Below are positions 1 to 53,411 of a stretch of DNA of 53,411 nt, piece after piece. The notes under the pieces are model-generated. The model was given only the letters and a program-made list of their open reading frames with translations, was not told the DNA's origin and did not search any database. Origin of the DNA: Candidatus Liberimonas magnetica (GTDB taxonomy: Bacteria; Elusimicrobiota; Endomicrobiia; Endomicrobiales; JAFGIL01); the NCBI GenBank assembly GCA_020523885.1, contig JAJAPY010000023.1:1-53411 (forward strand), in the 5' to 3' direction. Position 1 is the stretch's first letter. Every line of letters starts with the position of its first letter. Made by a program: the position numbers and the translations under genes.

Positions 1-3000
1 TTAAATGAATCTATGAACTCTATAAAACCTATCCGAAGCGCTATCCCTAAGGCACCCTTCCCCTCATTTGCCCACCGGTTTACCTTGCCAAGGTTTTTCG
101 GCAATATCGCTGCTTTGGGTTCTGCCGCGGCAGCGAGAGTTTGTTTTGCTGTTTGAACATCTAATTCAATGTTTCCTGAAATAAGGCCTATTTTTTTAAG
201 GAGTATCCGGGTATCAGCAACTGTTTGTGCGCAGGCATTTTGGATTATCGCATCAAGTTTTATATTTGCGCCAGACGGCAGTTTGTTTATATTGGTAACA
301 TTATGCTTTTTTAATAAGGCATTTAAGGCGTTCTGAAAATCCGTATTTTCATAAATAGCAGCTATATGCTCAGCACCAAAGGCTATCCTTATAGCTGCTT
401 CCCCGGGCCTTACTTCATAAGGATTGGCGGTGAGGATCTTTGCTGAAGCGATCGTTTTATTTTCTTCATCTAATAACGGTATTTTATCATTGATATCTTT
501 TTGGCAAAGGGAGCGAATCGTTTTTAGGCCTTTTAATGAAATAACTCCCGAGGCATTTTTGACCATTAAAGACACTATGGTGTTTTGGCCGTCTTCAATG
601 CTTGAAATGGGTAAATTTGCAAGGGATATGGTATTAGGTGCGATATTCTCAGCTTCGGTTTTTACGGCGTTTACAAGTTGTTGTGCTATTTTAGTTTGCA
701 GGGCCTTTGGTATTTTTGCATATCTTGACCAATGGAACAGGCCTGACAGCCATCTCATGGCCAATCCGGCATTCATTATTATAGGCATAGCCTGGCTGAT
801 GTTACTGAAACATGCTGGGAAATCAAATGAACTAAAATAATCCCTAAGGCCCTTTGGTATGTTTTTAGATTCTATTTTTGCCAGTTCTTCTGACACCCCT
901 TCCGGGAGCAGCACCGCTCCGCAGAAAGGGAAAGCGCCGAAAAACTTCGAGCCTGATATAAAAACAATAAAACCATTGTCCAAATATTTGCGGATCATTT
1001 CAGGAGAACTGGCTTCGCCGCGCATCTGCGCACAGTCAACAGCCACCAGGACCCTCGGTTTACCCGGCTTATTATATTTATTCATCAAATCCTTTGCAGT
1101 TTGCAGGGATACGGCATTGGCACCGCTTTTTGTGCTTGCCACTAGATGGATTATTACTTTGCTTTCTTTATTTTCTATAAGATTTTTATTTATATTTTCT
1201 TTTACTTGTTTGTCAACCGCCTCTTCCCCGAAATCAATCACTATCGGTTCTATCTGGCCTTCTTTAAAACCTTCTAAAAGTTCCCCTTGTTTAACTCCTT
1301 TTCTAAAGGGAGTTATACCTTTTGCGTCAAAATGTTTTGCCAGAGCAGCAAGCAGAGTGCCGCTGCCTACCTGAGCAGGTATTGAGACTTCGTTGTAAAT
1401 CTTCGCATCAGGGCCAAAGACCGCAAAAGCGCATAAGAGGACAAGAAATTCAACATCAGTCGCAGAACTTGCCGTCAATACCTTTATCTTATTGTTATCA
1501 AGCCCTAAAAGACTAAGTATTTCGCCTCTTATACTATCCAGCAATTTTACAAACTCTGAATTAACCGCATTTTCAATTTCCTTATCGCTTTTGCCTTCAA
1601 GGCCCAGGGCTACAGCTTTAGCTACGAATTTCTGGCGTTTGTTTTCTATGTCATTGAACTGCCTTTCCGTAGGGTTTGAACTTGTAGAATTGCTGACTTG
1701 TTTCACATCATTTGGTATTGGGCTATTTCCATATTCGTTTAATCCGGTATCCTGGTCTATAACGGACCTTGAATCTACGCCCGTAGTATGCAGGTATTCA
1801 AGCGGAACCGACAGTTTAAGCGAATATGCAGCTATTTGTTTTGCTTTTTGAACGATGTCTTTATTAAGGCCGGAAGTATCAATACCTGCCAATATTTTAT
1901 CAATTGACTGGGAATAAGACCGGCTGATTTCAGTTTCCCTGCCCTCCAGCCTGTTAACCTCTTTTTGGTACATATTTTCCAGTTCTTTTTCATATTGCTG
2001 CCTGATACTTTCAAGGAATTCCGCTCTTTCCGGATGGGCCTTTTTAAATTCATCCTTATCTTTTTTAGGCAATGTCGTATAATAAACAGCTTCGACTTGT
2101 GTGGCCAGGATTTCCAACGATAAGCTTACAGCAGAGCTTTTTATAGTTTCATCAGGCATCCCGGTTTCAGATAATATTTTACGCAAAACATCTATTTCGG
2201 CAGCGTGCCTCGCAGTTAATAGCTGCTCAGCACTTTGACTATCTGTGCTTGGGGTCAGGTCTTGCAACCTAACATCTTTGGTAGACACTTCCCCGTTTTC
2301 ATCAATAGTTGCTGCACCGAATTCCCTGACAGCCTTAATTAGCCCTGATGATTTTATGTAATTATAATCTACAACAATATGTGTCCTTATGTTGCCTGCT
2401 GCACGGCCTAAGAGGGCTATTATTATAATTGCCGAAAGGCCTGCCACAAAAGTAATCAGGTTCGCATTGAAACCCGATAAAATAAAACCTATCAATCCAG
2501 CGATTATTCCGACTGATAGACCCGTATAGGTTCCTACTTTCTGGGCTTTTACAACTAGTTTTGCCCCTTCTATCCCATTCTCATTCGTATGTGCGGCAAT
2601 AAATCCTTTACTGTTTGTAAACGAGAACCAGAACTCAATTAATGCAAGGCGTATCGCTATATCAAAGGCTGTCTTCTCTTTATTCGCCCAGCGGTTGACT
2701 TTATCTAAATTTTCAGGCAGTATCGCCGCTTCAGCTGCCATGCCAGCTTTAGTTCCTGTTTTCCTTTTATCCAAATCTTTTTTAATACCTTTAAGGATAC
2801 TTATCACGCCTTTCATATCACCAGGCCTACGATATTGTCTGTTTTCCCGAGACATATTTTCAATTATCCTGCCTAAATTATTATCTTGAATGTCATTATC
2901 CGATATTGCTTTTTTAATGGTCTTGCCAAAACTATAAACATCAGAATCACACATAAAAAAAGGGAGATCAAAGACAGGTGAAAAACCCCTGGTTATTGAT

Positions 3001-6000
3001 GGCGGCCTTCTGCCTATAAGGGTTGATGACCCAAGGTCTATTACCATAACTTCGCCTTTTTTGTTAAAAAGAATATTCCCGGGTTTAATATCATTATGCA
3101 GCCTTCCTATTAGATGTATCTCAAGAAAGATTCTGGCTGCTTTTATCAATATATCAATCTTTTGGGTAAAGGGAAGCGATTCCCATGACTTCGAATTAAT
3201 ATCTTGCCCATTTTCTATACCCTTAAGTTTCAGCCATACTTCCCCATTCCGGTTTACTCCTATTTTCAATAACTCTGGCAACATTCCCTTTTTCCCTAAA
3301 TCTGATAATTCTATAAGGTTTACTGCCTCTCTCAGTATGGCATTATTATATGAAGGCATCGATTCCGGTTTATCAACCTTATAAAAAACTCCGGGCTCTG
3401 AAGTATCCAGTAATATATTCGACAATCCTCCTTGCTCAATGACTTTGATCGCTCTGCCTGTATTAATTATTTCATCGGTAAAATATAAACTCAGAAGTTT
3501 ATCTTGTTTAATCTTTTTAATAAATATTTCTCTGATATTTAATCCAACAGATAATAAATCTTCTTCACTCATTATTAATTCTTTTACTTCAGGTAAGTAC
3601 CTAATATTCCTGCCTAATGCCACTAAATTGTTACCTACTCGAACAAGGCTTTCTTTGTCTTTTATCAAATTATATACCACTGGAAGCCCATATTTAAATA
3701 AACCATCTGCATTTTCCCCTGCAGAGTTATATAACTCTGCCCATGGTAAATAACCATAGTGGGCTGTAATCTCTCCAAACGGCTCTATCGCTTTCATTAT
3801 ATCCGGTTTGTTTTCAATAAGTTTCTTTGCCTTCCGCTCCCGCTCACTTTGAATCCTCTCTTTTACGGCAATACCTAATTTTAATGTCCTTTCCACATGT
3901 GGGGTCATACCTGGCGATGTAACATCTAATGTGGCCTGATCAACTTCATTATTTATTACGCTTTCCGGTCGTTCGCCTAATATTCCCCCAACCGGATTAA
4001 CCTGCAACCCAGGTTTATTTACTGATTCTTTTTCCCTTAATTTATTTTTTACTTCATCGTACGTATTAACTCCTTTTTTCAGTTTCAGAACGGCTTCTAT
4101 TGAAACTCTTAAGGACTCATCGATATCTTTTAAACTTGTACCAAATAATCCCAGGGCTAAAAATCCTTCATCATTACTGATTTTAAGTTTCTTTATCAAT
4201 TCATCAACCTGAATATTTTCTTTACTATTATTTGGGGAACGAGAAAACGTCTCAGCATTTTTTCTTCCATAACCCAGTGCAGTTCCCAGCCATATATGCC
4301 AATTTTTACCGAAACGGTCAGGGGAACAATATGAACTAACCAATTTATCTATCTGTTCATCTGTGATTACAGATTCAGTGTTAAGCCCCAAATCTTTCCT
4401 GATATTTTCAGAAATTAAATCAAGGTTCTCGTTTATAATTCTTCTTATAGCTTTATAATTGTAATAAAAGTAATATCTTAAACCACTTTCATCAATATAA
4501 TGTGACATATATGCTATATTTATTCCTGCTTTTTTCATTAATTCTATATTGCTTTTCTTTCCTAGCCAATCCTGCATTTCAGGAAAAGCTCCTTCAAAAA
4601 ACGCCAATGGTTTTTCTCCCCCAATCACAGCTTTAATATCAAGCTCATCAAAAACAAATGCATAATCAGGATCGTCCTTAAAAATTAGAGAAAAAGGCCT
4701 GAGAAACAAAGAATCCAATTCCTCCGGGCTGATATTTAAATTTAACAGTTCATTTACCCTGTCTTCATTTGTATTTGCACTATTCTCAGCTATTAATTTT
4801 TTGTAATGTTCAATTTCAAACTTTCCTATTCCGATGTACCACCGGCTGACAGGGTTAAATTTGGCATCTGCAACAATTAAATAGCCAGTTATGGCTATTA
4901 GCACGGGAACTGAAAACAGGCTTATTAGAATCGCCGCAGGACCGGAAACTATGCCTAAAAGGAACAGGCTTGCTGCAATACATGTACCTAAAAAGGCGGG
5001 TAAAAGCTGGGCGATTGTGTATGTTCGGGCTTCCCCTGCAGCTGGATGGGTCAAGTGATAAACCTCATGTCCCAGAGTGCCTGCAGCATAAAGGTATATA
5101 TATAAAAATGGCTTGGTTACTAAATTTGAATTTAAAGCTGTAAGGAATGAATATACACCGGGATTGACTTGGATGGTTTTCTGCTTTTGTGCTTGAAAGA
5201 AAACTCTGTCTTGTGTGAAAGCCTGGCTTACTTGTTTCTGCGGCATGGGAATAAACTTTATACCAGATACTTCAAAACTATCAGGCACTGGCCCTGCACG
5301 TACCGACTTAGCATTTGTCAGCCATTCAAGAAAAGCTACATGGCCAAAACCCATCGTCCCGGGTAAAAGTAACAGCAATAAATAGTTAATATCAACAGGC
5401 ATCTTAAGATACAGAGCCGCGGCGTATATGGAAAGAATTATGATAGAACCAAACAAAACCGATACGGCTGATGTAACCGCCATCCGGCCCAGTTTCATCG
5501 ATGCCTCTACTATCGGCACTTCAGCGTTTAATTCTGTCTGTGGAATGTGTTTCCCGTCATCATTGCCCGTTGTTGTCTCTACAACATCGGCTTCGGGCTG
5601 TAAACCTCCTGTCTCTTTTTTCTCAGTTCTTGGAGGAAGCTTAAGATCATCGAATTTCTTTTTTATTTCCTCCACATTTTCAGCAAGGAAAATACTGCTG
5701 TCTCCTCTCTCTGTATATTTCCCTGATAAGATAATATTTCCTATGGTTACAGAACCTTTAATTATTTTATGTTTTACATGCTTTTTTAAAGCATAACCAA
5801 ATTGAGTTCCGTCCCAGAAGAAAAATAATTTAGTTTTCGAATATCCTACCACATCTTTATTAGCCAAGGTGACAATTGTAGGCAAAACATCAATACCTCT
5901 TTTTTTAAGTTTATTGTATGCTTGAACTGCAAAATTATGTGAAAAACAGCAGGCTAAAACAATATTTACCTTAGATAAGTCAACCCCGCTTTTATATGCA

Positions 6001-9000
6001 TTTTCCAAGGTATCAACAAATGCCTCTACGCTTATCGCAGTTGCAGGAACATTTGATAAATACAGCTTGTTATCTTCAGAACCATGGCAATAAAACCATA
6101 TGAATTTATTTTCTTTTGGATTCTCTTTAAGAAAACCGCCTAATTCCTGAAGCACTTTTGCCGGCTCTGCTTCATGAGAATATTTTTTATCTATAGGTCT
6201 AACGCCTGCATTCATCAATAATGTATCTAATTCATTCCCATTAAACCTATTTTTATCTTCATCATTAAAGAAACCCAATACATAAGTTTTATTGTTGGCC
6301 ACTTCCATATTCCAGTTACTAATAACATTCCTTGAGATAATCTGGGATGCAAGTGCAATACTGTCATCGGTTATGGGGACATCAAACCTCCTAAGCATCC
6401 TTGCTGCAGACAAAGCCAATCCATACCGGACGACCGGGTCTAAAACAGCTTGCCTTGCATTAAATGGAACATTGTTTTTTGAGAATTCATTTTTAACGGT
6501 ATCATTGAATTTTTTATTTAGGAAAACTATTAAATCTTCAGCATCGTCAACCAGGGATATGTTCCTTTTAAGACTTTCAAGCTGTTTAATAAGCTGTTCC
6601 AAAGGTTTAGGAAGAACATCTATTCTGTCCTTACCAAGGGTTTTCTTCAGGACTGGTAGGGCTTTATAAAAGACATAAGCGACCTTTGTATCATCTACGT
6701 CTTTTTCATAATATTTGCCGAATAATTGTAGAGAATTGACCGCCTCATTCTTCGAAGGATATTTAATAGTACCAGATATTGTCCTAAGTATTTCGCCCAG
6801 ATACCAGCTTTCATCTTTATCTATTGAGGGGTCGGCTAGTCTTCGAGATACGGTGTCGATTAATATCTCTACTTCTTCTTCGGACAGTATTTCAACTACT
6901 CTGCCGATAAAACTGCTTAAATATTTTAAATTTAAAGTTGCATCCATCTTAGGTATTAGCGAAAGGCAGTGCCTGCAAATCTGCAATAATTCTTTTTCTT
7001 CTACTTTTACAATCCCGCTCACTGCTAAATTTGTAACCACAAGGGATGCATTTACCTGGGTTATATCATCAGGGTCATTTATCATCTTTAGAAGACGGCT
7101 GAATACGGGTTTAAGAATTCTAGGTTTAGGACCAAAATCTCTACCTGTCAAGGCAAGCGCCTTTACTGCAGATTGAGCTTTTATAGGATCATCTAAAAGC
7201 TGTATCAAGTAAGATACAGAATCTTTATCGCCCGGATAGCCTAAAACAAGAATACGGTTGAATTCACCTTCTTTTATCTGCGGAGAAGATTCAATCTTAT
7301 CTTTTATGGGTTGAGTGTATTTAGCCATATTCTTTTTATCTACTTTTTTAAGAATTTCTTTTAAAGCAAAAAATACCGATGTATTAAAATCCTCATTTTC
7401 AATCAAGGAAACTAAAACTTCGATTACCTTTACTTTTTCATCCGTATCTAACAATATGAAAGATAAATCATCTTCTTTAGCAATTTTACTAAAGACCACT
7501 CTTATCATTTCCTTACTGCATCTCTCAAGTTCTTTCTTTAAGAGTTCATTATCATTGGATTTATCGCCTAAGACAGCTAAGACAGCTCCTATCGCCTTTT
7601 TTCTAACTTGTATATTAAAATCCCCGGCTGCCGTTTCAATCAAGGGCCTCAATGTTTCAACATTACATATTCCGCCTAATGCTTCTATAGCAGATTCCCT
7701 CACCTTCGGGTCTGAATTGTTCTTTAGAATTTTTATTAGATATTCGGAAGTAGAAAGCTTATTAGGACTGTTTTTTAAGATTAAAACTATATCAGCGTCT
7801 AGAGAATGGTCATAATCTCCTTTTAGATATTCAGATAAAATATGTTCTTTTGATGCACCGCTTCCAAATTCCTTTTCTATAGCGTTTAATGCTAAGACAC
7901 TCCATTTCTTAACTTGTTTATTATCAATCCTTAGATATGAAAGATAAAGATCAACAGCCTGTTGTCTATCGATTTTACATGCTGTAACTGCTGCAGATCT
8001 TATTACATCTTCGTTAAGATTATTTACTAGTGTAAAACTTATTAACTGCTCTATTATACTTCTATCCCCTATCCTGCCTATCATAGATAAAAGGTCCATA
8101 GCCCAAGATTTCTTTAGAGCTATTAAGCTAATTTCCATAAAACAATTTAATAAATCTTTGGTAAACGCACTGGCAAGCTCAGGCGAGAGGAATGTCAGGT
8201 CTATATTGTCGATAAAAGCAGATAAGCCTTTTATAGCTTGTTCTCTTATTTCATAAGACTTGTTTTTAAGCAGGCCCGAATAAAAATCTAACAGTGCTCT
8301 ATTAGCGTCCCTGCTTTGGGACTTTACAGCCAGCGGAGTTAACCTTGATATTGAAGTTATACAAGGCAAATTTACTTCCCAATACCTGTTCTCAGATGCT
8401 TTCATAAGGGCATTTACAACTCTATAGTCATCTGAATAACCTAATGCCAAAACAGCCTGTTTACGGACATCTTTATTCGGGTCATTTAGAAGAATTAATA
8501 ATTGATCTACCAATTCTTTTGGCGTAAATTTATTTTTAACTAATCTTCGGCACAATCTAACTTTAGAATAAGGTTTGTTTCCTTTAAGCAGTTTCAATAT
8601 TTCACCTATATCAGATATATCAGAATCAGCCAAAGTCATCGGAAGCGCCTGTCCTTGCGGGGAAGCATTGTAAAAGTCATGGAAGTTACAGACCGCAAGG
8701 TAGTAGGCTAGTAATATTACAGGTATGTTCCACAGGGGATTGATTTGCAATAAAGATGTGCTGAGGATGGATATGAATGCAACCCAGAAAGTTGTTCTAA
8801 GAGCTGACTTTACACCTTCTTTGCCTGCCATGGCTATTGTTTCTTTTTCTTCAAGCGTATATTGTTCGTGCAAATTCGCAAACCAGCTCGGGTTTATTGC
8901 CAGCGGGATGTTTTCCCAGAAAGCAAACGGCGAAGGTGCTACTATTCTTTCAGCTATGTATTTTAAGGTCTTATGTTTTAAACTGCCGGCTTCCTCTCCA

Positions 9001-12000
9001 TCTTTCCACCACTGTCCTTTAAGCTTGTCCTTATCCTTGCGGAATATATTTGCAATGCCAGCTACAAGCCCGTATGTATCAGGCATAGTAGCGGTATAGG
9101 AATAGGTAAATTTTCTTTCATTATCACGTTCCACATACTCTTCCATAATCTTAACAACATAAGCGGCTTCCATTCTTACTGATTTATCAATATCTGATAG
9201 AGCTATTTCAGAAAGTATTGGAATACATTTCTTGTATGGTATTAAATGAACTTCCATGTTTTCTATAGTTCTGAGAGCTTCTATCCTGATTAAAGGATTG
9301 GGATGCTTTAGCATTGGAAGTACAGGCTCTATATTTCTTGATTTACATTGAATCAGAGCGGAAGTTTGAACAAGCAAATTCTCAGAAGCCAACAAAGACT
9401 TCAAGAGTTCAATTCTATCGTATTCACTCCCCTTTAAAATGTTCAATATTACAAACAATAACCAGTCTACAATTTTCTTATCATGAGAATTAAGAATAAT
9501 GCCTTTTAAGAATTCAATATCAGACTCATCTAATATTGAACCTTTGACTCCGTCTAACAATGTGAATAATTCATCAGAATTATCTTTTGCTGCCAAGATG
9601 GAATTTCTTAAAGTTTCTTTTACTCTCAGCTTTTCTTCATAACCAGGAATCTTTATTAAAAATTTTTCTATTTCTTCTTTTTCGGTTTTAGACTTTGAAT
9701 ATTTTACTGAGATACCTAATGCCTTTACAACTTCATCTTTTAGTTTATCATTAAGACTGTTGTATATTTCCAAAGCGAAGTTAATATCAATTTCAGTATC
9801 TAGATTTATAAGATAGTTAAACATATCATCTAAAAACATACTTGCCAACCATGGGTTCGAAGAATTTAATATTGCAGCCAATTCTTGTGGATCAAATCCC
9901 ATGAATAACTTAGGAATTATGCCCATATTCAAAATACCTATAGCATTAACTATCTTTTCCAGTATAGTCTGATTATTATGCACATTTTCTTCTTTTTCAA
10001 CTGGCTTTCCCATAATCAGGTCGAGGATATGAAATAATACCATGTCTCCGAATTCTTCCTTCGCAGCAACAGGATAACCACATTTCTCTAACTGCTCTAC
10101 AACATTTTGTGAAGGATTTAACACGGTTATCCTGCTTAAAACATCAGGGTCATTTGTTTTTGCACAGACTTCTTTATATATCTTTTCAGATAAAAATATT
10201 TGTGCAATATCTGTATTTTTCAGCATCTCATCAACATGGACACTGCTAAACCAGTGGCCTTGCCAATCAATATTGAGCCTGCCATCCTTGGCTATAGGAT
10301 TAAGGGCTTTATTACTTATTACTACTAATGTGGTATTTTCACCAGGATATGAGTCTTCAAGATATGGGTTTGAACAGGTAAGAGTTTTCAGATATCCGGT
10401 TCCGGTTTTTAAAATCTTAATAATTGTATCAGCACTATATTTATCATTAAAATGTATATTATATTTGTTTTCCGGAAAAGCCATATCTCTATCTCTTAAT
10501 CTCATTTTTAATATTCTTTCAAAGAATTCGCCGAACATAACCACGTAATAGCATACAAGCAATATGTAATAAACTTCTAACCCATACTTTTTATATTGAA
10601 TGTTTTCAAAATCTATCTCTCCTTGATCTGATAATTCCTGATATAAATCAACAAAACGTTTTGTTATTTCTGATTCAGGATACCTGTTTTTAAAGACATC
10701 CAGTAAATGTTCCATCCTTTTTTCTTTAACTAATTGTTCTAAAACAGACTTGAAGGTTCTTTCCCTGTTATCAGATATATATTTTTGTAGCGGTGTTCTT
10801 GTATCTACTAATTTGGCTATAGCCTCTTTAGTCTTGAAAGCAGCACCGGTAATACCTGTGATATTTCTAATAATCTCCATTTTTGTATAATAAAGCGGGT
10901 CGTCTTCTGTTAATGATTTCTGGAGCTCTGAAAGCTCCTGAGGGAATTGGGCAAGAATCTTGTGAGAAGTATCTTGAGTTAAATAGTCTTCGCCTAAAAG
11001 GTATTTTACTGTAAAGTTCTCGTTTTCTCCGTAAATAGGGAAAGGTTCAAAAAATGCGTATTCCGAAGCCTTTGGAATAAGCCAGGGCCCCGCTCTTATA
11101 TGTCCTCCCATATTATAGAACGACGATTCGTTCCACTGCCAGTCAGGGGCATCTTTCATAATCACGCTATTAGTGATTTGGGTACCATATTCTGCCCAGG
11201 TATGAAGGTTTTGATTGGTAGAATGATATCCCTTTTGGATTAAAGCAGCGAAGTTCAACAGACTTTCCACTACCTGGAATTTTGTAATCCTTGGATTTGT
11301 AAATATAATATTATATCCAAACGCTATATTCATTTCTCTTAACTTGCCAAATACCTTATTAACTTCAGCCCAGAAATACCCTTTTCGGTTCTGCCACAGG
11401 ACCGTATCGCTTAACCCGTCTAAGCCAAAATTTGCAATTTCCGTAACCCCTGCCTCCAACATGGCCTGTATCAGTTTCCAGTCAATCTCCCTTACCTTCC
11501 CAACTTGTACATCTCCTTTAAGAAAAGAGTCAATAGATGTTTGTTTAATAGCTACATGAAATACGGATGGTCTCGAAGGATATTCTATTTTTCCTTCCTC
11601 CATTTTTTCTTTTAAAGCAGCTTCACCTATACTTTTTATATCATCAAGCGTCAGGTTATTTATTTCATCATCGCTCATTTTATTAATTGCTTTTAAGAGC
11701 TTAAGAAACAACATTGTAAAATTCGGTGTTCTACCTATAAGAAAATTATCATCATAAAGGGAAACGTCCATCTGCAGCCGGCCGTTCCTGTGCCTCAGTT
11801 CAAAGAGATCTTCATCCCGCGACAAGTCTCCGGATTTTATCAGTCTTTCTCTTTCTGCCATAAGAAATTTTCTGCGCTGGATATGATGAAAGACAAAATC
11901 ATTCATATTTACTGGCAAAAACTTCCTGCCCTGCGGCTGGTTGCAGAACGCGCATTTCTTAGGGCATCCATACGATGCCATTGTATAAGAACATTCAGCC

Positions 12001-15000
12001 CAAGTATCAATCCTGGGCAGCGCCACATAGCGGGACTGCACTCTGTCTATCCCGTTGACTAACATAACATGGTCGTAATCTCCTTTAACAATCACACCTT
12101 GTTCCAGGAATGACAGGGCAGCAGCTTTTTCACAAATGTTTCTTTGAGTAGCGGATTTTCCAAGCCTTGAAATTAAATATACAAACCTGTCAATATCGCT
12201 CCCGCGAAACACTATGTTTACTCCCCACGGACCAATCTGTTTATCCAGATTAACAAGAAGGGAATCAGGTACTTTATTTGCTGCAGGCCCGCCCACTGCA
12301 ATGATTTTATTAGGATATTTACTTCTAATTTGATGGATCCAATCGGCTGCAATGGAAAAATCACTATCTGTCAGAGAAACGCCAACGACATTGTAAGGTG
12401 CCATTTTCTCAAGGATTTCATCTTCGGAATATCCTGTTTCCTTCTTAATACGTTCTTTGCCGCCGCTATGGGCTGAGAATGTATTTTGAGATACTGCCCT
12501 GAACGTCTCTGTCTTGATGCCTGCCTCCTCTAACCCCTGGGAGAGCAGCATCTGTCCATAAGCAGAAGTTGGGTTTAGGGTCAGGAAACAAACAGAAGCT
12601 TTATCTGTTTCTACAACAGGGGTTTCCTTATCAAAATACGCTTTATCAACAGGAAGCACAACCCCTTGCAAAGCTTTTTTCTGATCCTCGGGGCCCATTG
12701 TTGCAAACTCCTCAGTTACATAATATACAAGCCCTCCGGAAAGCTCGTCGTCTTCTTTAACAGCACACACAAGGTTGGACCAGTAAACCACTTTATCTTT
12801 TTTAATCTTTGAAAAATCCTTAACTATACGCACTATCCTGTATTTTTCAGATCTTTCAGGTACGCCATTTTCATCGATATGAGGAGTCTCGGCTTTCAAA
12901 GACTCTGCAAATGAAGCAAGCACTCTTAGTTTAAAACCTGTATCGATGTCATCAGGTCTTATCTGTCTTGTATCAACAATCCACTTTCCTGCAAAACCTA
13001 TTTTATGGATATCCCAGCTTCCCTTGCCGTCCGGGATTACAGCATACCCAAGATAGCGTGAAGAGAGCCTTAATTGATCGATTTTTTCGACAATTAGGTG
13101 CAGCAACTGAATCTGCTTCATAATTACTTCGCGCTGCTTGTTCTTATCCAAAATTCCATATTTATGTTCAATAAGAGTATTTGCGTGGTCCATAATATTA
13201 AAAAGTATTTTCAGTATATTTATATTTCCATTATCCTTAAATGAGTACTCCAGCGCCCTGACAAGATTGTTTCCAAAAATGAAAAATTTATCTTTAAATA
13301 CATTAGATGACGAATCAATAATATCGAATATGGATAAGGCCAGCTCGGAAGCCTGGCTGTAGTTTCCATCTTCTAGGGCTTGAGAAAGGGCCATTAAGAG
13401 ATCTGAAAAGAAAGGATAAATTTGGTTTGCAGCAGAATCGAGTTCATCGCTTCCGAGTGGCTTTCCTTCTTCAGCATCTAACGCGATAATTTCCAGTGCG
13501 TTAATCACGTTCTCCGCTGCAGAGCCGTATTGTTTTTTAGCTATCAGTTCCTTGGTATTTGCCAAATAAGGCGCATAGTCCTTTACAACAGCAGGATAAG
13601 TTTTCCCTATCCAGAAGAAGCTCCTGGTTAAAAAATTTGTGAACTTCTGCTGAGACATTAAGCGCGCTATGTTTTCTCCTGAATCATCCACATAAAATAT
13701 TTTAAGCGGCCTGTGCGCTTTAGCCTCTTCCTGGCCGATAAAATTTGCAACACCACGCGAGAACCCTCCGGAATTTCCTGCATAGATAATCCCATCTATC
13801 TGGCTGCCTACCTTGAGACCTAGGTTTGACAAAATTGTTTCAATATCTGTCCTTAATTCTTCCTGATTGGATGTAGCGACATAAATCTTTATATCGGGGT
13901 TTCTTTTCTTTATTTCTCTTAATAACAGGATTGCTTTTTCATCAGCCAATTCATAAAAATCATGCCGCAGGAGCCTGCCGGTAAGAAACATCCTTTCCCG
14001 CAGAGCCATTTCATGGCTCTTAATCCGTGAAAGCCGTTTAAACCATTCCTTTGAACCTACATAGGATGCTGTTTTTGGCGTTAACAGCATTCCTCCAAGG
14101 TTAATAACCACCATATCAGTTTCTTCAAGAGCAACTGACTCTTTTTCTAATGCATCCACATCCCATTTTTTGATAACAGTGGCCAGCTTTACAGGTATTG
14201 AAAATGTTTTTGCATGGAAAATGCCTTGAGTCGGGACTATTCTTGTAAAGGTTACCTGGTTAGACCTGATAAAATCCTCTAAACTCTCCAGCAAAGGATG
14301 CCCTGACATTTTTGTGTGTAAAATTTCAATTATTTCTTGAGAACTCAAGTTATCTTTTTGGAAAATCTCATGAAAAATTCCATCAAGAGCATATACCTGG
14401 AGCTTACTGAGCCCTTCTAATATAGAACTCGAAACAGTATTACTTTGAGATAACTGTTTGATTTTTTCTACAAGTGCGTTTGGATTGGATTTTAATATTG
14501 TTATCAATGCTTTTACTCTACGCCCTGCATTAATACCTTTTCTCAATCCCAAACTTCTAAAACGATAATCTGAAGCAAGAGTATCGTAAATCTCTGCCAA
14601 ACAAGCGCTAAAATTATCATTTTTGACTTCAGGTAACAGGCGGAAGATTTCATCTATCAGTTCATTCGTAACAGCTTTTTTACTTTTTAATTCAGCTTTA
14701 GATGAAATATAGTTTTTTATCGTATTATGTATCAGGTTAAGATCATCATGTAGAAAAGATAGTATTCTTTTATCAGTGAGATATGAATGTATAAGGCGAT
14801 TGAGAATTGCAGGAAGGGATTCGTATGCTTCTTTTATCTGAGCTGAATCTTTTTTTGCAAAAGCTATGAGCCGTTCAACTGCTTTTAGCTCTTCCGGTGC
14901 TGAATCCGGTGAAACTAAAGCCCTGTATTCATCCGGCTGTTCTGCAATGTCTATCTGGCACAAGTGCCAGGTATTGCCTAAATTATCGCGTGCTCTGTGG

Positions 15001-18000
15001 ATTTTGGTTAAGAAATGTTCTAACGCTCTATTTTGTATTGAACCGGCAACATTAATTGCAAGATTCTCGCTGAATTCGTGCCTCACACGGTGTGCAATTG
15101 TATTTTGCCTATCTTTATTATCAGCTGTTTTTATCTTTAAAGTTTTATTATCAAAATAAAGCTTATCCATGCTTGAAAACCCAAGCCCGTCTTCAGACGC
15201 TATATATTCTGCTTTTGCTTCAAGCACCTCTAAGCTTTCAAGTTTTATCTTGCCAGCCGGGCAGAGTGTATTATAATATGCAACATCTTCTGCAAATTTA
15301 GAGTTAAATTCTTGAATATCATCAACTACAGGTTGTTTAAACCCATTTTCTTTCATTATACTTTCTGCTTTTTCCAATATTTCCCGGGCAATTTCAACTG
15401 CTGTAATCTGTTCACTAATTCCATAATAAAAACCGTACGACCAAAAGATATTACCTACTATCATTTCAAGGATTTCCTTGTTAATACCCAGCCAATTTAT
15501 ACCATTTGTCAGTTCGGAATTCAGGGTCAGGTCTTTTAATTCAACACCATTGGCATGCACTTGCCCGTTTTCATCAGCTTCCTCTTCCGTTGCTGGCCGG
15601 ACAGAAGGAACAGTCCTTGCGAGCGCAAGCTGTTTTATTTCGGTGCTTACTGCAGAAAGCATGACAGCGGCATCTATTTTTCTTCCGTTAAAAATTAAGG
15701 GGTGTACTTTGGGATTGGTAGGTTCGTAACATGGGAATAACATTACATCATCACTGAATTCTGTACCGTGCAAAGATGCCAGCTCTGTCAAAATACGGGG
15801 AGGGCCCGTATGGCCTGTTTCTACAAGCCACTGAAGCATGGTTTGCTTTAGTTCCGGTATAGCAGCTGTTATCCAGTAATATATTTCAGGGCTTATGCTG
15901 TAAATATCCTCACATACCTTGAAAAATTGGGCGGGGTTGTTTTTTACGGCATTCAAACGATCAAGCATGTTCTGTATCGTTGCCCGGCCGTCTTTTTTCC
16001 AAGTAAATGCCTCTAATGTTATTGCCAGCACCATTGGAAGAGGCTCTTCATTTTCTTTGATTCTTAAAAGCCTCTCTTTGCCCCAAACATGCAGAAGTTT
16101 ATAACTTCTGCTATTTTGCTCATTGACAGAAACATCACTTGTCATAAGCTCAAGTGCTTTTCTAACTTTCTTATACTTTAAACCGTCCGCATAACCGATA
16201 TTAGACAAAAGCTCGGAATAATCTCTTAGGTACACGTTTTTGCCATAGTTTTTTACTTCTACTATGGCATTTTCAGTTAAAACATCTATTTCACATAAAT
16301 CTTCTACTTGAACCCCAACAGCCGAGACTTCGGTGAGGTATTGCCTCCTTAGAACATCAGCAACCCAAATTTCCCCACATAAGCCTACGGACAAATATGC
16401 GTTTTTATAGATTTTTCCCGCGACGGAACTGCCGCCGTCCAATTTACTGTACTTTTGTATTAATCTAAAAGTTTCTTCGCTTACAAGAGTTTGAATATAC
16501 GACTCTTCAACTCTTTCGACCTCTTTATTTGCTGCATTAATTATATATTGAACATCAACCCCATATTCAGGCAAAATTTCTCTTAAAAGATTTGGCACAT
16601 TTTCTTTTATATTATTTTGAATTACTAATTCTGATATTTTTTTAGCTATAACAGCTTCTTGCTCTTTTGTAAGATTGCCCGCAACTTTTGCAATAACAGC
16701 AGCAACGCTAATTCCCATATTCTTAGCGTTAATGGATTCATTAGATAAAGTTAAGTTATTAAAATAATTTCTTATTTTACCGGATAATCCAGCTGAAATA
16801 TCCGCAGGAATTGCTATCTTGTTGTTTTTCAGGAATGATATTATAAGTTCAGTAAGAATTTGGGCGAGAGATTTGTATGATTTTTTTATCTGGCGTGCAT
16901 CTGTTTTCGCGAAATCTATAAGCTGGTCAACTGCTTTTTGTTCTTCAGGTGTTTTAGCTATTGCTTTGTAACTATGCGCTTTTTGTACAATATCTGTCAT
17001 GCACTGGAGCCAGGCATCGCTTAAGTTATCGCGGGCTTTGTGGGTCTTTGCAAGAAAATACTCTAATGCCTTATTCTGGATTGAGCCGGCAACATTTATT
17101 GCCAGGTTATCGTTAAATTCGTGTCTTATACGGTTTGCAAGCGTTTTTGTATTATCCCTGTTATTGGACGTTTTTATATTTGCAGTTTTATTATCAAAAG
17201 CAAGGTTTTCCATACTGGTAAAACCAAGTCCAGATTCGGACGCTATATATCCGGCGTTTGACTCAACCACAGTTATGCTTTCAAGCTTTGTTTTACCAGC
17301 AGGGCACAAAGCGTTATAATACGCTATATCATCGGCAAGTTTTGAATCAAGTTTCCCGATATCTTCAACTTTATATGTAACAGGTTCTTTTAAACCTGCT
17401 TTCTCCATTATACTTACAGCTTCTTCCAGCACCCCTCGGGCAAGCGCAACTGCTGTTACCTGTGACGCCCGAACCGCAGGCATAAGGTCTAAAACTTGGC
17501 CTGCAACCGCTTCGATATAACGGCGTCTAATTTCTAAGGTATCTTTTATAAACACACCTGCTTTTTCCAATTCTTCATTGCTGTATTCCTTTGTAACGAA
17601 TAGTTTTACTGCAACTTCGTCAACAGGTTTCTTAATAACTTCTCCTATTTTAGGGTCAGCTTTTCTACCCATAGTCACAATGACGCTGGTCTCAAATTGT
17701 GTTTCTTTATTCAGGGCAAGTTTTGCTGCTTCTTCTCCGAATTTTTCACCGAGCAGCCTGTCATTTTCGTTCGGCGACAGGCCCCTGCCTGTGAAACCAT
17801 AATCAACGCCTTTTGTCATTTTTAATTTGTCTTTCATCTCCGGTGAAAATGTATTAAGTAATTCTTTTAATTCCGCATCATTTCCTGCAAGTTCTTCAGC
17901 ATGAATTACCGCTTCTTTTAAATAAAGATGTATGCCGCTCAACTGCGGATTTCCATGGTTATCAACTTTTACCGGTTTGGCAAATTTCGCCTTTAAGGAC

Positions 18001-21000
18001 GGCTCCAGGTCCAACAAACTATAAAACAGCGTTGCTCTGGCCTTTTGATTATTCTCGTTACAATCCTTGAAGATAAAGCCTTCAGACATTTCAACAGCAA
18101 GAAACCCCGTATCCCTGAATTTTGTTAAGGCCGCTATCAAGACATCCCTGAAAAATGCGGGTTTTTCAGGGATAAGTATCATTACCCCTTTTTCCGCCTT
18201 TCTTATTTCGTCTTTCTCTTTTTGCGAAAGGGTTTCTAATCCGGACGGTTCTACATACGCTGTGTGCAGCGCAAGGTGCCCCGAATTCCTTCCCATCTTT
18301 TCTTCTATAAAAATTATCCCCGCTTCAGCAGCTGACGCTGCCTGCTCATAGAACCTCTTTCTTGCATCTTCTATCATGGTGTTAGGCCCCAGCATCTGTG
18401 TACCAAAATCCATGTCAACCGACTTGGGTATCGCTATTACAGGAATTCCCTTGTCTTTTAGAAGGCCCCCAAGGATCCCCGCCTGTTTTGAGTGGTCATC
18501 GCCCCCTATCATTATATGCCCGTAGAACCGGCTGCTGTTTGCTACTATCTTGTCCGTGTTCTCCGGTTTCTTTTTGTCCACAACATTCGTGCGGGAGGAG
18601 CCGCCTACAAAACTTGCCCAATAAGGCAGTTTATCCGTATCTGAAAGCCTGACAAAATGGATTTTCCTGATGAATGCTCGTTTGTCCGAAGCAAGCCCTG
18701 AAAACCCGTTCTCCACAAAGGCAACCAAAACCCCTTTTACCGCACAGGTTTTCGTAACTGATGCAAGCGCTGCATTTAAACCCGCACAATCACCGCCGCT
18801 TAAACCCATAGCTATGGTTTGGCCTAATATTTTGTCCTGCAATTCTTCTAACCGTTTTACTGTCTCTTCAGGCATATCTTTTTTTTCAAGAAGCCTGGCA
18901 GTTCCGGCCAGAACAAATTCAAACTTTTCTATAGCTGCATCATGTTCTCCGTTTCTTAAGAGTGTTTCGCCTTGAGCTAAGGCTCCATTGAGTTCTTCTT
19001 CGCTGACCTCAGTTTTTGGCCTAGCGTCAAACAAATCAGACCGCAGGAATTTTCCCGGCTCTTCAGGCAGTTCTTTATAAGATAGTACCCGTCCTCCTTT
19101 TTCTATTTTTATCCCGGCAAGCCTAGCCCGTACAGCATTGTCTGATATGAAAGGAAGCCTCAGTTGTTTAATGACTATATCTGCCGGCAGTTCTTCATTC
19201 GCAGTTTCCAGCTCGATTCTACTTGCTTGATTTGCAAGATATTTCTTAGCTAAGCCGGGCATCAGGAACGCTATCAGCCATGCAAAACCATTGCTGAATG
19301 ATCCTTTCTTAAGAGGTATTGTCCTGTCTCTTTCCCAGAATACCCCTCCCTGCGCCAGTTCTTCATCGCTGTAAAGTTGAGTGAGTTCTGTCTCATCAGA
19401 AAATTGTATATCGTTTTTGTTCGACCTGGCATCAGCAAGAGCTTCTATCTTGCTTTTCGGCAAGGTGGCTAATACAGCTGCAAGATCTCCATCATATTCG
19501 GCAAGTTTTACTGCCTTTGCAAAGGCTAATTTAATAAGACGGGACATGTCAGGATTATCCAACATGCCTTTTATTTCATCATCTATTTCTGCCAGATGTC
19601 CAAAGAGCGTACCGGGTTCTTCAAAATCGCTGAAACGGTATCCGCCTGCTACCTGAATGTTTACATAACCATTATCTCTAAACCTTCTCAAACCTTCAAT
19701 AAGTACTTCCTTAAGAGGTGCCGGTTTTTCAGGTACAAGTATTATAACGCCGTTCTTTATCGCTTCAATGCTATGGCGCTCCCCCTCGCTGAGCCTGTCA
19801 AGGTTGGACGGATTAGTGCGTGCAGACAAGAACGCATAATTCCCATTTTCACCGCTGACTTCATTTACTGTTATCCTGACATGTGTTTTAGCAGTCATTC
19901 CTTGCGCATAGAACGATTTCTGGCCGGATTCGATAAGACCGAGCTCAGTATTCACTTTAGGCACCATAGCCGCTATCTTTGCATCAATTTTTCTTATTTT
20001 TTCAGCAGTTCCTTCTATAGCGTTGGTGTCAGGCTTCACTAAGTTCAGTAACTTTTGGCTGATTTCTGAACTATTTATAGCTTTTACAATTGCCACAAGA
20101 AGAGGAGTTTTTGCTTTCTTTAAGAGATTTTCTTCGTCTATTGCTTTATTTGCAGCTAGCTGCTGTAGTATTTCAGGAAAACCGCCAAGGACTTCCGCAG
20201 TTATATGTTGATTTTTTTCTAGGGCTTCCAAAACTTTTTTATTGCTCGCAATTGCAAATATTATCCCGTCGCTGCCGAATAGATCTTTTTTAGAGCCGTA
20301 TTCTGCAAAAACTTTTATTAACCCAAATATCAATTCTGTCGCAGCAAGCGGGTTGGTAAAGCTGTCAAAGGCTTCAATGATTTTCCTAAACTCGGCTGCG
20401 GCATATTCTGCATCCTCAATTATCGTTACCCGTTTTTCAATCTCACTTAGCGCGTCTGAAATATTAAATTCTTTATTTTCACCTGGTTTTAATTCAATTC
20501 TTTCTTCATTGATTTCAACAACTACTTTTTCTATTTTATTTTCTTTATCTTTACTAACTTCAATTATCTTTGCACCCATGGAACCTAACACTAAAGCCAG
20601 GGTTGAGTTCCCCGGTCCAGGTTTAGAGCTGTTAGTAAGCGAACCAAAACCCGTTGACTGCACACTTAAGTTTTGCGCCTGTTTTTTTGCCAATTCCGCA
20701 TATTCAAGGCTTGAAATTCTTGTATCCTGTGTTACATTAGGGGTTATAGCGATGTATGACATTTTCTTTTCTTGAAATATCTTTTTTAGGCCTTCTGTAT
20801 GAAATCCGCCGGTCACGATTACTATGATTTTTGAATTCTTCAATGTTTCGGAAATTTTTGTGCCCGCCGAAGGTTTGGTGCTTGTAGTTATATTTACTTC
20901 CTCAAAGTTCTGGTTTTGAGGCTCAAGTTCTTTGATATTCTTTAGGAAGCAGTCATTTCTTTCACAATTTGTTTTATAAAATTCATCAAGCAGTTTAAAA

Positions 21001-22268
21001 TCATCTGAGAGCTCCGTAAGCCTGCCACTGAGTGCATATCTGCCCCAAACTTGTTTAAACTTGCCGAACCTTTGTTTAAAGTATTCATAATCTTCCGCAG
21101 AAAGAGTATTCGATAAATAATCTTTAAAATATATATAAAAATCACACAGGAACGAAATATCAATCTCGCTTGTGTCTTTTGAAAAACCTATTCTTATTTC
21201 TTCAACTAACCGTTTCTCTTCTTCTATAAGTTTGATGGGATTTAAGGTCTGTCTTTTTTCTGCGTAATCAAGGAATTTGTAAAGGTCCGAGAACTGGTTT
21301 TTCGAGCTCCGGCCCGAGAATCCTGAACTTTTTGCTATCTTGCCAAGGTATAAATAAAGTTCGTCGGTTTTTGAAAAATTGTCAGTTTTTTGAATAATTG
21401 CGGCATAGGTGGAATAAGGAAGCTTAGATTTAATCAGTTGTATGAAATTCTGCATTTGGCTGGAGATTCTTTTGTACTTTAGTTCTTTGGCACATCTGCT
21501 TAATTCAAGGTATGCATTGATGTTAGGATAATTGTTTAAACTAAGGCTAAAAATATTGTTATAACTATTTGGATTTTCAGTGATTTTTTTAATATAGCCG
21601 CTCAATTTTTTATAATATTCATCAGTTGCTATGGCCCTTGCCTTATGTTTTTCTATTAATTTATTAAAGCTATTGTTATTTGAGCTGAAGTATTTAGCTT
21701 TCATAAACATAAGATCAAGGTCAAATTCTTTAATCTTGTCTTCATAGTATGCTTTTTTATTAAGGATTTTTCCCAGTCTTATTATATTTGATTTATGAAC
21801 AGCTTCGTCTTCTATGCCTTTTAATAAATTGGGCCTGTCCGAAAGGACTGAATAGTATTCACTGCCTGTCAGCCGCCCCTGGTTGACCAGCTTTTCTATG
21901 ATCTCTTTCTTGAGGTCTTTATCTTTTACATTGCAAATCCAGGAGGTGTTAATATCGCCATAACCGCCTTCCACATAGACGTTTTCTAATCCATATTTAG
22001 TATCTAACGCAGATAATATTTTTGAAATATTCCTCTGAACTTCTGAATGGCAATGCAGATCCTGAATGTTTACGATTATTTGCTTGCTGTCAAAGAATTT
22101 GCTGTCAGTAACCCTTCCGGAGGTTTGAGGGATAATAAAATCTTCCAGCACCGGCAAAGGTTGCTTGGATATAACCTTTACATCTAAAACTGCATGGAGG
22201 GCGTCGTTGAATACGAACGATACCAGGAAGCTTGTTAGAATAATTATTGAAACTAGTTTTTTCATCAT
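1..22268 (-). CDS. Giant multidomain exported protein, C-terminus beyond window
   Basis: One frame stays open from the ATG at 22268 to the window edge, at least 7,422 codons, with no stop. A second in-frame ATG follows at 22265; a weak GAAG Shine-Dalgarno lies 6 bases before the first. Residues 1-26 form a signal peptide (two Lys, a long hydrophobic run, cleavage likely after ALHA), so the chain should enter the secretory pathway. Modules in order, listed separately below: His-rich N-terminal domain, two phosphofructokinase-like units, a duplicated unknown module, PD-(D/E)XK-like segment, HAD-like, B12/radical SAM, HEAT arrays, caspase-like, HExxH peptidase, protein kinase, class-V aminotransferase-like. 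Hydrophobic segments recur near residues 4480-4530, 5590-5640, 5750-5800 and 6570-6625. Giant proteins are known from Omnitrophota. The overall function is unknown, and several modules have lost part of their signature residues, so they may be structural rather than catalytic. Confidence 0.9.
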   Translation of the reverse strand, partial: MMKKLVSIIILTSFLVSFVFNDALHAVLDVKVISKQPLPVLEDFIIPQTSGRVTDSKFFDSKQIIVNIQDLHCHSEVQRNISKILSALDTKYGLENVYVEGGYGDINTSWICNVKDKDLKKEIIEKLVNQGRLTGSEYYSVLSDRPNLLKGIEDEAVHKSNIIRLGKILNKKAYYEDKIKEFDLDLMFMKAKYFSSNNNSFNKLIEKHKARAIATDEYYKKLSGYIKKITENPNSYNNIFSLSLNNYPNINAYLELSRCAKELKYKRISSQMQNFIQLIKSKLPYSTYAAIIQKTDNFSKTDELYLYLGKIAKSSGFSGRSSKNQFSDLYKFLDYAEKRQTLNPIKLIEEEKRLVEEIRIGFSKDTSEIDISFLCDFYIYFKDYLSNTLSAEDYEYFKQRFGKFKQVWGRYALSGRLTELSDDFKLLDEFYKTNCERNDCFLKNIKELEPQNQNFEEVNITTSTKPSAGTKISETLKNSKIIVIVTGGFHTEGLKKIFQEKKMSYIAITPNVTQDTRISSLEYAELAKKQAQNLSVQSTGFGSLTNSSKPGPGNSTLALVLGSMGAKIIEVSKDKENKIEKVVVEINEERIELKPGENKEFNISDALSEIEKRVTIIEDAEYAAAEFRKIIEAFDSFTNPLAATELIFGLIKVFAEYGSKKDLFGSDGIIFAIASNKKVLEALEKNQHITAEVLGGFPEILQQLAANKAIDEENLLKKAKTPLLVAIVKAINSSEISQKLLNLVKPDTNAIEGTAEKIRKIDAKIAAMVPKVNTELGLIESGQKSFYAQGMTAKTHVRITVNEVSGENGNYAFLSARTNPSNLDRLSEGERHSIEAIKNGVIILVPEKPAPLKEVLIEGLRRFRDNGYVNIQVAGGYRFSDFEEPGTLFGHLAEIDDEIKGMLDNPDMSRLIKLAFAKAVKLAEYDGDLAAVLATLPKSKIEALADARSNKNDIQFSDETELTQLYSDEELAQGGVFWERDRTIPLKKGSFSNGFAWLIAFLMPGLAKKYLANQASRIELETANEELPADIVIKQLRLPFISDNAVRARLAGIKIEKGGRVLSYKELPEEPGKFLRSDLFDARPKTEVSEEELNGALAQGETLLRNGEHDAAIEKFEFVLAGTARLLEKKDMPEETVKRLEELQDKILGQTIAMGLSGGDCAGLNAALASVTKTCAVKGVLVAFVENGFSGLASDKRAFIRKIHFVRLSDTDKLPYWASFVGGSSRTNVVDKKKPENTDKIVANSSRFYGHIMIGGDDHSKQAGILGGLLKDKGIPVIAIPKSVDMDFGTQMLGPNTMIEDARKRFYEQAASAAEAGIIFIEEKMGRNSGHLALHTAYVEPSGLETLSQKEKDEIRKAEKGVMILIPEKPAFFRDVLIAALTKFRDTGFLAVEMSEGFIFKDCNENNQKARATLFYSLLDLEPSLKAKFAKPVKVDNHGNPQLSGIHLYLKEAVIHAEELAGNDAELKELLNTFSPEMKDKLKMTKGVDYGFTGRGLSPNENDRLLGEKFGEEAAKLALNKETQFETSVIVTMGRKADPKIGEVIKKPVDEVAVKLFVTKEYSNEELEKAGVFIKDTLEIRRRYIEAVAGQVLDLMPAVRASQVTAVALARGVLEEAVSIMEKAGLKEPVTYKVEDIGKLDSKLADDIAYYNALCPAGKTKLESITVVESNAGYIASESGLGFTSMENLAFDNKTANIKTSNNRDNTKTLANRIRHEFNDNLAINVAGSIQNKALEYFLAKTHKARDNLSDAWLQCMTDIVQKAHSYKAIAKTPEEQKAVDQLIDFAKTDARQIKKSYKSLAQILTELIISFLKNNKIAIPADISAGLSGKIRNYFNNLTLSNESINAKNMGISVAAVIAKVAGNLTKEQEAVIAKKISELVIQNNIKENVPNLLREILPEYGVDVQYIINAANKEVERVEESYIQTLVSEETFRLIQKYSKLDGGSSVAGKIYKNAYLSVGLCGEIWVADVLRRQYLTEVSAVGVQVEDLCEIDVLTENAIVEVKNYGKNVYLRDYSELLSNIGYADGLKYKKVRKALELMTSDVSVNEQNSRSYKLLHVWGKERLLRIKENEEPLPMVLAITLEAFTWKKDGRATIQNMLDRLNAVKNNPAQFFKVCEDIYSISPEIYYWITAAIPELKQTMLQWLVETGHTGPPRILTELASLHGTEFSDDVMLFPCYEPTNPKVHPLIFNGRKIDAAVMLSAVSTEIKQLALARTVPSVRPATEEEADENGQVHANGVELKDLTLNSELTNGINWLGINKEILEMIVGNIFWSYGFYYGISEQITAVEIAREILEKAESIMKENGFKQPVVDDIQEFNSKFAEDVAYYNTLCPAGKIKLESLEVLEAKAEYIASEDGLGFSSMDKLYFDNKTLKIKTADNKDRQNTIAHRVRHEFSENLAINVAGSIQNRALEHFLTKIHRARDNLGNTWHLCQIDIAEQPDEYRALVSPDSAPEELKAVERLIAFAKKDSAQIKEAYESLPAILNRLIHSYLTDKRILSFLHDDLNLIHNTIKNYISSKAELKSKKAVTNELIDEIFRLLPEVKNDNFSACLAEIYDTLASDYRFRSLGLRKGINAGRRVKALITILKSNPNALVEKIKQLSQSNTVSSSILEGLSKLQVYALDGIFHEIFQKDNLSSQEIIEILHTKMSGHPLLESLEDFIRSNQVTFTRIVPTQGIFHAKTFSIPVKLATVIKKWDVDALEKESVALEETDMVVINLGGMLLTPKTASYVGSKEWFKRLSRIKSHEMALRERMFLTGRLLRHDFYELADEKAILLLREIKKRNPDIKIYVATSNQEELRTDIETILSNLGLKVGSQIDGIIYAGNSGGFSRGVANFIGQEEAKAHRPLKIFYVDDSGENIARLMSQQKFTNFLTRSFFWIGKTYPAVVKDYAPYLANTKELIAKKQYGSAAENVINALEIIALDAEEGKPLGSDELDSAANQIYPFFSDLLMALSQALEDGNYSQASELALSIFDIIDSSSNVFKDKFFIFGNNLVRALEYSFKDNGNINILKILFNIMDHANTLIEHKYGILDKNKQREVIMKQIQLLHLIVEKIDQLRLSSRYLGYAVIPDGKGSWDIHKIGFAGKWIVDTRQIRPDDIDTGFKLRVLASFAESLKAETPHIDENGVPERSEKYRIVRIVKDFSKIKKDKVVYWSNLVCAVKEDDELSGGLVYYVTEEFATMGPEDQKKALQGVVLPVDKAYFDKETPVVETDKASVCFLTLNPTSAYGQMLLSQGLEEAGIKTETFRAVSQNTFSAHSGGKERIKKETGYSEDEILEKMAPYNVVGVSLTDSDFSIAADWIHQIRSKYPNKIIAVGGPAANKVPDSLLVNLDKQIGPWGVNIVFRGSDIDRFVYLISRLGKSATQRNICEKAAALSFLEQGVIVKGDYDHVMLVNGIDRVQSRYVALPRIDTWAECSYTMASYGCPKKCAFCNQPQGRKFLPVNMNDFVFHHIQRRKFLMAERERLIKSGDLSRDEDLFELRHRNGRLQMDVSLYDDNFLIGRTPNFTMLFLKLLKAINKMSDDEINNLTLDDIKSIGEAALKEKMEEGKIEYPSRPSVFHVAIKQTSIDSFLKGDVQVGKVREIDWKLIQAMLEAGVTEIANFGLDGLSDTVLWQNRKGYFWAEVNKVFGKLREMNIAFGYNIIFTNPRITKFQVVESLLNFAALIQKGYHSTNQNLHTWAEYGTQITNSVIMKDAPDWQWNESSFYNMGGHIRAGPWLIPKASEYAFFEPFPIYGENENFTVKYLLGEDYLTQDTSHKILAQFPQELSELQKSLTEDDPLYYTKMEIIRNITGITGAAFKTKEAIAKLVDTRTPLQKYISDNRERTFKSVLEQLVKEKRMEHLLDVFKNRYPESEITKRFVDLYQELSDQGEIDFENIQYKKYGLEVYYILLVCYYVVMFGEFFERILKMRLRDRDMAFPENKYNIHFNDKYSADTIIKILKTGTGYLKTLTCSNPYLEDSYPGENTTLVVISNKALNPIAKDGRLNIDWQGHWFSSVHVDEMLKNTDIAQIFLSEKIYKEVCAKTNDPDVLSRITVLNPSQNVVEQLEKCGYPVAAKEEFGDMVLFHILDLIMGKPVEKEENVHNNQTILEKIVNAIGILNMGIIPKLFMGFDPQELAAILNSSNPWLASMFLDDMFNYLINLDTEIDINFALEIYNSLNDKLKDEVVKALGISVKYSKSKTEKEEIEKFLIKIPGYEEKLRVKETLRNSILAAKDNSDELFTLLDGVKGSILDESDIEFLKGIILNSHDKKIVDWLLFVILNILKGSEYDRIELLKSLLASENLLVQTSALIQCKSRNIEPVLPMLKHPNPLIRIEALRTIENMEVHLIPYKKCIPILSEIALSDIDKSVRMEAAYVVKIMEEYVERDNERKFTYSYTATMPDTYGLVAGIANIFRKDKDKLKGQWWKDGEEAGSLKHKTLKYIAERIVAPSPFAFWENIPLAINPSWFANLHEQYTLEEKETIAMAGKEGVKSALRTTFWVAFISILSTSLLQINPLWNIPVILLAYYLAVCNFHDFYNASPQGQALPMTLADSDISDIGEILKLLKGNKPYSKVRLCRRLVKNKFTPKELVDQLLILLNDPNKDVRKQAVLALGYSDDYRVVNALMKASENRYWEVNLPCITSISRLTPLAVKSQSRDANRALLDFYSGLLKNKSYEIREQAIKGLSAFIDNIDLTFLSPELASAFTKDLLNCFMEISLIALKKSWAMDLLSMIGRIGDRSIIEQLISFTLVNNLNEDVIRSAAVTACKIDRQQAVDLYLSYLRIDNKQVKKWSVLALNAIEKEFGSGASKEHILSEYLKGDYDHSLDADIVLILKNSPNKLSTSEYLIKILKNNSDPKVRESAIEALGGICNVETLRPLIETAAGDFNIQVRKKAIGAVLAVLGDKSNDNELLKKELERCSKEMIRVVFSKIAKEDDLSFILLDTDEKVKVIEVLVSLIENEDFNTSVFFALKEILKKVDKKNMAKYTQPIKDKIESSPQIKEGEFNRILVLGYPGDKDSVSYLIQLLDDPIKAQSAVKALALTGRDFGPKPRILKPVFSRLLKMINDPDDITQVNASLVVTNLAVSGIVKVEEKELLQICRHCLSLIPKMDATLNLKYLSSFIGRVVEILSEEEVEILIDTVSRRLADPSIDKDESWYLGEILRTISGTIKYPSKNEAVNSLQLFGKYYEKDVDDTKVAYVFYKALPVLKKTLGKDRIDVLPKPLEQLIKQLESLKRNISLVDDAEDLIVFLNKKFNDTVKNEFSKNNVPFNARQAVLDPVVRYGLALSAARMLRRFDVPITDDSIALASQIISRNVISNWNMEVANNKTYVLGFFNDEDKNRFNGNELDTLLMNAGVRPIDKKYSHEAEPAKVLQELGGFLKENPKENKFIWFYCHGSEDNKLYLSNVPATAISVEAFVDTLENAYKSGVDLSKVNIVLACCFSHNFAVQAYNKLKKRGIDVLPTIVTLANKDVVGYSKTKLFFFWDGTQFGYALKKHVKHKIIKGSVTIGNIILSGKYTERGDSSIFLAENVEEIKKKFDDLKLPPRTEKKETGGLQPEADVVETTTGNDDGKHIPQTELNAEVPIVEASMKLGRMAVTSAVSVLFGSIIILSIYAAALYLKMPVDINYLLLLLLPGTMGFGHVAFLEWLTNAKSVRAGPVPDSFEVSGIKFIPMPQKQVSQAFTQDRVFFQAQKQKTIQVNPGVYSFLTALNSNLVTKPFLYIYLYAAGTLGHEVYHLTHPAAGEARTYTIAQLLPAFLGTCIAASLFLLGIVSGPAAILISLFSVPVLIAITGYLIVADAKFNPVSRWYIGIGKFEIEHYKKLIAENSANTNEDRVNELLNLNISPEELDSLFLRPFSLIFKDDPDYAFVFDELDIKAVIGGEKPLAFFEGAFPEMQDWLGKKSNIELMKKAGINIAYMSHYIDESGLRYYFYYNYKAIRRIINENLDLISENIRKDLGLNTESVITDEQIDKLVSSYCSPDRFGKNWHIWLGTALGYGRKNAETFSRSPNNSKENIQVDELIKKLKISNDEGFLALGLFGTSLKDIDESLRVSIEAVLKLKKGVNTYDEVKNKLREKESVNKPGLQVNPVGGILGERPESVINNEVDQATLDVTSPGMTPHVERTLKLGIAVKERIQSERERKAKKLIENKPDIMKAIEPFGEITAHYGYLPWAELYNSAGENADGLFKYGLPVVYNLIKDKESLVRVGNNLVALGRNIRYLPEVKELIMSEEDLLSVGLNIREIFIKKIKQDKLLSLYFTDEIINTGRAIKVIEQGGLSNILLDTSEPGVFYKVDKPESMPSYNNAILREAVNLIELSDLGKKGMLPELLKIGVNRNGEVWLKLKGIENGQDINSKSWESLPFTQKIDILIKAARIFLEIHLIGRLHNDIKPGNILFNKKGEVMVIDLGSSTLIGRRPPSITRGFSPVFDLPFFMCDSDVYSFGKTIKKAISDNDIQDNNLGRIIENMSRENRQYRRPGDMKGVISILKGIKKDLDKRKTGTKAGMAAEAAILPENLDKVNRWANKEKTAFDIAIRLALIEFWFSFTNSKGFIAAHTNENGIEGAKLVVKAQKVGTYTGLSVGIIAGLIGFILSGFNANLITFVAGLSAIIIIALLGRAAGNIRTHIVVDYNYIKSSGLIKAVREFGAATIDENGEVSTKDVRLQDLTPSTDSQSAEQLLTARHAAEIDVLRKILSETGMPDETIKSSAVSLSLEILATQVEAVYYTTLPKKDKDEFKKAHPERAEFLESIRQQYEKELENMYQKEVNRLEGRETEISRSYSQSIDKILAGIDTSGLNKDIVQKAKQIAAYSLKLSVPLEYLHTTGVDSRSVIDQDTGLNEYGNSPIPNDVKQVSNSTSSNPTERQFNDIENKRQKFVAKAVALGLEGKSDKEIENAVNSEFVKLLDSIRGEILSLLGLDNNKIKVLTASSATDVEFLVLLCAFAVFGPDAKIYNEVSIPAQVGSGTLLAALAKHFDAKGITPFRKGVKQGELLEGFKEGQIEPIVIDFGEEAVDKQVKENINKNLIENKESKVIIHLVASTKSGANAVSLQTAKDLMNKYNKPGKPRVLVAVDCAQMRGEASSPEMIRKYLDNGFIVFISGSKFFGAFPFCGAVLLPEGVSEELAKIESKNIPKGLRDYFSSFDFPACFSNISQAMPIIMNAGLAMRWLSGLFHWSRYAKIPKALQTKIAQQLVNAVKTEAENIAPNTISLANLPISSIEDGQNTIVSLMVKNASGVISLKGLKTIRSLCQKDINDKIPLLDEENKTIASAKILTANPYEVRPGEAAIRIAFGAEHIAAIYENTDFQNALNALLKKHNVTNINKLPSGANIKLDAIIQNACAQTVADTRILLKKIGLISGNIELDVQTAKQTLAAAAEPKAAILPKNLGKVNRWANEGKGALGIALRIGFIEFIDSF
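150..1530 (-). other. Giant protein: class-V aminotransferase-like PLP domain
   Basis: Residues about 6913-7373. VLVAVDCAQMRGEA gives the pyridine-nitrogen-binding Asp7078, and ISGSKFFGAFPFCG gives the Schiff-base candidate Lys7108, followed by a Gly-rich turn. This is the fold-type I arrangement of class-V aminotransferases, cysteine desulfurases and lyases. A stretch starting AAILP then follows and repeats a linker seen at about 2600-2740, after which the frame leaves the window. Confidence 0.65.
2890..3560 (-). other. Giant protein: protein kinase-like domain
   Basis: Residues about 6237-6460. The catalytic loop is HNDIKPGN (His6391, Asp6393, Lys6395, Asn6398), the metal-binding motif is DLG at Asp6412 instead of DFG, and DVYSFG in the helix-F region is typical of Hanks-type kinases. 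A lysine in VFYKVDKPE could be the ATP-binding Lys. The key residues are present, so kinase activity is plausible. The location after a signal peptide argues for either an unusual topology or a non-ATP role. Confidence 0.7.
4790..5510 (-). other. Giant protein: membrane HExxH metallopeptidase-like domain
   Basis: Residues about 5587-5827. A pair of membrane segments (about 5589-5643) precedes GTLGHEVYHLTHP, with the zinc motif His5734-Glu-Val-Tyr-His5738; Glu near 5748 in GEARTY could be the third ligand. Another pair of membrane segments follows (about 5750-5797). The layout resembles M48-type membrane peptidases. Confidence 0.6.
5690..6310 (-). other. Giant protein: caspase-like (clan CD) domain
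   Basis: Residues about 5320-5525. FIWFYCHGSEDN supplies a His-Gly dyad with His5395, and IVLACCFSHN supplies Cys5440/Cys5441, where Cys5441-Phe-Ser matches the C(Y/F)SG motif at the end of a hydrophobic strand. His to Cys spacing of about 46 residues fits caspase/CHAT/gingipain-like peptidases. Both catalytic residues look intact, so it could be an active cysteine protease, possibly acting on this chain. Confidence 0.6.
6650..9480 (-). other. Giant protein: HEAT-repeat arrays with an internal membrane pair
   Basis: Residues about 4263-5206. Repeating helix pairs with the pattern xxDxxxxVRxxAxxAL, for example DPNKDVRKQAVLALG and NPLIRIEALRTIE, indicate HEAT/PBS-lyase-type repeats that build a curved scaffold for protein binding. 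Two hydrophobic segments near residues 4480-4530 split the array into a short first block (9130-9480) and a long second block (6650-8620). Confidence 0.75.
11240..12630 (-). other. Giant protein: B12-binding-like plus radical SAM domains
   Basis: Residues about 3213-3370 form a Rossmann-like B12-binding-type unit: VCFLTLNPTSAYG, VVGVSLTDSDF, KIIAVGGPAAN. It is followed by a radical SAM barrel at about 3410-3675. The 4Fe-4S motif is visible as YGCPKKCAFC, with Cys3435, Cys3439 and Cys3442 in the canonical CxxxCxxC spacing, and DVSLYDDNFL and ITEIANFGLDGLSD-like strands follow. This is the layout of B12-dependent radical SAM enzymes (methyltransferases and cyclases). The Rossmann unit lacks an obvious DxHxxG cobalamin-ligating motif. 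Confidence 0.75.
13674..14171 (-). other. Giant protein: HAD-like domain
   Basis: Residues about 2700-2865. IKIYVATSN resembles HAD motif II (hydrophobic strand ending in Ser/Thr) and IFYVDDSGENI resembles motif IV (DD). The expected nucleophile motif DxDxT is replaced by VVINLGGMLLT, which lacks the nucleophilic Asp. If this is a HAD fold it is probably not a standard phosphatase. Confidence 0.5.
14745..15414 (-). other. Giant protein: duplicated unknown module, copy 2
   Basis: Near residues 2286-2508, about 2.05 kb further along the gene than copy 1. It repeats the landmarks AEDVAYYNTLCPAGK, GLGFSSM, RHEFSENLAINVAGS and LIAFAK. The segment between the copies (with the PD-(D/E)XK-like motif) is not duplicated in the visible sequence, so the duplicated unit is the module plus, at most, short flanks. 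Function unknown. Confidence 0.75.
16220..16330 (-). other. Giant protein: PD-(D/E)XK-like segment
   Basis: Residues about 1980-2017 contain EIDVLTENAIVEVKNYG: Asp1995, then Glu2004-Val-Lys2006 on the next predicted strand. This Asp-x8-Glu-x-Lys arrangement is the metal-binding signature of the PD-(D/E)XK nuclease fold. It is a short motif and can occur by chance, and no further nuclease feature is obvious nearby. Confidence 0.4.
16800..17466 (-). other. Giant protein: duplicated unknown module, copy 1
   Basis: About 222 residues near 1601-1823. Shared landmarks with copy 2 are ADDIAYYNALCPAGK, a GLGF(T/S)SM block, RHEFNDNLAINVAGS and a C-terminal LIDFAK helix. More than half of the residues appear identical by eye, and base-level similarity persists, so the duplication is fairly recent or under strong constraint. 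I do not recognise the family; it is predicted mostly helical. Confidence 0.75.
17709..18836 (-). other. Giant protein: second phosphofructokinase-like domain
   Basis: Residues about 1145-1520. Order of motifs: LSGGDCAGLN near 1155-1164, IGGDD with the two Asp at 1257-1258, PKSVDMD at 1281-1287, and MGRNSGHLA near 1325. These correspond to the phosphofructokinase family's glycine-rich loop, GGD(G/D) phosphate-donor motif, PKTxDxD active-site motif and MGRxxG motif. Asp-Asp after Gly-Gly is typical of pyrophosphate-dependent enzymes, whereas ATP enzymes have Gly-Ser. The usual Asn of PKTIDND is Met here. Activity is possible but unproven, and an exported phosphofructokinase would be unexpected. 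Confidence 0.7.
19600..19946 (-). other. Giant protein: first phosphofructokinase-like unit, degenerate
   Basis: Residues about 775-890. This segment aligns by eye with the C-terminal half of the second phosphofructokinase-like unit: both have a block ending in GVIILVPEKPA or GVMILIPEKPA, then a short helix and RFRD(N/T)G. The first unit lacks the GGDD and PK(S/T)xDxD nucleotide/substrate motifs in recognisable form, so it looks like a decayed duplicate. Catalysis is not expected from this copy. Confidence 0.6.
20769..22121 (-). other. Giant protein: N-terminal His-rich domain
   Basis: About residues 50-500. It carries DLHCH near residue 73 and GGFH near residue 488, separated by a long helical stretch rich in Lys, Glu, Tyr and Leu. 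The spacing and the glycine-glycine-phenylalanine-histidine motif recall ChaN/TraB-type folds (haem-binding or protease-like proteins with two distant His motifs). I cannot establish homology by eye, and the domain may instead be specific to this lineage. Confidence 0.4.
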
Positions 22269-22293
22269 GTTTAACTTCTTTTTTCTAGTAATG

Positions 22294-22839
22294 CTATCTT
22301 ACGTACAAATAAAAAAACCCAATCCCGCAAAGGCGGAACTGGGCTGTACTGAACAACTTGACAGTTATCTCCCAAGGCAGATTACTCTTGCTTAATAAAA
22401 CAAGGTACATCAATAAAAAGACATAGAACAATCCCGGCGGCCAATCGCGGGGCGGGCCGGCATTTAGGATCTTAATATCAGAAATCATCGTTTGTAGATT
22501 ATTCATCTGCGATCTTTCGTTTTTGTCTATCTTAAGATTTAAACTCACTCCTTCCTTTTGGTTGGAAAAGGAAAAAGAACTGTTTCTTTGAGAATCTTTA
22601 TTTTTGTTTTGATTTTTTTTCGGTTGCTTATACTCAGGAGAAAAAGGAATGTCTTTTATTGAGTCAGCTATTATTTTTAAAGGCTGCCTGGTGCATGATT
22701 CTATCTGAAAAATAGATGATTGAATTACAGGTAATGACGCAGTGACAGTAGTTTCAAAATCGGATATTCGAATAATACTATTAAATACTAAAATCAAAAT
22801 AATTATAAAGACAAATATTTTATATTTATATATATTCAC
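22294..22839 (-). CDS. Small membrane-anchored protein upstream of the giant gene
   Basis: Frame of 181 codons from a GTG at 22839 (an ATG-started extension to 22965 is also open). I prefer the GTG because a good promoter (-35 TTGGAA, -10 TATAAT) sits inside the longer version. The N-terminus is one hydrophobic anchor (KIFVFIIILILVFN), then a polar, Lys/Asn/Ser-rich middle and a second hydrophobic stretch (LFYVFLLMYLVLLS). I recognise no family. The last ~16 codons overlap a strong terminator, so the 3' end is doubtful and the true product may be shorter or translated only from read-through transcripts. It is followed 25 bases later by the giant gene and may be cotranscribed with it. Confidence 0.45.
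   Translation of the reverse strand: MNIYKYKIFVFIIILILVFNSIIRISDFETTVTASLPVIQSSIFQIESCTRQPLKIIADSIKDIPFSPEYKQPKKNQNKNKDSQRNSSFSFSNQKEGVSLNLKIDKNERSQMNNLQTMISDIKILNAGPPRDWPPGLFYVFLLMYLVLLSKSNLPWEITVKLFSTAQFRLCGIGFFYLYVR
22311..22343 (-). terminator. Hairpin with T-run in front of the giant gene
   Basis: On the minus strand an 11-bp stem (CCCAGTTCCGC paired with GCGGGATTGGG, two G-T pairs) closes a CTTT loop and is followed by seven T. This is a strong intrinsic terminator. It ends 42 bases before the giant gene's ATG and lies inside the last codons of the preceding open frame, so it may act as an attenuator for the giant gene. Confidence 0.75.
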
Positions 22840-22845
22840 ATCAAT

Positions 22846-22874
22846 ATTATAACAGATAGATATGAAAATTCCAA
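22846..22874 (-). promoter_or_regulatory. Sigma-70 type promoter for the small gene/giant gene unit
   Basis: TTGGAA (22869-22874) and TATAAT (22846-22851) are separated by 17 bases on the minus strand. The predicted transcription start is near 22839, on the GTG chosen as start of the small gene, which would give a leaderless message. No other promoter is evident before the giant gene. Confidence 0.5.
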
Positions 22875-23091
22875 GAATTTTTTGCAAATAATGTGTGAAA
22901 TTTTGGGATTTCAAGGGTGTTTCCTTACTATGTCTGGCTATGGGCAGAAACTGTCCGGTATGCAATGCTAAGGCTGGAATTATATCCCCAAAGATGGAAT
23001 TCTTTGCGAAGGGGTAATGTATGAGTATTTTCTGGATATTTTGATTTGACAGAAATATATGTTAAAATAATTGCCAGTTAATTCTTTTTTA

Positions 23092-23165
23092 AGGGCTTGA
23101 TGGGGATCGAACCCACAACCTGCAGATTCGAAGTCTGCCGCTCTATCCAGTTGAGCTACAAGCCC
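23092..23165 (-). tRNA. tRNA-Arg (anticodon TCG)
   Basis: Minus-strand cloverleaf of 74 nt. The acceptor stem GGGCTTG pairs with CAAGCCC, the anticodon arm CAGACTTCGAATCTG exposes TCG, and the T-loop is GGTTCGATCC. No CCA is encoded. It stands alone between the small membrane gene and the divergent outer-membrane gene. Confidence 0.95.
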
Positions 23166-23192
23166 GCAAATTTGGTATTTGATTTTAACAAA

Positions 23193-23211
23193 CTTGACTA
23201 GGCTAGTCAAG
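23193..23211. promoter_or_regulatory. Perfect 19-bp palindrome, operator-like
   Basis: CTTGACTAG-G-CTAGTCAAG, two perfect 9-bp arms, lies 44 bases before the ATG of the outer-membrane gene and 27 bases from the tRNA-Arg gene start. There is no T-run, so it is not a terminator. The TTGACT/AGTCAA arms resemble sites bound by Rrf2-family repressors; that link is inference only. Confidence 0.45.
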
Positions 23212-23255
23212 GAGTTGAACAACATAAAGCAGTCTGTCAATATACAATTAGAGAA

Positions 23256-24362
23256 ATGAAGAAGATTATTTTTAAAAATATATTTTTAATAGTAGTTGCA
23301 TTTTTTGTCTCTGTTATCAATTTAAAAGCAGACATATCCGAAGCCAAGCTTAAAGAAATGTCCTTGTCTTTCTCACCGGATTCCGAGATATCTCTTCCTA
23401 ATGGTGTTATTGACCTTTCTTTCCAACAGACAATCTCAAGCAATGATTTTAATTTTTCTTCAAGGTATGATTACCTGGATAATTACATATTTTCCAATCT
23501 TGATTACAGGTATCATATTAAACTATTTTTTTTCGGATTCGGGCTTTCTGATAAAATACTTTTTGAAACATTTTATTCAGATGCTAAATATATCCAGAGG
23601 AACAGATATATTATGCCCTATCTCGGCATAAACACGTCAAAAAACAGCGAGGTCACGACCGCTGTTAAGTTCGAAGAAACCTATACGGCAGGAGTAGATT
23701 CGCTTCTTACTCTTGACCGCGGCAAAAACGCAGCTGTTAGTTTGGGCTTTTTGCGCAATACTCTTGAGGAAACCCTGCCTCTTTCAAAAGGAAGCAAAAC
23801 ATATATACAAATAACGAAATCCTTCGATAGGCTGGGGAGCGACTACGACTACACGAGTTTCGACACCGAGTTTTCTTTTTTTTCCTATCCGGTAAAAAAC
23901 CATTTCATACGCTCTGATATTGTCTTTGGATATCCTCTATCCGAAATAAGAAGGCCTCTGACATCGGTCTATGCCATAGGAGGGATCGACCTGATGCGCG
24001 GCTATAAATTCCGAGAATTTCTCGGCGACAGCCTTATTTATTGGAAAACCGGGTACCATATCCCGCTTTCAAAACCTATAGAAAAGGATATCCTTGATTC
24101 AACTTTCAAGATACTTACTATAGATATTTTTAGTGAAGCAGCCCGGATAGGGGATAAATACATTTTTGAAAGATACAGCGATACAAAGGCAAGCTTTGGG
24201 ATAGGTTTTAGCTGTACTATAAAATTCTTTCAGGCTTTAAATACTGCATTTGCATTTTCTGTGAACAAAGCCATTGATTCCAGAGCACCTACCATTTACA
24301 TGGAAATATCCACAATAAGCTATGAAAGGAAGAACAAGATAAAAAAACCCTTTTTAAAATAA
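23256..24362 (+). CDS. Omp85/BamA-superfamily outer-membrane barrel, no POTRA
   Basis: 368 aa. Residues 1-25 are a signal peptide ending in LKA. The rest alternates aromatic and polar residues in short amphipathic strands, as in an outer-membrane beta-barrel. The C-terminal half holds GGIDLMRGYKFREFLGDSL, which contains the RGY motif of the Omp85 'bacterial surface antigen' L6 loop, followed by the usual strand. No POTRA domain precedes it, so it resembles the short barrel-only members (PF01103-type) rather than BamA itself. A role in outer-membrane insertion or as a pore is possible. Its presence implies a diderm cell. The start ATG has a weak ribosome site, and the operator-like palindrome lies just upstream. 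Confidence 0.7.
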   Translation: MKKIIFKNIFLIVVAFFVSVINLKADISEAKLKEMSLSFSPDSEISLPNGVIDLSFQQTISSNDFNFSSRYDYLDNYIFSNLDYRYHIKLFFFGFGLSDKILFETFYSDAKYIQRNRYIMPYLGINTSKNSEVTTAVKFEETYTAGVDSLLTLDRGKNAAVSLGFLRNTLEETLPLSKGSKTYIQITKSFDRLGSDYDYTSFDTEFSFFSYPVKNHFIRSDIVFGYPLSEIRRPLTSVYAIGGIDLMRGYKFREFLGDSLIYWKTGYHIPLSKPIEKDILDSTFKILTIDIFSEAARIGDKYIFERYSDTKASFGIGFSCTIKFFQALNTAFAFSVNKAIDSRAPTIYMEISTISYERKNKIKKPFLK

Positions 24363-24383
24363 ATCTTTATATTCTATCTAACA

Positions 24384-25043
24384 ATGTACGACAAAACTAA
24401 ACTTAACGAATTAACAAGGTTATGGAAACTTAAAAAAGATGAGCTGGATAAAAGGCTTCTGGATTTTATAGAAGTCTGGGAAAAAGCCAGCGACCGGCAT
24501 ATTTTTCCCGAGCTTGTTTTTTGTCTTTTTACCCCCCAATCAAAAGCGAAAACCTGTTGGGCTGCGGTTCAGACCCTGTCAAAACAAAACTTATTATATA
24601 AGGGGAAAAAGAATAGAATAGCTACAATGATAGGGCATCTTGGGGTAAGGTTTAAGAACAACAAAGCAGGATACGTCCTTGAAGCTAGGAAGTTGCTGGA
24701 CAAATCATGTAAAAACGCCATAAAAAGAAAAATTGAAAGTTTTAAAGATATTTTAGAGGCAAGACAATGGCTTGTAAAAAACGTAAAAGGCCTTGGCTAC
24801 AAAGAGGCTAGTCATTTTTTAAGGAACCTGGGGCTTGGCGAAAACCTCGCTATTTTAGACAGGCACATATTAAAAAACCTGAAAGCGCTGAATGTTATAG
24901 ACAGCACCCCTAAAAGCCTGACTGAACAACTATACCTTGACATCGAAAACAAGATGCTTGCGTTCTCAAAAAAATCTAAGATACCTATGAACCACCTCGA
25001 CCTGCTTCTCTGGTATAAAGAAGCAGGCGAAATATTCAAATGA
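24384..25043 (+). CDS. 8-oxoguanine DNA glycosylase/AP lyase, Ogg2 type
   Basis: 219 aa. It removes oxidised guanine from DNA and cleaves the abasic site. The helix-hairpin-helix region VKGLGYKEASHFLRNLG is followed by NLAILDRHIL; the Ogg2 catalytic pair is Lys140 (in YKEASH) and Asp159 (in LDRHI), both present. Length matches Ogg2 (about 200-220 aa). This branch is mainly archaeal and occurs in scattered deep bacterial lineages. It starts 21 bases after the outer-membrane gene and could share its transcript. It converges on the AI-2E gene. Confidence 0.88.
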   Translation: MYDKTKLNELTRLWKLKKDELDKRLLDFIEVWEKASDRHIFPELVFCLFTPQSKAKTCWAAVQTLSKQNLLYKGKKNRIATMIGHLGVRFKNNKAGYVLEARKLLDKSCKNAIKRKIESFKDILEARQWLVKNVKGLGYKEASHFLRNLGLGENLAILDRHILKNLKALNVIDSTPKSLTEQLYLDIENKMLAFSKKSKIPMNHLDLLLWYKEAGEIFK

Positions 25044-25186
25044 ACGACACCCAACCAGCAGAATTAAAAATGTGTTCAGAGTTATTAAAGTTTGGATACT
25101 CATATTAAACACCGGAACTACAGGAAGGTTTATTATAAGAGAAAGTTCACTCTCACAGCCAGCTTCAATTATCGTTTTATGGGAAC

Positions 25187-26233
25187 TCATCCTATATCAC
25201 GTGTTATAGGATGCTTGCCCATAAGCACAGAAACCACTGTTTTTATTATCGCGGCCACAGGTACAGCCAACAACATGCCGACCATACCATAAAGTTCAGC
25301 GCCCGCCATAACTGAAAAGATCATTAAAATAGGCCCGACATTTACGGTTCTTTTCATTAAAATAGTCTTTATTACATTATCATCAAGAAATCTTATTATA
25401 GTAAACAATATCAAAATATTAATAATTATAGACATCGTTCCGAATTTCATAAAACCGATTATTAAAACCGGGAGAATAGCAATCGCAGGGCCAACATAGG
25501 GAATAAAATTTGAAAGGCCCGATACTATACCCAATATCAATGCATAATCTATGCCCAATATAAAATATCCTGCTATACTAAGTATGCCAACAAAAATCGA
25601 CTCTAAAATCTGACTTCTGATAAATTGGCCAAGTATTTCATCTATTTCAAAGATAAGACCGAGGCTTGTTTCCGTAAATTCACTCGGTATCGCATTAAAT
25701 ATCCTTTGCATTATCACGTTGCCGCTCAATAACATGAAAAATATCAATATCGGTATCAAGACCAATAAAGAAAAAACGGAAAAAAGATTCATTATTATCG
25801 TAGGTGCTTCCTTTACTTGTGATAATAAAAATTCATTTGCTTTTTGAATACCGGTTTCTATTACTGCTTTATCCTTCAGAATAGGATATTTTTGTTCCAG
25901 GTTATCTTGAAGGCCCTTCATAACGACCTGGAATTTTTCGAATTGCTGCGGAAGGTTGTTATTTAAAACAGTGACTTCATTAATTATCTTGGGCAGGAAA
26001 AGAATTAAACTGCCTACGAATACAAAAAGAAATAACGTATACAGGATGCAAACAGATATCGAGCGTTTAAGCCCCATTGCCTGAAGTTTTGTTATATACG
26101 GGGAAAGAATATATGTAAAAAGAGCAGAAAGTATAAACGGCATTAACATATCTCTTATGAAATATATAAACCATAACACAAAACATGCCGCTAAAATTAG
26201 AAATGCAACTTTAAATATTTTTCTTTCTAGCAT
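25187..26233 (-). CDS. AI-2E family transporter (PerM/YdiK type)
   Basis: 348 aa from the ATG at 26233, chosen because GAAGGGG lies 5 bases upstream; an ATG 18 codons earlier would overlap the preceding gene. Seven or eight membrane segments are visible, with the family signatures GLSNFIPYVGPAIAILPVL and GAELYGMVGMLLAVPVAA near the C-terminus. Members export small molecules or ions; substrate specificity varies (AI-2 for TqsA, Na+/H+ in some). It probably forms a transcription unit with the cyclic-nucleotide-binding gene, whose stop is 10 bases upstream. Confidence 0.88.
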   Translation of the reverse strand: MLERKIFKVAFLILAACFVLWFIYFIRDMLMPFILSALFTYILSPYITKLQAMGLKRSISVCILYTLFLFVFVGSLILFLPKIINEVTVLNNNLPQQFEKFQVVMKGLQDNLEQKYPILKDKAVIETGIQKANEFLLSQVKEAPTIIMNLFSVFSLLVLIPILIFFMLLSGNVIMQRIFNAIPSEFTETSLGLIFEIDEILGQFIRSQILESIFVGILSIAGYFILGIDYALILGIVSGLSNFIPYVGPAIAILPVLIIGFMKFGTMSIIINILILFTIIRFLDDNVIKTILMKRTVNVGPILMIFSVMAGAELYGMVGMLLAVPVAAIIKTVVSVLMGKHPITRDIG

Positions 26234-26243
26234 ATTTTCCCCT

Positions 26244-26711
26244 TCAACTTTTTGCAGCGTCGTTTGTCTTATTAAAACGTGTGTCAATTATTTCCTTCAT
26301 TTTTATTCCGATAGAAGGGTCTATCTCAAGGATTGCGTCGAATTTGACTTTATAAATAAGGATAAGCGTACAATCCGTTACTGCTTTTACAGTGGCTGTC
26401 CTCGGGACCTCTTTACTAAGAGCAATCTCGCCGAAAAAATTACCAGGGTGGAACGTATATATCTTTTCCCTGTTCTGATATACAGCAACTTCGCCTGATT
26501 TTACAATATACAGGGCTCTGCCCAGGTCTCCTTCTTCAAATATTACCTCATCGGACAAATAACTCCTTTCAAAAGATATTTCCAGTATCTCATTCAAAGC
26601 TTTTTTGTTCAGATCAGAGAAAAGAGAGACTGATTTTAAGAAGTCGCGCTTTTTTAAATACTCCTCATCAATAAATATTTTTCTTAATATCTTCTTTAAG
26701 CTCATAGCCAT
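26244..26711 (-). CDS. Cyclic nucleotide-binding domain protein without DNA-binding domain
   Basis: 155 aa; an alternative ATG two codons in is equally good. Residues about 25-140 form a CRP-type beta-roll: FEEGDLGRALYIVKSGEVAVY and HPGNFFGEIALSKEVPRTATVKA match the cNMP-binding consensus, including the GE(I/L)AL...RTATV phosphate-binding cassette. There is no C-terminal helix-turn-helix, so it is a stand-alone ligand sensor, presumably acting on a partner protein. The neighbouring permease is a candidate partner by proximity only. Confidence 0.85.
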   Translation of the reverse strand: MAMSLKKILRKIFIDEEYLKKRDFLKSVSLFSDLNKKALNEILEISFERSYLSDEVIFEEGDLGRALYIVKSGEVAVYQNREKIYTFHPGNFFGEIALSKEVPRTATVKAVTDCTLILIYKVKFDAILEIDPSIGIKMKEIIDTRFNKTNDAAKS

Positions 26712-26785
26712 AATTTATCCCGCTAAAGATCATTAATCCATTTTTAGAATTTCCCTTTTATTCCGACAATATTTTTTAAAAGAGT

Positions 26786-27085
26786 TTACATCAAACCTGG
26801 AATTTTCATGCCGCCGGTCAGGCTTTTTGCTTCTTCCATCATTGCAGCTTGTGCTTCTTTTGTTGCTTTCTTTAATGCGCTTAAAATATCTTTCTCCAGT
26901 TTTTCTATTCCCTGATTTACTGCGTCCTGCGACAATTTTATATCCAGTATTTCCGATTTTGCATTTATTTTAACCTTAATTCCGTTTTCTTCCGTATCGA
27001 TTATCTTTTCTTTAAGAGACTTTTCCATTTCGCTTAACTTGCTTTTCATTGCTGCTGCTTCTTTTATCATTTTAAACATATCCAT
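26786..27085 (-). CDS. YbaB/EbfC family nucleoid-associated protein
   Basis: 99 aa, the normal length for the family. A Lys/Glu-rich N-terminal coiled coil (KEAAAMKSKLSEMEKSLKEK) is followed by a short sheet, and the C-terminus has DILSALKKATKEAQAAM and GGMKIPGLM, typical YbaB endings. Dimers bind DNA without strong sequence preference. In many bacteria it follows dnaX and precedes recR; neither is adjacent here. Confidence 0.9.
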   Translation of the reverse strand: MDMFKMIKEAAAMKSKLSEMEKSLKEKIIDTEENGIKVKINAKSEILDIKLSQDAVNQGIEKLEKDILSALKKATKEAQAAMMEEAKSLTGGMKIPGLM

Positions 27086-27358
27086 TATGGGACTCCTTCG
27101 GCAGGAGCCGCAGGCTCCCTTGAGTGACGCTCCTCCGGCTTCAGCCTGAGGCTTCTTTAATAACGCGGCCTACTGTGACTTCATTTATTTAGTTTGATGG
27201 AATCCATTTAGGGACTACATCATTATGCATTGCCTACTCCGCCGTAGTAGCCTTTATGGCTACGAAGGCCGGGTATCTCCCGACAAAAGTCGGGAGTTTT
27301 CATGTCGCATGTAATAATGTGACATCCCGCCACGGCGGGATACATCGAGATAAAGAAC
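27086..27358. other. Intergenic spacer rich in hairpins
   Basis: No gene seen. The spacer holds several independent palindromes: CTCCCGAC-aaaa-GTCGGGAG (27275-27295), CCCGCC..GGCGGG near 27329-27342, a CGTAGCC/GGCTACG arm pair near 27243-27266, and GGAGCC/GGCTCC arms near 27105-27117. These look like members of the small palindromic repeat families scattered through this genome. Confidence 0.6.
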
Positions 27359-28354
27359 TTATTGCTTCTTTTTAATTTTATTCACAGGTTTTACCGGCTG
27401 TTCAACTTTAGGTTCACGAATTTTTATCTTCATTAAAGCTGCTTCAGCTGCTTGTTTCACGTTAGGGTCAGTGTCTTTCATGGCTTTATCAAGAGCAGGT
27501 TTTGCTTTTGCTCCTCCGATGTCACCTAATATCGCTGCTCCGGCTATCCTTATAGAAGGGTCCTGGGCATTCATTGCGTCCAATGCAGCGTTTAAACCTG
27601 CTTTCGAATTTATCATAGTTAAAGCACCAGCAGCAGACAACCGTACTTTAATATTTTCATCTTTTAAGAATTTATTAAACAGACTCTCGCTTTCTTTATC
27701 TCTTAAGTTTCCGCATATCCTTATTGCTTCAGCTCTCATATTAGGATCATTTTCATTCATGACTTCCCTGACGGCAGGTAGGCTTTTCGGGTCTTCTATC
27801 CTTCCTAATGCAAAAAGGCACGAACGTTTCATGCCCGGGTCCTGAGATTTTAAATTCTCCATAAGCACGGCCACGGATGACGGGTCCCTTAGAGTACCGA
27901 TGGCATTTACAGCTGCATATTGCACACCTTTAAATTTATCTTTGAGCGCCATATGAAGTGCGGGCACAGACTTTGGATCACCGATATAATTTAAGGCTAC
28001 AGCAGCGCTTTGCCTGACAGCATCTTGAGGGTCATTAGACAGGATATTGATCAAATCGTCTGTTACATTTCCTGCTCTCATCAGGCCGAGAGCTTCTATA
28101 GCAGCTATCTTTACAAATTGATCGCTGTCTTTGAGGACACCTCTTAACGGCTCTATCGCCCTTGGATCCCTAAGCATGCTTAATTTTTCAGTAGCCTGTC
28201 TCCTGATGGAAGCATTTTTATTTTTTAATTGAGCGATGCTTTCGGTATAAGGGTCGCTAACTGCTTCTTTCGCAGCATTTGCATTGGAAGCCGTTTCTGC
28301 CTTTACAAAAGTACTTATTGTCATACACATTGCCAAAATCAAAATTCTCTTCAT
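27359..28354 (-). CDS. Secreted HEAT-repeat protein
   Basis: 331 aa. Signal peptide 1-19 (MKRILILAMCMTISTFVKA). Residues about 35-315 are roughly nine HEAT/PBS-lyase repeats of 31 residues with the pattern DPx(A/S)VRxxAAxALGxIxD, for example DPQDAVRQSAAVALNYIGD. The repeats form a superhelical scaffold that usually binds other proteins. The tail is Lys/Pro rich. It has no catalytic motif. It is probably periplasmic and resembles the HEAT arrays of the giant protein, though common descent was not tested. It stands between the hairpin-rich spacer and the histidine kinase gene. Confidence 0.85.
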   Translation of the reverse strand: MKRILILAMCMTISTFVKAETASNANAAKEAVSDPYTESIAQLKNKNASIRRQATEKLSMLRDPRAIEPLRGVLKDSDQFVKIAAIEALGLMRAGNVTDDLINILSNDPQDAVRQSAAVALNYIGDPKSVPALHMALKDKFKGVQYAAVNAIGTLRDPSSVAVLMENLKSQDPGMKRSCLFALGRIEDPKSLPAVREVMNENDPNMRAEAIRICGNLRDKESESLFNKFLKDENIKVRLSAAGALTMINSKAGLNAALDAMNAQDPSIRIAGAAILGDIGGAKAKPALDKAMKDTDPNVKQAAEAALMKIKIREPKVEQPVKPVNKIKKKQ

Positions 28355-28413
28355 CTTCTTATCCTCCCCTTTGAGTTATTAGTTGTGTGTTGTTAGTTTT
28401 ACAGTTGTTTAAA

Positions 28414-31383
28414 TCATTTCCCTCCTAAATTATATTTATTTGCCGTATTCTTAGCCACAGGGATGATAAATTGAAAATTTGCACCGCGCTTAGGTTCAGA
28501 ATCTACCCAAATGTTCCCGCCATGTATTTCAATTATGGATTTTACTATAGCAAGGCCTAACCCTGCACCGGAAACAGTTTTGTTAACAGTTGATTCAACT
28601 CTATAGAATTTATCGAACACTTTTTTACGGTCTTTTTCAGGTATGCCAATACCTGTATCTTTTACTCCGAACAGTACATGGTCGCCCTGATCCGTAGCAT
28701 GGATAACGATCTTTCCTCCGCTGGGAGTAAATTTTATACTATTTACCATCAAATTGTCAAAAATCTGATATAATCGCTTGGCATCGGCAAGGACAAACGG
28801 CATGTTTTCCGGCAATTCAAGGCTGATATCAATTTTCTTTCCGAACATTGCAGGCGGTATATTCTCTATAACAGTATGTATAAGTTCCACAGCATCTACC
28901 GGGCGAATATTCAACTTAATCTTTCCTGATTCAATTTGTGAAATATCCATTAATTCAGAGACCAGCGTTATAAGACGGTCTATAGACTGGTCTGCGATTT
29001 TGAGAAATTTTTCCTGTTGTGAATTAAGTTTTCCTGTATTGCCGTTTAATACAACTTTAACAAAACCTTTAATAGCACTGATAGGCGTTTTGATCTCATG
29101 AGAAATTACAGAGATAAATTCATTTTTTACCCGGTCAAGCCTTTCAAGCTCATTCTTTGTATCGCGTAAAGAATCATATAACCGTGCATTCTCAATGATT
29201 ATGGCCGCTTGATGGGCAATTAATTCTGCTAAGATTAAATGGTCCTTTTTGTACGAATTTGCCTGGTGTTTACCTATCCTTAAAATACCAATGACCCTGT
29301 TTTCCGCTTTTAAAAGCACTAGAATAAGAGAACGGATATCAAGCAGCCTGAGAACCTGATTTTTTATTTGAGGGTCGATCGAAGCATCGGGGCTCATGAA
29401 CGATGACCCTTCACGGAAAACCTCGGCTAAAAAAGAATTAGGATCATCTACCTTCACTTTTGTTTCTATCGCATCCTGTCCTACCGTAAAATAACCTCCG
29501 GGCTGGCTGATAAGTTCTCTTGTATCTTCTTTATACAAGGATAGGTCACAGAGGTCCGCATTAAATGCTTTTGTGGCAGTATAGACTATTGTCCTTAATG
29601 TTTTTTCCAGTTCAGGTTCGCTCGATATTGCAGATGATATCTCTTGTAAAGTTGTTAAATCATGCACCCTGTGTTCTAATTCCTGGTATAGCTTTAAGTT
29701 TTCAATGATACTTGAAATCCTGTCAGAGATCAGTTCCAAGATACGCAAGTCCTCTCTGCCGAAAGCCCCCTCTATTTTATTTGCTACAGCGATCACTCCC
29801 AGGATCTTTTCCCCCGATGACAACGGGACCAGGACCAAAGACTGTATATCAAATATATTGGATAAAAATGGAAGGGCATCTTTGGCCATTGTATTGAAGA
29901 TATGGCTTTTATTTTCAGTAATAATCGATTTAAACACAGTGATATCATTTATTTTTAAACGTAAACTTGAAAAATCCTGGCTCTGTATGCCGAAAAACGG
30001 AGGGTATGGTATCATTTCTTCAGTATCATTTGAGTAAAGAAAAAAACCGCAAGCCTGTACAGAAAGCAGTTCTTTTATATTTTTTACAACTACGGTTAAT
30101 ATCTCAGAGAAACTGGATTTTGAAGCAGATGCGGTTAAAATATCCGAAAGAGCTTTCATTTCTTTTGCTTTTTGAATAAGCCGGGAGTTCGTCTGTATTA
30201 ATTCTCTGGTAGTTGAAGATACTTCTATGCCCAGCCTGCGGTTATATTCCTGTATCCTTTCATATAACCTGGCATTGCACAGGCCTATAGACAGGTATTC
30301 AGCCAACGTAGACAGCGTCTTCATCTTATCGGGCGTAAAATAATTCTTTTCGTAGCTATTTGCATTTAGAAGCCCCTCACACTTCGAATCGATAACTAAC
30401 GGGATAAAGACAAAAGATTCCAGCCCTTCTTTTTCATTCAGCATTAGAGTTACTGCAGAATTTTTCTTGGCTATATCGTTTATTATGATCGGCTGGCATT
30501 CATTAAAAGATTTTCCAGCAAAATCTTCCCCAGGGTTCAGACGTATATTATGGACTATGTCAGGAGATATCCCGCGCTGATTTTTGATTCTTAAAAAACC
30601 ATCGTCTTCCAGCATTAACACGGAACATGAGACACTTTCAAATTTTTTCTGTATTATATTCAGAACAGTATTAAAGATCTCGTTTATTTCCATACTGGAG
30701 GTTAATATTTTTGACGCAGAAAAAAGCATCCGCAAAGTGTCCGAATTTTCAGCAAATTTATCATTTATGTTATTTAGTTTTCTCGATATCTCCTGCCATA
30801 TACTGTGATTAGTTTTTAATTTAAGCATTGTAAATTTATCTTTCTCAATCTGATCAACAAAATACTTTAATTCTTTAAGCGGGCTAAAAATATTTTTGTC
30901 AAGATATAAATAAATACCGAAAATCGACAAAACCCACCAGAACAGGAATAAGCCAATTAAAAAATGCTGATTTTTATTTAAAAACAACCACTTCAGTATC
31001 GATTCAGGTTTAGGCCAGAGCTTTAGATATCCCAATATCTGATTGTTTATTTTTAAAGGCAGTTTAAAACTGATCATATCAAGAAGAAATTGCCTCTTCT
31101 GCTGTCCATGAAGTAATATTACCGTATCATTTTTATCTACAATTATGGCATTGACAATACCCGGAATTACCGAAATATCCTCAAGTATATTTAATATTTT
31201 TTTAGAACTTACGTTACCCGACAGGGCTTGGGACAATATGCCAATCCTGGATTCAAAAGAGGGCTTAAAATCGGTGGGGAAAGACGACCTTATCCACAAA
31301 TACGCGGATACAAGGCAAATTATACTTGCAGTAAAAATTATAAGGAAAAAAGATACGATATACTTAAATATAAGCTTTTTCAT
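28414..31383 (-). CDS. Membrane sensor histidine kinase with several GAF domains
   Basis: 989 aa. Two membrane segments (about 5-30 and 137-160) enclose an extracytoplasmic sensor region. Then come a HAMP-like linker and three GAF-type domains (about 215-380, 410-560 and 575-740), each containing the usual SxLxxPL or SLILVLL-type strand. The HisKA box EFISVISHEIKTPISAI has phospho-acceptor His762, and the HATPase domain has an N-box (NSIKFT), G1 (DTGIGIP) and G2 (GAGLGLAIVKS). It should autophosphorylate in response to one or more small ligands. No response regulator lies next to it, so its partner is elsewhere. Confidence 0.92.
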   Translation of the reverse strand: MKKLIFKYIVSFFLIIFTASIICLVSAYLWIRSSFPTDFKPSFESRIGILSQALSGNVSSKKILNILEDISVIPGIVNAIIVDKNDTVILLHGQQKRQFLLDMISFKLPLKINNQILGYLKLWPKPESILKWLFLNKNQHFLIGLFLFWWVLSIFGIYLYLDKNIFSPLKELKYFVDQIEKDKFTMLKLKTNHSIWQEISRKLNNINDKFAENSDTLRMLFSASKILTSSMEINEIFNTVLNIIQKKFESVSCSVLMLEDDGFLRIKNQRGISPDIVHNIRLNPGEDFAGKSFNECQPIIINDIAKKNSAVTLMLNEKEGLESFVFIPLVIDSKCEGLLNANSYEKNYFTPDKMKTLSTLAEYLSIGLCNARLYERIQEYNRRLGIEVSSTTRELIQTNSRLIQKAKEMKALSDILTASASKSSFSEILTVVVKNIKELLSVQACGFFLYSNDTEEMIPYPPFFGIQSQDFSSLRLKINDITVFKSIITENKSHIFNTMAKDALPFLSNIFDIQSLVLVPLSSGEKILGVIAVANKIEGAFGREDLRILELISDRISSIIENLKLYQELEHRVHDLTTLQEISSAISSEPELEKTLRTIVYTATKAFNADLCDLSLYKEDTRELISQPGGYFTVGQDAIETKVKVDDPNSFLAEVFREGSSFMSPDASIDPQIKNQVLRLLDIRSLILVLLKAENRVIGILRIGKHQANSYKKDHLILAELIAHQAAIIIENARLYDSLRDTKNELERLDRVKNEFISVISHEIKTPISAIKGFVKVVLNGNTGKLNSQQEKFLKIADQSIDRLITLVSELMDISQIESGKIKLNIRPVDAVELIHTVIENIPPAMFGKKIDISLELPENMPFVLADAKRLYQIFDNLMVNSIKFTPSGGKIVIHATDQGDHVLFGVKDTGIGIPEKDRKKVFDKFYRVESTVNKTVSGAGLGLAIVKSIIEIHGGNIWVDSEPKRGANFQFIIPVAKNTANKYNLGGK

Positions 31384-31476
31384 TTTATTTATTCACACAC
31401 CTTTCTTGTATTATGAGAGTTATGAACCGTGAGTCTTAGACTCAAAACCCAAAACACATGACTTATTATAGACTTT

Positions 31477-33228
31477 TTATGAATGCTGTTTTAATAAAGT
31501 GATATCTAAAGATAGGTTCAGATACCTGTAATCTTTATTAATATCTATCCAGGGAATCAATTGCAAAGATATCTGGTTCTCATCCATAACCGAAGCAATC
31601 ATATTCAAAAAATCTTCAGGCTCAATATTTGTTTCAGGTGGAGGGCCGATTATTATAGCTATTTTTATATCTTTTTCTTTACACGGGCTGACAAAAAAAT
31701 TATAATCTATTTTTTCAGAAAATAAATATGACCGTTCTAGTATGCCTTCCAATTTAAATTTTAATTTATGCTTTTTTATTATATCCCGGAATCTTTCCTT
31801 GCCTTTTGACAACTCTTTTTCTTTCCCTTCCGGATAGAAAAATGCCACCTCGACCGGTTTTAAGTCAGTATCCTGCTCTTCTTGTTCTTTAGCTGTCTTT
31901 GAAGCGATAGCCTTGGGAGGAAGAGCCGCTGATTTCGATATTAAAACAACATCTTGATCCGATAAAGGTAAAACCGGTTTTTCCGCTATCTGGCTATCAG
32001 TCCCGTTTGATACCGGAATAGGTGACGGCATAGGTGATGTTTGCACTTGATTTTGTGCTTGATGCTGTATCTGAGGAGACTTCAGTACATAAACCTTGGA
32101 AGGCTGCAGGCTGGTTTCTAATTGCTTTGAAGTTTCTTCTTCCGGTAAAAGCTCCACCATAAGAGATTTAACCAGATCCATATTCACTTCCTGGTGCGTT
32201 AATGACGCATAGGCATTCACCCTTTTTAAAAAGCCTTCTAATTCTCTGATGTTTGATTTTAATTTTGAAGCTATATAAAGCAATATATTGTCATCAAGCT
32301 CAAGCTTTTCGATCTCACCTTTCTTTTTTAAAATCGCTACCCTGGTCTCAAGGTTGGGAGATTTTATATCTGCGATCAACCCCCATTCAAAACGGCTCCT
32401 GAGCCTGTCCTCCAAAGAAGTGAACTGTTTCGGCGGCCTGTCCGATGTTATAATGATTTGTTTCCCGTTTTGATGCAAAATATTAAAAGTGTGGAAAAAT
32501 TCTTCCTGGGTGGATTCCGATTCTTCGAGAAACTGTATATCATCCATCAGCAATATGTCAATTTTTCGGTAATGCTCTCTCATCACATTTAAATTATTAT
32601 TCTTTAAAGCGTTTATAACATCGCTCATGAACTGTTCCGTGGTGGAATATATAATGCGTGCCGCCGGGTTTTTCTTTTTTACATAATGGCCTACTGCATG
32701 CATCAGGTGTGTTTTTCCGAGGCCTACTCCGCCGTAAACAAAAAACGGGTTATAAATCCTGCTCGGGTTATCTGCTACAGCCTGGGCTGCTGCCGCTGTA
32801 AAACGGTTGTTAGGGCCTATCACGAATTGTTCGAAAGTATAGGATGGGTTTAAACTCATGGCCTCGAAAGCGAATGTGTGAGCCGGTTGGCTATTTTTTT
32901 CGTTTTCAACAGCAGGATCTACTTCCTTTTCAATTTTCATCTTGTTATTATCATCTTCCCAGCTTGTTGCCTCGATGATCTGTCCATTCTGACATAACTT
33001 CCTTAAAGTTTCAGTTAAATTCTTAAAATCATTTTTTCTCAACCCATAAAAATAAATCAGAAAATTAAATTCTCTATCAAATTTTAAAGAAACAGGGTTG
33101 CTTATTTTATACGAGAAATTACTGATTAACGAATTGATATCAAACTCATCGATATTCAGCCGCAGCTGCCACCTGGTTTTATCTTCATTATCTGGAAAAT
33201 AAATCAATTCCCATTTTCTAAAGTTCAT
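31477..33228 (-). CDS. DnaA-like AAA+ ATPase lacking the DNA-binding domain IV
   Basis: 583 aa. Residues 118-360 are a clear DnaA central domain: Walker A GGVGLGKTH (166-174), Walker B LLMDD (226-230), sensor 1 TSD (261-263), the RLRSRF arginine-finger box (275-280) and sensor 2 NIRELEG (326-332). After 360 the sequence becomes a Pro/Gln-rich linker and a ~125-residue unknown domain (about 458-583). The RPRQIAMYL and GGRDHTTV signatures of domain IV are absent. The first ~115 residues also do not look like DnaA domain I. It may be a DnaA paralogue that regulates initiation or binds DNA differently. A true dnaA would be expected elsewhere. Confidence 0.85.
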   Translation of the reverse strand: MNFRKWELIYFPDNEDKTRWQLRLNIDEFDINSLISNFSYKISNPVSLKFDREFNFLIYFYGLRKNDFKNLTETLRKLCQNGQIIEATSWEDDNNKMKIEKEVDPAVENEKNSQPAHTFAFEAMSLNPSYTFEQFVIGPNNRFTAAAAQAVADNPSRIYNPFFVYGGVGLGKTHLMHAVGHYVKKKNPAARIIYSTTEQFMSDVINALKNNNLNVMREHYRKIDILLMDDIQFLEESESTQEEFFHTFNILHQNGKQIIITSDRPPKQFTSLEDRLRSRFEWGLIADIKSPNLETRVAILKKKGEIEKLELDDNILLYIASKLKSNIRELEGFLKRVNAYASLTHQEVNMDLVKSLMVELLPEEETSKQLETSLQPSKVYVLKSPQIQHQAQNQVQTSPMPSPIPVSNGTDSQIAEKPVLPLSDQDVVLISKSAALPPKAIASKTAKEQEEQDTDLKPVEVAFFYPEGKEKELSKGKERFRDIIKKHKLKFKLEGILERSYLFSEKIDYNFFVSPCKEKDIKIAIIIGPPPETNIEPEDFLNMIASVMDENQISLQLIPWIDINKDYRYLNLSLDITLLKQHS

Positions 33229-33278
33229 AAGTATTAAATTAAAACGGCAAGCTTACAGGATGTAATTCATATTAGAGT

Positions 33279-33307
33279 ATTATAATTATATATTAATAAA
33301 AAGTCAA
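33279..33307 (-). promoter_or_regulatory. Sigma-70 promoter of the DnaA-like gene
   Basis: TTGACT (33302-33307) and TATAAT (33279-33284) with a 17-base spacer on the minus strand, in an AT-rich spacer 51 bases before the ATG. The match to consensus is 11 of 12. No DnaA boxes (TTATnCACA) are visible in this spacer, so I do not call an origin. Confidence 0.75.
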
Positions 33308-33386
33308 TAAATTCGAAAATATTGATATTAATAAAAATCAATGAATTTTTAAGCTTTTCTTCAATTTAAAAGGTATGCTTTTACGA

Positions 33387-34469
33387 TTATTTTCCGAGTA
33401 CGTCATTATAAATATTAACAGTTTCTCGTACGGTTTTCTCATATGAGAATATTTTTGAACGGGCAATCCCTTTTTCTATCATTTTTTTCCTTAAACCTTC
33501 ATCGGAAATTACCTTATAAATTGCATTTGAGAGCCTATCTATATCTTGCGCGTCGGTCATTATCCCTGCATCACCTACGACTTCCGGCATAGAGGATGAG
33601 TTTGACGTTATGACAGGGCATCCGGACGCCATGGCTTCAAGTGGCGGCAGCCCAAAACCTTCGTAAAGCGAAGGGAATACAAAGACATCCGCGCCGCAGT
33701 AATATTTCCGTAATTCTTCCTGGTTTAGGACTTCCGGCATTAAGACAGAGTTTTCTATAGAATAAGCAGCTATCATTTTTTGTATCTTTACGATATAATC
33801 TTTTTTTCCGTTCCCTACTAATACTAATTTATGAGATATTTCATTTTTCTTTTTTAGCCTATTAAATGCTTCTACCAGAGTATGTACATTCTTATGAGGC
33901 CTGAGCGCACCCACGTAGAGGATATATTTTCCTATTTTTTCCCGAACCTCTTTTGCCAATTCTAAAGACGGCTTAAAAACAGGGTTTATTCCAATATAAA
34001 TCACTTTTATCTTTGAAGGTTCTACCCGGAAATGCTTTATAATATCATTTTTAGTATTTTCAGATATCGTCATTATCCTTTGTGACTTTTCGCATGCCGA
34101 AGCCAAAAAGAATTTTGCATAATAATAAGCAGCTCTGGAGGATAAAAATTGAGGAAAAAGGATATGTATCAAATCATGGATAGATACCACCATCTTTCCG
34201 CTGTAAAAATAAGGTATGTTATAATGGGGTTCATGGAATATATCTACCTTTGAGTTTTCTATCATTCCCGGGAGTTTTAATTGCTCTGTAATGCTATAAA
34301 TTGGAAATTTAGCTTCTATGGTTTTTATCCCGAAATGATTTAACTTTGCAGGGTCGCCAAATAGTAAATATTCGTTCTTATCAAAATCCTTTATATGTTT
34401 CAACAATAGCTTTATATAAGTCCCTATCCCGGAATTGTCTATCATCCTTGCATCTATGCCGATTTTCAT
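33387..34469 (-). CDS. GT4-type glycosyltransferase
   Basis: 360 aa, GT-B fold. The N-terminus [18 protein letters not shown] has the acceptor-domain glycine loop. In the C-terminal half, [18 protein letters not shown] holds the phosphate-binding Lys, and [19 protein letters not shown] is the ExxGxxxxE-type donor motif of family 4 (mannosyl/glucosyl transferases). It probably adds a sugar to a lipid-linked or capsular glycan in the cytoplasm. It starts 9 bases after deoC and is likely cotranscribed with it. Confidence 0.88.
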
Positions 34470-34478
34470 AAAAATCCT

Positions 34479-35126
34479 TTAGGATCCTTTGACCAAATTA
34501 CGGGATGTTCCTAGCCGGGTTGCACCGGCATTAATAAACTTGAGCGCATCGAACGATGTTCTAATCCCGCCTGCCGCTTTAATCCCGATATCAGAACCTA
34601 TGGTCTTTCTAATCAGTTTTATATCTCCCAAGTTGGCACCTGACGGCCCAAATCCTGTAGAAGTTTTAATAAAATCAGCTTTTGCTCTTTTTATCAGTTT
34701 AGCAACTGTTATTTTTTCTTTCTTTGTCAAATAGCAAGTCTCTATGATTACTTTAAGCACCCTGCTTCCTGCGGCTTTTCTTACAGCTTTTATATCATTT
34801 AAAACAAATCTCATATCACCTGACTTCAAGGCTCCGATATTTATTACCATGTCAAGCTCATCGGCACCGTTCTTTACGGCATCTAAAGCTTCACAGACCT
34901 TTATTTCTGTCGTAGAAGCTCCAAACGGAAAACCTATTACAGAACAGACTTTTACATTATTTTTCCCAAGGAGCTTTTTGCAATAGTTTACATGGCAGGG
35001 GTTCACACAAACGCTGGAAAAATTATATGCCAGAGCATCTTTGCAGAGTTTTTTTATTTCTTTTTTTGTTGCATCCGGCCTTAACAAAGTGTAATCTATG
35101 AACTGAGCGATATTTTCTTTTTTCAT
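34479..35126 (-). CDS. deoC: Deoxyribose-phosphate aldolase
   Basis: 215 aa, normal length for short bacterial DeoC. It splits 2-deoxyribose-5-phosphate into glyceraldehyde-3-phosphate and acetaldehyde in nucleoside salvage. Visible catalytic residues: proton-relay Asp92 (ADELDMVINIG), Schiff-base Lys154 (DFIKTSTGFG) and Lys183 (GIKAAGGIRT). All are intact. The context with tpiA links the aldolase product to triose metabolism. Confidence 0.95.
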   Translation of the reverse strand: MKKENIAQFIDYTLLRPDATKKEIKKLCKDALAYNFSSVCVNPCHVNYCKKLLGKNNVKVCSVIGFPFGASTTEIKVCEALDAVKNGADELDMVINIGALKSGDMRFVLNDIKAVRKAAGSRVLKVIIETCYLTKKEKITVAKLIKRAKADFIKTSTGFGPSGANLGDIKLIRKTIGSDIGIKAAGGIRTSFDALKFINAGATRLGTSRNLVKGS

Positions 35127-35193
35127 ACAATTTTTTATAGGATTTCTAATGTGGTAATTAAGACTTGGGTTTTGATTTTTTTACTATATTTAT

Positions 35194-35616
35194 TTATTTG
35201 GAAAGTTGTTTTATGTGCTTTTCAGCCAGGACCTTCTGGTCCTTATCTTCCGACAACTCCAATACTTTTTTCCACATGTTCAATGCCTTAGTATTCATTT
35301 CTTCTTTTTCAAAAAGCATTGCAAGATAATAATAGGCTGGCACTAAATTTTGGTTATCTTTCAAGGCTTTTTCCAATGATTCTTTTGTTATTGGATGATC
35401 ATATTTTTCGAAATAACCGTTTCTTTCCAAATGCTCAACCCAAAACTTAAAGCGGGCTGGTATTTCGCCCGCGATCTTTTCCAGTTTTGATACAGATTCC
35501 TCGACTTTTCCTTCCTTGAGTAACGCAAACACCTCTTTTAGACCGAGGTCGCCGGCATAAAGAAAAGCCGAACAAAACAGCAAAACCAAAAAAGTTATAA
35601 TTTGGTTTTTTCTCAT
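35194..35616 (-). CDS. Small secreted TPR-like protein
   Basis: 140 aa. Signal peptide about 1-21 (ITFLVLLFCSAFLYA). The mature part has two to three TPR-like helix pairs: GKVEESVSKLEKIAGEIP and NLVPAYYYLAMLFEKEEMNTKALNMWKKVLEL, split below into about residues 33-50 and 90-122. No catalytic motif. Such proteins mediate protein contacts in the periplasm. It lies between deoC and tpiA on the same strand. Confidence 0.7.
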   Translation of the reverse strand: MRKNQIITFLVLLFCSAFLYAGDLGLKEVFALLKEGKVEESVSKLEKIAGEIPARFKFWVEHLERNGYFEKYDHPITKESLEKALKDNQNLVPAYYYLAMLFEKEEMNTKALNMWKKVLELSEDKDQKVLAEKHIKQLSK

Positions 35617-35694
35617 AGATCTCTACTTAAAGATTATTTGGGACTCTTGGAAAAGTCCTCAACACTCAGAGATTGTTGGGGTTTTTCAACAATC

Positions 35695-36453
35695 TTATTT
35701 GTATTTTACGATTTTTGTAAAAGACTCTATCTCTAAACTTGCTCCGCCCACAAGGGCTCCGTCAATATTAGGCTGTTTCATTAATTCAGCTGTGTTATCC
35801 GGTTTTACCGATCCGCCGTAAAGTATCCTTATTTTATCCGAAGAATCCTGCCCGTACATTTCTTTGTACAGTTTTCTTATATAAGCATGCACTTCCTCAG
35901 CTTGTTGCGGAGAAGCTGTCTTTCCTGTTCCTATTGCCCATACCGGTTCATAGGCTATTACTAAAATATCAGCTTGTTCTTGGGTCAATCCTTTAAGGCC
36001 GTTCTTCATTTGGCGTTCAATGACATTAAAAGTAATGTTTTTTTCTCTTTCTTCTAAAGTCTCTCCTATACATGCGATAGGAATAAGACCTGCTGTAAAA
36101 ACCGCTTTGATCCTTTTGTTCACGGTTTCATCGGTTTCGCCAAAATACTGGCGCCGTTCAGAATGCCCTATAATAACATATTTACATTCGGCATCCAGAA
36201 GCATCGGTACAGCTATCTCCCCCGTAAAAGCTCCTTTGGCTTCCCAGTGTACATTCTGTGCACCAAGGTTTATATTTGATCCTTTTAAAACTTTTGATAC
36301 CGAATTTAGCGCAGTAAAGGCAGGACAGACAAGTATATCCCTGTCTTTCACATCCGACAAATTGTTCTTTAGGCCTGTTACCAGTTCCAAAGCTTCAGCT
36401 ACGTTCTTGTGCATTTTCCAGTTTCCGGCTAATAAGGGCTTGCGTTTATTCAA
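35695..36453 (-). CDS. tpiA: Triose-phosphate isomerase
   Basis: 252 aa, the usual length. It interconverts dihydroxyacetone phosphate and glyceraldehyde-3-phosphate. Active-site residues are Lys13 (GNWKMHKN), His97 (IIGHSERR) and Glu169 (AYEPVWAIGTGKTA), all present. The start is TTG at 36453, supported by AAGGAG seven bases upstream. The structured repeat element described at 36470-36630 ends just before this ribosome site, so it would be the 5' leader of the message. A short inverted repeat (35670-35695) overlaps the stop codon. Confidence 0.96.
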   Translation of the reverse strand: MNKRKPLLAGNWKMHKNVAEALELVTGLKNNLSDVKDRDILVCPAFTALNSVSKVLKGSNINLGAQNVHWEAKGAFTGEIAVPMLLDAECKYVIIGHSERRQYFGETDETVNKRIKAVFTAGLIPIACIGETLEEREKNITFNVIERQMKNGLKGLTQEQADILVIAYEPVWAIGTGKTASPQQAEEVHAYIRKLYKEMYGQDSSDKIRILYGGSVKPDNTAELMKQPNIDGALVGGASLEIESFTKIVKYK

Positions 36454-36469
36454 GTTAATTCTCCTTTAT

Positions 36470-36630
36470 GTCGCGTTCCGCCTTTTGGGCGGAACTTACC
36501 CGCCTCTCGGCGGGATTGTTCCTGCTCGAAAGGTAACTTTTTCGCAGGAACGCTCCTAGAGGGAAACTATGTTTCCCTTCTACGTTCAGATAAGAAGATA
36601 AACTTCTTATCTTCACTGAACCCTTCTAAT
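36470..36630 (-). repeat. Structured leader element, copy A (upstream of tpiA)
   Basis: On the minus strand it opens with TTAGAAGGGTTCAGTGAAG and closes with AACGCGACA, 10 bases before the tpiA ribosome site. Five arms can be drawn: GATAAGAAG/CTTCTTATC inside GTTC/GAAC; GGGAAAC/GTTTCCC; GTTCCTGC/GCAGGAAC with an inner CGAAA/TTTCG; CCCGCC/GGCGGG; and GTTCCGCC/GGCGGAAC. Copy B on the plus strand at 38168 has the same arms with different paired bases and identical linkers. It may be an RNA leader or a mobile palindromic element. Confidence 0.75.
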
Positions 36631-36650
36631 TTGTAAACTTCCTTATTCTT

Positions 36651-36678
36651 GTCGCGTTCCGCCTTTTGGGCGGAACTT
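36651..36678 (-). repeat. Extra copy of the terminal hairpin of the structured element
   Basis: The 28 bases at 36470-36497 (gtcgcg then GTTCCGCC-ttttGGGCGGAAC type hairpin) recur exactly here, 181 bases away, just outside copy A. This suggests that a second element ended here and was truncated, or that the terminal hairpin moves on its own. Confidence 0.7.
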
Positions 36679-36761
36679 TGTGGAAGATGGCATAGGAAGA
36701 AACCATTCCATGCTGTTATTTTTGTTATTTTATCACTTTTTTATCAACAAATCAAGAAAAA

Positions 36762-36790
36762 TTGACTTTTAAGTTTTTTTTTGCTAAATA
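36762..36790 (+). promoter_or_regulatory. Possible promoter of the 36.8-44.7 kb operon
   Basis: TTGACT (36762-36767) is followed after 17 bases by TAAATA preceded by TGC, an extended -10-like box. The -35 is good and the -10 weak. It lies 14 bases before the ATG of the first gene, which would leave a very short leader. Confidence 0.4.
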
Positions 36791-36804
36791 TTCATTGATA
36801 AATT

Positions 36805-37323
36805 ATGATTTTTTTAAAATTGATTTTTGGTATTTTTTTCCTGTTTTTAGGATTAATTTACCTATATAAACCAAACCTTGTTTTGGCAATAAACAGAATA
36901 GCCAGAGATATATTTTTTAATGACAAGACAGTTTTACTAGAAAGAAAGAAATTAGCTATCCTGTTATTTTGTGTGGCCTTTATTTCTTTATATATGGGGC
37001 TTACTAGTTTAGCATCTTTTTTTGAGAACCAGAATAAAAAAATTTGGTTCATTGAACCGATAAAATATTCGATGTATATAGCAACTCAGGATTACTATGC
37101 AGGAAGGTATAAGAGTGCCATTGAAAGGTACATTAAGATACTTCCTCTGTCCGATGACCAGCAGAATGTGCTGAAATGCATGGCTTTTACATATATGGAA
37201 ATGGGAGAAAAAGATAAGGCAAAAGCATTATTTGATAAATTGCTCCAATTAGATCCTGATGACCAGGTAGTTAAAATAAAACTGCAAAAATTAAAGGCTA
37301 ATAATGAAAACAAGTCAAACTAG
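36805..37323 (+). CDS. Membrane-anchored TPR protein
   Basis: 172 aa. Two hydrophobic segments (about 3-25 and 51-71) are followed by a soluble part with two TPR-like units: DYYAGRYKSAIERYIKILPL and FTYMEMGEKDKAKALFDKLL, the latter ending in QLDPDDQVVKIKL. No catalytic residues. It probably serves as a membrane scaffold. Its 3' end overlaps the aroE start by 20 bases, implying coupled translation and making this the first gene of the plus-strand operon. Confidence 0.75.
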   Translation: MIFLKLIFGIFFLFLGLIYLYKPNLVLAINRIARDIFFNDKTVLLERKKLAILLFCVAFISLYMGLTSLASFFENQNKKIWFIEPIKYSMYIATQDYYAGRYKSAIERYIKILPLSDDQQNVLKCMAFTYMEMGEKDKAKALFDKLLQLDPDDQVVKIKLQKLKANNENKSN

Positions 37324-38131
37324 ACTAACAGGCATTTTCGGTTATCCTATAAAACACACCTTATCTCCTCTAATGCATAATACGGCATTCAAGTATTTGA
37401 ACCTTGATTTTTTTTATTTGCCTTTTGAAATAAAACCAGAGGAATTAAAAGAAGCGATACATGCTATCCGTGTGTTGAATATAGCAGGGGTAAACCTTAC
37501 TATCCCTCATAAGGAAAATGCACTTAAATTCCTGGACAAAATCGACTTTTTAGCCAAGAAGATAGGGAGCGTCAATACTCTTGTCAACAAAAACGGCATT
37601 CTTACAGGCTATAATACTGACGGTCTTGGTTTCTTAAAAGATCTGATTAACCATGAAATAAATCCTAGAAATAAAACAGCAATTTTAGTAGGCGCAGGCG
37701 GCGCAGGCCGTGCTATAGCCTCTGTTTTAAGCCATGCCGGAGCAAAAATTATATACATAACCGATAAAGATGAAGCTAGGGCAAAAAAACTGGTAAGGTC
37801 TGTGAAAAATTCCAGGTTTGAGCCGTTTATTAAGTGGCAAAAAAGGATAAAAGAAACGAGTTTATTGGTAAACGCTACTCCCCTAGGGATGCACGACAAT
37901 GACCCATCGCCAGTTAATATCGAAAATTTAAATAAAAAAACCTTTGTTTATGACGTTATATATAACCGTAAGACAAAGCTCCTGGAATTCGCTAAAAAGG
38001 TCAAAGCCAGGCATTGCAGCGGGATCGGCATGCTCCTTAATCAAGGCGCTCTTGCCTTTGAACTGTGGACCGGCAAAAAAGCCCCGGTGAAAGTTATGGA
38101 AAAAGCTCTATTAAAAGCTTTAAATAAATAA
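37304..38131 (+). CDS. aroE: Shikimate dehydrogenase
   Basis: 275 aa. It reduces 3-dehydroshikimate with NADPH in aromatic amino acid synthesis. The substrate-site SPLMHN (21-26), NLTIPHK with catalytic Lys70, and NTDG with Asp106 are present. The nucleotide loop is GAGGAGRA, and NATPLGM, DVIYN and the C-terminal MLLNQGALAFELWTG match the family. The ATG lies inside the preceding TPR gene. The gene ends before a 222-base spacer containing structured element copy B. Confidence 0.96.
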   Translation: MKTSQTRLTGIFGYPIKHTLSPLMHNTAFKYLNLDFFYLPFEIKPEELKEAIHAIRVLNIAGVNLTIPHKENALKFLDKIDFLAKKIGSVNTLVNKNGILTGYNTDGLGFLKDLINHEINPRNKTAILVGAGGAGRAIASVLSHAGAKIIYITDKDEARAKKLVRSVKNSRFEPFIKWQKRIKETSLLVNATPLGMHDNDPSPVNIENLNKKTFVYDVIYNRKTKLLEFAKKVKARHCSGIGMLLNQGALAFELWTGKKAPVKVMEKALLKALNK

Positions 38132-38167
38132 TTCAGCCCGAAAGGGCACGACAATTTAAATTTCAAC

Positions 38168-38337
38168 TTAGAAGGGTTCAGTGAAGAAAGTCACGCAATG
38201 CGTGGCTTTCTGAACGCCGAAGGGAAACTTGGTTTCCATCGGGGAGCGTTCCAGCGAGCAGTTTCCTATCGAGCTGGAACAATCCCTCTCCCGCAGAGCG
38301 GGAGAGGGTAAGTCCCCGCCCAGGGCGGGGACGCGAC
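38168..38337 (+). repeat. Structured leader element, copy B (upstream of PIN-TRAM gene)
   Basis: It opens with TTAGAAGGGTTCAGTGAAG and ends ACGCGACA, four bases before the Shine-Dalgarno of the next gene. The arms are GAAAGTCACGC/GCGTGGCTTTC inside GTTC/GAAC, GGAAAC/GTTTCC, GTTCCAGC/GCTGGAAC, CCCTCTCCCGC/GCGGGAGAGGG and GTCCCCGCC/GGCGGGGAC. Compared with copy A the stem bases change in pairs (for example CCTGC/GCAGG to CCAGC/GCTGG), while linkers such as AATCCC and GGGTAAGT are kept. Confidence 0.75.
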
Positions 38338-38353
38338 AACGGAGGTGATAACA

Positions 38354-39349
38354 TTGCTCATATGGATTATCAGAGGTTTGATTTTAATTACAAGCCCGAT
38401 CGTAAGTTATTTTTACATTTCCCAGAATTTTGAGGGTATAATTATTGGATTTTCAATCGCATCGATTTTTGTTGTGGGCGAGATCATTATTCAGGCGATC
38501 CCGTTAGATACTATTATCGCGGGGATACTCGGGATCATTTTTGGCTTGATCGGAGCCAAATTACTTGATTATATCGTCTATTTGACGGATAATACCCAGC
38601 TTTATGAATGGTTAAAGAATTATTCGCTTTTGATCAAGATAATCTTTGCCTATTTTGGCCTTGTAATAGCAGTAAAGAAAAAATCAGAGTTAGACCTGTT
38701 AGACCAGGATATCTTAAGGAAAAGAAAACATAAAAGGATCAATGAATTAGTAATATTGGATACCAGCACATTGATCGACGGCAGGATTACGGATATAACT
38801 GAAACCAAGTTTTTATCCGGAGCTTTCCTTGTTCCAAGGTTTGTGCTCCAGGAATTACAGGCCTTGGCGGATTCTAGCGATACCCACAAAAGAAACCGCG
38901 CAAGAAGAGGCCTTGACATCATAGCACAGCTCCAGAAGGACGAGACTGTGACCATAAAAATCGTTGATAAAGATTTTCCTGACCTAACCGGTGTCGACCA
39001 AAAACTCCTGCAATTAGCAAAAGACCTAGAAGCAAAGATAATCACTACGGATTTTAATTTAAATAAAGTTGCGGCATTGCAGGGTGTAGTGGTTTTAAAC
39101 ATAAACGACTTATCTAATGCCCTTAAGCCGATCTATTTACCAGGAGAAAAAATGCCGCTTTTTGTGGTAAAAGAAGGTAAAGAACGCAGCCAGGGAATAG
39201 GTTACCTCGATGACGGCACCATGGTAGTAGTCGAAGACGGCCGTAAATACGTGGGTAAAAGAATAGAAGTGATAGTAAATTCTATTTTGCAGACGTCATC
39301 AGGCAGGATGGTCTTTACAAGGTTTTTACAGGACCATAACAATGATTAA
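38354..39349 (+). CDS. Membrane PIN-TRAM domain protein (YacL family)
   Basis: 331 aa from a TTG at 38354, chosen for the strong GGAGGTGA five bases upstream. Four membrane helices (about 1-112) are followed by a PIN nuclease-like domain (LVILDTSTLIDGRI, with further Asp in TGVDQKLLQLA and KIITTDFNLNKVA) and a C-terminal TRAM domain (GIGYLDDGTMVVVEDGRKYVG split across about 275-300). This is the architecture of Bacillus YacL and Thermus homologues. The acidic residues suggest RNase activity at the membrane, but the substrate is unknown. It is next to ispD, as in many bacteria (yacL-ispD-ispF-cysS-rlmB order). Confidence 0.92.
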   Translation: MLIWIIRGLILITSPIVSYFYISQNFEGIIIGFSIASIFVVGEIIIQAIPLDTIIAGILGIIFGLIGAKLLDYIVYLTDNTQLYEWLKNYSLLIKIIFAYFGLVIAVKKKSELDLLDQDILRKRKHKRINELVILDTSTLIDGRITDITETKFLSGAFLVPRFVLQELQALADSSDTHKRNRARRGLDIIAQLQKDETVTIKIVDKDFPDLTGVDQKLLQLAKDLEAKIITTDFNLNKVAALQGVVVLNINDLSNALKPIYLPGEKMPLFVVKEGKERSQGIGYLDDGTMVVVEDGRKYVGKRIEVIVNSILQTSSGRMVFTRFLQDHNND

Positions 39350-39387
39350 AACCCAAGCTCCGGGATTGGGTTGAAAGGGAATAGGAA

Positions 39388-40059
39388 ATGAAAGCTGCTG
39401 TCATAATAGCTGCAGCAGGTTTAAGCAAAAGATTCGGCTCCAAAAAGCCAAAACAGTTTTTATTATTGAATAAACTGCCTGTTTTTCTATGGAGTGTTAT
39501 CGCATTCTTGAAGATAAAAGAAGTTAAACAAATAATACTTGTTGTACCTCAGGATGCTGTAAGAATTCTAAAAAAACACGAAAAGAAGTACGGCTTCACA
39601 CTTATAGCCGGCGGAAAAGAACGTTTTGATTCTGTTAAAAACGGGCTGAAAGCACTAAATAGAAATATCGATATCGTTGCTATTCATGACGGGGCAAGGC
39701 CCCTTATATCGACCGATACGATCAGAAACTGCTTAAATGCCGCAAAAAAATACGGTGCTGCCATTGCGGCACTTGATATAACCGATACTGTAAAGCTGTG
39801 CGACAAATCTTTGGCCGTTAAAAAAACTATCTCCCGCGACCTGGTCTGGAGGGCTCAAACACCTCAGGTCTTCAAAAGAGAGGTCATTGAGAGGGCTTAT
39901 TCAAGATTAAATTCAAAAAATGTCACGGACGATTCCCAGATCGTGGAATCATCCGGATACAGAGTTAAAATCGTGAAGGACAGGCCCTCGAATATAAAGA
40001 TCACAAAACCCAAAGACCTGCTACTTTGTAAACTCTTTGTAGGAAATAATTTATTATAG
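39388..40059 (+). CDS. ispD: 2-C-methyl-D-erythritol 4-phosphate cytidylyltransferase
   Basis: 223 aa, normal length. Third step of the MEP isoprenoid pathway: CTP plus MEP to CDP-ME. The N-terminal AAAGLSKRFGSKKPKQFL is the CTP-binding loop with its Arg and Lys, and VAIHDGARPLIS and TPQVFKREVIERAY are the other conserved blocks. It lies between the PIN-TRAM gene and ispF, 8 bases before the latter. Confidence 0.96.
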   Translation: MKAAVIIAAAGLSKRFGSKKPKQFLLLNKLPVFLWSVIAFLKIKEVKQIILVVPQDAVRILKKHEKKYGFTLIAGGKERFDSVKNGLKALNRNIDIVAIHDGARPLISTDTIRNCLNAAKKYGAAIAALDITDTVKLCDKSLAVKKTISRDLVWRAQTPQVFKREVIERAYSRLNSKNVTDDSQIVESSGYRVKIVKDRPSNIKITKPKDLLLCKLFVGNNLL

Positions 40060-40067
40060 GAAAGCTT

Positions 40068-40535
40068 ATGTATATCGGATTAGGCTATGATGTGCACAGG
40101 TTCACGAAAAAAAAGCCGCTGGTACTCGGGGGCATAACATTAAAAAGCCCTTTGGGCCTTTTGGGGCACAGCGACGCAGATGTCTTGACACATTCCCTCA
40201 TGGACGCAATACTTGGCGCATGCGGCCTTAAGGATATTGGCCATTATTTCCCGAACACGGACCCGAGACTGAGAAACATATCAAGTTTTATTCTTCTTGA
40301 AAAGGTATTATCACTGCTCAAAAAACAAAAAAAGAAGGTAAATAACATAGATATTACGATAATAGCTCAAAAACCCAAAATAAGCCCTTGTGTAGAAAAA
40401 ATTAAAAAAAACCTCTCTAAAACCCTAAGAATACCGGTTTCGCGCATCGGTTTAAAAGCTACTACAAACGAAAAAATAGGATTTATTGGAAGAGGAGAGG
40501 GCATAGCTGCAATAACCGTGGTTAGTATACTGTGA
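40068..40535 (+). CDS. ispF: 2-C-methyl-D-erythritol 2,4-cyclodiphosphate synthase
   Basis: 155 aa, the family's standard length. Converts CDP-ME-2-phosphate to the cyclodiphosphate in the MEP pathway. The zinc site DVH is at GLGYDVHRF, with the His in LLGHSDADVL. The C-terminal IGLKATTNEKIGFIGRGEGI is the family signature. All key residues are present. It lies directly downstream of ispD with a short spacer. Confidence 0.97.
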   Translation: MYIGLGYDVHRFTKKKPLVLGGITLKSPLGLLGHSDADVLTHSLMDAILGACGLKDIGHYFPNTDPRLRNISSFILLEKVLSLLKKQKKKVNNIDITIIAQKPKISPCVEKIKKNLSKTLRIPVSRIGLKATTNEKIGFIGRGEGIAAITVVSIL

Positions 40536-40548
40536 GTAGAGGAAATTT

Positions 40549-41136
40549 ATGATAAAAATTATTTTTTTTCTTTTCTTAATTATCTCTATCCCAATTGCAG
40601 GGTTTCTTTGGTATATGGGTTTCTTTGATACGCTGGCTATAGGGGTCGATAAATCCGGCCATTACTGGCTCGTATATGAAAAAATAAAAGGCGACTACAG
40701 GCAGGCCGGAGACTCCTGCGGGAAAGTATCCAGGTGGCTTTATGCAAACAATATTCCCGCATCAAAAGAATTCGGGATGTATTTCGATAACCCGCAAAAA
40801 GTCCCCAAGAATGAATTAAGGTCGATAGCCGGTGCACTTATAGACGACAAAGATTCCGATAAGATAGAACAGATAAAACAGGAATTTTATATCCAGGAGA
40901 TTTTCCCTCTTTCTTGTATAAAAACAAGTTTTCCTTACAAAAATCAGCTTTCCCTAATCCTCGGTATTTTCAGGGCTTATCCGGAAATAGCAAAGTATGC
41001 AGAAATAAATAATTATACTCAAAATTACGAGGCCAGTATAGAAATATATGATGAAAAGGCAGGGCAGATAACCTATTTTACTCCTATCGAACAAAACCTT
41101 AACCTGGTTGACAAGTACTATAATACAGAAAAATAA
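40549..41136 (+). CDS. Membrane-anchored GyrI-like protein
   Basis: 195 aa. One N-terminal anchor (about 2-24) is followed by a domain with VYEKIKGDYRQAG, FGMYFDNPQKVPKNELRS and GALIDD. This resembles the GyrI-like small-molecule-binding fold (SOUL/TEX264-related), in which GxYFDxPxxVPxxxLRS is typical. The ligand is unknown. Its stop codon shares one base with the cysS ATG (TAATG), so translation is coupled. Its place within the conserved ispD-ispF-cysS-rlmB string makes it a possible housekeeping accessory. Confidence 0.6.
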   Translation: MIKIIFFLFLIISIPIAGFLWYMGFFDTLAIGVDKSGHYWLVYEKIKGDYRQAGDSCGKVSRWLYANNIPASKEFGMYFDNPQKVPKNELRSIAGALIDDKDSDKIEQIKQEFYIQEIFPLSCIKTSFPYKNQLSLILGIFRAYPEIAKYAEINNYTQNYEASIEIYDEKAGQITYFTPIEQNLNLVDKYYNTEK

Positions 41137-42557
41137 TGCCTATCTTAACATACAATACCTTATCCAGAAAAAAAGAAGAGTTCATGCCCTTAAAAGACAA
41201 GCTTGTCAGGATGTATGTCTGCGGAGTCACACCTTATGATGAAGTACACCTGGGCCATGCACGGGCTTACGTCACTTTTGATATAATAAGAAGGCATTTT
41301 GAAAACACAGGGTTTGAAGTAAAACATATTCAGAACTTCACGGACGTAGATGACAAGATAATCAACCGCGCTAAAGAAACCGATATACTGCCTTCAGCGC
41401 TGGCGCAAAAATATATTGACAGCTACTTTTTAGAGATGGACAAACTAAACATAAAACGGGCAGCAGAATACCCCCGGGTAACCCGTAATATTCCTCAGAT
41501 AGTTGAATTTGTAAAACTTTTGATAGATAAGGATTATGCTTATATTACCGAAGACGGTGTCTATTTTTCTATAAACAAATTCCCTGCATACGGAAAACTC
41601 TCAAAAAGAAACCTTGATGAGCTAAAGAGCGGCGCCAGGGTAGAAGTTGACGAGAAAAAAAACAACCCTCTTGATTTTGCTCTGTGGAAAAAAACAAAAC
41701 AGGACGAACCCGAAGAAGTATCCTGGGACAGCCCTTGGGGCAAGGGAAGGCCAGGCTGGCATATAGAGTGTTCGGTCATGTCAACGAATATTTTGGGCGA
41801 AACCTTTGATATACACGGAGGCGGCCAGGACCTTATTTTCCCGCATCACGAAAATGAGCTGGCCCAGAGTGAAGCAGCGACAGGCAAACCTTTTGCAAGA
41901 TACTGGATACATAACGGTTTTGTCACAATAAACAAAGAAAAGATGTCAAAATCCCTGGGGAATTTCTTTACCTTGAAAGATATATTTAAAAAATATGAAC
42001 CCAGGGTCGTCAGGTATTTTCTTCTTTCCCAGCACTACAGGATGCCGCTTGATTTTTCCGAGGAAGCCCTAAAACAGGCAAAGGCTACTCTTGACGAGCT
42101 TGACTCCACTTACAATAAAATAAAGATAAAAAATATCGACCTTAAGGCTGGTTATCTTGAAGATGTGCTTTCAGAGTTTTACTCTTGTTTAGACGATGAT
42201 TTTAACACCGAAAAAGCGCTGTCTGTCATGCACATTTTGAAAAACTCAATATTAAATAACCTTTATAAAGCAGACATTCTCTGGATATCAAAAGCTCACA
42301 ATACTTTTGTTAAAATGATAGAGCCTTCCTTGGGCATTAAAATTCAAAATAACGGCTATACCAGAGAAGTAAAAGAAAAAATAGAAAAAAGAGAAAAAGC
42401 CAGGCTTGAGAAAAACTGGGCCGAAGCGGACAAACAGAAAAAAGAACTCCTTGAAATGGGGGCTGTTTTTGTCATAGATACGCCTGAAGGCAAATCTATT
42501 TCTTCCGCATCTCCGGACAGTCCAATCTTTGTTCGAGCAGATAAAGCCAATGAGTGA
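41136..42557 (+). CDS. cysS: Cysteinyl-tRNA synthetase
   Basis: 473 aa, full length. Charges tRNA-Cys. Class I motifs are HLGH (residues 38-41, the HIGH box) and KMSKS (in NKEKMSKSLGN). The zinc ligands include Cys29 in MYVCGVTPYD and the Cys/His of HIECSVMS and HHENE. The C-terminal DALR-like region ends normally. The start overlaps the preceding gene by one base, and the stop overlaps the rlmB start by 8 bases. Confidence 0.97.
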   Translation: MPILTYNTLSRKKEEFMPLKDKLVRMYVCGVTPYDEVHLGHARAYVTFDIIRRHFENTGFEVKHIQNFTDVDDKIINRAKETDILPSALAQKYIDSYFLEMDKLNIKRAAEYPRVTRNIPQIVEFVKLLIDKDYAYITEDGVYFSINKFPAYGKLSKRNLDELKSGARVEVDEKKNNPLDFALWKKTKQDEPEEVSWDSPWGKGRPGWHIECSVMSTNILGETFDIHGGGQDLIFPHHENELAQSEAATGKPFARYWIHNGFVTINKEKMSKSLGNFFTLKDIFKKYEPRVVRYFLLSQHYRMPLDFSEEALKQAKATLDELDSTYNKIKIKNIDLKAGYLEDVLSEFYSCLDDDFNTEKALSVMHILKNSILNNLYKADILWISKAHNTFVKMIEPSLGIKIQNNGYTREVKEKIEKREKARLEKNWAEADKQKKELLEMGAVFVIDTPEGKSISSASPDSPIFVRADKANE

Positions 42558-43275
42558 AATAATTTCAGGCAGAAACCCGGTTTTTGAGGCCTTAAAATCT
42601 CAAAAGACAATAAACAAAATTCTTATTTCGACCCAGGCACACGGATCTTTATTAAAGGATATCGTAAAACTTGCAAGGGAAATGAAGATTCCTGTCCATC
42701 ATGTGCCTCCTGAAAAGATAGATTCTTTATCATCTGAAAAAACCCAGGGAATAATAGCCGAAATTTCACCAGCAGAATACTTAGACATATATTCTTTAAT
42801 AGAAAAAGTAAAAGATATAAAAAAACCTTTAATAGTAATTTTAGACAGCATTGAAGACCCTCATAACCTCGGCGCGATAATAAGAAATGCCGTAGCATTC
42901 GGAGCAGACGGTGTGGTAATAGGAAAATGGCATTCCGCCAACCTGACAGAAACCGTAAGCAGGACTTCTGCCGGGGCAATCCAGCACATACCGGTAGCCC
43001 GGGTCACAAATATCGCTGACACTTTAAATACCCTAAAAAAAGAAGGATTCTGGATTACAGGCGCAGAAAACAATAATAAGTCTATCCGGGAAACTGAATT
43101 TCTTTTCCCTATGGCACTTGTGATCGGGAGTGAAGGAACCGGCTTAAGGCATTTAATAAAAGAACGATGCGACATACTGATCTCTATCCCTCAGAATAAA
43201 ATCATCTCATCTCTGAATGCGTCCTGTGCTTCTGCCGTAATTTTATATGAAATTTCCAAATCCAGGAATAATTAA
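42550..43275 (+). CDS. rlmB: 23S rRNA 2'-O-methyltransferase of the SpoU/TrmH family (RlmB)
   Basis: 241 aa from ATG 42550 (MSEIISGRNPVFEAL, the usual RlmB N-terminus); an ATG seven codons earlier is less likely. An RNA-binding N-terminal domain is followed by the knotted SPOUT domain: motif 1 LDSIEDPHNLGAIIRNA, motif 2 ALVIGSEGTGL and motif 3 ISIPQNKIISSLNAS. It methylates G2251 of 23S rRNA in E. coli. The start lies inside cysS and the end overlaps the next gene by 29 bases. Confidence 0.93.
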   Translation: MSEIISGRNPVFEALKSQKTINKILISTQAHGSLLKDIVKLAREMKIPVHHVPPEKIDSLSSEKTQGIIAEISPAEYLDIYSLIEKVKDIKKPLIVILDSIEDPHNLGAIIRNAVAFGADGVVIGKWHSANLTETVSRTSAGAIQHIPVARVTNIADTLNTLKKEGFWITGAENNNKSIRETEFLFPMALVIGSEGTGLRHLIKERCDILISIPQNKIISSLNASCASAVILYEISKSRNN

Positions 43276-44749
43276 TCCAAACCTGTTTAACTCTAAAAAC
43301 TTCTTATGGGCTGTTTTAATAACCGTTCTATTGGCAGGGACTGCCGTGAGGTTTTATAAACTCGATTTCCAGTCGTTAAAAAACGATGAGATCACATCCT
43401 GGTATATGAGCAATAAACAAACCCTTTCAAAAGTTTTTACCGATGTTATCAATTCCGATGTTTACCCCCCGGGATACCACGTAATAGTTTATTTTACTGA
43501 AAAAGTATTGGGAGACTCAGAAAAAGCCTTACGGCTGCCCTCTGCTGTTGCAGGAAGCATTTCAATACTGATCATGTTCCTTTTGGGCAGTAAACTTTAT
43601 TCATATAAAGAAGGGCTCTTAGCATCAGCCTTAATAGCTTTTTTACATTTACCGATATATTATAGCCAGGAAGCACGGGCGTATTCCCTGCTTTTGCTTT
43701 TTAGCCTAGTGTCATCTTATTTCGGGGTCCTGCTGATAAAAAGTACCTTTGAGAAAACAAGATCTTTATATACTATAGCTGTATGTTATGTTTTAAGCTC
43801 TATAATAACTTCCTATTTGCATTATTTTGGACTGTTTTTCATATTACTCCAGGGATTTATGGTTTTGCTTTATTTTAAACAAGTAAGTAATATAAAATTT
43901 ATATTAAAAACATATTCTTGCGTACTATTAGCATACCTATTTTGGCTGCCGTACATGTTGTTTCAATTGAGGCACAATTTAACATATATAAGCGATCTTT
44001 ATGATCCTGTGTTTCTTGATTATTTTCTATTCCTCAGAGCTGCCTTTAACAACTCTACTAAAGTCTTAATGTTTATACTGCCGATATATTTATTCTTTTT
44101 TATTAAAATCATTTTCAGAATAAAAAAAACAAAAATAGAAGATTTTTTTCTGAGCACTGATTTTTTTCTTTTCTTATGGGCTGGCTTGCCCTTTTCAATT
44201 ATTTATGCAAAATCCGAGATAACATCCCCTTTATTTACTTACAGCCTTCTAATAATATCCCTGCCTGGCATATACCTGCTATTTGCGCGTTCAATCACTA
44301 CATTTATAAAAAACATAAAAATAAATATAATATTTCAGACAGCATTGATTTGTTTATTCCTTTATCAACTCATCTTCATAAAGGGTTACTATACATATCC
44401 TAACAGACCCCAATGGCGACAATCTGCGCAATTTTTAATGGAAAATATTCATGCCTACAAGAACTCTTTGGTAATAAGGTATAGTTGGTCACCGTTTCTG
44501 TTTAATTATTACTTTAGAAACTCTGATTTATCCAAAGAAACAATTGAATGGACGAACGAAAATGACCCCTCTTATGAAAAAATCAGCAAAATTATATCTG
44601 AAAAGAAAATAGAATATGTCTGGTTATTTAGAGTTGACAAACCAATTGATTTAAATCTGTTGAATTCACTTAAGGATCACTTTAAACTACTTGAATACAG
44701 AAAATTCTTTAAGTCCGAAATATGGCTTTTTAGGTCAAAAACAAAATAA
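43247..44749 (+). CDS. GT-C glycosyltransferase, PMT_2/GT39-like membrane protein
   Basis: 500 aa with about ten membrane helices. The first extracytoplasmic loop holds FQSLKNDEITSWY, with the Asp-Glu pair typical of dolichol/undecaprenyl-phosphate-sugar-using GT-C enzymes, then YPPGYHVIVY and IYYSQEARAYSLLLL, both standard for the PMT_2 group (ArnT-like). It probably transfers a sugar from a lipid carrier to a lipid or protein at the outer face of the inner membrane. It is the last gene of the operon and overlaps rlmB by 29 bases. Confidence 0.87.
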   Translation: MKFPNPGIINPNLFNSKNFLWAVLITVLLAGTAVRFYKLDFQSLKNDEITSWYMSNKQTLSKVFTDVINSDVYPPGYHVIVYFTEKVLGDSEKALRLPSAVAGSISILIMFLLGSKLYSYKEGLLASALIAFLHLPIYYSQEARAYSLLLLFSLVSSYFGVLLIKSTFEKTRSLYTIAVCYVLSSIITSYLHYFGLFFILLQGFMVLLYFKQVSNIKFILKTYSCVLLAYLFWLPYMLFQLRHNLTYISDLYDPVFLDYFLFLRAAFNNSTKVLMFILPIYLFFFIKIIFRIKKTKIEDFFLSTDFFLFLWAGLPFSIIYAKSEITSPLFTYSLLIISLPGIYLLFARSITTFIKNIKINIIFQTALICLFLYQLIFIKGYYTYPNRPQWRQSAQFLMENIHAYKNSLVIRYSWSPFLFNYYFRNSDLSKETIEWTNENDPSYEKISKIISEKKIEYVWLFRVDKPIDLNLLNSLKDHFKLLEYRKFFKSEIWLFRSKTK

Positions 44750-45045
44750 AAACATTGAGCCAAACGGAGGATCCCGCCTTAATGTACTGGTAAACCTATA
44801 TTTTCAAGACCGTTGGATAAATAATGTATTTTGTTTAAAATTTGACAATTATTCAGAAAAACTGCTATATATTTTGCATTAGTGCCTATTCAGCTTCCGC
44901 CGCAAAATTTGGCGGGCAAGAGTTTGGAAGTATGCCGATGTAATTCAATTTAAAAGATTTCCTTTTTCATATTTTTACATCTTGCTTTTTGCTTCTTTTC
45001 AAAGTATAATTATGAACATAAGATATAAATTTTCAGGAGAATTAT
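44750..45045. other. Spacer between operon end and toxin-antitoxin pair
   Basis: 296 bases without a credible gene. It includes a CCGCC/GGCGG hairpin near 44897-44913 and, at its right end, the promoter for the toxin gene. A short frame at 44691-44882 overlaps the glycosyltransferase and has no supporting features. Confidence 0.55.
44982..45010 (+). promoter_or_regulatory. Promoter of the PIN toxin-antitoxin pair
   Basis: TTGCTT (44982-44987) and TATAAT (45005-45010) with a 17-base spacer. It lies 35 bases before the TTG start, with CAGGAGAA as the ribosome site in between. Confidence 0.6.
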
Positions 45046-45516
45046 TTGAAGAAACTAAAACTATATTTAGACACGTCTGTTTTTAACTTCGCTTTAAGCG
45101 ATAGGACCGGTGATGAAAACGCCAAGACAGCAACAGAAAAGCTTCTGCAAAAAATTAAGCAGGACATTTATGATGGATATATATCTGAACTGGTTATGCG
45201 CGAGGTGATCAGAGCACCGGAACTAAAAAGAACTGCATTAATAAATCTTATAAACGACTTAAACCTTGAGTCATTGGTTATAGTTAAAGAAATTGAAATG
45301 TTAGCAGAGAAGTATATTGAAGAAGGGCTTATACCCAAAAAGTATCAGGAAGATGCAATTCATATAGCCATAGCATCAATTAATGACCTTGACGTAATAG
45401 TTAGCTGGAATTTTGAACATATGGTTAAATTAAAAACACGAAAGGGAGTCATAGCTGTTAATGAACTGATGGGATATAAAGCTATAGAGATAATTACACC
45501 GCAGGAGGTAGATTAA
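45046..45516 (+). CDS. PIN-domain toxin (VapC-like)
   Basis: 156 aa from TTG 45046, supported by CAGGAG seven to eight bases upstream. The PIN acidic residues are visible in LYLDTSVFNFAL, MREVIRAPE, YQEDAIHIAIAS and VSWNFEHMV. The SWNFxH(M/L) ending is typical of the PIN group found in toxin-antitoxin pairs. It is expected to cleave RNA when free of antitoxin. The gene order is toxin first, with the small antitoxin one base downstream. Confidence 0.85.
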   Translation: MKKLKLYLDTSVFNFALSDRTGDENAKTATEKLLQKIKQDIYDGYISELVMREVIRAPELKRTALINLINDLNLESLVIVKEIEMLAEKYIEEGLIPKKYQEDAIHIAIASINDLDVIVSWNFEHMVKLKTRKGVIAVNELMGYKAIEIITPQEVD

Positions 45517-45517
45517 C

Positions 45518-45697
45518 ATGTATAAGTATAAAGAGCCGGAATCTATGAGAGAGATACATGAAATACGTTTAAAACTTCACGAAGAAGAGAAGAATTTAAG
45601 CATTGAAGAAAAGATAGCTAAAATACATAAAGAAGCTCAGGAAGCAATAAAAAAATATGGCATTAAATTTAAGACTAAAAAGCATAAAGCTGCCTAA
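45518..45697 (+). CDS. Small antitoxin-like partner of the PIN toxin
   Basis: 59 aa from ATG 45518, one base after the toxin stop, with GCAGGAGG nine bases upstream inside the toxin gene. The sequence is highly charged and helical: SMREIHEIRLKLHEEEKNLS, then KIHKEAQEAIKKYGIKFK. This matches short 'antitoxins' that accompany PIN proteins of this type. The direct coupling supports a functional pair. No DNA-binding domain is obvious. Confidence 0.75.
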   Translation: MYKYKEPESMREIHEIRLKLHEEEKNLSIEEKIAKIHKEAQEAIKKYGIKFKTKKHKAA

Positions 45698-45730
45698 ATT
45701 TCATTTTCATCGTTAATTTGGGATGTATAA

Positions 45731-45765
45731 AAGAGCCGTTTTTTACAAACAGCTCTTTTATTTTA
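45731..45765 (+). terminator. Intrinsic terminator after the toxin-antitoxin pair
   Basis: AAAAGAGC and GCTCTTTT arms around a loop of about 14 bases, followed by ATTTTAT. It lies 34 bases after the antitoxin stop on the plus strand. Confidence 0.7.
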
Positions 45766-45798
45766 TCCATATAGTGGTTTTTGGAACATATAATTAAG

Positions 45799-45857
45799 CC
45801 ACAATGCTATAATTTGTCACATTATTAAGAAGAATAAGTCTTAAGTCTATAGATACA
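45799..45857 (+). repeat. Type-2 array repeat, copy 1
   Basis: Identical over 59 bases to copy 2, 780 bases downstream. It holds a small ACAA..TTGT hairpin with CTATA in the loop, then TTAAGAAGAATAAG and the core AAGTCTATAGATAC. CTATA in the loop can pair with TATAG of the core. It is related to copies 3-5 but has a longer linker. It does not have integron R boxes. Confidence 0.75.
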
Positions 45858-45877
45858 ATTAATCGCAAAAAGGATGT

Positions 45878-45905
45878 CATTCCCGAAATTTGTAATCGGG
45901 AATCC
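45878..45905. repeat. CATTCCCGA/TCGGGAATCC palindromic repeat
   Basis: CATTCCCGA and TCGGGAATCC arms with a short loop. This resembles the TGTCATTCCCG...CGGGAATCCAG palindromes dispersed in many bacterial genomes. No gene. Confidence 0.5.
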
Positions 45906-45926
45906 AGAATAAAATAGTTAGTGAAG

Positions 45927-46223
45927 TTAGAGAAGCCAGGCACTGTTTCTGGTCTTTCGAAATGCTTGTTTTGATGCTATAAAAAAGCTGTAATCGTTAC
46001 TGCGTTCCGGTTCTTTTTTGTGAAGGAATATCTTGTGTGCCTGTTCAATAGTCCCTAGTTTAATTGACTGGTCTATACTTTCATCCTGGCCGAAAGTATG
46101 ATCTAAAGCAACCGGCTCACAGTCATTATTAGTACCGGATATCTCGTGCATTACAACACCATATCCGCCAAAGCATGGCATTACATATTTACAGTAATCT
46201 TTGATAATGAATCCTTTCTTCAT
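45927..46223 (-). CDS. Hypothetical protein between type-2 repeats
   Basis: 98 aa, opposite to its neighbours. The ATG at 46223 has GAAGGAGGG about 11 bases upstream. The sequence MKKGFIIKDYCKYVMPCFGG...MHEISGTNNDCEPVALDH is polar and has no membrane segment. I recognise no family. It sits between copies 1 and 2 of the type-2 repeat, so it may be a mobile unit. It could be a truncated protein, since the C-terminus is basic and unstructured. Confidence 0.5.
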   Translation of the reverse strand: MKKGFIIKDYCKYVMPCFGGYGVVMHEISGTNNDCEPVALDHTFGQDESIDQSIKLGTIEQAHKIFLHKKEPERSNDYSFFIASKQAFRKTRNSAWLL

Positions 46224-46278
46224 AGCCTTTAGCCCTCCTTCGATTTAGTGACCTGCTTCACCAATATAGTAAACAGCA

Positions 46279-46312
46279 TATCTCAAATCGGCAACTAAGC
46301 CGATTTGAGATA
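46279..46312. terminator. Perfect 14-bp inverted repeat
   Basis: TATCTCAAATCGGC-aactaa-GCCGATTTGAGATA: perfect 14-bp arms and a six-base loop. On the plus strand the arms are followed by ATTTAATGTTTT. No T-run directly abuts either side, so it is an imperfect terminator or a protein-binding palindrome upstream of the minus-strand gene at 45927-46223. Confidence 0.5.
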
Positions 46313-46578
46313 ATTTAATGTTTTCTGTAAAATCTTTCTTACACCTTCTTTTGAGATATTTTTAAGTATCTTTGCGGTTTCCGAAAGTGACAGAGGCTTA
46401 CAATGCCTTTTTGAGCCGACTCCGCACCTGAGTTCAACAATTTTCGAGATAAATGGTGATTGGATTTCTGATCATTTCGGAGTGTAGTTGGCAGGTTATG
46501 AATGTCCAAAGAGTGAAAGTAAACTGCAATTGTCAAAACGTTAACTTATATGTTAATTACATTTTTGACATACTTAGG

Positions 46579-46637
46579 CCACAATGCTATAATTTGTCAC
46601 ATTATTAAGAAGAATAAGTCTTAAGTCTATAGATACA
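46579..46637 (+). repeat. Type-2 array repeat, copy 2
   Basis: Exact 59-base copy of 45799-45857. It is directly followed by the small membrane-protein gene, and a nested hairpin lies just upstream. Confidence 0.75.
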
Positions 46638-46663
46638 TAATTAACGCAAAAAAGATATATTTT

Positions 46664-46897
46664 GTGTGGAAAATATTAACAATAATAGCGACGATTTCAA
46701 TAATTCTATCTTTATTTAGAAAACAAAATGCAGTATGGGGTGGTGCAACTATCGGCCTGGTTCTGGGTATAATAATTGCTATGTTCAACAAATTTAATTG
46801 GTCTATCACATACAAAGCAGTTGTTATCGGAATCATAATTGGTTTTGTAGCCGATTTACTTGGACTCATTTCAGATTTATTAAAAAAGAAATATTAG
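46664..46897 (+). CDS. Small two-helix membrane protein
   Basis: 77 aa from GTG 46664 with no clear ribosome site. Hydrophobic segments at about 3-16, 26-40 and 50-68 (for example ATIGLVLGIIIAMF and VVIGIIIGFVADLLGLI) are separated by short basic loops, and the tail is KKKY. No family recognised. It lies between type-2 repeat copy 2 and the first attC site, so it is probably the first cassette of the array. Confidence 0.6.
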   Translation: MWKILTIIATISIILSLFRKQNAVWGGATIGLVLGIIIAMFNKFNWSITYKAVVIGIIIGFVADLLGLISDLLKKKY

Positions 46898-46955
46898 CAA
46901 ATCAATACAGCTGACCCTCCCCTATGGGTTGGGTAGCTGATTTCGGATGTTCGGA
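46895..46955 (+). repeat. attC site 1
   Basis: The stem CAGCT-ACCC..GGGT-AGCTG has an extrahelical G after CAGCT on the top strand and a CCC-tat-GGG tip. The R' box is GTTCGGA (46949-46955). The R'' box is poorly defined (around AGCAAAT). Confidence 0.8.
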
Positions 46956-46977
46956 AAGGCAACAAAGGAGATAAATT

Positions 46978-47451
46978 ATGAGTCAGGAAGAAAAATCATT
47001 TATTAATCTCGCAGGAGAATTCTTAGTTGCGGGCGAGCTGAATAGAAGACGTCTTGCCGCATCTATTACTTATGGTCCGTCGAAAAGTGCAGATATATAT
47101 GTGTTTTCTAGGTCAGGAAATAAACTTGCAAAAATAGAAGTAAAGGCAACAGAAAAATCACAATGGCCAGTGGGTCACCGCGCAATGTCTGAAGAAAATG
47201 AAAAGATAGGAATATTTTGGGTATTGGTTAGATTGCCTAATGACGCAAATCTTGTACCCGAATACCATGTTTTTACCGGAGCGGAAATCACAAAATTAAC
47301 TCGTCATTATTACAAAGAATATATGGATGGCTATAAACTTAGACATGGACATAATTACGATGTCTCTAAGGGTGACGTTCCAAATCTAAAATATACTCAT
47401 GTTTCTACCCACAGAGGTGGGTGGGATAAAATTGAAAACTACCTAAAATAA
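46978..47451 (+). CDS. Cassette protein with PD-(D/E)XK-like motif
   Basis: 157 aa; AAAGGAG lies 8 bases before the ATG. Residues 36-60 include SADIYVFSRSGNKLAKIEVK: Asp39 and Glu54-Val-Lys56, the layout of the PD-(D/E)XK nuclease/Holliday-junction-resolvase-like fold. The N-terminal helix FINLAGEFLVAGELNRR also fits, since many such proteins start with a helix containing GEF(L/Y)VAxEL. It may be a nuclease or an inactive relative. It is the only gene of the cassette between attC sites 1 and 2. Confidence 0.65.
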   Translation: MSQEEKSFINLAGEFLVAGELNRRRLAASITYGPSKSADIYVFSRSGNKLAKIEVKATEKSQWPVGHRAMSEENEKIGIFWVLVRLPNDANLVPEYHVFTGAEITKLTRHYYKEYMDGYKLRHGHNYDVSKGDVPNLKYTHVSTHRGGWDKIENYLK

Positions 47452-47452
47452 A

Positions 47453-47512
47453 GCCGAATAACGTAATACAGCTGACTGTGCTTCGCACGGTAGCTGATTT
47501 CGGATGTTAGGC
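47453..47512 (+). repeat. attC site 2
   Basis: R'' GCCGAATAAC at the left and R' GTTAGGC (47506-47512). The stem CAGCT-(G)-ACTGTGC-ttc-GCACGGT-AGCTG is fully paired apart from one T-G and the extrahelical G. Confidence 0.85.
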
Positions 47513-47521
47513 AGAAACTAA

Positions 47522-48004
47522 ATGAATTACAAAGAAGAAATTAAAGACATCGCAATAACCGTAAACAATGGATTAACGGTCTATATCGCTATTCATAACG
47601 CAATTTTTCGGGATGCTGCCACCTTCAAGAGTTTTCTGAAAAACCTCTTCGGGTGGGGTGTACCTATGTCGAAACTGCTTGAAGATTCTGAAAGACTTCT
47701 GCCGTTATGGGATACCATTGATCAGAAGGTAGAGGTTTTCCGGCAGTCAAACTACTCATCATTATCGAAAGATGAAAAACATTATTTTGACATTCTATCA
47801 CGCTATGTGGATGCTGTCCGCAAAACTGTCGCTGCGCTAATTGATCGGCAACGTTTATTGAATGACGGAAGCAGGGGCGGACCAAGAAATCCAATGACTT
47901 GGGAATTGTTTCAGCAGAAAGAAAAGATTTATCAGATGACCGTCAAAGAATACATGGCGATAGGTCAGGAATTAAATGATGCAGCTCCCATCATTTTTGA
48001 ATAA
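47522..48004 (+). CDS. Cassette hypothetical protein, helical
   Basis: 160 aa. No ribosome site precedes the ATG, which is only 16 bases from the recombination point, as often seen in cassettes. The sequence is rich in Leu, Lys, Asp and Arg and looks all-helical (FKSFLKNLFGWGVPMSKLLE; YFDILSRYVDAVRKTVAALI). No membrane segment and no recognised family. It is the sole gene of the cassette between attC sites 2 and 3; G+C appears higher than in neighbouring cassettes, suggesting a different origin. Confidence 0.75.
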   Translation: MNYKEEIKDIAITVNNGLTVYIAIHNAIFRDAATFKSFLKNLFGWGVPMSKLLEDSERLLPLWDTIDQKVEVFRQSNYSSLSKDEKHYFDILSRYVDAVRKTVAALIDRQRLLNDGSRGGPRNPMTWELFQQKEKIYQMTVKEYMAIGQELNDAAPIIFE

Positions 48005-48007
48005 AAT

Positions 48008-48064
48008 GCCTAACACAATGCAGCTGACCATCCCCTGCGGCGCAGCTGATTTCGGATGTTAGAG
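48008..48064 (+). repeat. attC site 3
   Basis: R'' GCCTAAC (48008-48014) and R' GTTAGAG (48058-48064). The outer stem is CAGCT(G)..AGCTG; the inner part pairs less well than in sites 1, 2 and 4. Confidence 0.8.
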
Positions 48065-48071
48065 GAATAAA

Positions 48072-48692
48072 ATGGAAAATATATTATATTTAATTTTAGG
48101 TTGGTTGTTTGGTTTACTAGGGCCACAGATTATAAACTCAATTAGTAAAAGGTATCATAAAAATGATATAAAAAATTCAATTATCTCAGAATTAAAAGAA
48201 GTTTCAATTAGATTAGTAATGAATTATTTCCAAATTATGTTAAATTATGGCTCCTTGGATAAACCAATTTTAATATGGATAAAACATCATATGGATAATT
48301 ATCATGGCGCATATCCTACCAGTAAAATATCAGAAGATATAAAGAAAATGTTAGAATTAGATGATAAAATGCTTCAAGATGCAATTGAAAAAACTCAAGA
48401 CGGTACGAATTTATACTTAAAAACATATTTTTTACCATTCCTTGAATCTAAAACATCATACTTGTTATTATTTAGCTCTAAATCTCAATTATCAATTTCT
48501 GAAATTAGATCAGATTTAAATATAATTAATGAAGATATTTTGTACAGCAGAAAGCTATTTTTCTTAACTTTTAATTCTCTAAGTCCTGATAACCACAAAA
48601 TAGTAAATATAAATTTAAAAAATACTTATTTGGACACTGCAAAGCATTCAAAATACTTAATAGAGAATATCGACAATCTTGAACTAAAATAA
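48072..48692 (+). CDS. Cassette membrane-anchored hypothetical protein
   Basis: 206 aa. One N-terminal helix (ILYLILGWLFGLLGPQII) anchors a mainly helical, Lys/Asn/Ile-rich cytoplasmic domain with SIRLVMNYFQIMLNYGSL and SEIRSDLNIINEDILYSRK. I recognise no family; the layout of a short membrane anchor and a helical domain is common among small accessory proteins. It is the sole gene between attC sites 3 and 4, starting 14 bases after the recombination point and AT-richer than its neighbours. Confidence 0.75.
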   Translation: MENILYLILGWLFGLLGPQIINSISKRYHKNDIKNSIISELKEVSIRLVMNYFQIMLNYGSLDKPILIWIKHHMDNYHGAYPTSKISEDIKKMLELDDKMLQDAIEKTQDGTNLYLKTYFLPFLESKTSYLLLFSSKSQLSISEIRSDLNIINEDILYSRKLFFLTFNSLSPDNHKIVNINLKNTYLDTAKHSKYLIENIDNLELK

Positions 48693-48694
48693 AA

Positions 48695-48759
48695 CCTCTA
48701 AAAAGTCAATTCAACTGACCCTCCCCTATGGGTTGGGTAGCTGATTTTGGATGTTAGAA
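48695..48759 (+). repeat. attC site 4
   Basis: R'' CTCTAAA and R' GTTAGAA (48753-48759). From CTGACCC to GGATGTT it is identical to site 1 except for one base (TTTT for TTTC), so sites 1 and 4 belong to one attC subtype. Confidence 0.85.
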
Positions 48760-48782
48760 AAGTATATTAAAAGGAGAGACGA

Positions 48783-49385
48783 ATGGAGATTGCTCCAAAT
48801 ATTAACAACATGATGTTGTTTGTTTTACTAGTTTTTCCTGGTCTAATATCTATGCACATTTATCGACTCTTTATGCCTGCAAAGGATATAGATTGGAAAA
48901 ATTCTGTTGTTGAAGCATTATTTTACAGTTCCATAAATTTTGGTTTATGCCTACCTATATTGATTCCAATTAATAGAGGCACATTTATCAACCTTTATCC
49001 AGTTTGGTATTCAATTCTTTTTATTTCCACCATAATTATCTTTCCAATCCTATGGCCTTTTCTTTGGGTGCAAATAATGAAAAACAAGATATTTGCAAAA
49101 TACTTACAGTTACCATATCCAACGGCATGGGATTATTTCTTTCAAAAAAGAATACCTGTATTTGTGTTAATACATCGTAAAAATGGCAAGAAAATTGGTG
49201 GATATTTTGGGACAGATTCATATGCAACTTCTTATCCAAAAGAAGGAGACATTTATATAGAAAAAGTTGTTAAAGTTGATGAGACGGGTAAATTCAAGGG
49301 AATTATTACATCTTCGAAAGGCTTATTAGTAAAAAATAATGATTATGAATTAATAGAATTTTTTGAAGACCCTAATTATAAATAA
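48783..49385 (+). CDS. Cassette membrane protein, DUF6338-like
   Basis: 200 aa; AAAGGAGAGACG precedes the ATG. Three hydrophobic segments (about 9-26, 41-60, 72-98) are followed by a soluble part with FVLIHRKNGKKIGGYFG, SYATSYPKEGDIYIEKV and DYELIEFF. The IGGYFG...S(F/Y)A(T/S)S...DIYIE pattern is what I recall from DUF6338-type proteins; this was not checked against a profile. The function is unknown; members often occur in accessory DNA. It shares its cassette with the small GYQP-repeat gene 12 bases downstream. Confidence 0.65.
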   Translation: MEIAPNINNMMLFVLLVFPGLISMHIYRLFMPAKDIDWKNSVVEALFYSSINFGLCLPILIPINRGTFINLYPVWYSILFISTIIIFPILWPFLWVQIMKNKIFAKYLQLPYPTAWDYFFQKRIPVFVLIHRKNGKKIGGYFGTDSYATSYPKEGDIYIEKVVKVDETGKFKGIITSSKGLLVKNNDYELIEFFEDPNYK

Positions 49386-49397
49386 AGGAGAAAAAAA

Positions 49398-49619
49398 ATG
49401 TGCAAACCAAAAGATGGCGATTCAAAGACCCCTGAAATAAGGAAAAAAGGTGGATATCAACCAATTACAGAAGGTTACCAGCCTATCGTAGCAGAGAAAC
49501 CTATAACTTTAATACCTGAAGGTGGTTCAGGTGAAAGTAGTTCAGATAATTCTGGTGCTGGTTCCGATACTACAACTAATAGTGAAGCAAATAATACTTC
49601 AAAAGATAAAAAGAAATAA
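49398..49619 (+). CDS. Small low-complexity protein with GYQP repeats
   Basis: 73 aa; AAAGGAGAAAAAAA lies directly before the ATG. The N-terminal half repeats GYQPI (GGYQPITEGYQPIVAEK), and the C-terminal half is Gly/Ser/Asn/Thr-rich and Lys-ended. It is probably intrinsically disordered. I recall similar GYQP proteins beside DUF6338-type genes, which supports a two-gene functional unit carried by one cassette. No signal peptide or membrane segment. Confidence 0.7.
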   Translation: MCKPKDGDSKTPEIRKKGGYQPITEGYQPIVAEKPITLIPEGGSGESSSDNSGAGSDTTTNSEANNTSKDKKK

Positions 49620-49622
49620 TTA

Positions 49623-49684
49623 TTCTAACAAATCAATCTAGTGGAATTTGACTCCGACAAATTCTCTGATTTCGGATGTTGTAG
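49623..49684 (+). repeat. attC site 5
   Basis: R'' TTCTAAC (49623-49629) and R' GTTGTAG (49678-49684). The stem GAATTTG-actccga-CAAATTC extends outward with an extrahelical T. The TGATTTCGGATGTT half is as in the other sites. Confidence 0.75.
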
Positions 49685-49721
49685 AATTCTGAGGACAATA
49701 CTTAATATAAGCAAAGATTGA

Positions 49722-49770
49722 GTCATATTCTATAAATTGACGTGTTCTTAGAGAAGCAGTCTATAGATAG
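49722..49770 (+). repeat. Type-2 array repeat, copy 3
   Basis: GTCATATTCTATAAATTGAC hairpin, then TTCTTAGAGAAGCAG and the core TCTATAGATAG. It lies 38 bases after attC site 5. TTGACG and TATAGA could also be read as a promoter with a 19-base spacer. Confidence 0.7.
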
Positions 49771-49848
49771 ACTCAAACAGAGATAGCGGGTCGGTTAAAA
49801 CGTTAAGCTGTCCCCTAAATCTAGATAGTTAAATATTGGAGGCTGATT

Positions 49849-50127
49849 ATGGCAGAAAAAGTTGCAAAAGCTGGTGTGAAAAGAGAAGATGGTTTTCTTT
49901 ACTTTATTGATAAACAAGGTGATGTTTCCAAAGCGAAAATGGTAAGAGGCGGAAAGAAGGGTGGAAAGCCAACTAAGGTTGCGAGAGTTGGAGTCAAAAA
50001 AGCTGATGGTTATCTCTATTTTGTGGATAAAGCAGGCGATGTGTCTAGAGCAAAGATGGTAAGGAGAGGAAAACAGTTAAGGAAAGGAAAACATAAAGGG
50101 GACGGTAGTGGTGGTGGACGCCCATAA
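49849..50127 (+). CDS. Small protein made of two copies of a 35-residue repeat
   Basis: 92 aa; TTGGAGG lies 7 bases before the ATG. Residues about 4-38 and 43-77 are near-copies: KAGVKREDGFLYFIDKQGDV and VGVKKADGYLYFVDKAGDVS, each followed by a K(A/S)KMVR(G/R)G-like tail. The C-terminus is Gly/Lys-rich. The protein is very basic, so nucleic-acid binding is possible. I recall similar two-repeat hypothetical proteins in many bacteria, with no assigned function. It is followed 18 bases later by a membrane-protein gene. Confidence 0.8.
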   Translation: MAEKVAKAGVKREDGFLYFIDKQGDVSKAKMVRGGKKGGKPTKVARVGVKKADGYLYFVDKAGDVSRAKMVRRGKQLRKGKHKGDGSGGGRP

Positions 50128-50145
50128 TCCTGTGAGGTATGAAAA

Positions 50146-50583
50146 ATGTCAATTAAACGTAGGTTTACAAATGAAGGAGAAGCAGCAAAAGAAATATTTG
50201 ATGGGTTCAATTCTTGGTCCCAAGGCATATCATCCTACAGTATACAAACTATTTTTGCAATAATTGCAGCGAATTGGGCAGTTTATAAGGAAACATCTGA
50301 TATTATTTCTAACGAAAATGCAAAATGGTCAGTATTAATTTCAATTGGATTCCTTGGGCTTAATTTATTGTTGACGGGCGCGATGACTTTACTATATAAC
50401 AAAAGAATAAACTATATAGATGGTGATAAGGATCGATGGGCAAAAGAATTTGAAGCAGCTGAAAAACTAAGTTCCCCCTGGCCTTATAATAATTGTATAA
50501 ATAATTTAGGATTATTTATTCACATTATTAAAATTGTAATGCCAATAACTGCTGGCATATTGTTTATTTTAAGCGTTTATTGA
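50146..50583 (+). CDS. Hypothetical three-helix membrane protein
   Basis: 145 aa; TGAGGTATGAAAA precedes the ATG. Hydrophobic segments at about 33-46, 60-84 and 123-145 (WSVLISIGFLGLNLLLTGAM; IVMPITAGILFILSV). Between them is an acidic/basic cytoplasmic loop (DGDKDRWAKEFEAAEKL). No family recognised. It shares an interval between type-2 repeat copies 3 and 4 with the two-repeat gene and may be cotranscribed with it. Confidence 0.75.
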   Translation: MSIKRRFTNEGEAAKEIFDGFNSWSQGISSYSIQTIFAIIAANWAVYKETSDIISNENAKWSVLISIGFLGLNLLLTGAMTLLYNKRINYIDGDKDRWAKEFEAAEKLSSPWPYNNCINNLGLFIHIIKIVMPITAGILFILSVY

Positions 50584-50625
50584 ATCTGTGACCAAAAAGG
50601 GGCGGCAGTAAGATAGTTAAGCGAG

Positions 50626-50679
50626 ATTTTGACTATATCTATAAATAGTCAAAATTTTAGAGAAGCAGTCTATAGATAC
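50626..50679 (+). repeat. Type-2 array repeat, copy 4
   Basis: Perfect 11-bp hairpin ATTTTGACTAT-atctataa-ATAGTCAAAAT, then TTTAGAGAAGCAG and TCTATAGATAC. TATCTATA at the loop (50636-50643) is the exact reverse complement of TATAGATA (50671-50678), giving a possible H-type pseudoknot. Confidence 0.8.
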
Positions 50680-50704
50680 ATTATTTCATAAAAAAGGAAC
50701 TAAG

Positions 50705-51814
50705 GTGATTGAAAAGAAAACAATATTTGTTTTAGGTGCCGGTGCAAGTATGCCGTATGGCTATCCTTCAGGTGCAGAATTGTTGGATGCTTTAGTAGAT
50801 AAAAACATTATAAATGTATATCCAATTCTTGATTTAGGTGATGTTAATATTAATGTATTTAGGAAAACTCTGAGATATGCATATCCTTCATCTATAGATT
50901 ATTTTTTAATGCAAAACAAAGATAATCAGTCTTTCATTAAATATGGCAAGGCAGCGATAATTAGATATTTTCTAAAAAAAGAGTACAGAGATGCCGGGAC
51001 AAAAATCGGCGGAATTGAAGAATTGTCTTTACCAAGAAATAAGGATAATAAAGATGAAAATAAAAAATGGTACGGATATTTTTTTAACAATATATTGGCA
51101 ATGAAATCTTTCAAGGATTTGTTTAAAAACAATGTAACAATTGTAACTTTTAATTATGATAGATCTTTTGAGTGTTTTACTTATAATCATCTTAAGAATA
51201 CATATGGAGCATCAGATTTTGACATATATTTATTTTTTAAGCACATAAACTATTCTCATGTATATGGATGTATAGCTCCAATTTTTTATGTTGGAAATGA
51301 ACCATACTATGATTTTAGTGGAGATTTTAAAGAAGAAGATGACTTAAGGTTTATTTTTAATAATGATACGCATGCTTGGCAATATGGAAAAGTTTCGGAT
51401 GACACGCTAAAAAATTACTCAAGCGAAGCAGATAGATTATTATTGAATAGAATTAAGGTTATTGGAGAAGAAAGAGATTCAAAGACTCCAGTATTGTCGG
51501 AGGAAATTTTAACAGATGCACAATACCTATGTTTTTTAGGGTTTGCTTATGATGAAACAAACATGGACAGACTGAATTTAAAATTATTAAATTTAAAATG
51601 TCATGTTTCTGGAACTATTCTTGATATCCCTATTCATAAATTAGAGTATATTGCAAAATATTTTCTGAAAAATGGGAAGAAGAATAAACGATCAGAACAT
51701 TTTTACTATCTTATTAATGAAAAACGATTGGATTTAATAAAAGAAGATGATATTATCTCTTATTTTAAGTATAGATTTTATCCTATTATGGATGATCCAA
51801 ATTCCATACTTTAA
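50705..51814 (+). CDS. SIR2-like domain protein, candidate defence NADase
   Basis: 369 aa from GTG 50705 with AAAAAGGAAC upstream. The N-terminal FVLGAGASMPYGYPSGAELL is the Rossmann GAGAS loop of SIR2-like proteins, VTFNYDRSFE near residues 145-155 matches the TxNYDxxxE motif, and LCFLGFAYDETNM is the later strand. In phage-defence proteins (such as DSR and Thoeris ThsA) this fold degrades NAD+ on infection. No partner domain or recognised defence partner is adjacent. It is flanked by type-2 repeat copies 4 and 5, which suggests a mobile unit. Confidence 0.75.
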   Translation: MIEKKTIFVLGAGASMPYGYPSGAELLDALVDKNIINVYPILDLGDVNINVFRKTLRYAYPSSIDYFLMQNKDNQSFIKYGKAAIIRYFLKKEYRDAGTKIGGIEELSLPRNKDNKDENKKWYGYFFNNILAMKSFKDLFKNNVTIVTFNYDRSFECFTYNHLKNTYGASDFDIYLFFKHINYSHVYGCIAPIFYVGNEPYYDFSGDFKEEDDLRFIFNNDTHAWQYGKVSDDTLKNYSSEADRLLLNRIKVIGEERDSKTPVLSEEILTDAQYLCFLGFAYDETNMDRLNLKLLNLKCHVSGTILDIPIHKLEYIAKYFLKNGKKNKRSEHFYYLINEKRLDLIKEDDIISYFKYRFYPIMDDPNSIL

Positions 51815-51822
51815 ACGAATGC

Positions 51823-51870
51823 GACAATATCTATATTTTGTCAAAATCTTAAAAAAGCAGTCTGTAAATG
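51823..51870 (+). repeat. Type-2 array repeat, copy 5, diverged
   Basis: GACAATATCTATATTTTGTC hairpin, then AAAATCTTAAAAAAGCAG and TCTGTAAATG. The hairpin and the AAGCAGTCT core persist, but the TATAGATA match is lost. Confidence 0.65.
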
Positions 51871-51914
51871 TATTATTTTACAAATAACTCTTGCTTTGGG
51901 CTATATTAATAAGT

Positions 51915-51966
51915 ATAATGTGTCCGAATTAGCAAGCATAAAGTGTCCGACATTTGTCCGATGTCA
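51915..51966. other. GTGTCCGA repeats, possible insertion-sequence remnant
   Basis: AATGTGTCCGAATTAG, AAAGTGTCCGACAT and TTTGTCCGATG lie within about 50 bases. Repeated TGTCCGA words of this kind flank several transposon families. No transposase is present. The rest of 51871-52083 shows no gene. Confidence 0.35.
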
Positions 51967-52083
51967 TAGCAAAATAACGGTTATTTTTGAGTTTTCAGGA
52001 GTTGTCATAAGTTTCCAATTATTGCGGCCTTTTAGCTGTTTGTCGACGTAAATATAATACCCATAAAAACATTCTCGCAAAAT

Positions 52084-52155
52084 GCCGATGTAGCTCAGTG
52101 GTAGAGCAACCGCCTTGTAAGCGGTAGGTCGGAGGTTCAAATCCTCTCGTCGGCT
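52084..52155 (+). tRNA. tRNA-Thr (anticodon TGT)
   Basis: 72 nt. Acceptor GCCGATG pairs with CGTCGGC (one G-T), the anticodon arm CGCCTTGTAAGCG exposes TGT, and the T-arm is GGAGGTTCAAATCC. CCA is not encoded. Its last 18 bases recur at 52309-52326. Confidence 0.95.
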
Positions 52156-52326
52156 AATATTTATTATATCCTATCATTTTTTCAACCCTTTCCTTGTTTC
52201 CTGCCCCAGGTATTCCTCCTACGCCCAGCCTTCCCTAAAGCTTCGGTTGACGAGCAAGGCTTCGGAGGATTTCGCAAAAGGCAATTTAATTATTGAATAT
52301 GTGCTCAACAAATCCTCTCGTCGGCT
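52138..52326 (+). mobile_element. Small insertion duplicating the tRNA-Thr 3' end
   Basis: CAAATCCTCTCGTCGGCT occurs at 52138-52155 (3' end of the tRNA) and again at 52309-52326. The 153 bases between hold a CCTCC..GGAGG palindromic cluster and no gene. Duplication of a tRNA 3' end is the usual trace of site-specific integration; here only a remnant or a minimal element remains. Confidence 0.6.
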
Positions 52327-52495
52327 TTTTTTTACACCAATGAATCAAATATAGTTGAAAAAGCCGTATAAATATTGAAAAAAAAATCAAAAGAAAGCTT
52401 TATAAATAAATTTTCTTTCTTATTACGCTAAAACCTATCAAATTTTAAGCCATTCTTACAGATTTTACCAAGCCAAAATTTTATTTATAAATCAA

Positions 52496-52524
52496 TTGAC
52501 TTTTTTAAATTATTAATATATAAT
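52496..52524 (+). promoter_or_regulatory. Consensus sigma-70 promoter for the tRNA-tuf operon
   Basis: TTGACT (52496-52501), a 17-base spacer, and TATAAT (52519-52524). It precedes the tRNA fragment at 52573 and then tRNA-Tyr, tRNA-Gly, tRNA-Thr and tuf, all on the plus strand without another evident promoter. Confidence 0.75.
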
Positions 52525-52572
52525 AGCAAATCTATTACGTTAATATTATACGCATATTATGTATAATATAAG

Positions 52573-52622
52573 ACGAATGGCAGAGCGGTCTATTGCATCC
52601 GCCACTGAATCTAGGCGGACGG
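52573..52622 (+). pseudogene. tRNA-Tyr-like fragment
   Basis: GACGAATGGCAGAGCGG and TCTATTGCA copy the D-arm half of tRNA-Tyr (21 bases identical with 52789-52809). The sequence then changes to CCGCC-actgaatcta-GGCGG, which cannot form a seven-base anticodon loop, and there is no T-arm or acceptor partner. It is probably a decayed or hybrid copy. Confidence 0.6.
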
Positions 52623-52673
52623 GCTGCCAGCCAGATTTATCCTTATTTTACTTGTTCTTTTTTATTAATTTTT

Positions 52674-52793
52674 GGACGGATGGCCCTCCTTCGCTTAAAA
52701 GCTACGGAGGACTATCATTAAAATATTTAATATCTGTATTCGCTAAAGGGTGGTACGTGTCCATCGTAGCTTTAGCGAAGATGGACGGATGGC
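52674..52793 (+). mobile_element. 98-bp palindromic insertion at the 5' end of tRNA-Tyr
   Basis: GGACGGATGGC, the first 11 bases of tRNA-Tyr, occurs at 52674-52684 and at 52783-52793. Between them lie 98 bases whose ends are imperfect inverted repeats: CTTCGCTTAAAAGCTACG at the left and CGTAGCTTTAGCGAAG at the right. This looks like a MITE-like element flanked by an 11-bp duplication. Confidence 0.55.
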
Positions 52794-52866
52794 AGAGCGG
52801 TCTATTGCACCAGACTGTAAATCTGGCGGGCTACGCCCTTCGGTGGTTCAAATCCATCTCCGTCCA
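52783..52866 (+). tRNA. tRNA-Tyr (anticodon GTA)
   Basis: 84 nt with a long variable arm (GCGGGCTACGCCCTTCGG region). Acceptor GGACGGA pairs with TCCGTCC, and the anticodon arm CCAGACTGTAAATCTGG exposes GTA. The T-arm GGTTCAAATCC is intact. Confidence 0.95.
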
Positions 52867-52868
52867 CT

Positions 52869-52957
52869 TTTACAGTGAACAGTTACCAATGACCAGTGAC
52901 CATAACAACAAAGTCATGATTTTCGGTAACTGTTTACTGCTCACTGGTCACTGTAAA
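52869..52957. repeat. Interlocking inverted repeats between tRNA-Tyr and tRNA-Gly
   Basis: TTTACAGTGA pairs with TCACTGTAAA, CAGTTACC with GGTAACTG, and GACCAGTGA with TCACTGGTC across an ~89-base spacer. These can fold into one long arm in the tRNA precursor. Related words (GTAACC, CAGTGACC) recur between tRNA-Thr(GGT) and tuf. Confidence 0.65.
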
Positions 52958-52958
52958 T

Positions 52959-53029
52959 GCGGGAGTAGCACAGTGGTAGTGCGCTAGCCTTCCAAGCTAG
53001 TTATGCGGGTTCGATTCCCGTCTCCCGCT
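52959..53029 (+). tRNA. tRNA-Gly (anticodon TCC)
   Basis: 71 nt. Acceptor GCGGGAG pairs with CTCCCGC, the anticodon arm TAGCCTTCCAAGCTA exposes TCC, and the T-arm is GCGGGTTCGATTCCCGT. It has the usual place between tRNA-Tyr and tRNA-Thr ahead of tuf. Confidence 0.95.
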
Positions 53030-53092
53030 GATAACTACAGTACAAAGTGCTTAGTTCATAGTAACATCATAAAACTATCTGCTGATGTTATT

Positions 53093-53164
53093 GCCGAGGT
53101 AGCTCAGGGGTAGAGCACTCCCTTGGTAAGGGAGTGGTCGTGGGTTCAATTCCCATCCTCGGCT
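53093..53164 (+). tRNA. tRNA-Thr (anticodon GGT)
   Basis: 72 nt. Acceptor GCCGAGG pairs with CCTCGGC, the anticodon arm CTCCCTTGGTAAGGGAG exposes GGT, and the T-arm is GTGGGTTCAATTCCCAT. It is the last tRNA before tuf, as in many bacteria (Tyr-Gly-Thr-tuf). Confidence 0.95.
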
Positions 53165-53274
53165 TATAAAATTATAGAGAGGAAAGTATAAAACGTAATC
53201 CGTAACCAGTGACCCAAAACCCGCCCTTGCGGGTTACAGGTTACGAAAAGCGGGTTACGACTTTGGAGGATAGC

Positions 53275-53411
53275 ATGGCAAAAGCAAAATTTGACAGGAC
53301 AAAACCGCATGTAAACATTGGTACGATCGGGCACGTAGACCACGGCAAAACTACGCTGACAGCAGCGATAACAAAGGTATTGGAAAGCAAGGGGCTGGCA
53401 AGCTATATAAG
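53275..53411 (+). CDS. tuf: Elongation factor Tu, N-terminal part
   Basis: The first 45 codons are in the window; the gene runs off the right edge. The ATG at 53275 has GGAGGATAGC directly upstream. The sequence begins [20 protein letters not shown], then the P-loop [15 protein letters not shown] (residues 19-33), which identifies EF-Tu, the GTPase that delivers aminoacyl-tRNA to the ribosome. It is cotranscribed with the preceding tRNAs. The leader contains an AACCCGC/GCGGGTT hairpin near 53217-53236. Confidence 0.97.

What the first reader, a model, noticed from the sequence alone, without database searches (positions are those of the whole stretch)
1..22268. A single secreted polypeptide of more than 7,400 residues made of enzyme-like modules
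The frame is open without a stop for the full 22.3 kb and continues out of the window. It begins with a signal peptide yet contains recognisable phosphofructokinase, radical SAM, kinase, caspase-like, HExxH and PLP-enzyme motifs. Most of these need cytosolic cofactors. I know of no described protein with this combination. Giant genes are known in Omnitrophota, but this mixture looks different from the adhesin or glycan-degradation type usually proposed.
Basis: partly seen in the sequence, partly recalled or inferred. Interest (0 to 1): 0.88.

Follow-up and report, generated by a model that had tools for sequence, protein, structure and literature searches.

The report
Giant secreted protein family in Elusimicrobiota
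The 7,422-residue open frame is real and is one of at least 18 giant exported proteins, together about 11% of one bacterium's genome, that share the same front end and mostly the same last dozen residues while their middles are different, species-specific strings of enzyme-like parts.

Summary
PFK, B12/radical-SAM, HEAT and kinase modules are supported by profiles, a caspase-like fold weakly, HExxH and PLP by motif only. The host is not Omnitrophota: all listed named relatives of the N-terminal domain are Elusimicrobiota, mostly Endomicrobia. The larger finding is outside the coordinates. The N-terminal ~540 aa (signal peptide plus a Pfam-less head domain with ChaN/TraB/EreA-like motifs) heads 18 giant ORFs in this genome (2,364-12,635 aa, 10.8% of the genome) and many more across the phylum. 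Giants with unrelated middles end in one tail, [IV][KR][AS][IM]L-x-A-[AG]-stop (39/49; ordinary ORFs 2/334, both cut ends of longer frames). A terminator-like RNA hairpin lies just before the start codon in 40/66 relatives (controls 0/122). An orthologous pair shows purifying selection along all 6.7 kaa (omega 0.17). Payload modules seldom recur between genomes. Best reading: exported giant multi-domain proteins with constant targeting ends and exchangeable payloads, probably for contact with other cells or extracellular processing. That Elusimicrobia have giant genes is known; this family, tail and leader hairpin appear undescribed.

The parts
22294..22965 (-). small upstream ORF (223 aa as listed; true start uncertain) with an N-terminal and a C-terminal hydrophobic segment; probable member of the small membrane ORF that precedes most giants in this genome
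   Evidence: fused in frame to the giant in three paralogues (C3_200970, C4_177985, C29_10417)
22316..22345 (-). terminator-like RNA hairpin (13 bp, then T-tract) about 48 nt before the giant's ATG
   Evidence: fold -21 kcal/mol, z -5.4; same kind of element in 40/66 relatives, 0/122 controls
22188..22268 (-). signal peptide, aa 1-27 (paralogues share the motif KK..A..TL.CF..SFV..QPL.A)
20664..22151 (-). head domain, aa 40-535; motifs IQDxHC.PEVQ.NI, EG, TG.EYY, GGFH, TPNVT
19461..19937 (-). degenerate duplicate of the C-terminal half of the PFK module, aa 778-936
17679..18851 (-). phosphofructokinase module, aa 1140-1530; GGDxAGLN, IGGD, PKSxDxD, MGR and PE motifs kept
16815..17468 (-). internal repeat copy 1, aa 1601-1818
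   Evidence: 57% identical to copy 2
16089..16406 (-). PD-(D/E)xK-nuclease-like motif EIDVLTENAIVEVK, aa 1955-2060 (motif only; weak Cas4a2 hit)
14763..15416 (-). internal repeat copy 2, aa 2285-2502
13689..14126 (-). HAD-phosphatase-like region with the DxD nucleophile replaced (INLGG), aa 2715-2860; probably catalytically dead (sequence reading, no profile hit)
11229..12461 (-). B12-binding plus radical-SAM module with CxxxCxxC, aa 3270-3680
   Evidence: no relative in 13 of 14 sister genomes
7389..9341 (-). HEAT-repeat solenoid, aa 4310-4960
5769..6401 (-). caspase-like region (CHG ... LACC), aa 5290-5500
   Evidence: weak
4854..5471 (-). multi-helix membrane region with HEVYH (HExxH), aa 5600-5805
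   Evidence: motif only
2829..3455 (-). protein-kinase module (HNDIKPGN, DLG), aa 6272-6480
   Evidence: paralogous to C3_200970 3132-3367
2229..2765 (-). linker module with hydrophobic (membrane-helix) segments (LPxN..RWA..GK), aa 6502-6680
   Evidence: also in C12, C17, C1 and C13 giants
279..1481 (-). PLP-enzyme-like region (DCAQMRG ... SGSKFFGAFPFCG), aa 6930-7330
   Evidence: motif only; no homologue in 95 other class genomes
3..137 (-). second copy of the linker module, cut by the contig end, aa 7378-7422

Best explanation
The ORF is one member of an expanded family of exported giant proteins of Elusimicrobiota. Shown: members share a signal peptide plus a head domain of about 500 aa, then a variable payload of enzyme-like and solenoid modules with occasional membrane helices, often in pairs, then (in most) a conserved tail of about 10 residues; a terminator-like RNA hairpin often precedes the start codon. 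Inferred: the chain is threaded across the inner membrane from its N-terminus, the paired helices tether it to the envelope at intervals, and head and tail are recognition elements for export, anchoring or processing. The payload is the working part and is turned over fast by module capture and duplication, which suits interaction with other cells (prey, competitors or protist hosts) or extracellular processing of their material. The hairpin probably keeps expression of these costly genes low or conditional by premature termination.
For: 18 giant ORFs with the head in this genome, 122,242 aa = 10.8% of it. Head in 43 of 150 sampled phylum genomes at E<=1e-10; divergent heads give 22-45 matches per genome in five genomes outside the class, in frames up to 13,472 aa. 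Tail in 39/49 distinct Endomicrobia C-termini against 2/334 ordinary 200-999 aa ORFs, both of those 5'-open ends of longer frames; a related tail ([ASQ][AQ]-stop) in 20/20 giants from outside the class. Leader hairpin in 40/66, controls 0/122. Orthologous giants (6,732/6,744 aa): omega 0.17 overall, 0.08-0.30 in every 400-codon block. Within the genome only about aa 1-730 and a few modules are shared between copies; radical-SAM and PLP modules essentially absent from sister genomes. Paired hydrophobic segments in many giants. Payload cysteine 0.43% against 0.78% in ordinary proteins. Mostly absent from the small-genome genus g7.
Against: PFK, radical-SAM and PPDK enzymes need cytosolic cofactors, so a working enzyme outside the cell is hard to explain unless it is delivered into another cell or serves as a binding scaffold. 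No secretion gene was found linked to the giants (not searched systematically). The window copy's own tail is not seen (contig end). Three of 14 own C-termini, and 7 of 35 from relatives, lack the strict tail. No expression or localisation data exist.
Confidence: 0.5

Rival explanations
1. Surface adhesin or predation 'coat' of the kind proposed for giant ORFs of Omnitrophota (Velamenicoccus archaeovorus): the modules mainly bind or degrade polymers of attached cells.
For: Exported-looking giants with membrane helices; other copies carry lipase, GH2, PLD and phospholipase C domains. PMC10066038 (read) describes a 39,678-aa giant with 42 predicted membrane helices whose peptides rise 3-fold in cells attached to larger cells.
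Against: No discoidin, laminin-G or dockerin adhesion domains in the parts scanned; many modules are cytosolic-metabolism folds (PFK, PPDK, PRTase, radical SAM, kinase).
Confidence: 0.25
2. Injected polyprotein effector: the chain, or pieces cut from it by its own protease-like modules, enters a recipient cell, where ATP, SAM and PLP are available.
For: Cofactor-dependent enzyme modules with intact motifs, a caspase-like region, payload diversification behind constant ends.
Against: No delivery apparatus identified; the giants are mostly missing in the small-genome, presumably intracellular genus g7, where host-directed effectors would be expected.
Confidence: 0.15
3. Non-functional accretion: paralogous ORFs grown by neutral module capture, with decayed enzymes, or an assembly chimera.
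For: Degenerate duplicates (PFK half, HAD-like region without nucleophile); contigs end inside several giants; dispersed repeats in the genome.
Against: omega 0.08-0.30 along a whole orthologous pair, shared head, tail and hairpin, same plan in independently assembled genomes.
Confidence: 0.05

Closest known systems
Giant ORFs (>20 kb) of Omnitrophota, incl. Velamenicoccus archaeovorus (PMC10066038)
   Same: Very long single frames, several membrane helices, few annotated domains, common in the lineage
   Different: Different phylum; here a specific head domain, a C-terminal tail and a leader hairpin mark one paralogous family. Whether Omnitrophota giants share these could not be tested
Huge proteins (>5,000 aa) of Elusimicrobiota noted in surveys (PMC11573180; West-Roberts 2023 preprint as cited in PMC12057145)
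   Same: Same phylum; enrichment in giant genes already reported
   Different: In the texts read, no common head, tail, hairpin or payload turnover is described; the preprint itself could not be read
EreA / ChaN / TraB (TIKI) superfamily
   Same: Head motifs (QDxH...Q, EG, GGFH) resemble GExH, E and GxxH (from own knowledge of the families); EreC and EreA-like 2rad are among the weak Foldseek hits
   Different: No Pfam hit to these families in 28 heads, no significant fold match, long helical insertion
Polymorphic toxin systems
   Same: Constant N-terminal targeting part, variable payload behind it
   Different: Much longer, many modules per protein, and a constant C-terminal tail; no immunity gene identified (not searched for systematically)

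Membership tests
Elusimicrobiota head-domain giant family (defined here) | Signal peptide plus head domain with IQDxH, EG, GGFH motifs | tested here: met
Elusimicrobiota head-domain giant family (defined here) | C-terminal tail [IV][KR][AS][IM]LxA[AG]-stop | not testable with these tools
   window copy is cut by the contig end; met in 39/49 family C-termini. A candidate 3' fragment on contig C13 ends in a dispersed repeat and lacks the tail, but its link is unproven
Elusimicrobiota head-domain giant family (defined here) | Terminator-like hairpin shortly before the start codon | tested here: met
ChaN/TraB/EreA (TIKI) superfamily | Profile match to a family model | tested here: not met
   no such Pfam match in 18 plus 10 heads
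ChaN/TraB/EreA (TIKI) superfamily | Same fold | tested here: inconclusive
   AF2 pLDDT 80.6; EreC at Foldseek prob 0.30, E 0.2
Omnitrophota giant adhesins | Adhesion domains (discoidin, laminin-G, dockerin) | tested here: not met
   for the window; for about 30,000 aa of three other giants
Omnitrophota giant adhesins | Membership of phylum Omnitrophota | tested here: not met
   the 80 listed relatives are all Elusimicrobiota
Phosphofructokinase (module) | Profile match and catalytic/nucleotide motifs of PFK | tested here: met
   E 6.8e-27; GGD, IGGD, PKSxDxD, MGR kept; the H of the GHIQRGG segment is replaced
Radical SAM (module) | CxxxCxxC and profile match | tested here: met
   (Pfam 27.5 bits, slightly below the curated cut-off of 29.5)
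Protein kinase (module) | Profile match plus HxDxxxxN and DxG | tested here: met
   (Pfam 24.9 bits, below the curated cut-off of 31.7; PDB PknA 3.4e-6)
PLP enzyme (module) | Profile match to a PLP-enzyme family | tested here: not met
   no Pfam, NCBIfam or PDB-sequence hit

The most novel reading that the evidence does not exclude
Head and tail are the two ends of a dedicated, undescribed export and handling system for giant proteins: a phylum-wide platform in which any payload placed between them is exported, stitched into the envelope or processed, with expression gated by a leader terminator.
Probability: 0.3. Interest if true: 0.92.

Novelty: new variant of a known kind. Interest (0 to 1): 0.74.

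Why it matters
A bacterium that spends about a tenth of its genome on giant proteins with shared ends and unrelated middles is unusual, and the shared ends turn the open question of what bacterial giant proteins do into testable parts: a small head, a tail of about 10 residues and a hairpin that can each be moved onto reporters. It also gives a sequence handle (head motif, tail motif) for finding and counting such genes in other genomes.

Tried and rejected
Tail as an SsrA-like degron: the genome's tmRNA tag ends LPLAA, but position -3 of the giants is S/A/G, almost never L; not excluded, not supported. Tail as a C-terminal-processing-protease signal: about one S41 protease per genome whether or not giants are present. 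Read-through of the hairpin by an RfaH/LoaP-type NusG paralogue: only one NusG per genome. Known RNA element for the leader: no Rfam match but tRNAs. Small upstream LPRG ORF as a family-wide partner: confined to near relatives, found by motif in 6 of 66, one of them doubtful. Joining the missing 3' end: contig C13 starts with a 931-aa open frame carrying another copy of the terminal linker module, but the 111-bp match is 94%, not an exact overlap, so it was not joined. Defence-system reading: only generic kinase and HEAT hits, plus faint others, in PADLOC. Head domain against solved-structure sequences: nothing. Radical-SAM and PLP-like modules against solved-structure sequences: nothing.

Full report
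Observation. The frame reported at 1-22268 lies on the minus strand: ATG at 22268, open to base 3, 7,422 codons. The window is the whole contig C23 of a 3.39-Mb, 29-contig genome that is 97.8% complete, so the gene is truncated by the assembly. The chance of no stop at this composition is about 10^-244 and the codon-position GC pattern is uniform along the frame.

Payload of this copy. Pfam supports a phosphofructokinase module (6.8e-27), a HEAT solenoid (2e-26), a radical-SAM module (4e-6, with a weak B12-binding hit before it) and a protein kinase (1.6e-5). NCBIfam agrees, and PDB sequence searches support PFK and kinase. The PFK module keeps GGDxAGLN, IGGD, PKSxDxD, MGR and PE but has lost one histidine of the GHIQRGG segment, and a degenerate copy of its C-terminal half precedes it. 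The genome also has three stand-alone PFK genes, so this is unlikely to be its glycolytic enzyme. The kinase keeps HxDxxxxN and DxG; the radical-SAM module keeps CxxxCxxC; a HAD-like region has lost its nucleophile (sequence reading). The caspase-like claim gets weak structural support. HExxH and PLP claims rest on motifs alone.

Not a one-off. Searching the first 556 residues in the same genome finds 18 ORFs of 2,364-12,635 aa with the same head, 122,242 aa or 10.8% of the genome. The copies on C10, C14, C29 and this one run off contig ends, so the total is a lower bound. The aligned heads (26-60% identical to the window copy) share invariant Q69, H72, E76, E100, G101, E137, R164 and GGFH. 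Pfam has no family for it. The AlphaFold model is fairly confident (pLDDT 80.6) but matches no solved structure significantly; among the weak hits are EreC and an EreA-like protein, in line with the motif resemblance to ChaN/TraB/EreA. Membership there is not claimed.

Taxonomy and spread. In a named collection all 80 listed relatives are Elusimicrobiota: Endomicrobium, Ruminimicrobiellum, Proruminimicrobium, Endomicrobiales and other Elusimicrobia MAGs. In 150 phylum genomes 43 have the head at E<=1e-10; nearly all members of the order with genomes of 1.8 Mb or more have five or more copies (exception G034), whereas the small-genome genus g7 mostly has none. A single-contig 1.6-Mb genome that may be E. 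proavitum (an inference from its size and single contig) also has none. A profile of the head finds 22-45 matches per genome (some heads split over several matches) in five genomes outside the class, in frames up to 13,472 aa.

Conserved tail. Own giants ending in a stop finish KSAA, QSAA, QAAG, EVAG, VAA, SAS and the like. Adding relatives, 39 of 49 distinct C-termini match, with consensus [IV][KR][AS][IM]L[SAG]A[AG]. Among 334 ordinary ORFs of 200-999 aa in the same loci two match; both are 5'-open ends of longer frames, one of them a known giant. Fisher test for 39/49 against 0/332 gives p about 3e-44, which ignores relatedness. Outside the class all 20 giants sampled end [ASQ][AQ]. The middles are largely unrelated, so the tail is a separate conserved element.

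Leader hairpin and small ORF. A 13-bp GC-rich hairpin with a T-tract lies at 22345-22316, about 48 nt before the ATG (-21 kcal/mol, z -5.4). Paralogues have hairpins of different sequence but the same form. In named relatives 40 of 66 have one within about 110 nt of the start, against 0 of 122 in-gene windows (in-gene windows are an imperfect control for intergenic DNA). In this genome and its nearest relative a small two-helix membrane ORF precedes the hairpin, and it is fused to the giant in three copies. No NusG paralogue explains read-through.

Selection and turnover. Orthologous giants of 6,732 and 6,744 aa from two species of one genus are 78% identical with omega 0.17, between 0.08 and 0.30 in every 400-codon block: the entire chain is under protein-level constraint. 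Yet between paralogues in this genome little beyond residue 730 aligns, the radical-SAM region has one faint hit in 14 sister genomes and the PLP-like region none in 95. Other giants carry PPDK, PEP-utiliser, lipase, glycosyltransferase, M20, PRTase, GNAT, PLD, phospholipase C, GH2, TPR and cNMP-binding modules. So ends are constant, middles are exchanged, and, in the one pair measured, the middle is then maintained.

Membrane and export. Most own giants start with a hydrophobic, signal-peptide-like segment, and many have paired membrane segments, including a recurring linker module present twice in this protein. Cysteine is depleted in payloads (0.43% against 0.78%). These fit an exported, envelope-tethered chain, but localisation is inferred.

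Known and new. Giant genes are reported as common in Omnitrophota (PMC10066038) and Elusimicrobia (PMC12057145, citing a 2023 preprint I could not read), and Elusimicrobiota are enriched in proteins over 5,000 aa (PMC11573180). In the library searched I found no description of the head family, the tail, the leader hairpin or the payload turnover.

Verdict. The ORF is a member of a phylum-wide family of exported-looking giant proteins with constant ends and exchangeable enzyme-like payloads. Function is inferred: most likely contact with, or processing of material from, other cells.

Noticed in passing
G000 contig C13 (L003:2-2797 and 3445-3654) and more than 12 other places: A dispersed repeat reading SLRGAKRRGNLQ...ASPLARND supplies the last ~45-50 residues of the C13 giant fragment and recurs across the genome, mostly in short frames.
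   Followed up: partly
L191:1501-1891: The tmRNA tag read by ARAGORN is unusually long: DKLHLPFGSLGIQNMAPLSLPLAA.
   Followed up: no
window 23092-23165 (-) and 52084-53164 (+): tRNA-Arg directly upstream of the small ORF and giant on the same strand; a cluster of four tRNA genes at the far end of the contig.
   Followed up: no
G000 C12:32103-50567 (+) and C12:86712-50638 (-): Two giant genes (6,155 and 12,025 aa) face each other and end about 70 bp apart.
   Followed up: no
window 27359-28354 (-): A separate HEAT-repeat protein with a possible signal peptide (HEAT_2 3e-49), like the giant's HEAT solenoid.
   Followed up: no
window 50705-51814 (+): 369-aa ORF beginning VIEKKTIFVLGAGASMPYGYPSG, resembling SIR2-like NAD-binding N-termini (own reading); no Pfam hit at 1e-3.
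   Followed up: no
genus g7 genomes, e.g. G027, G031: Some small-genome relatives keep remnants of the head with internal stops, as if the family is decaying there.
   Followed up: partly
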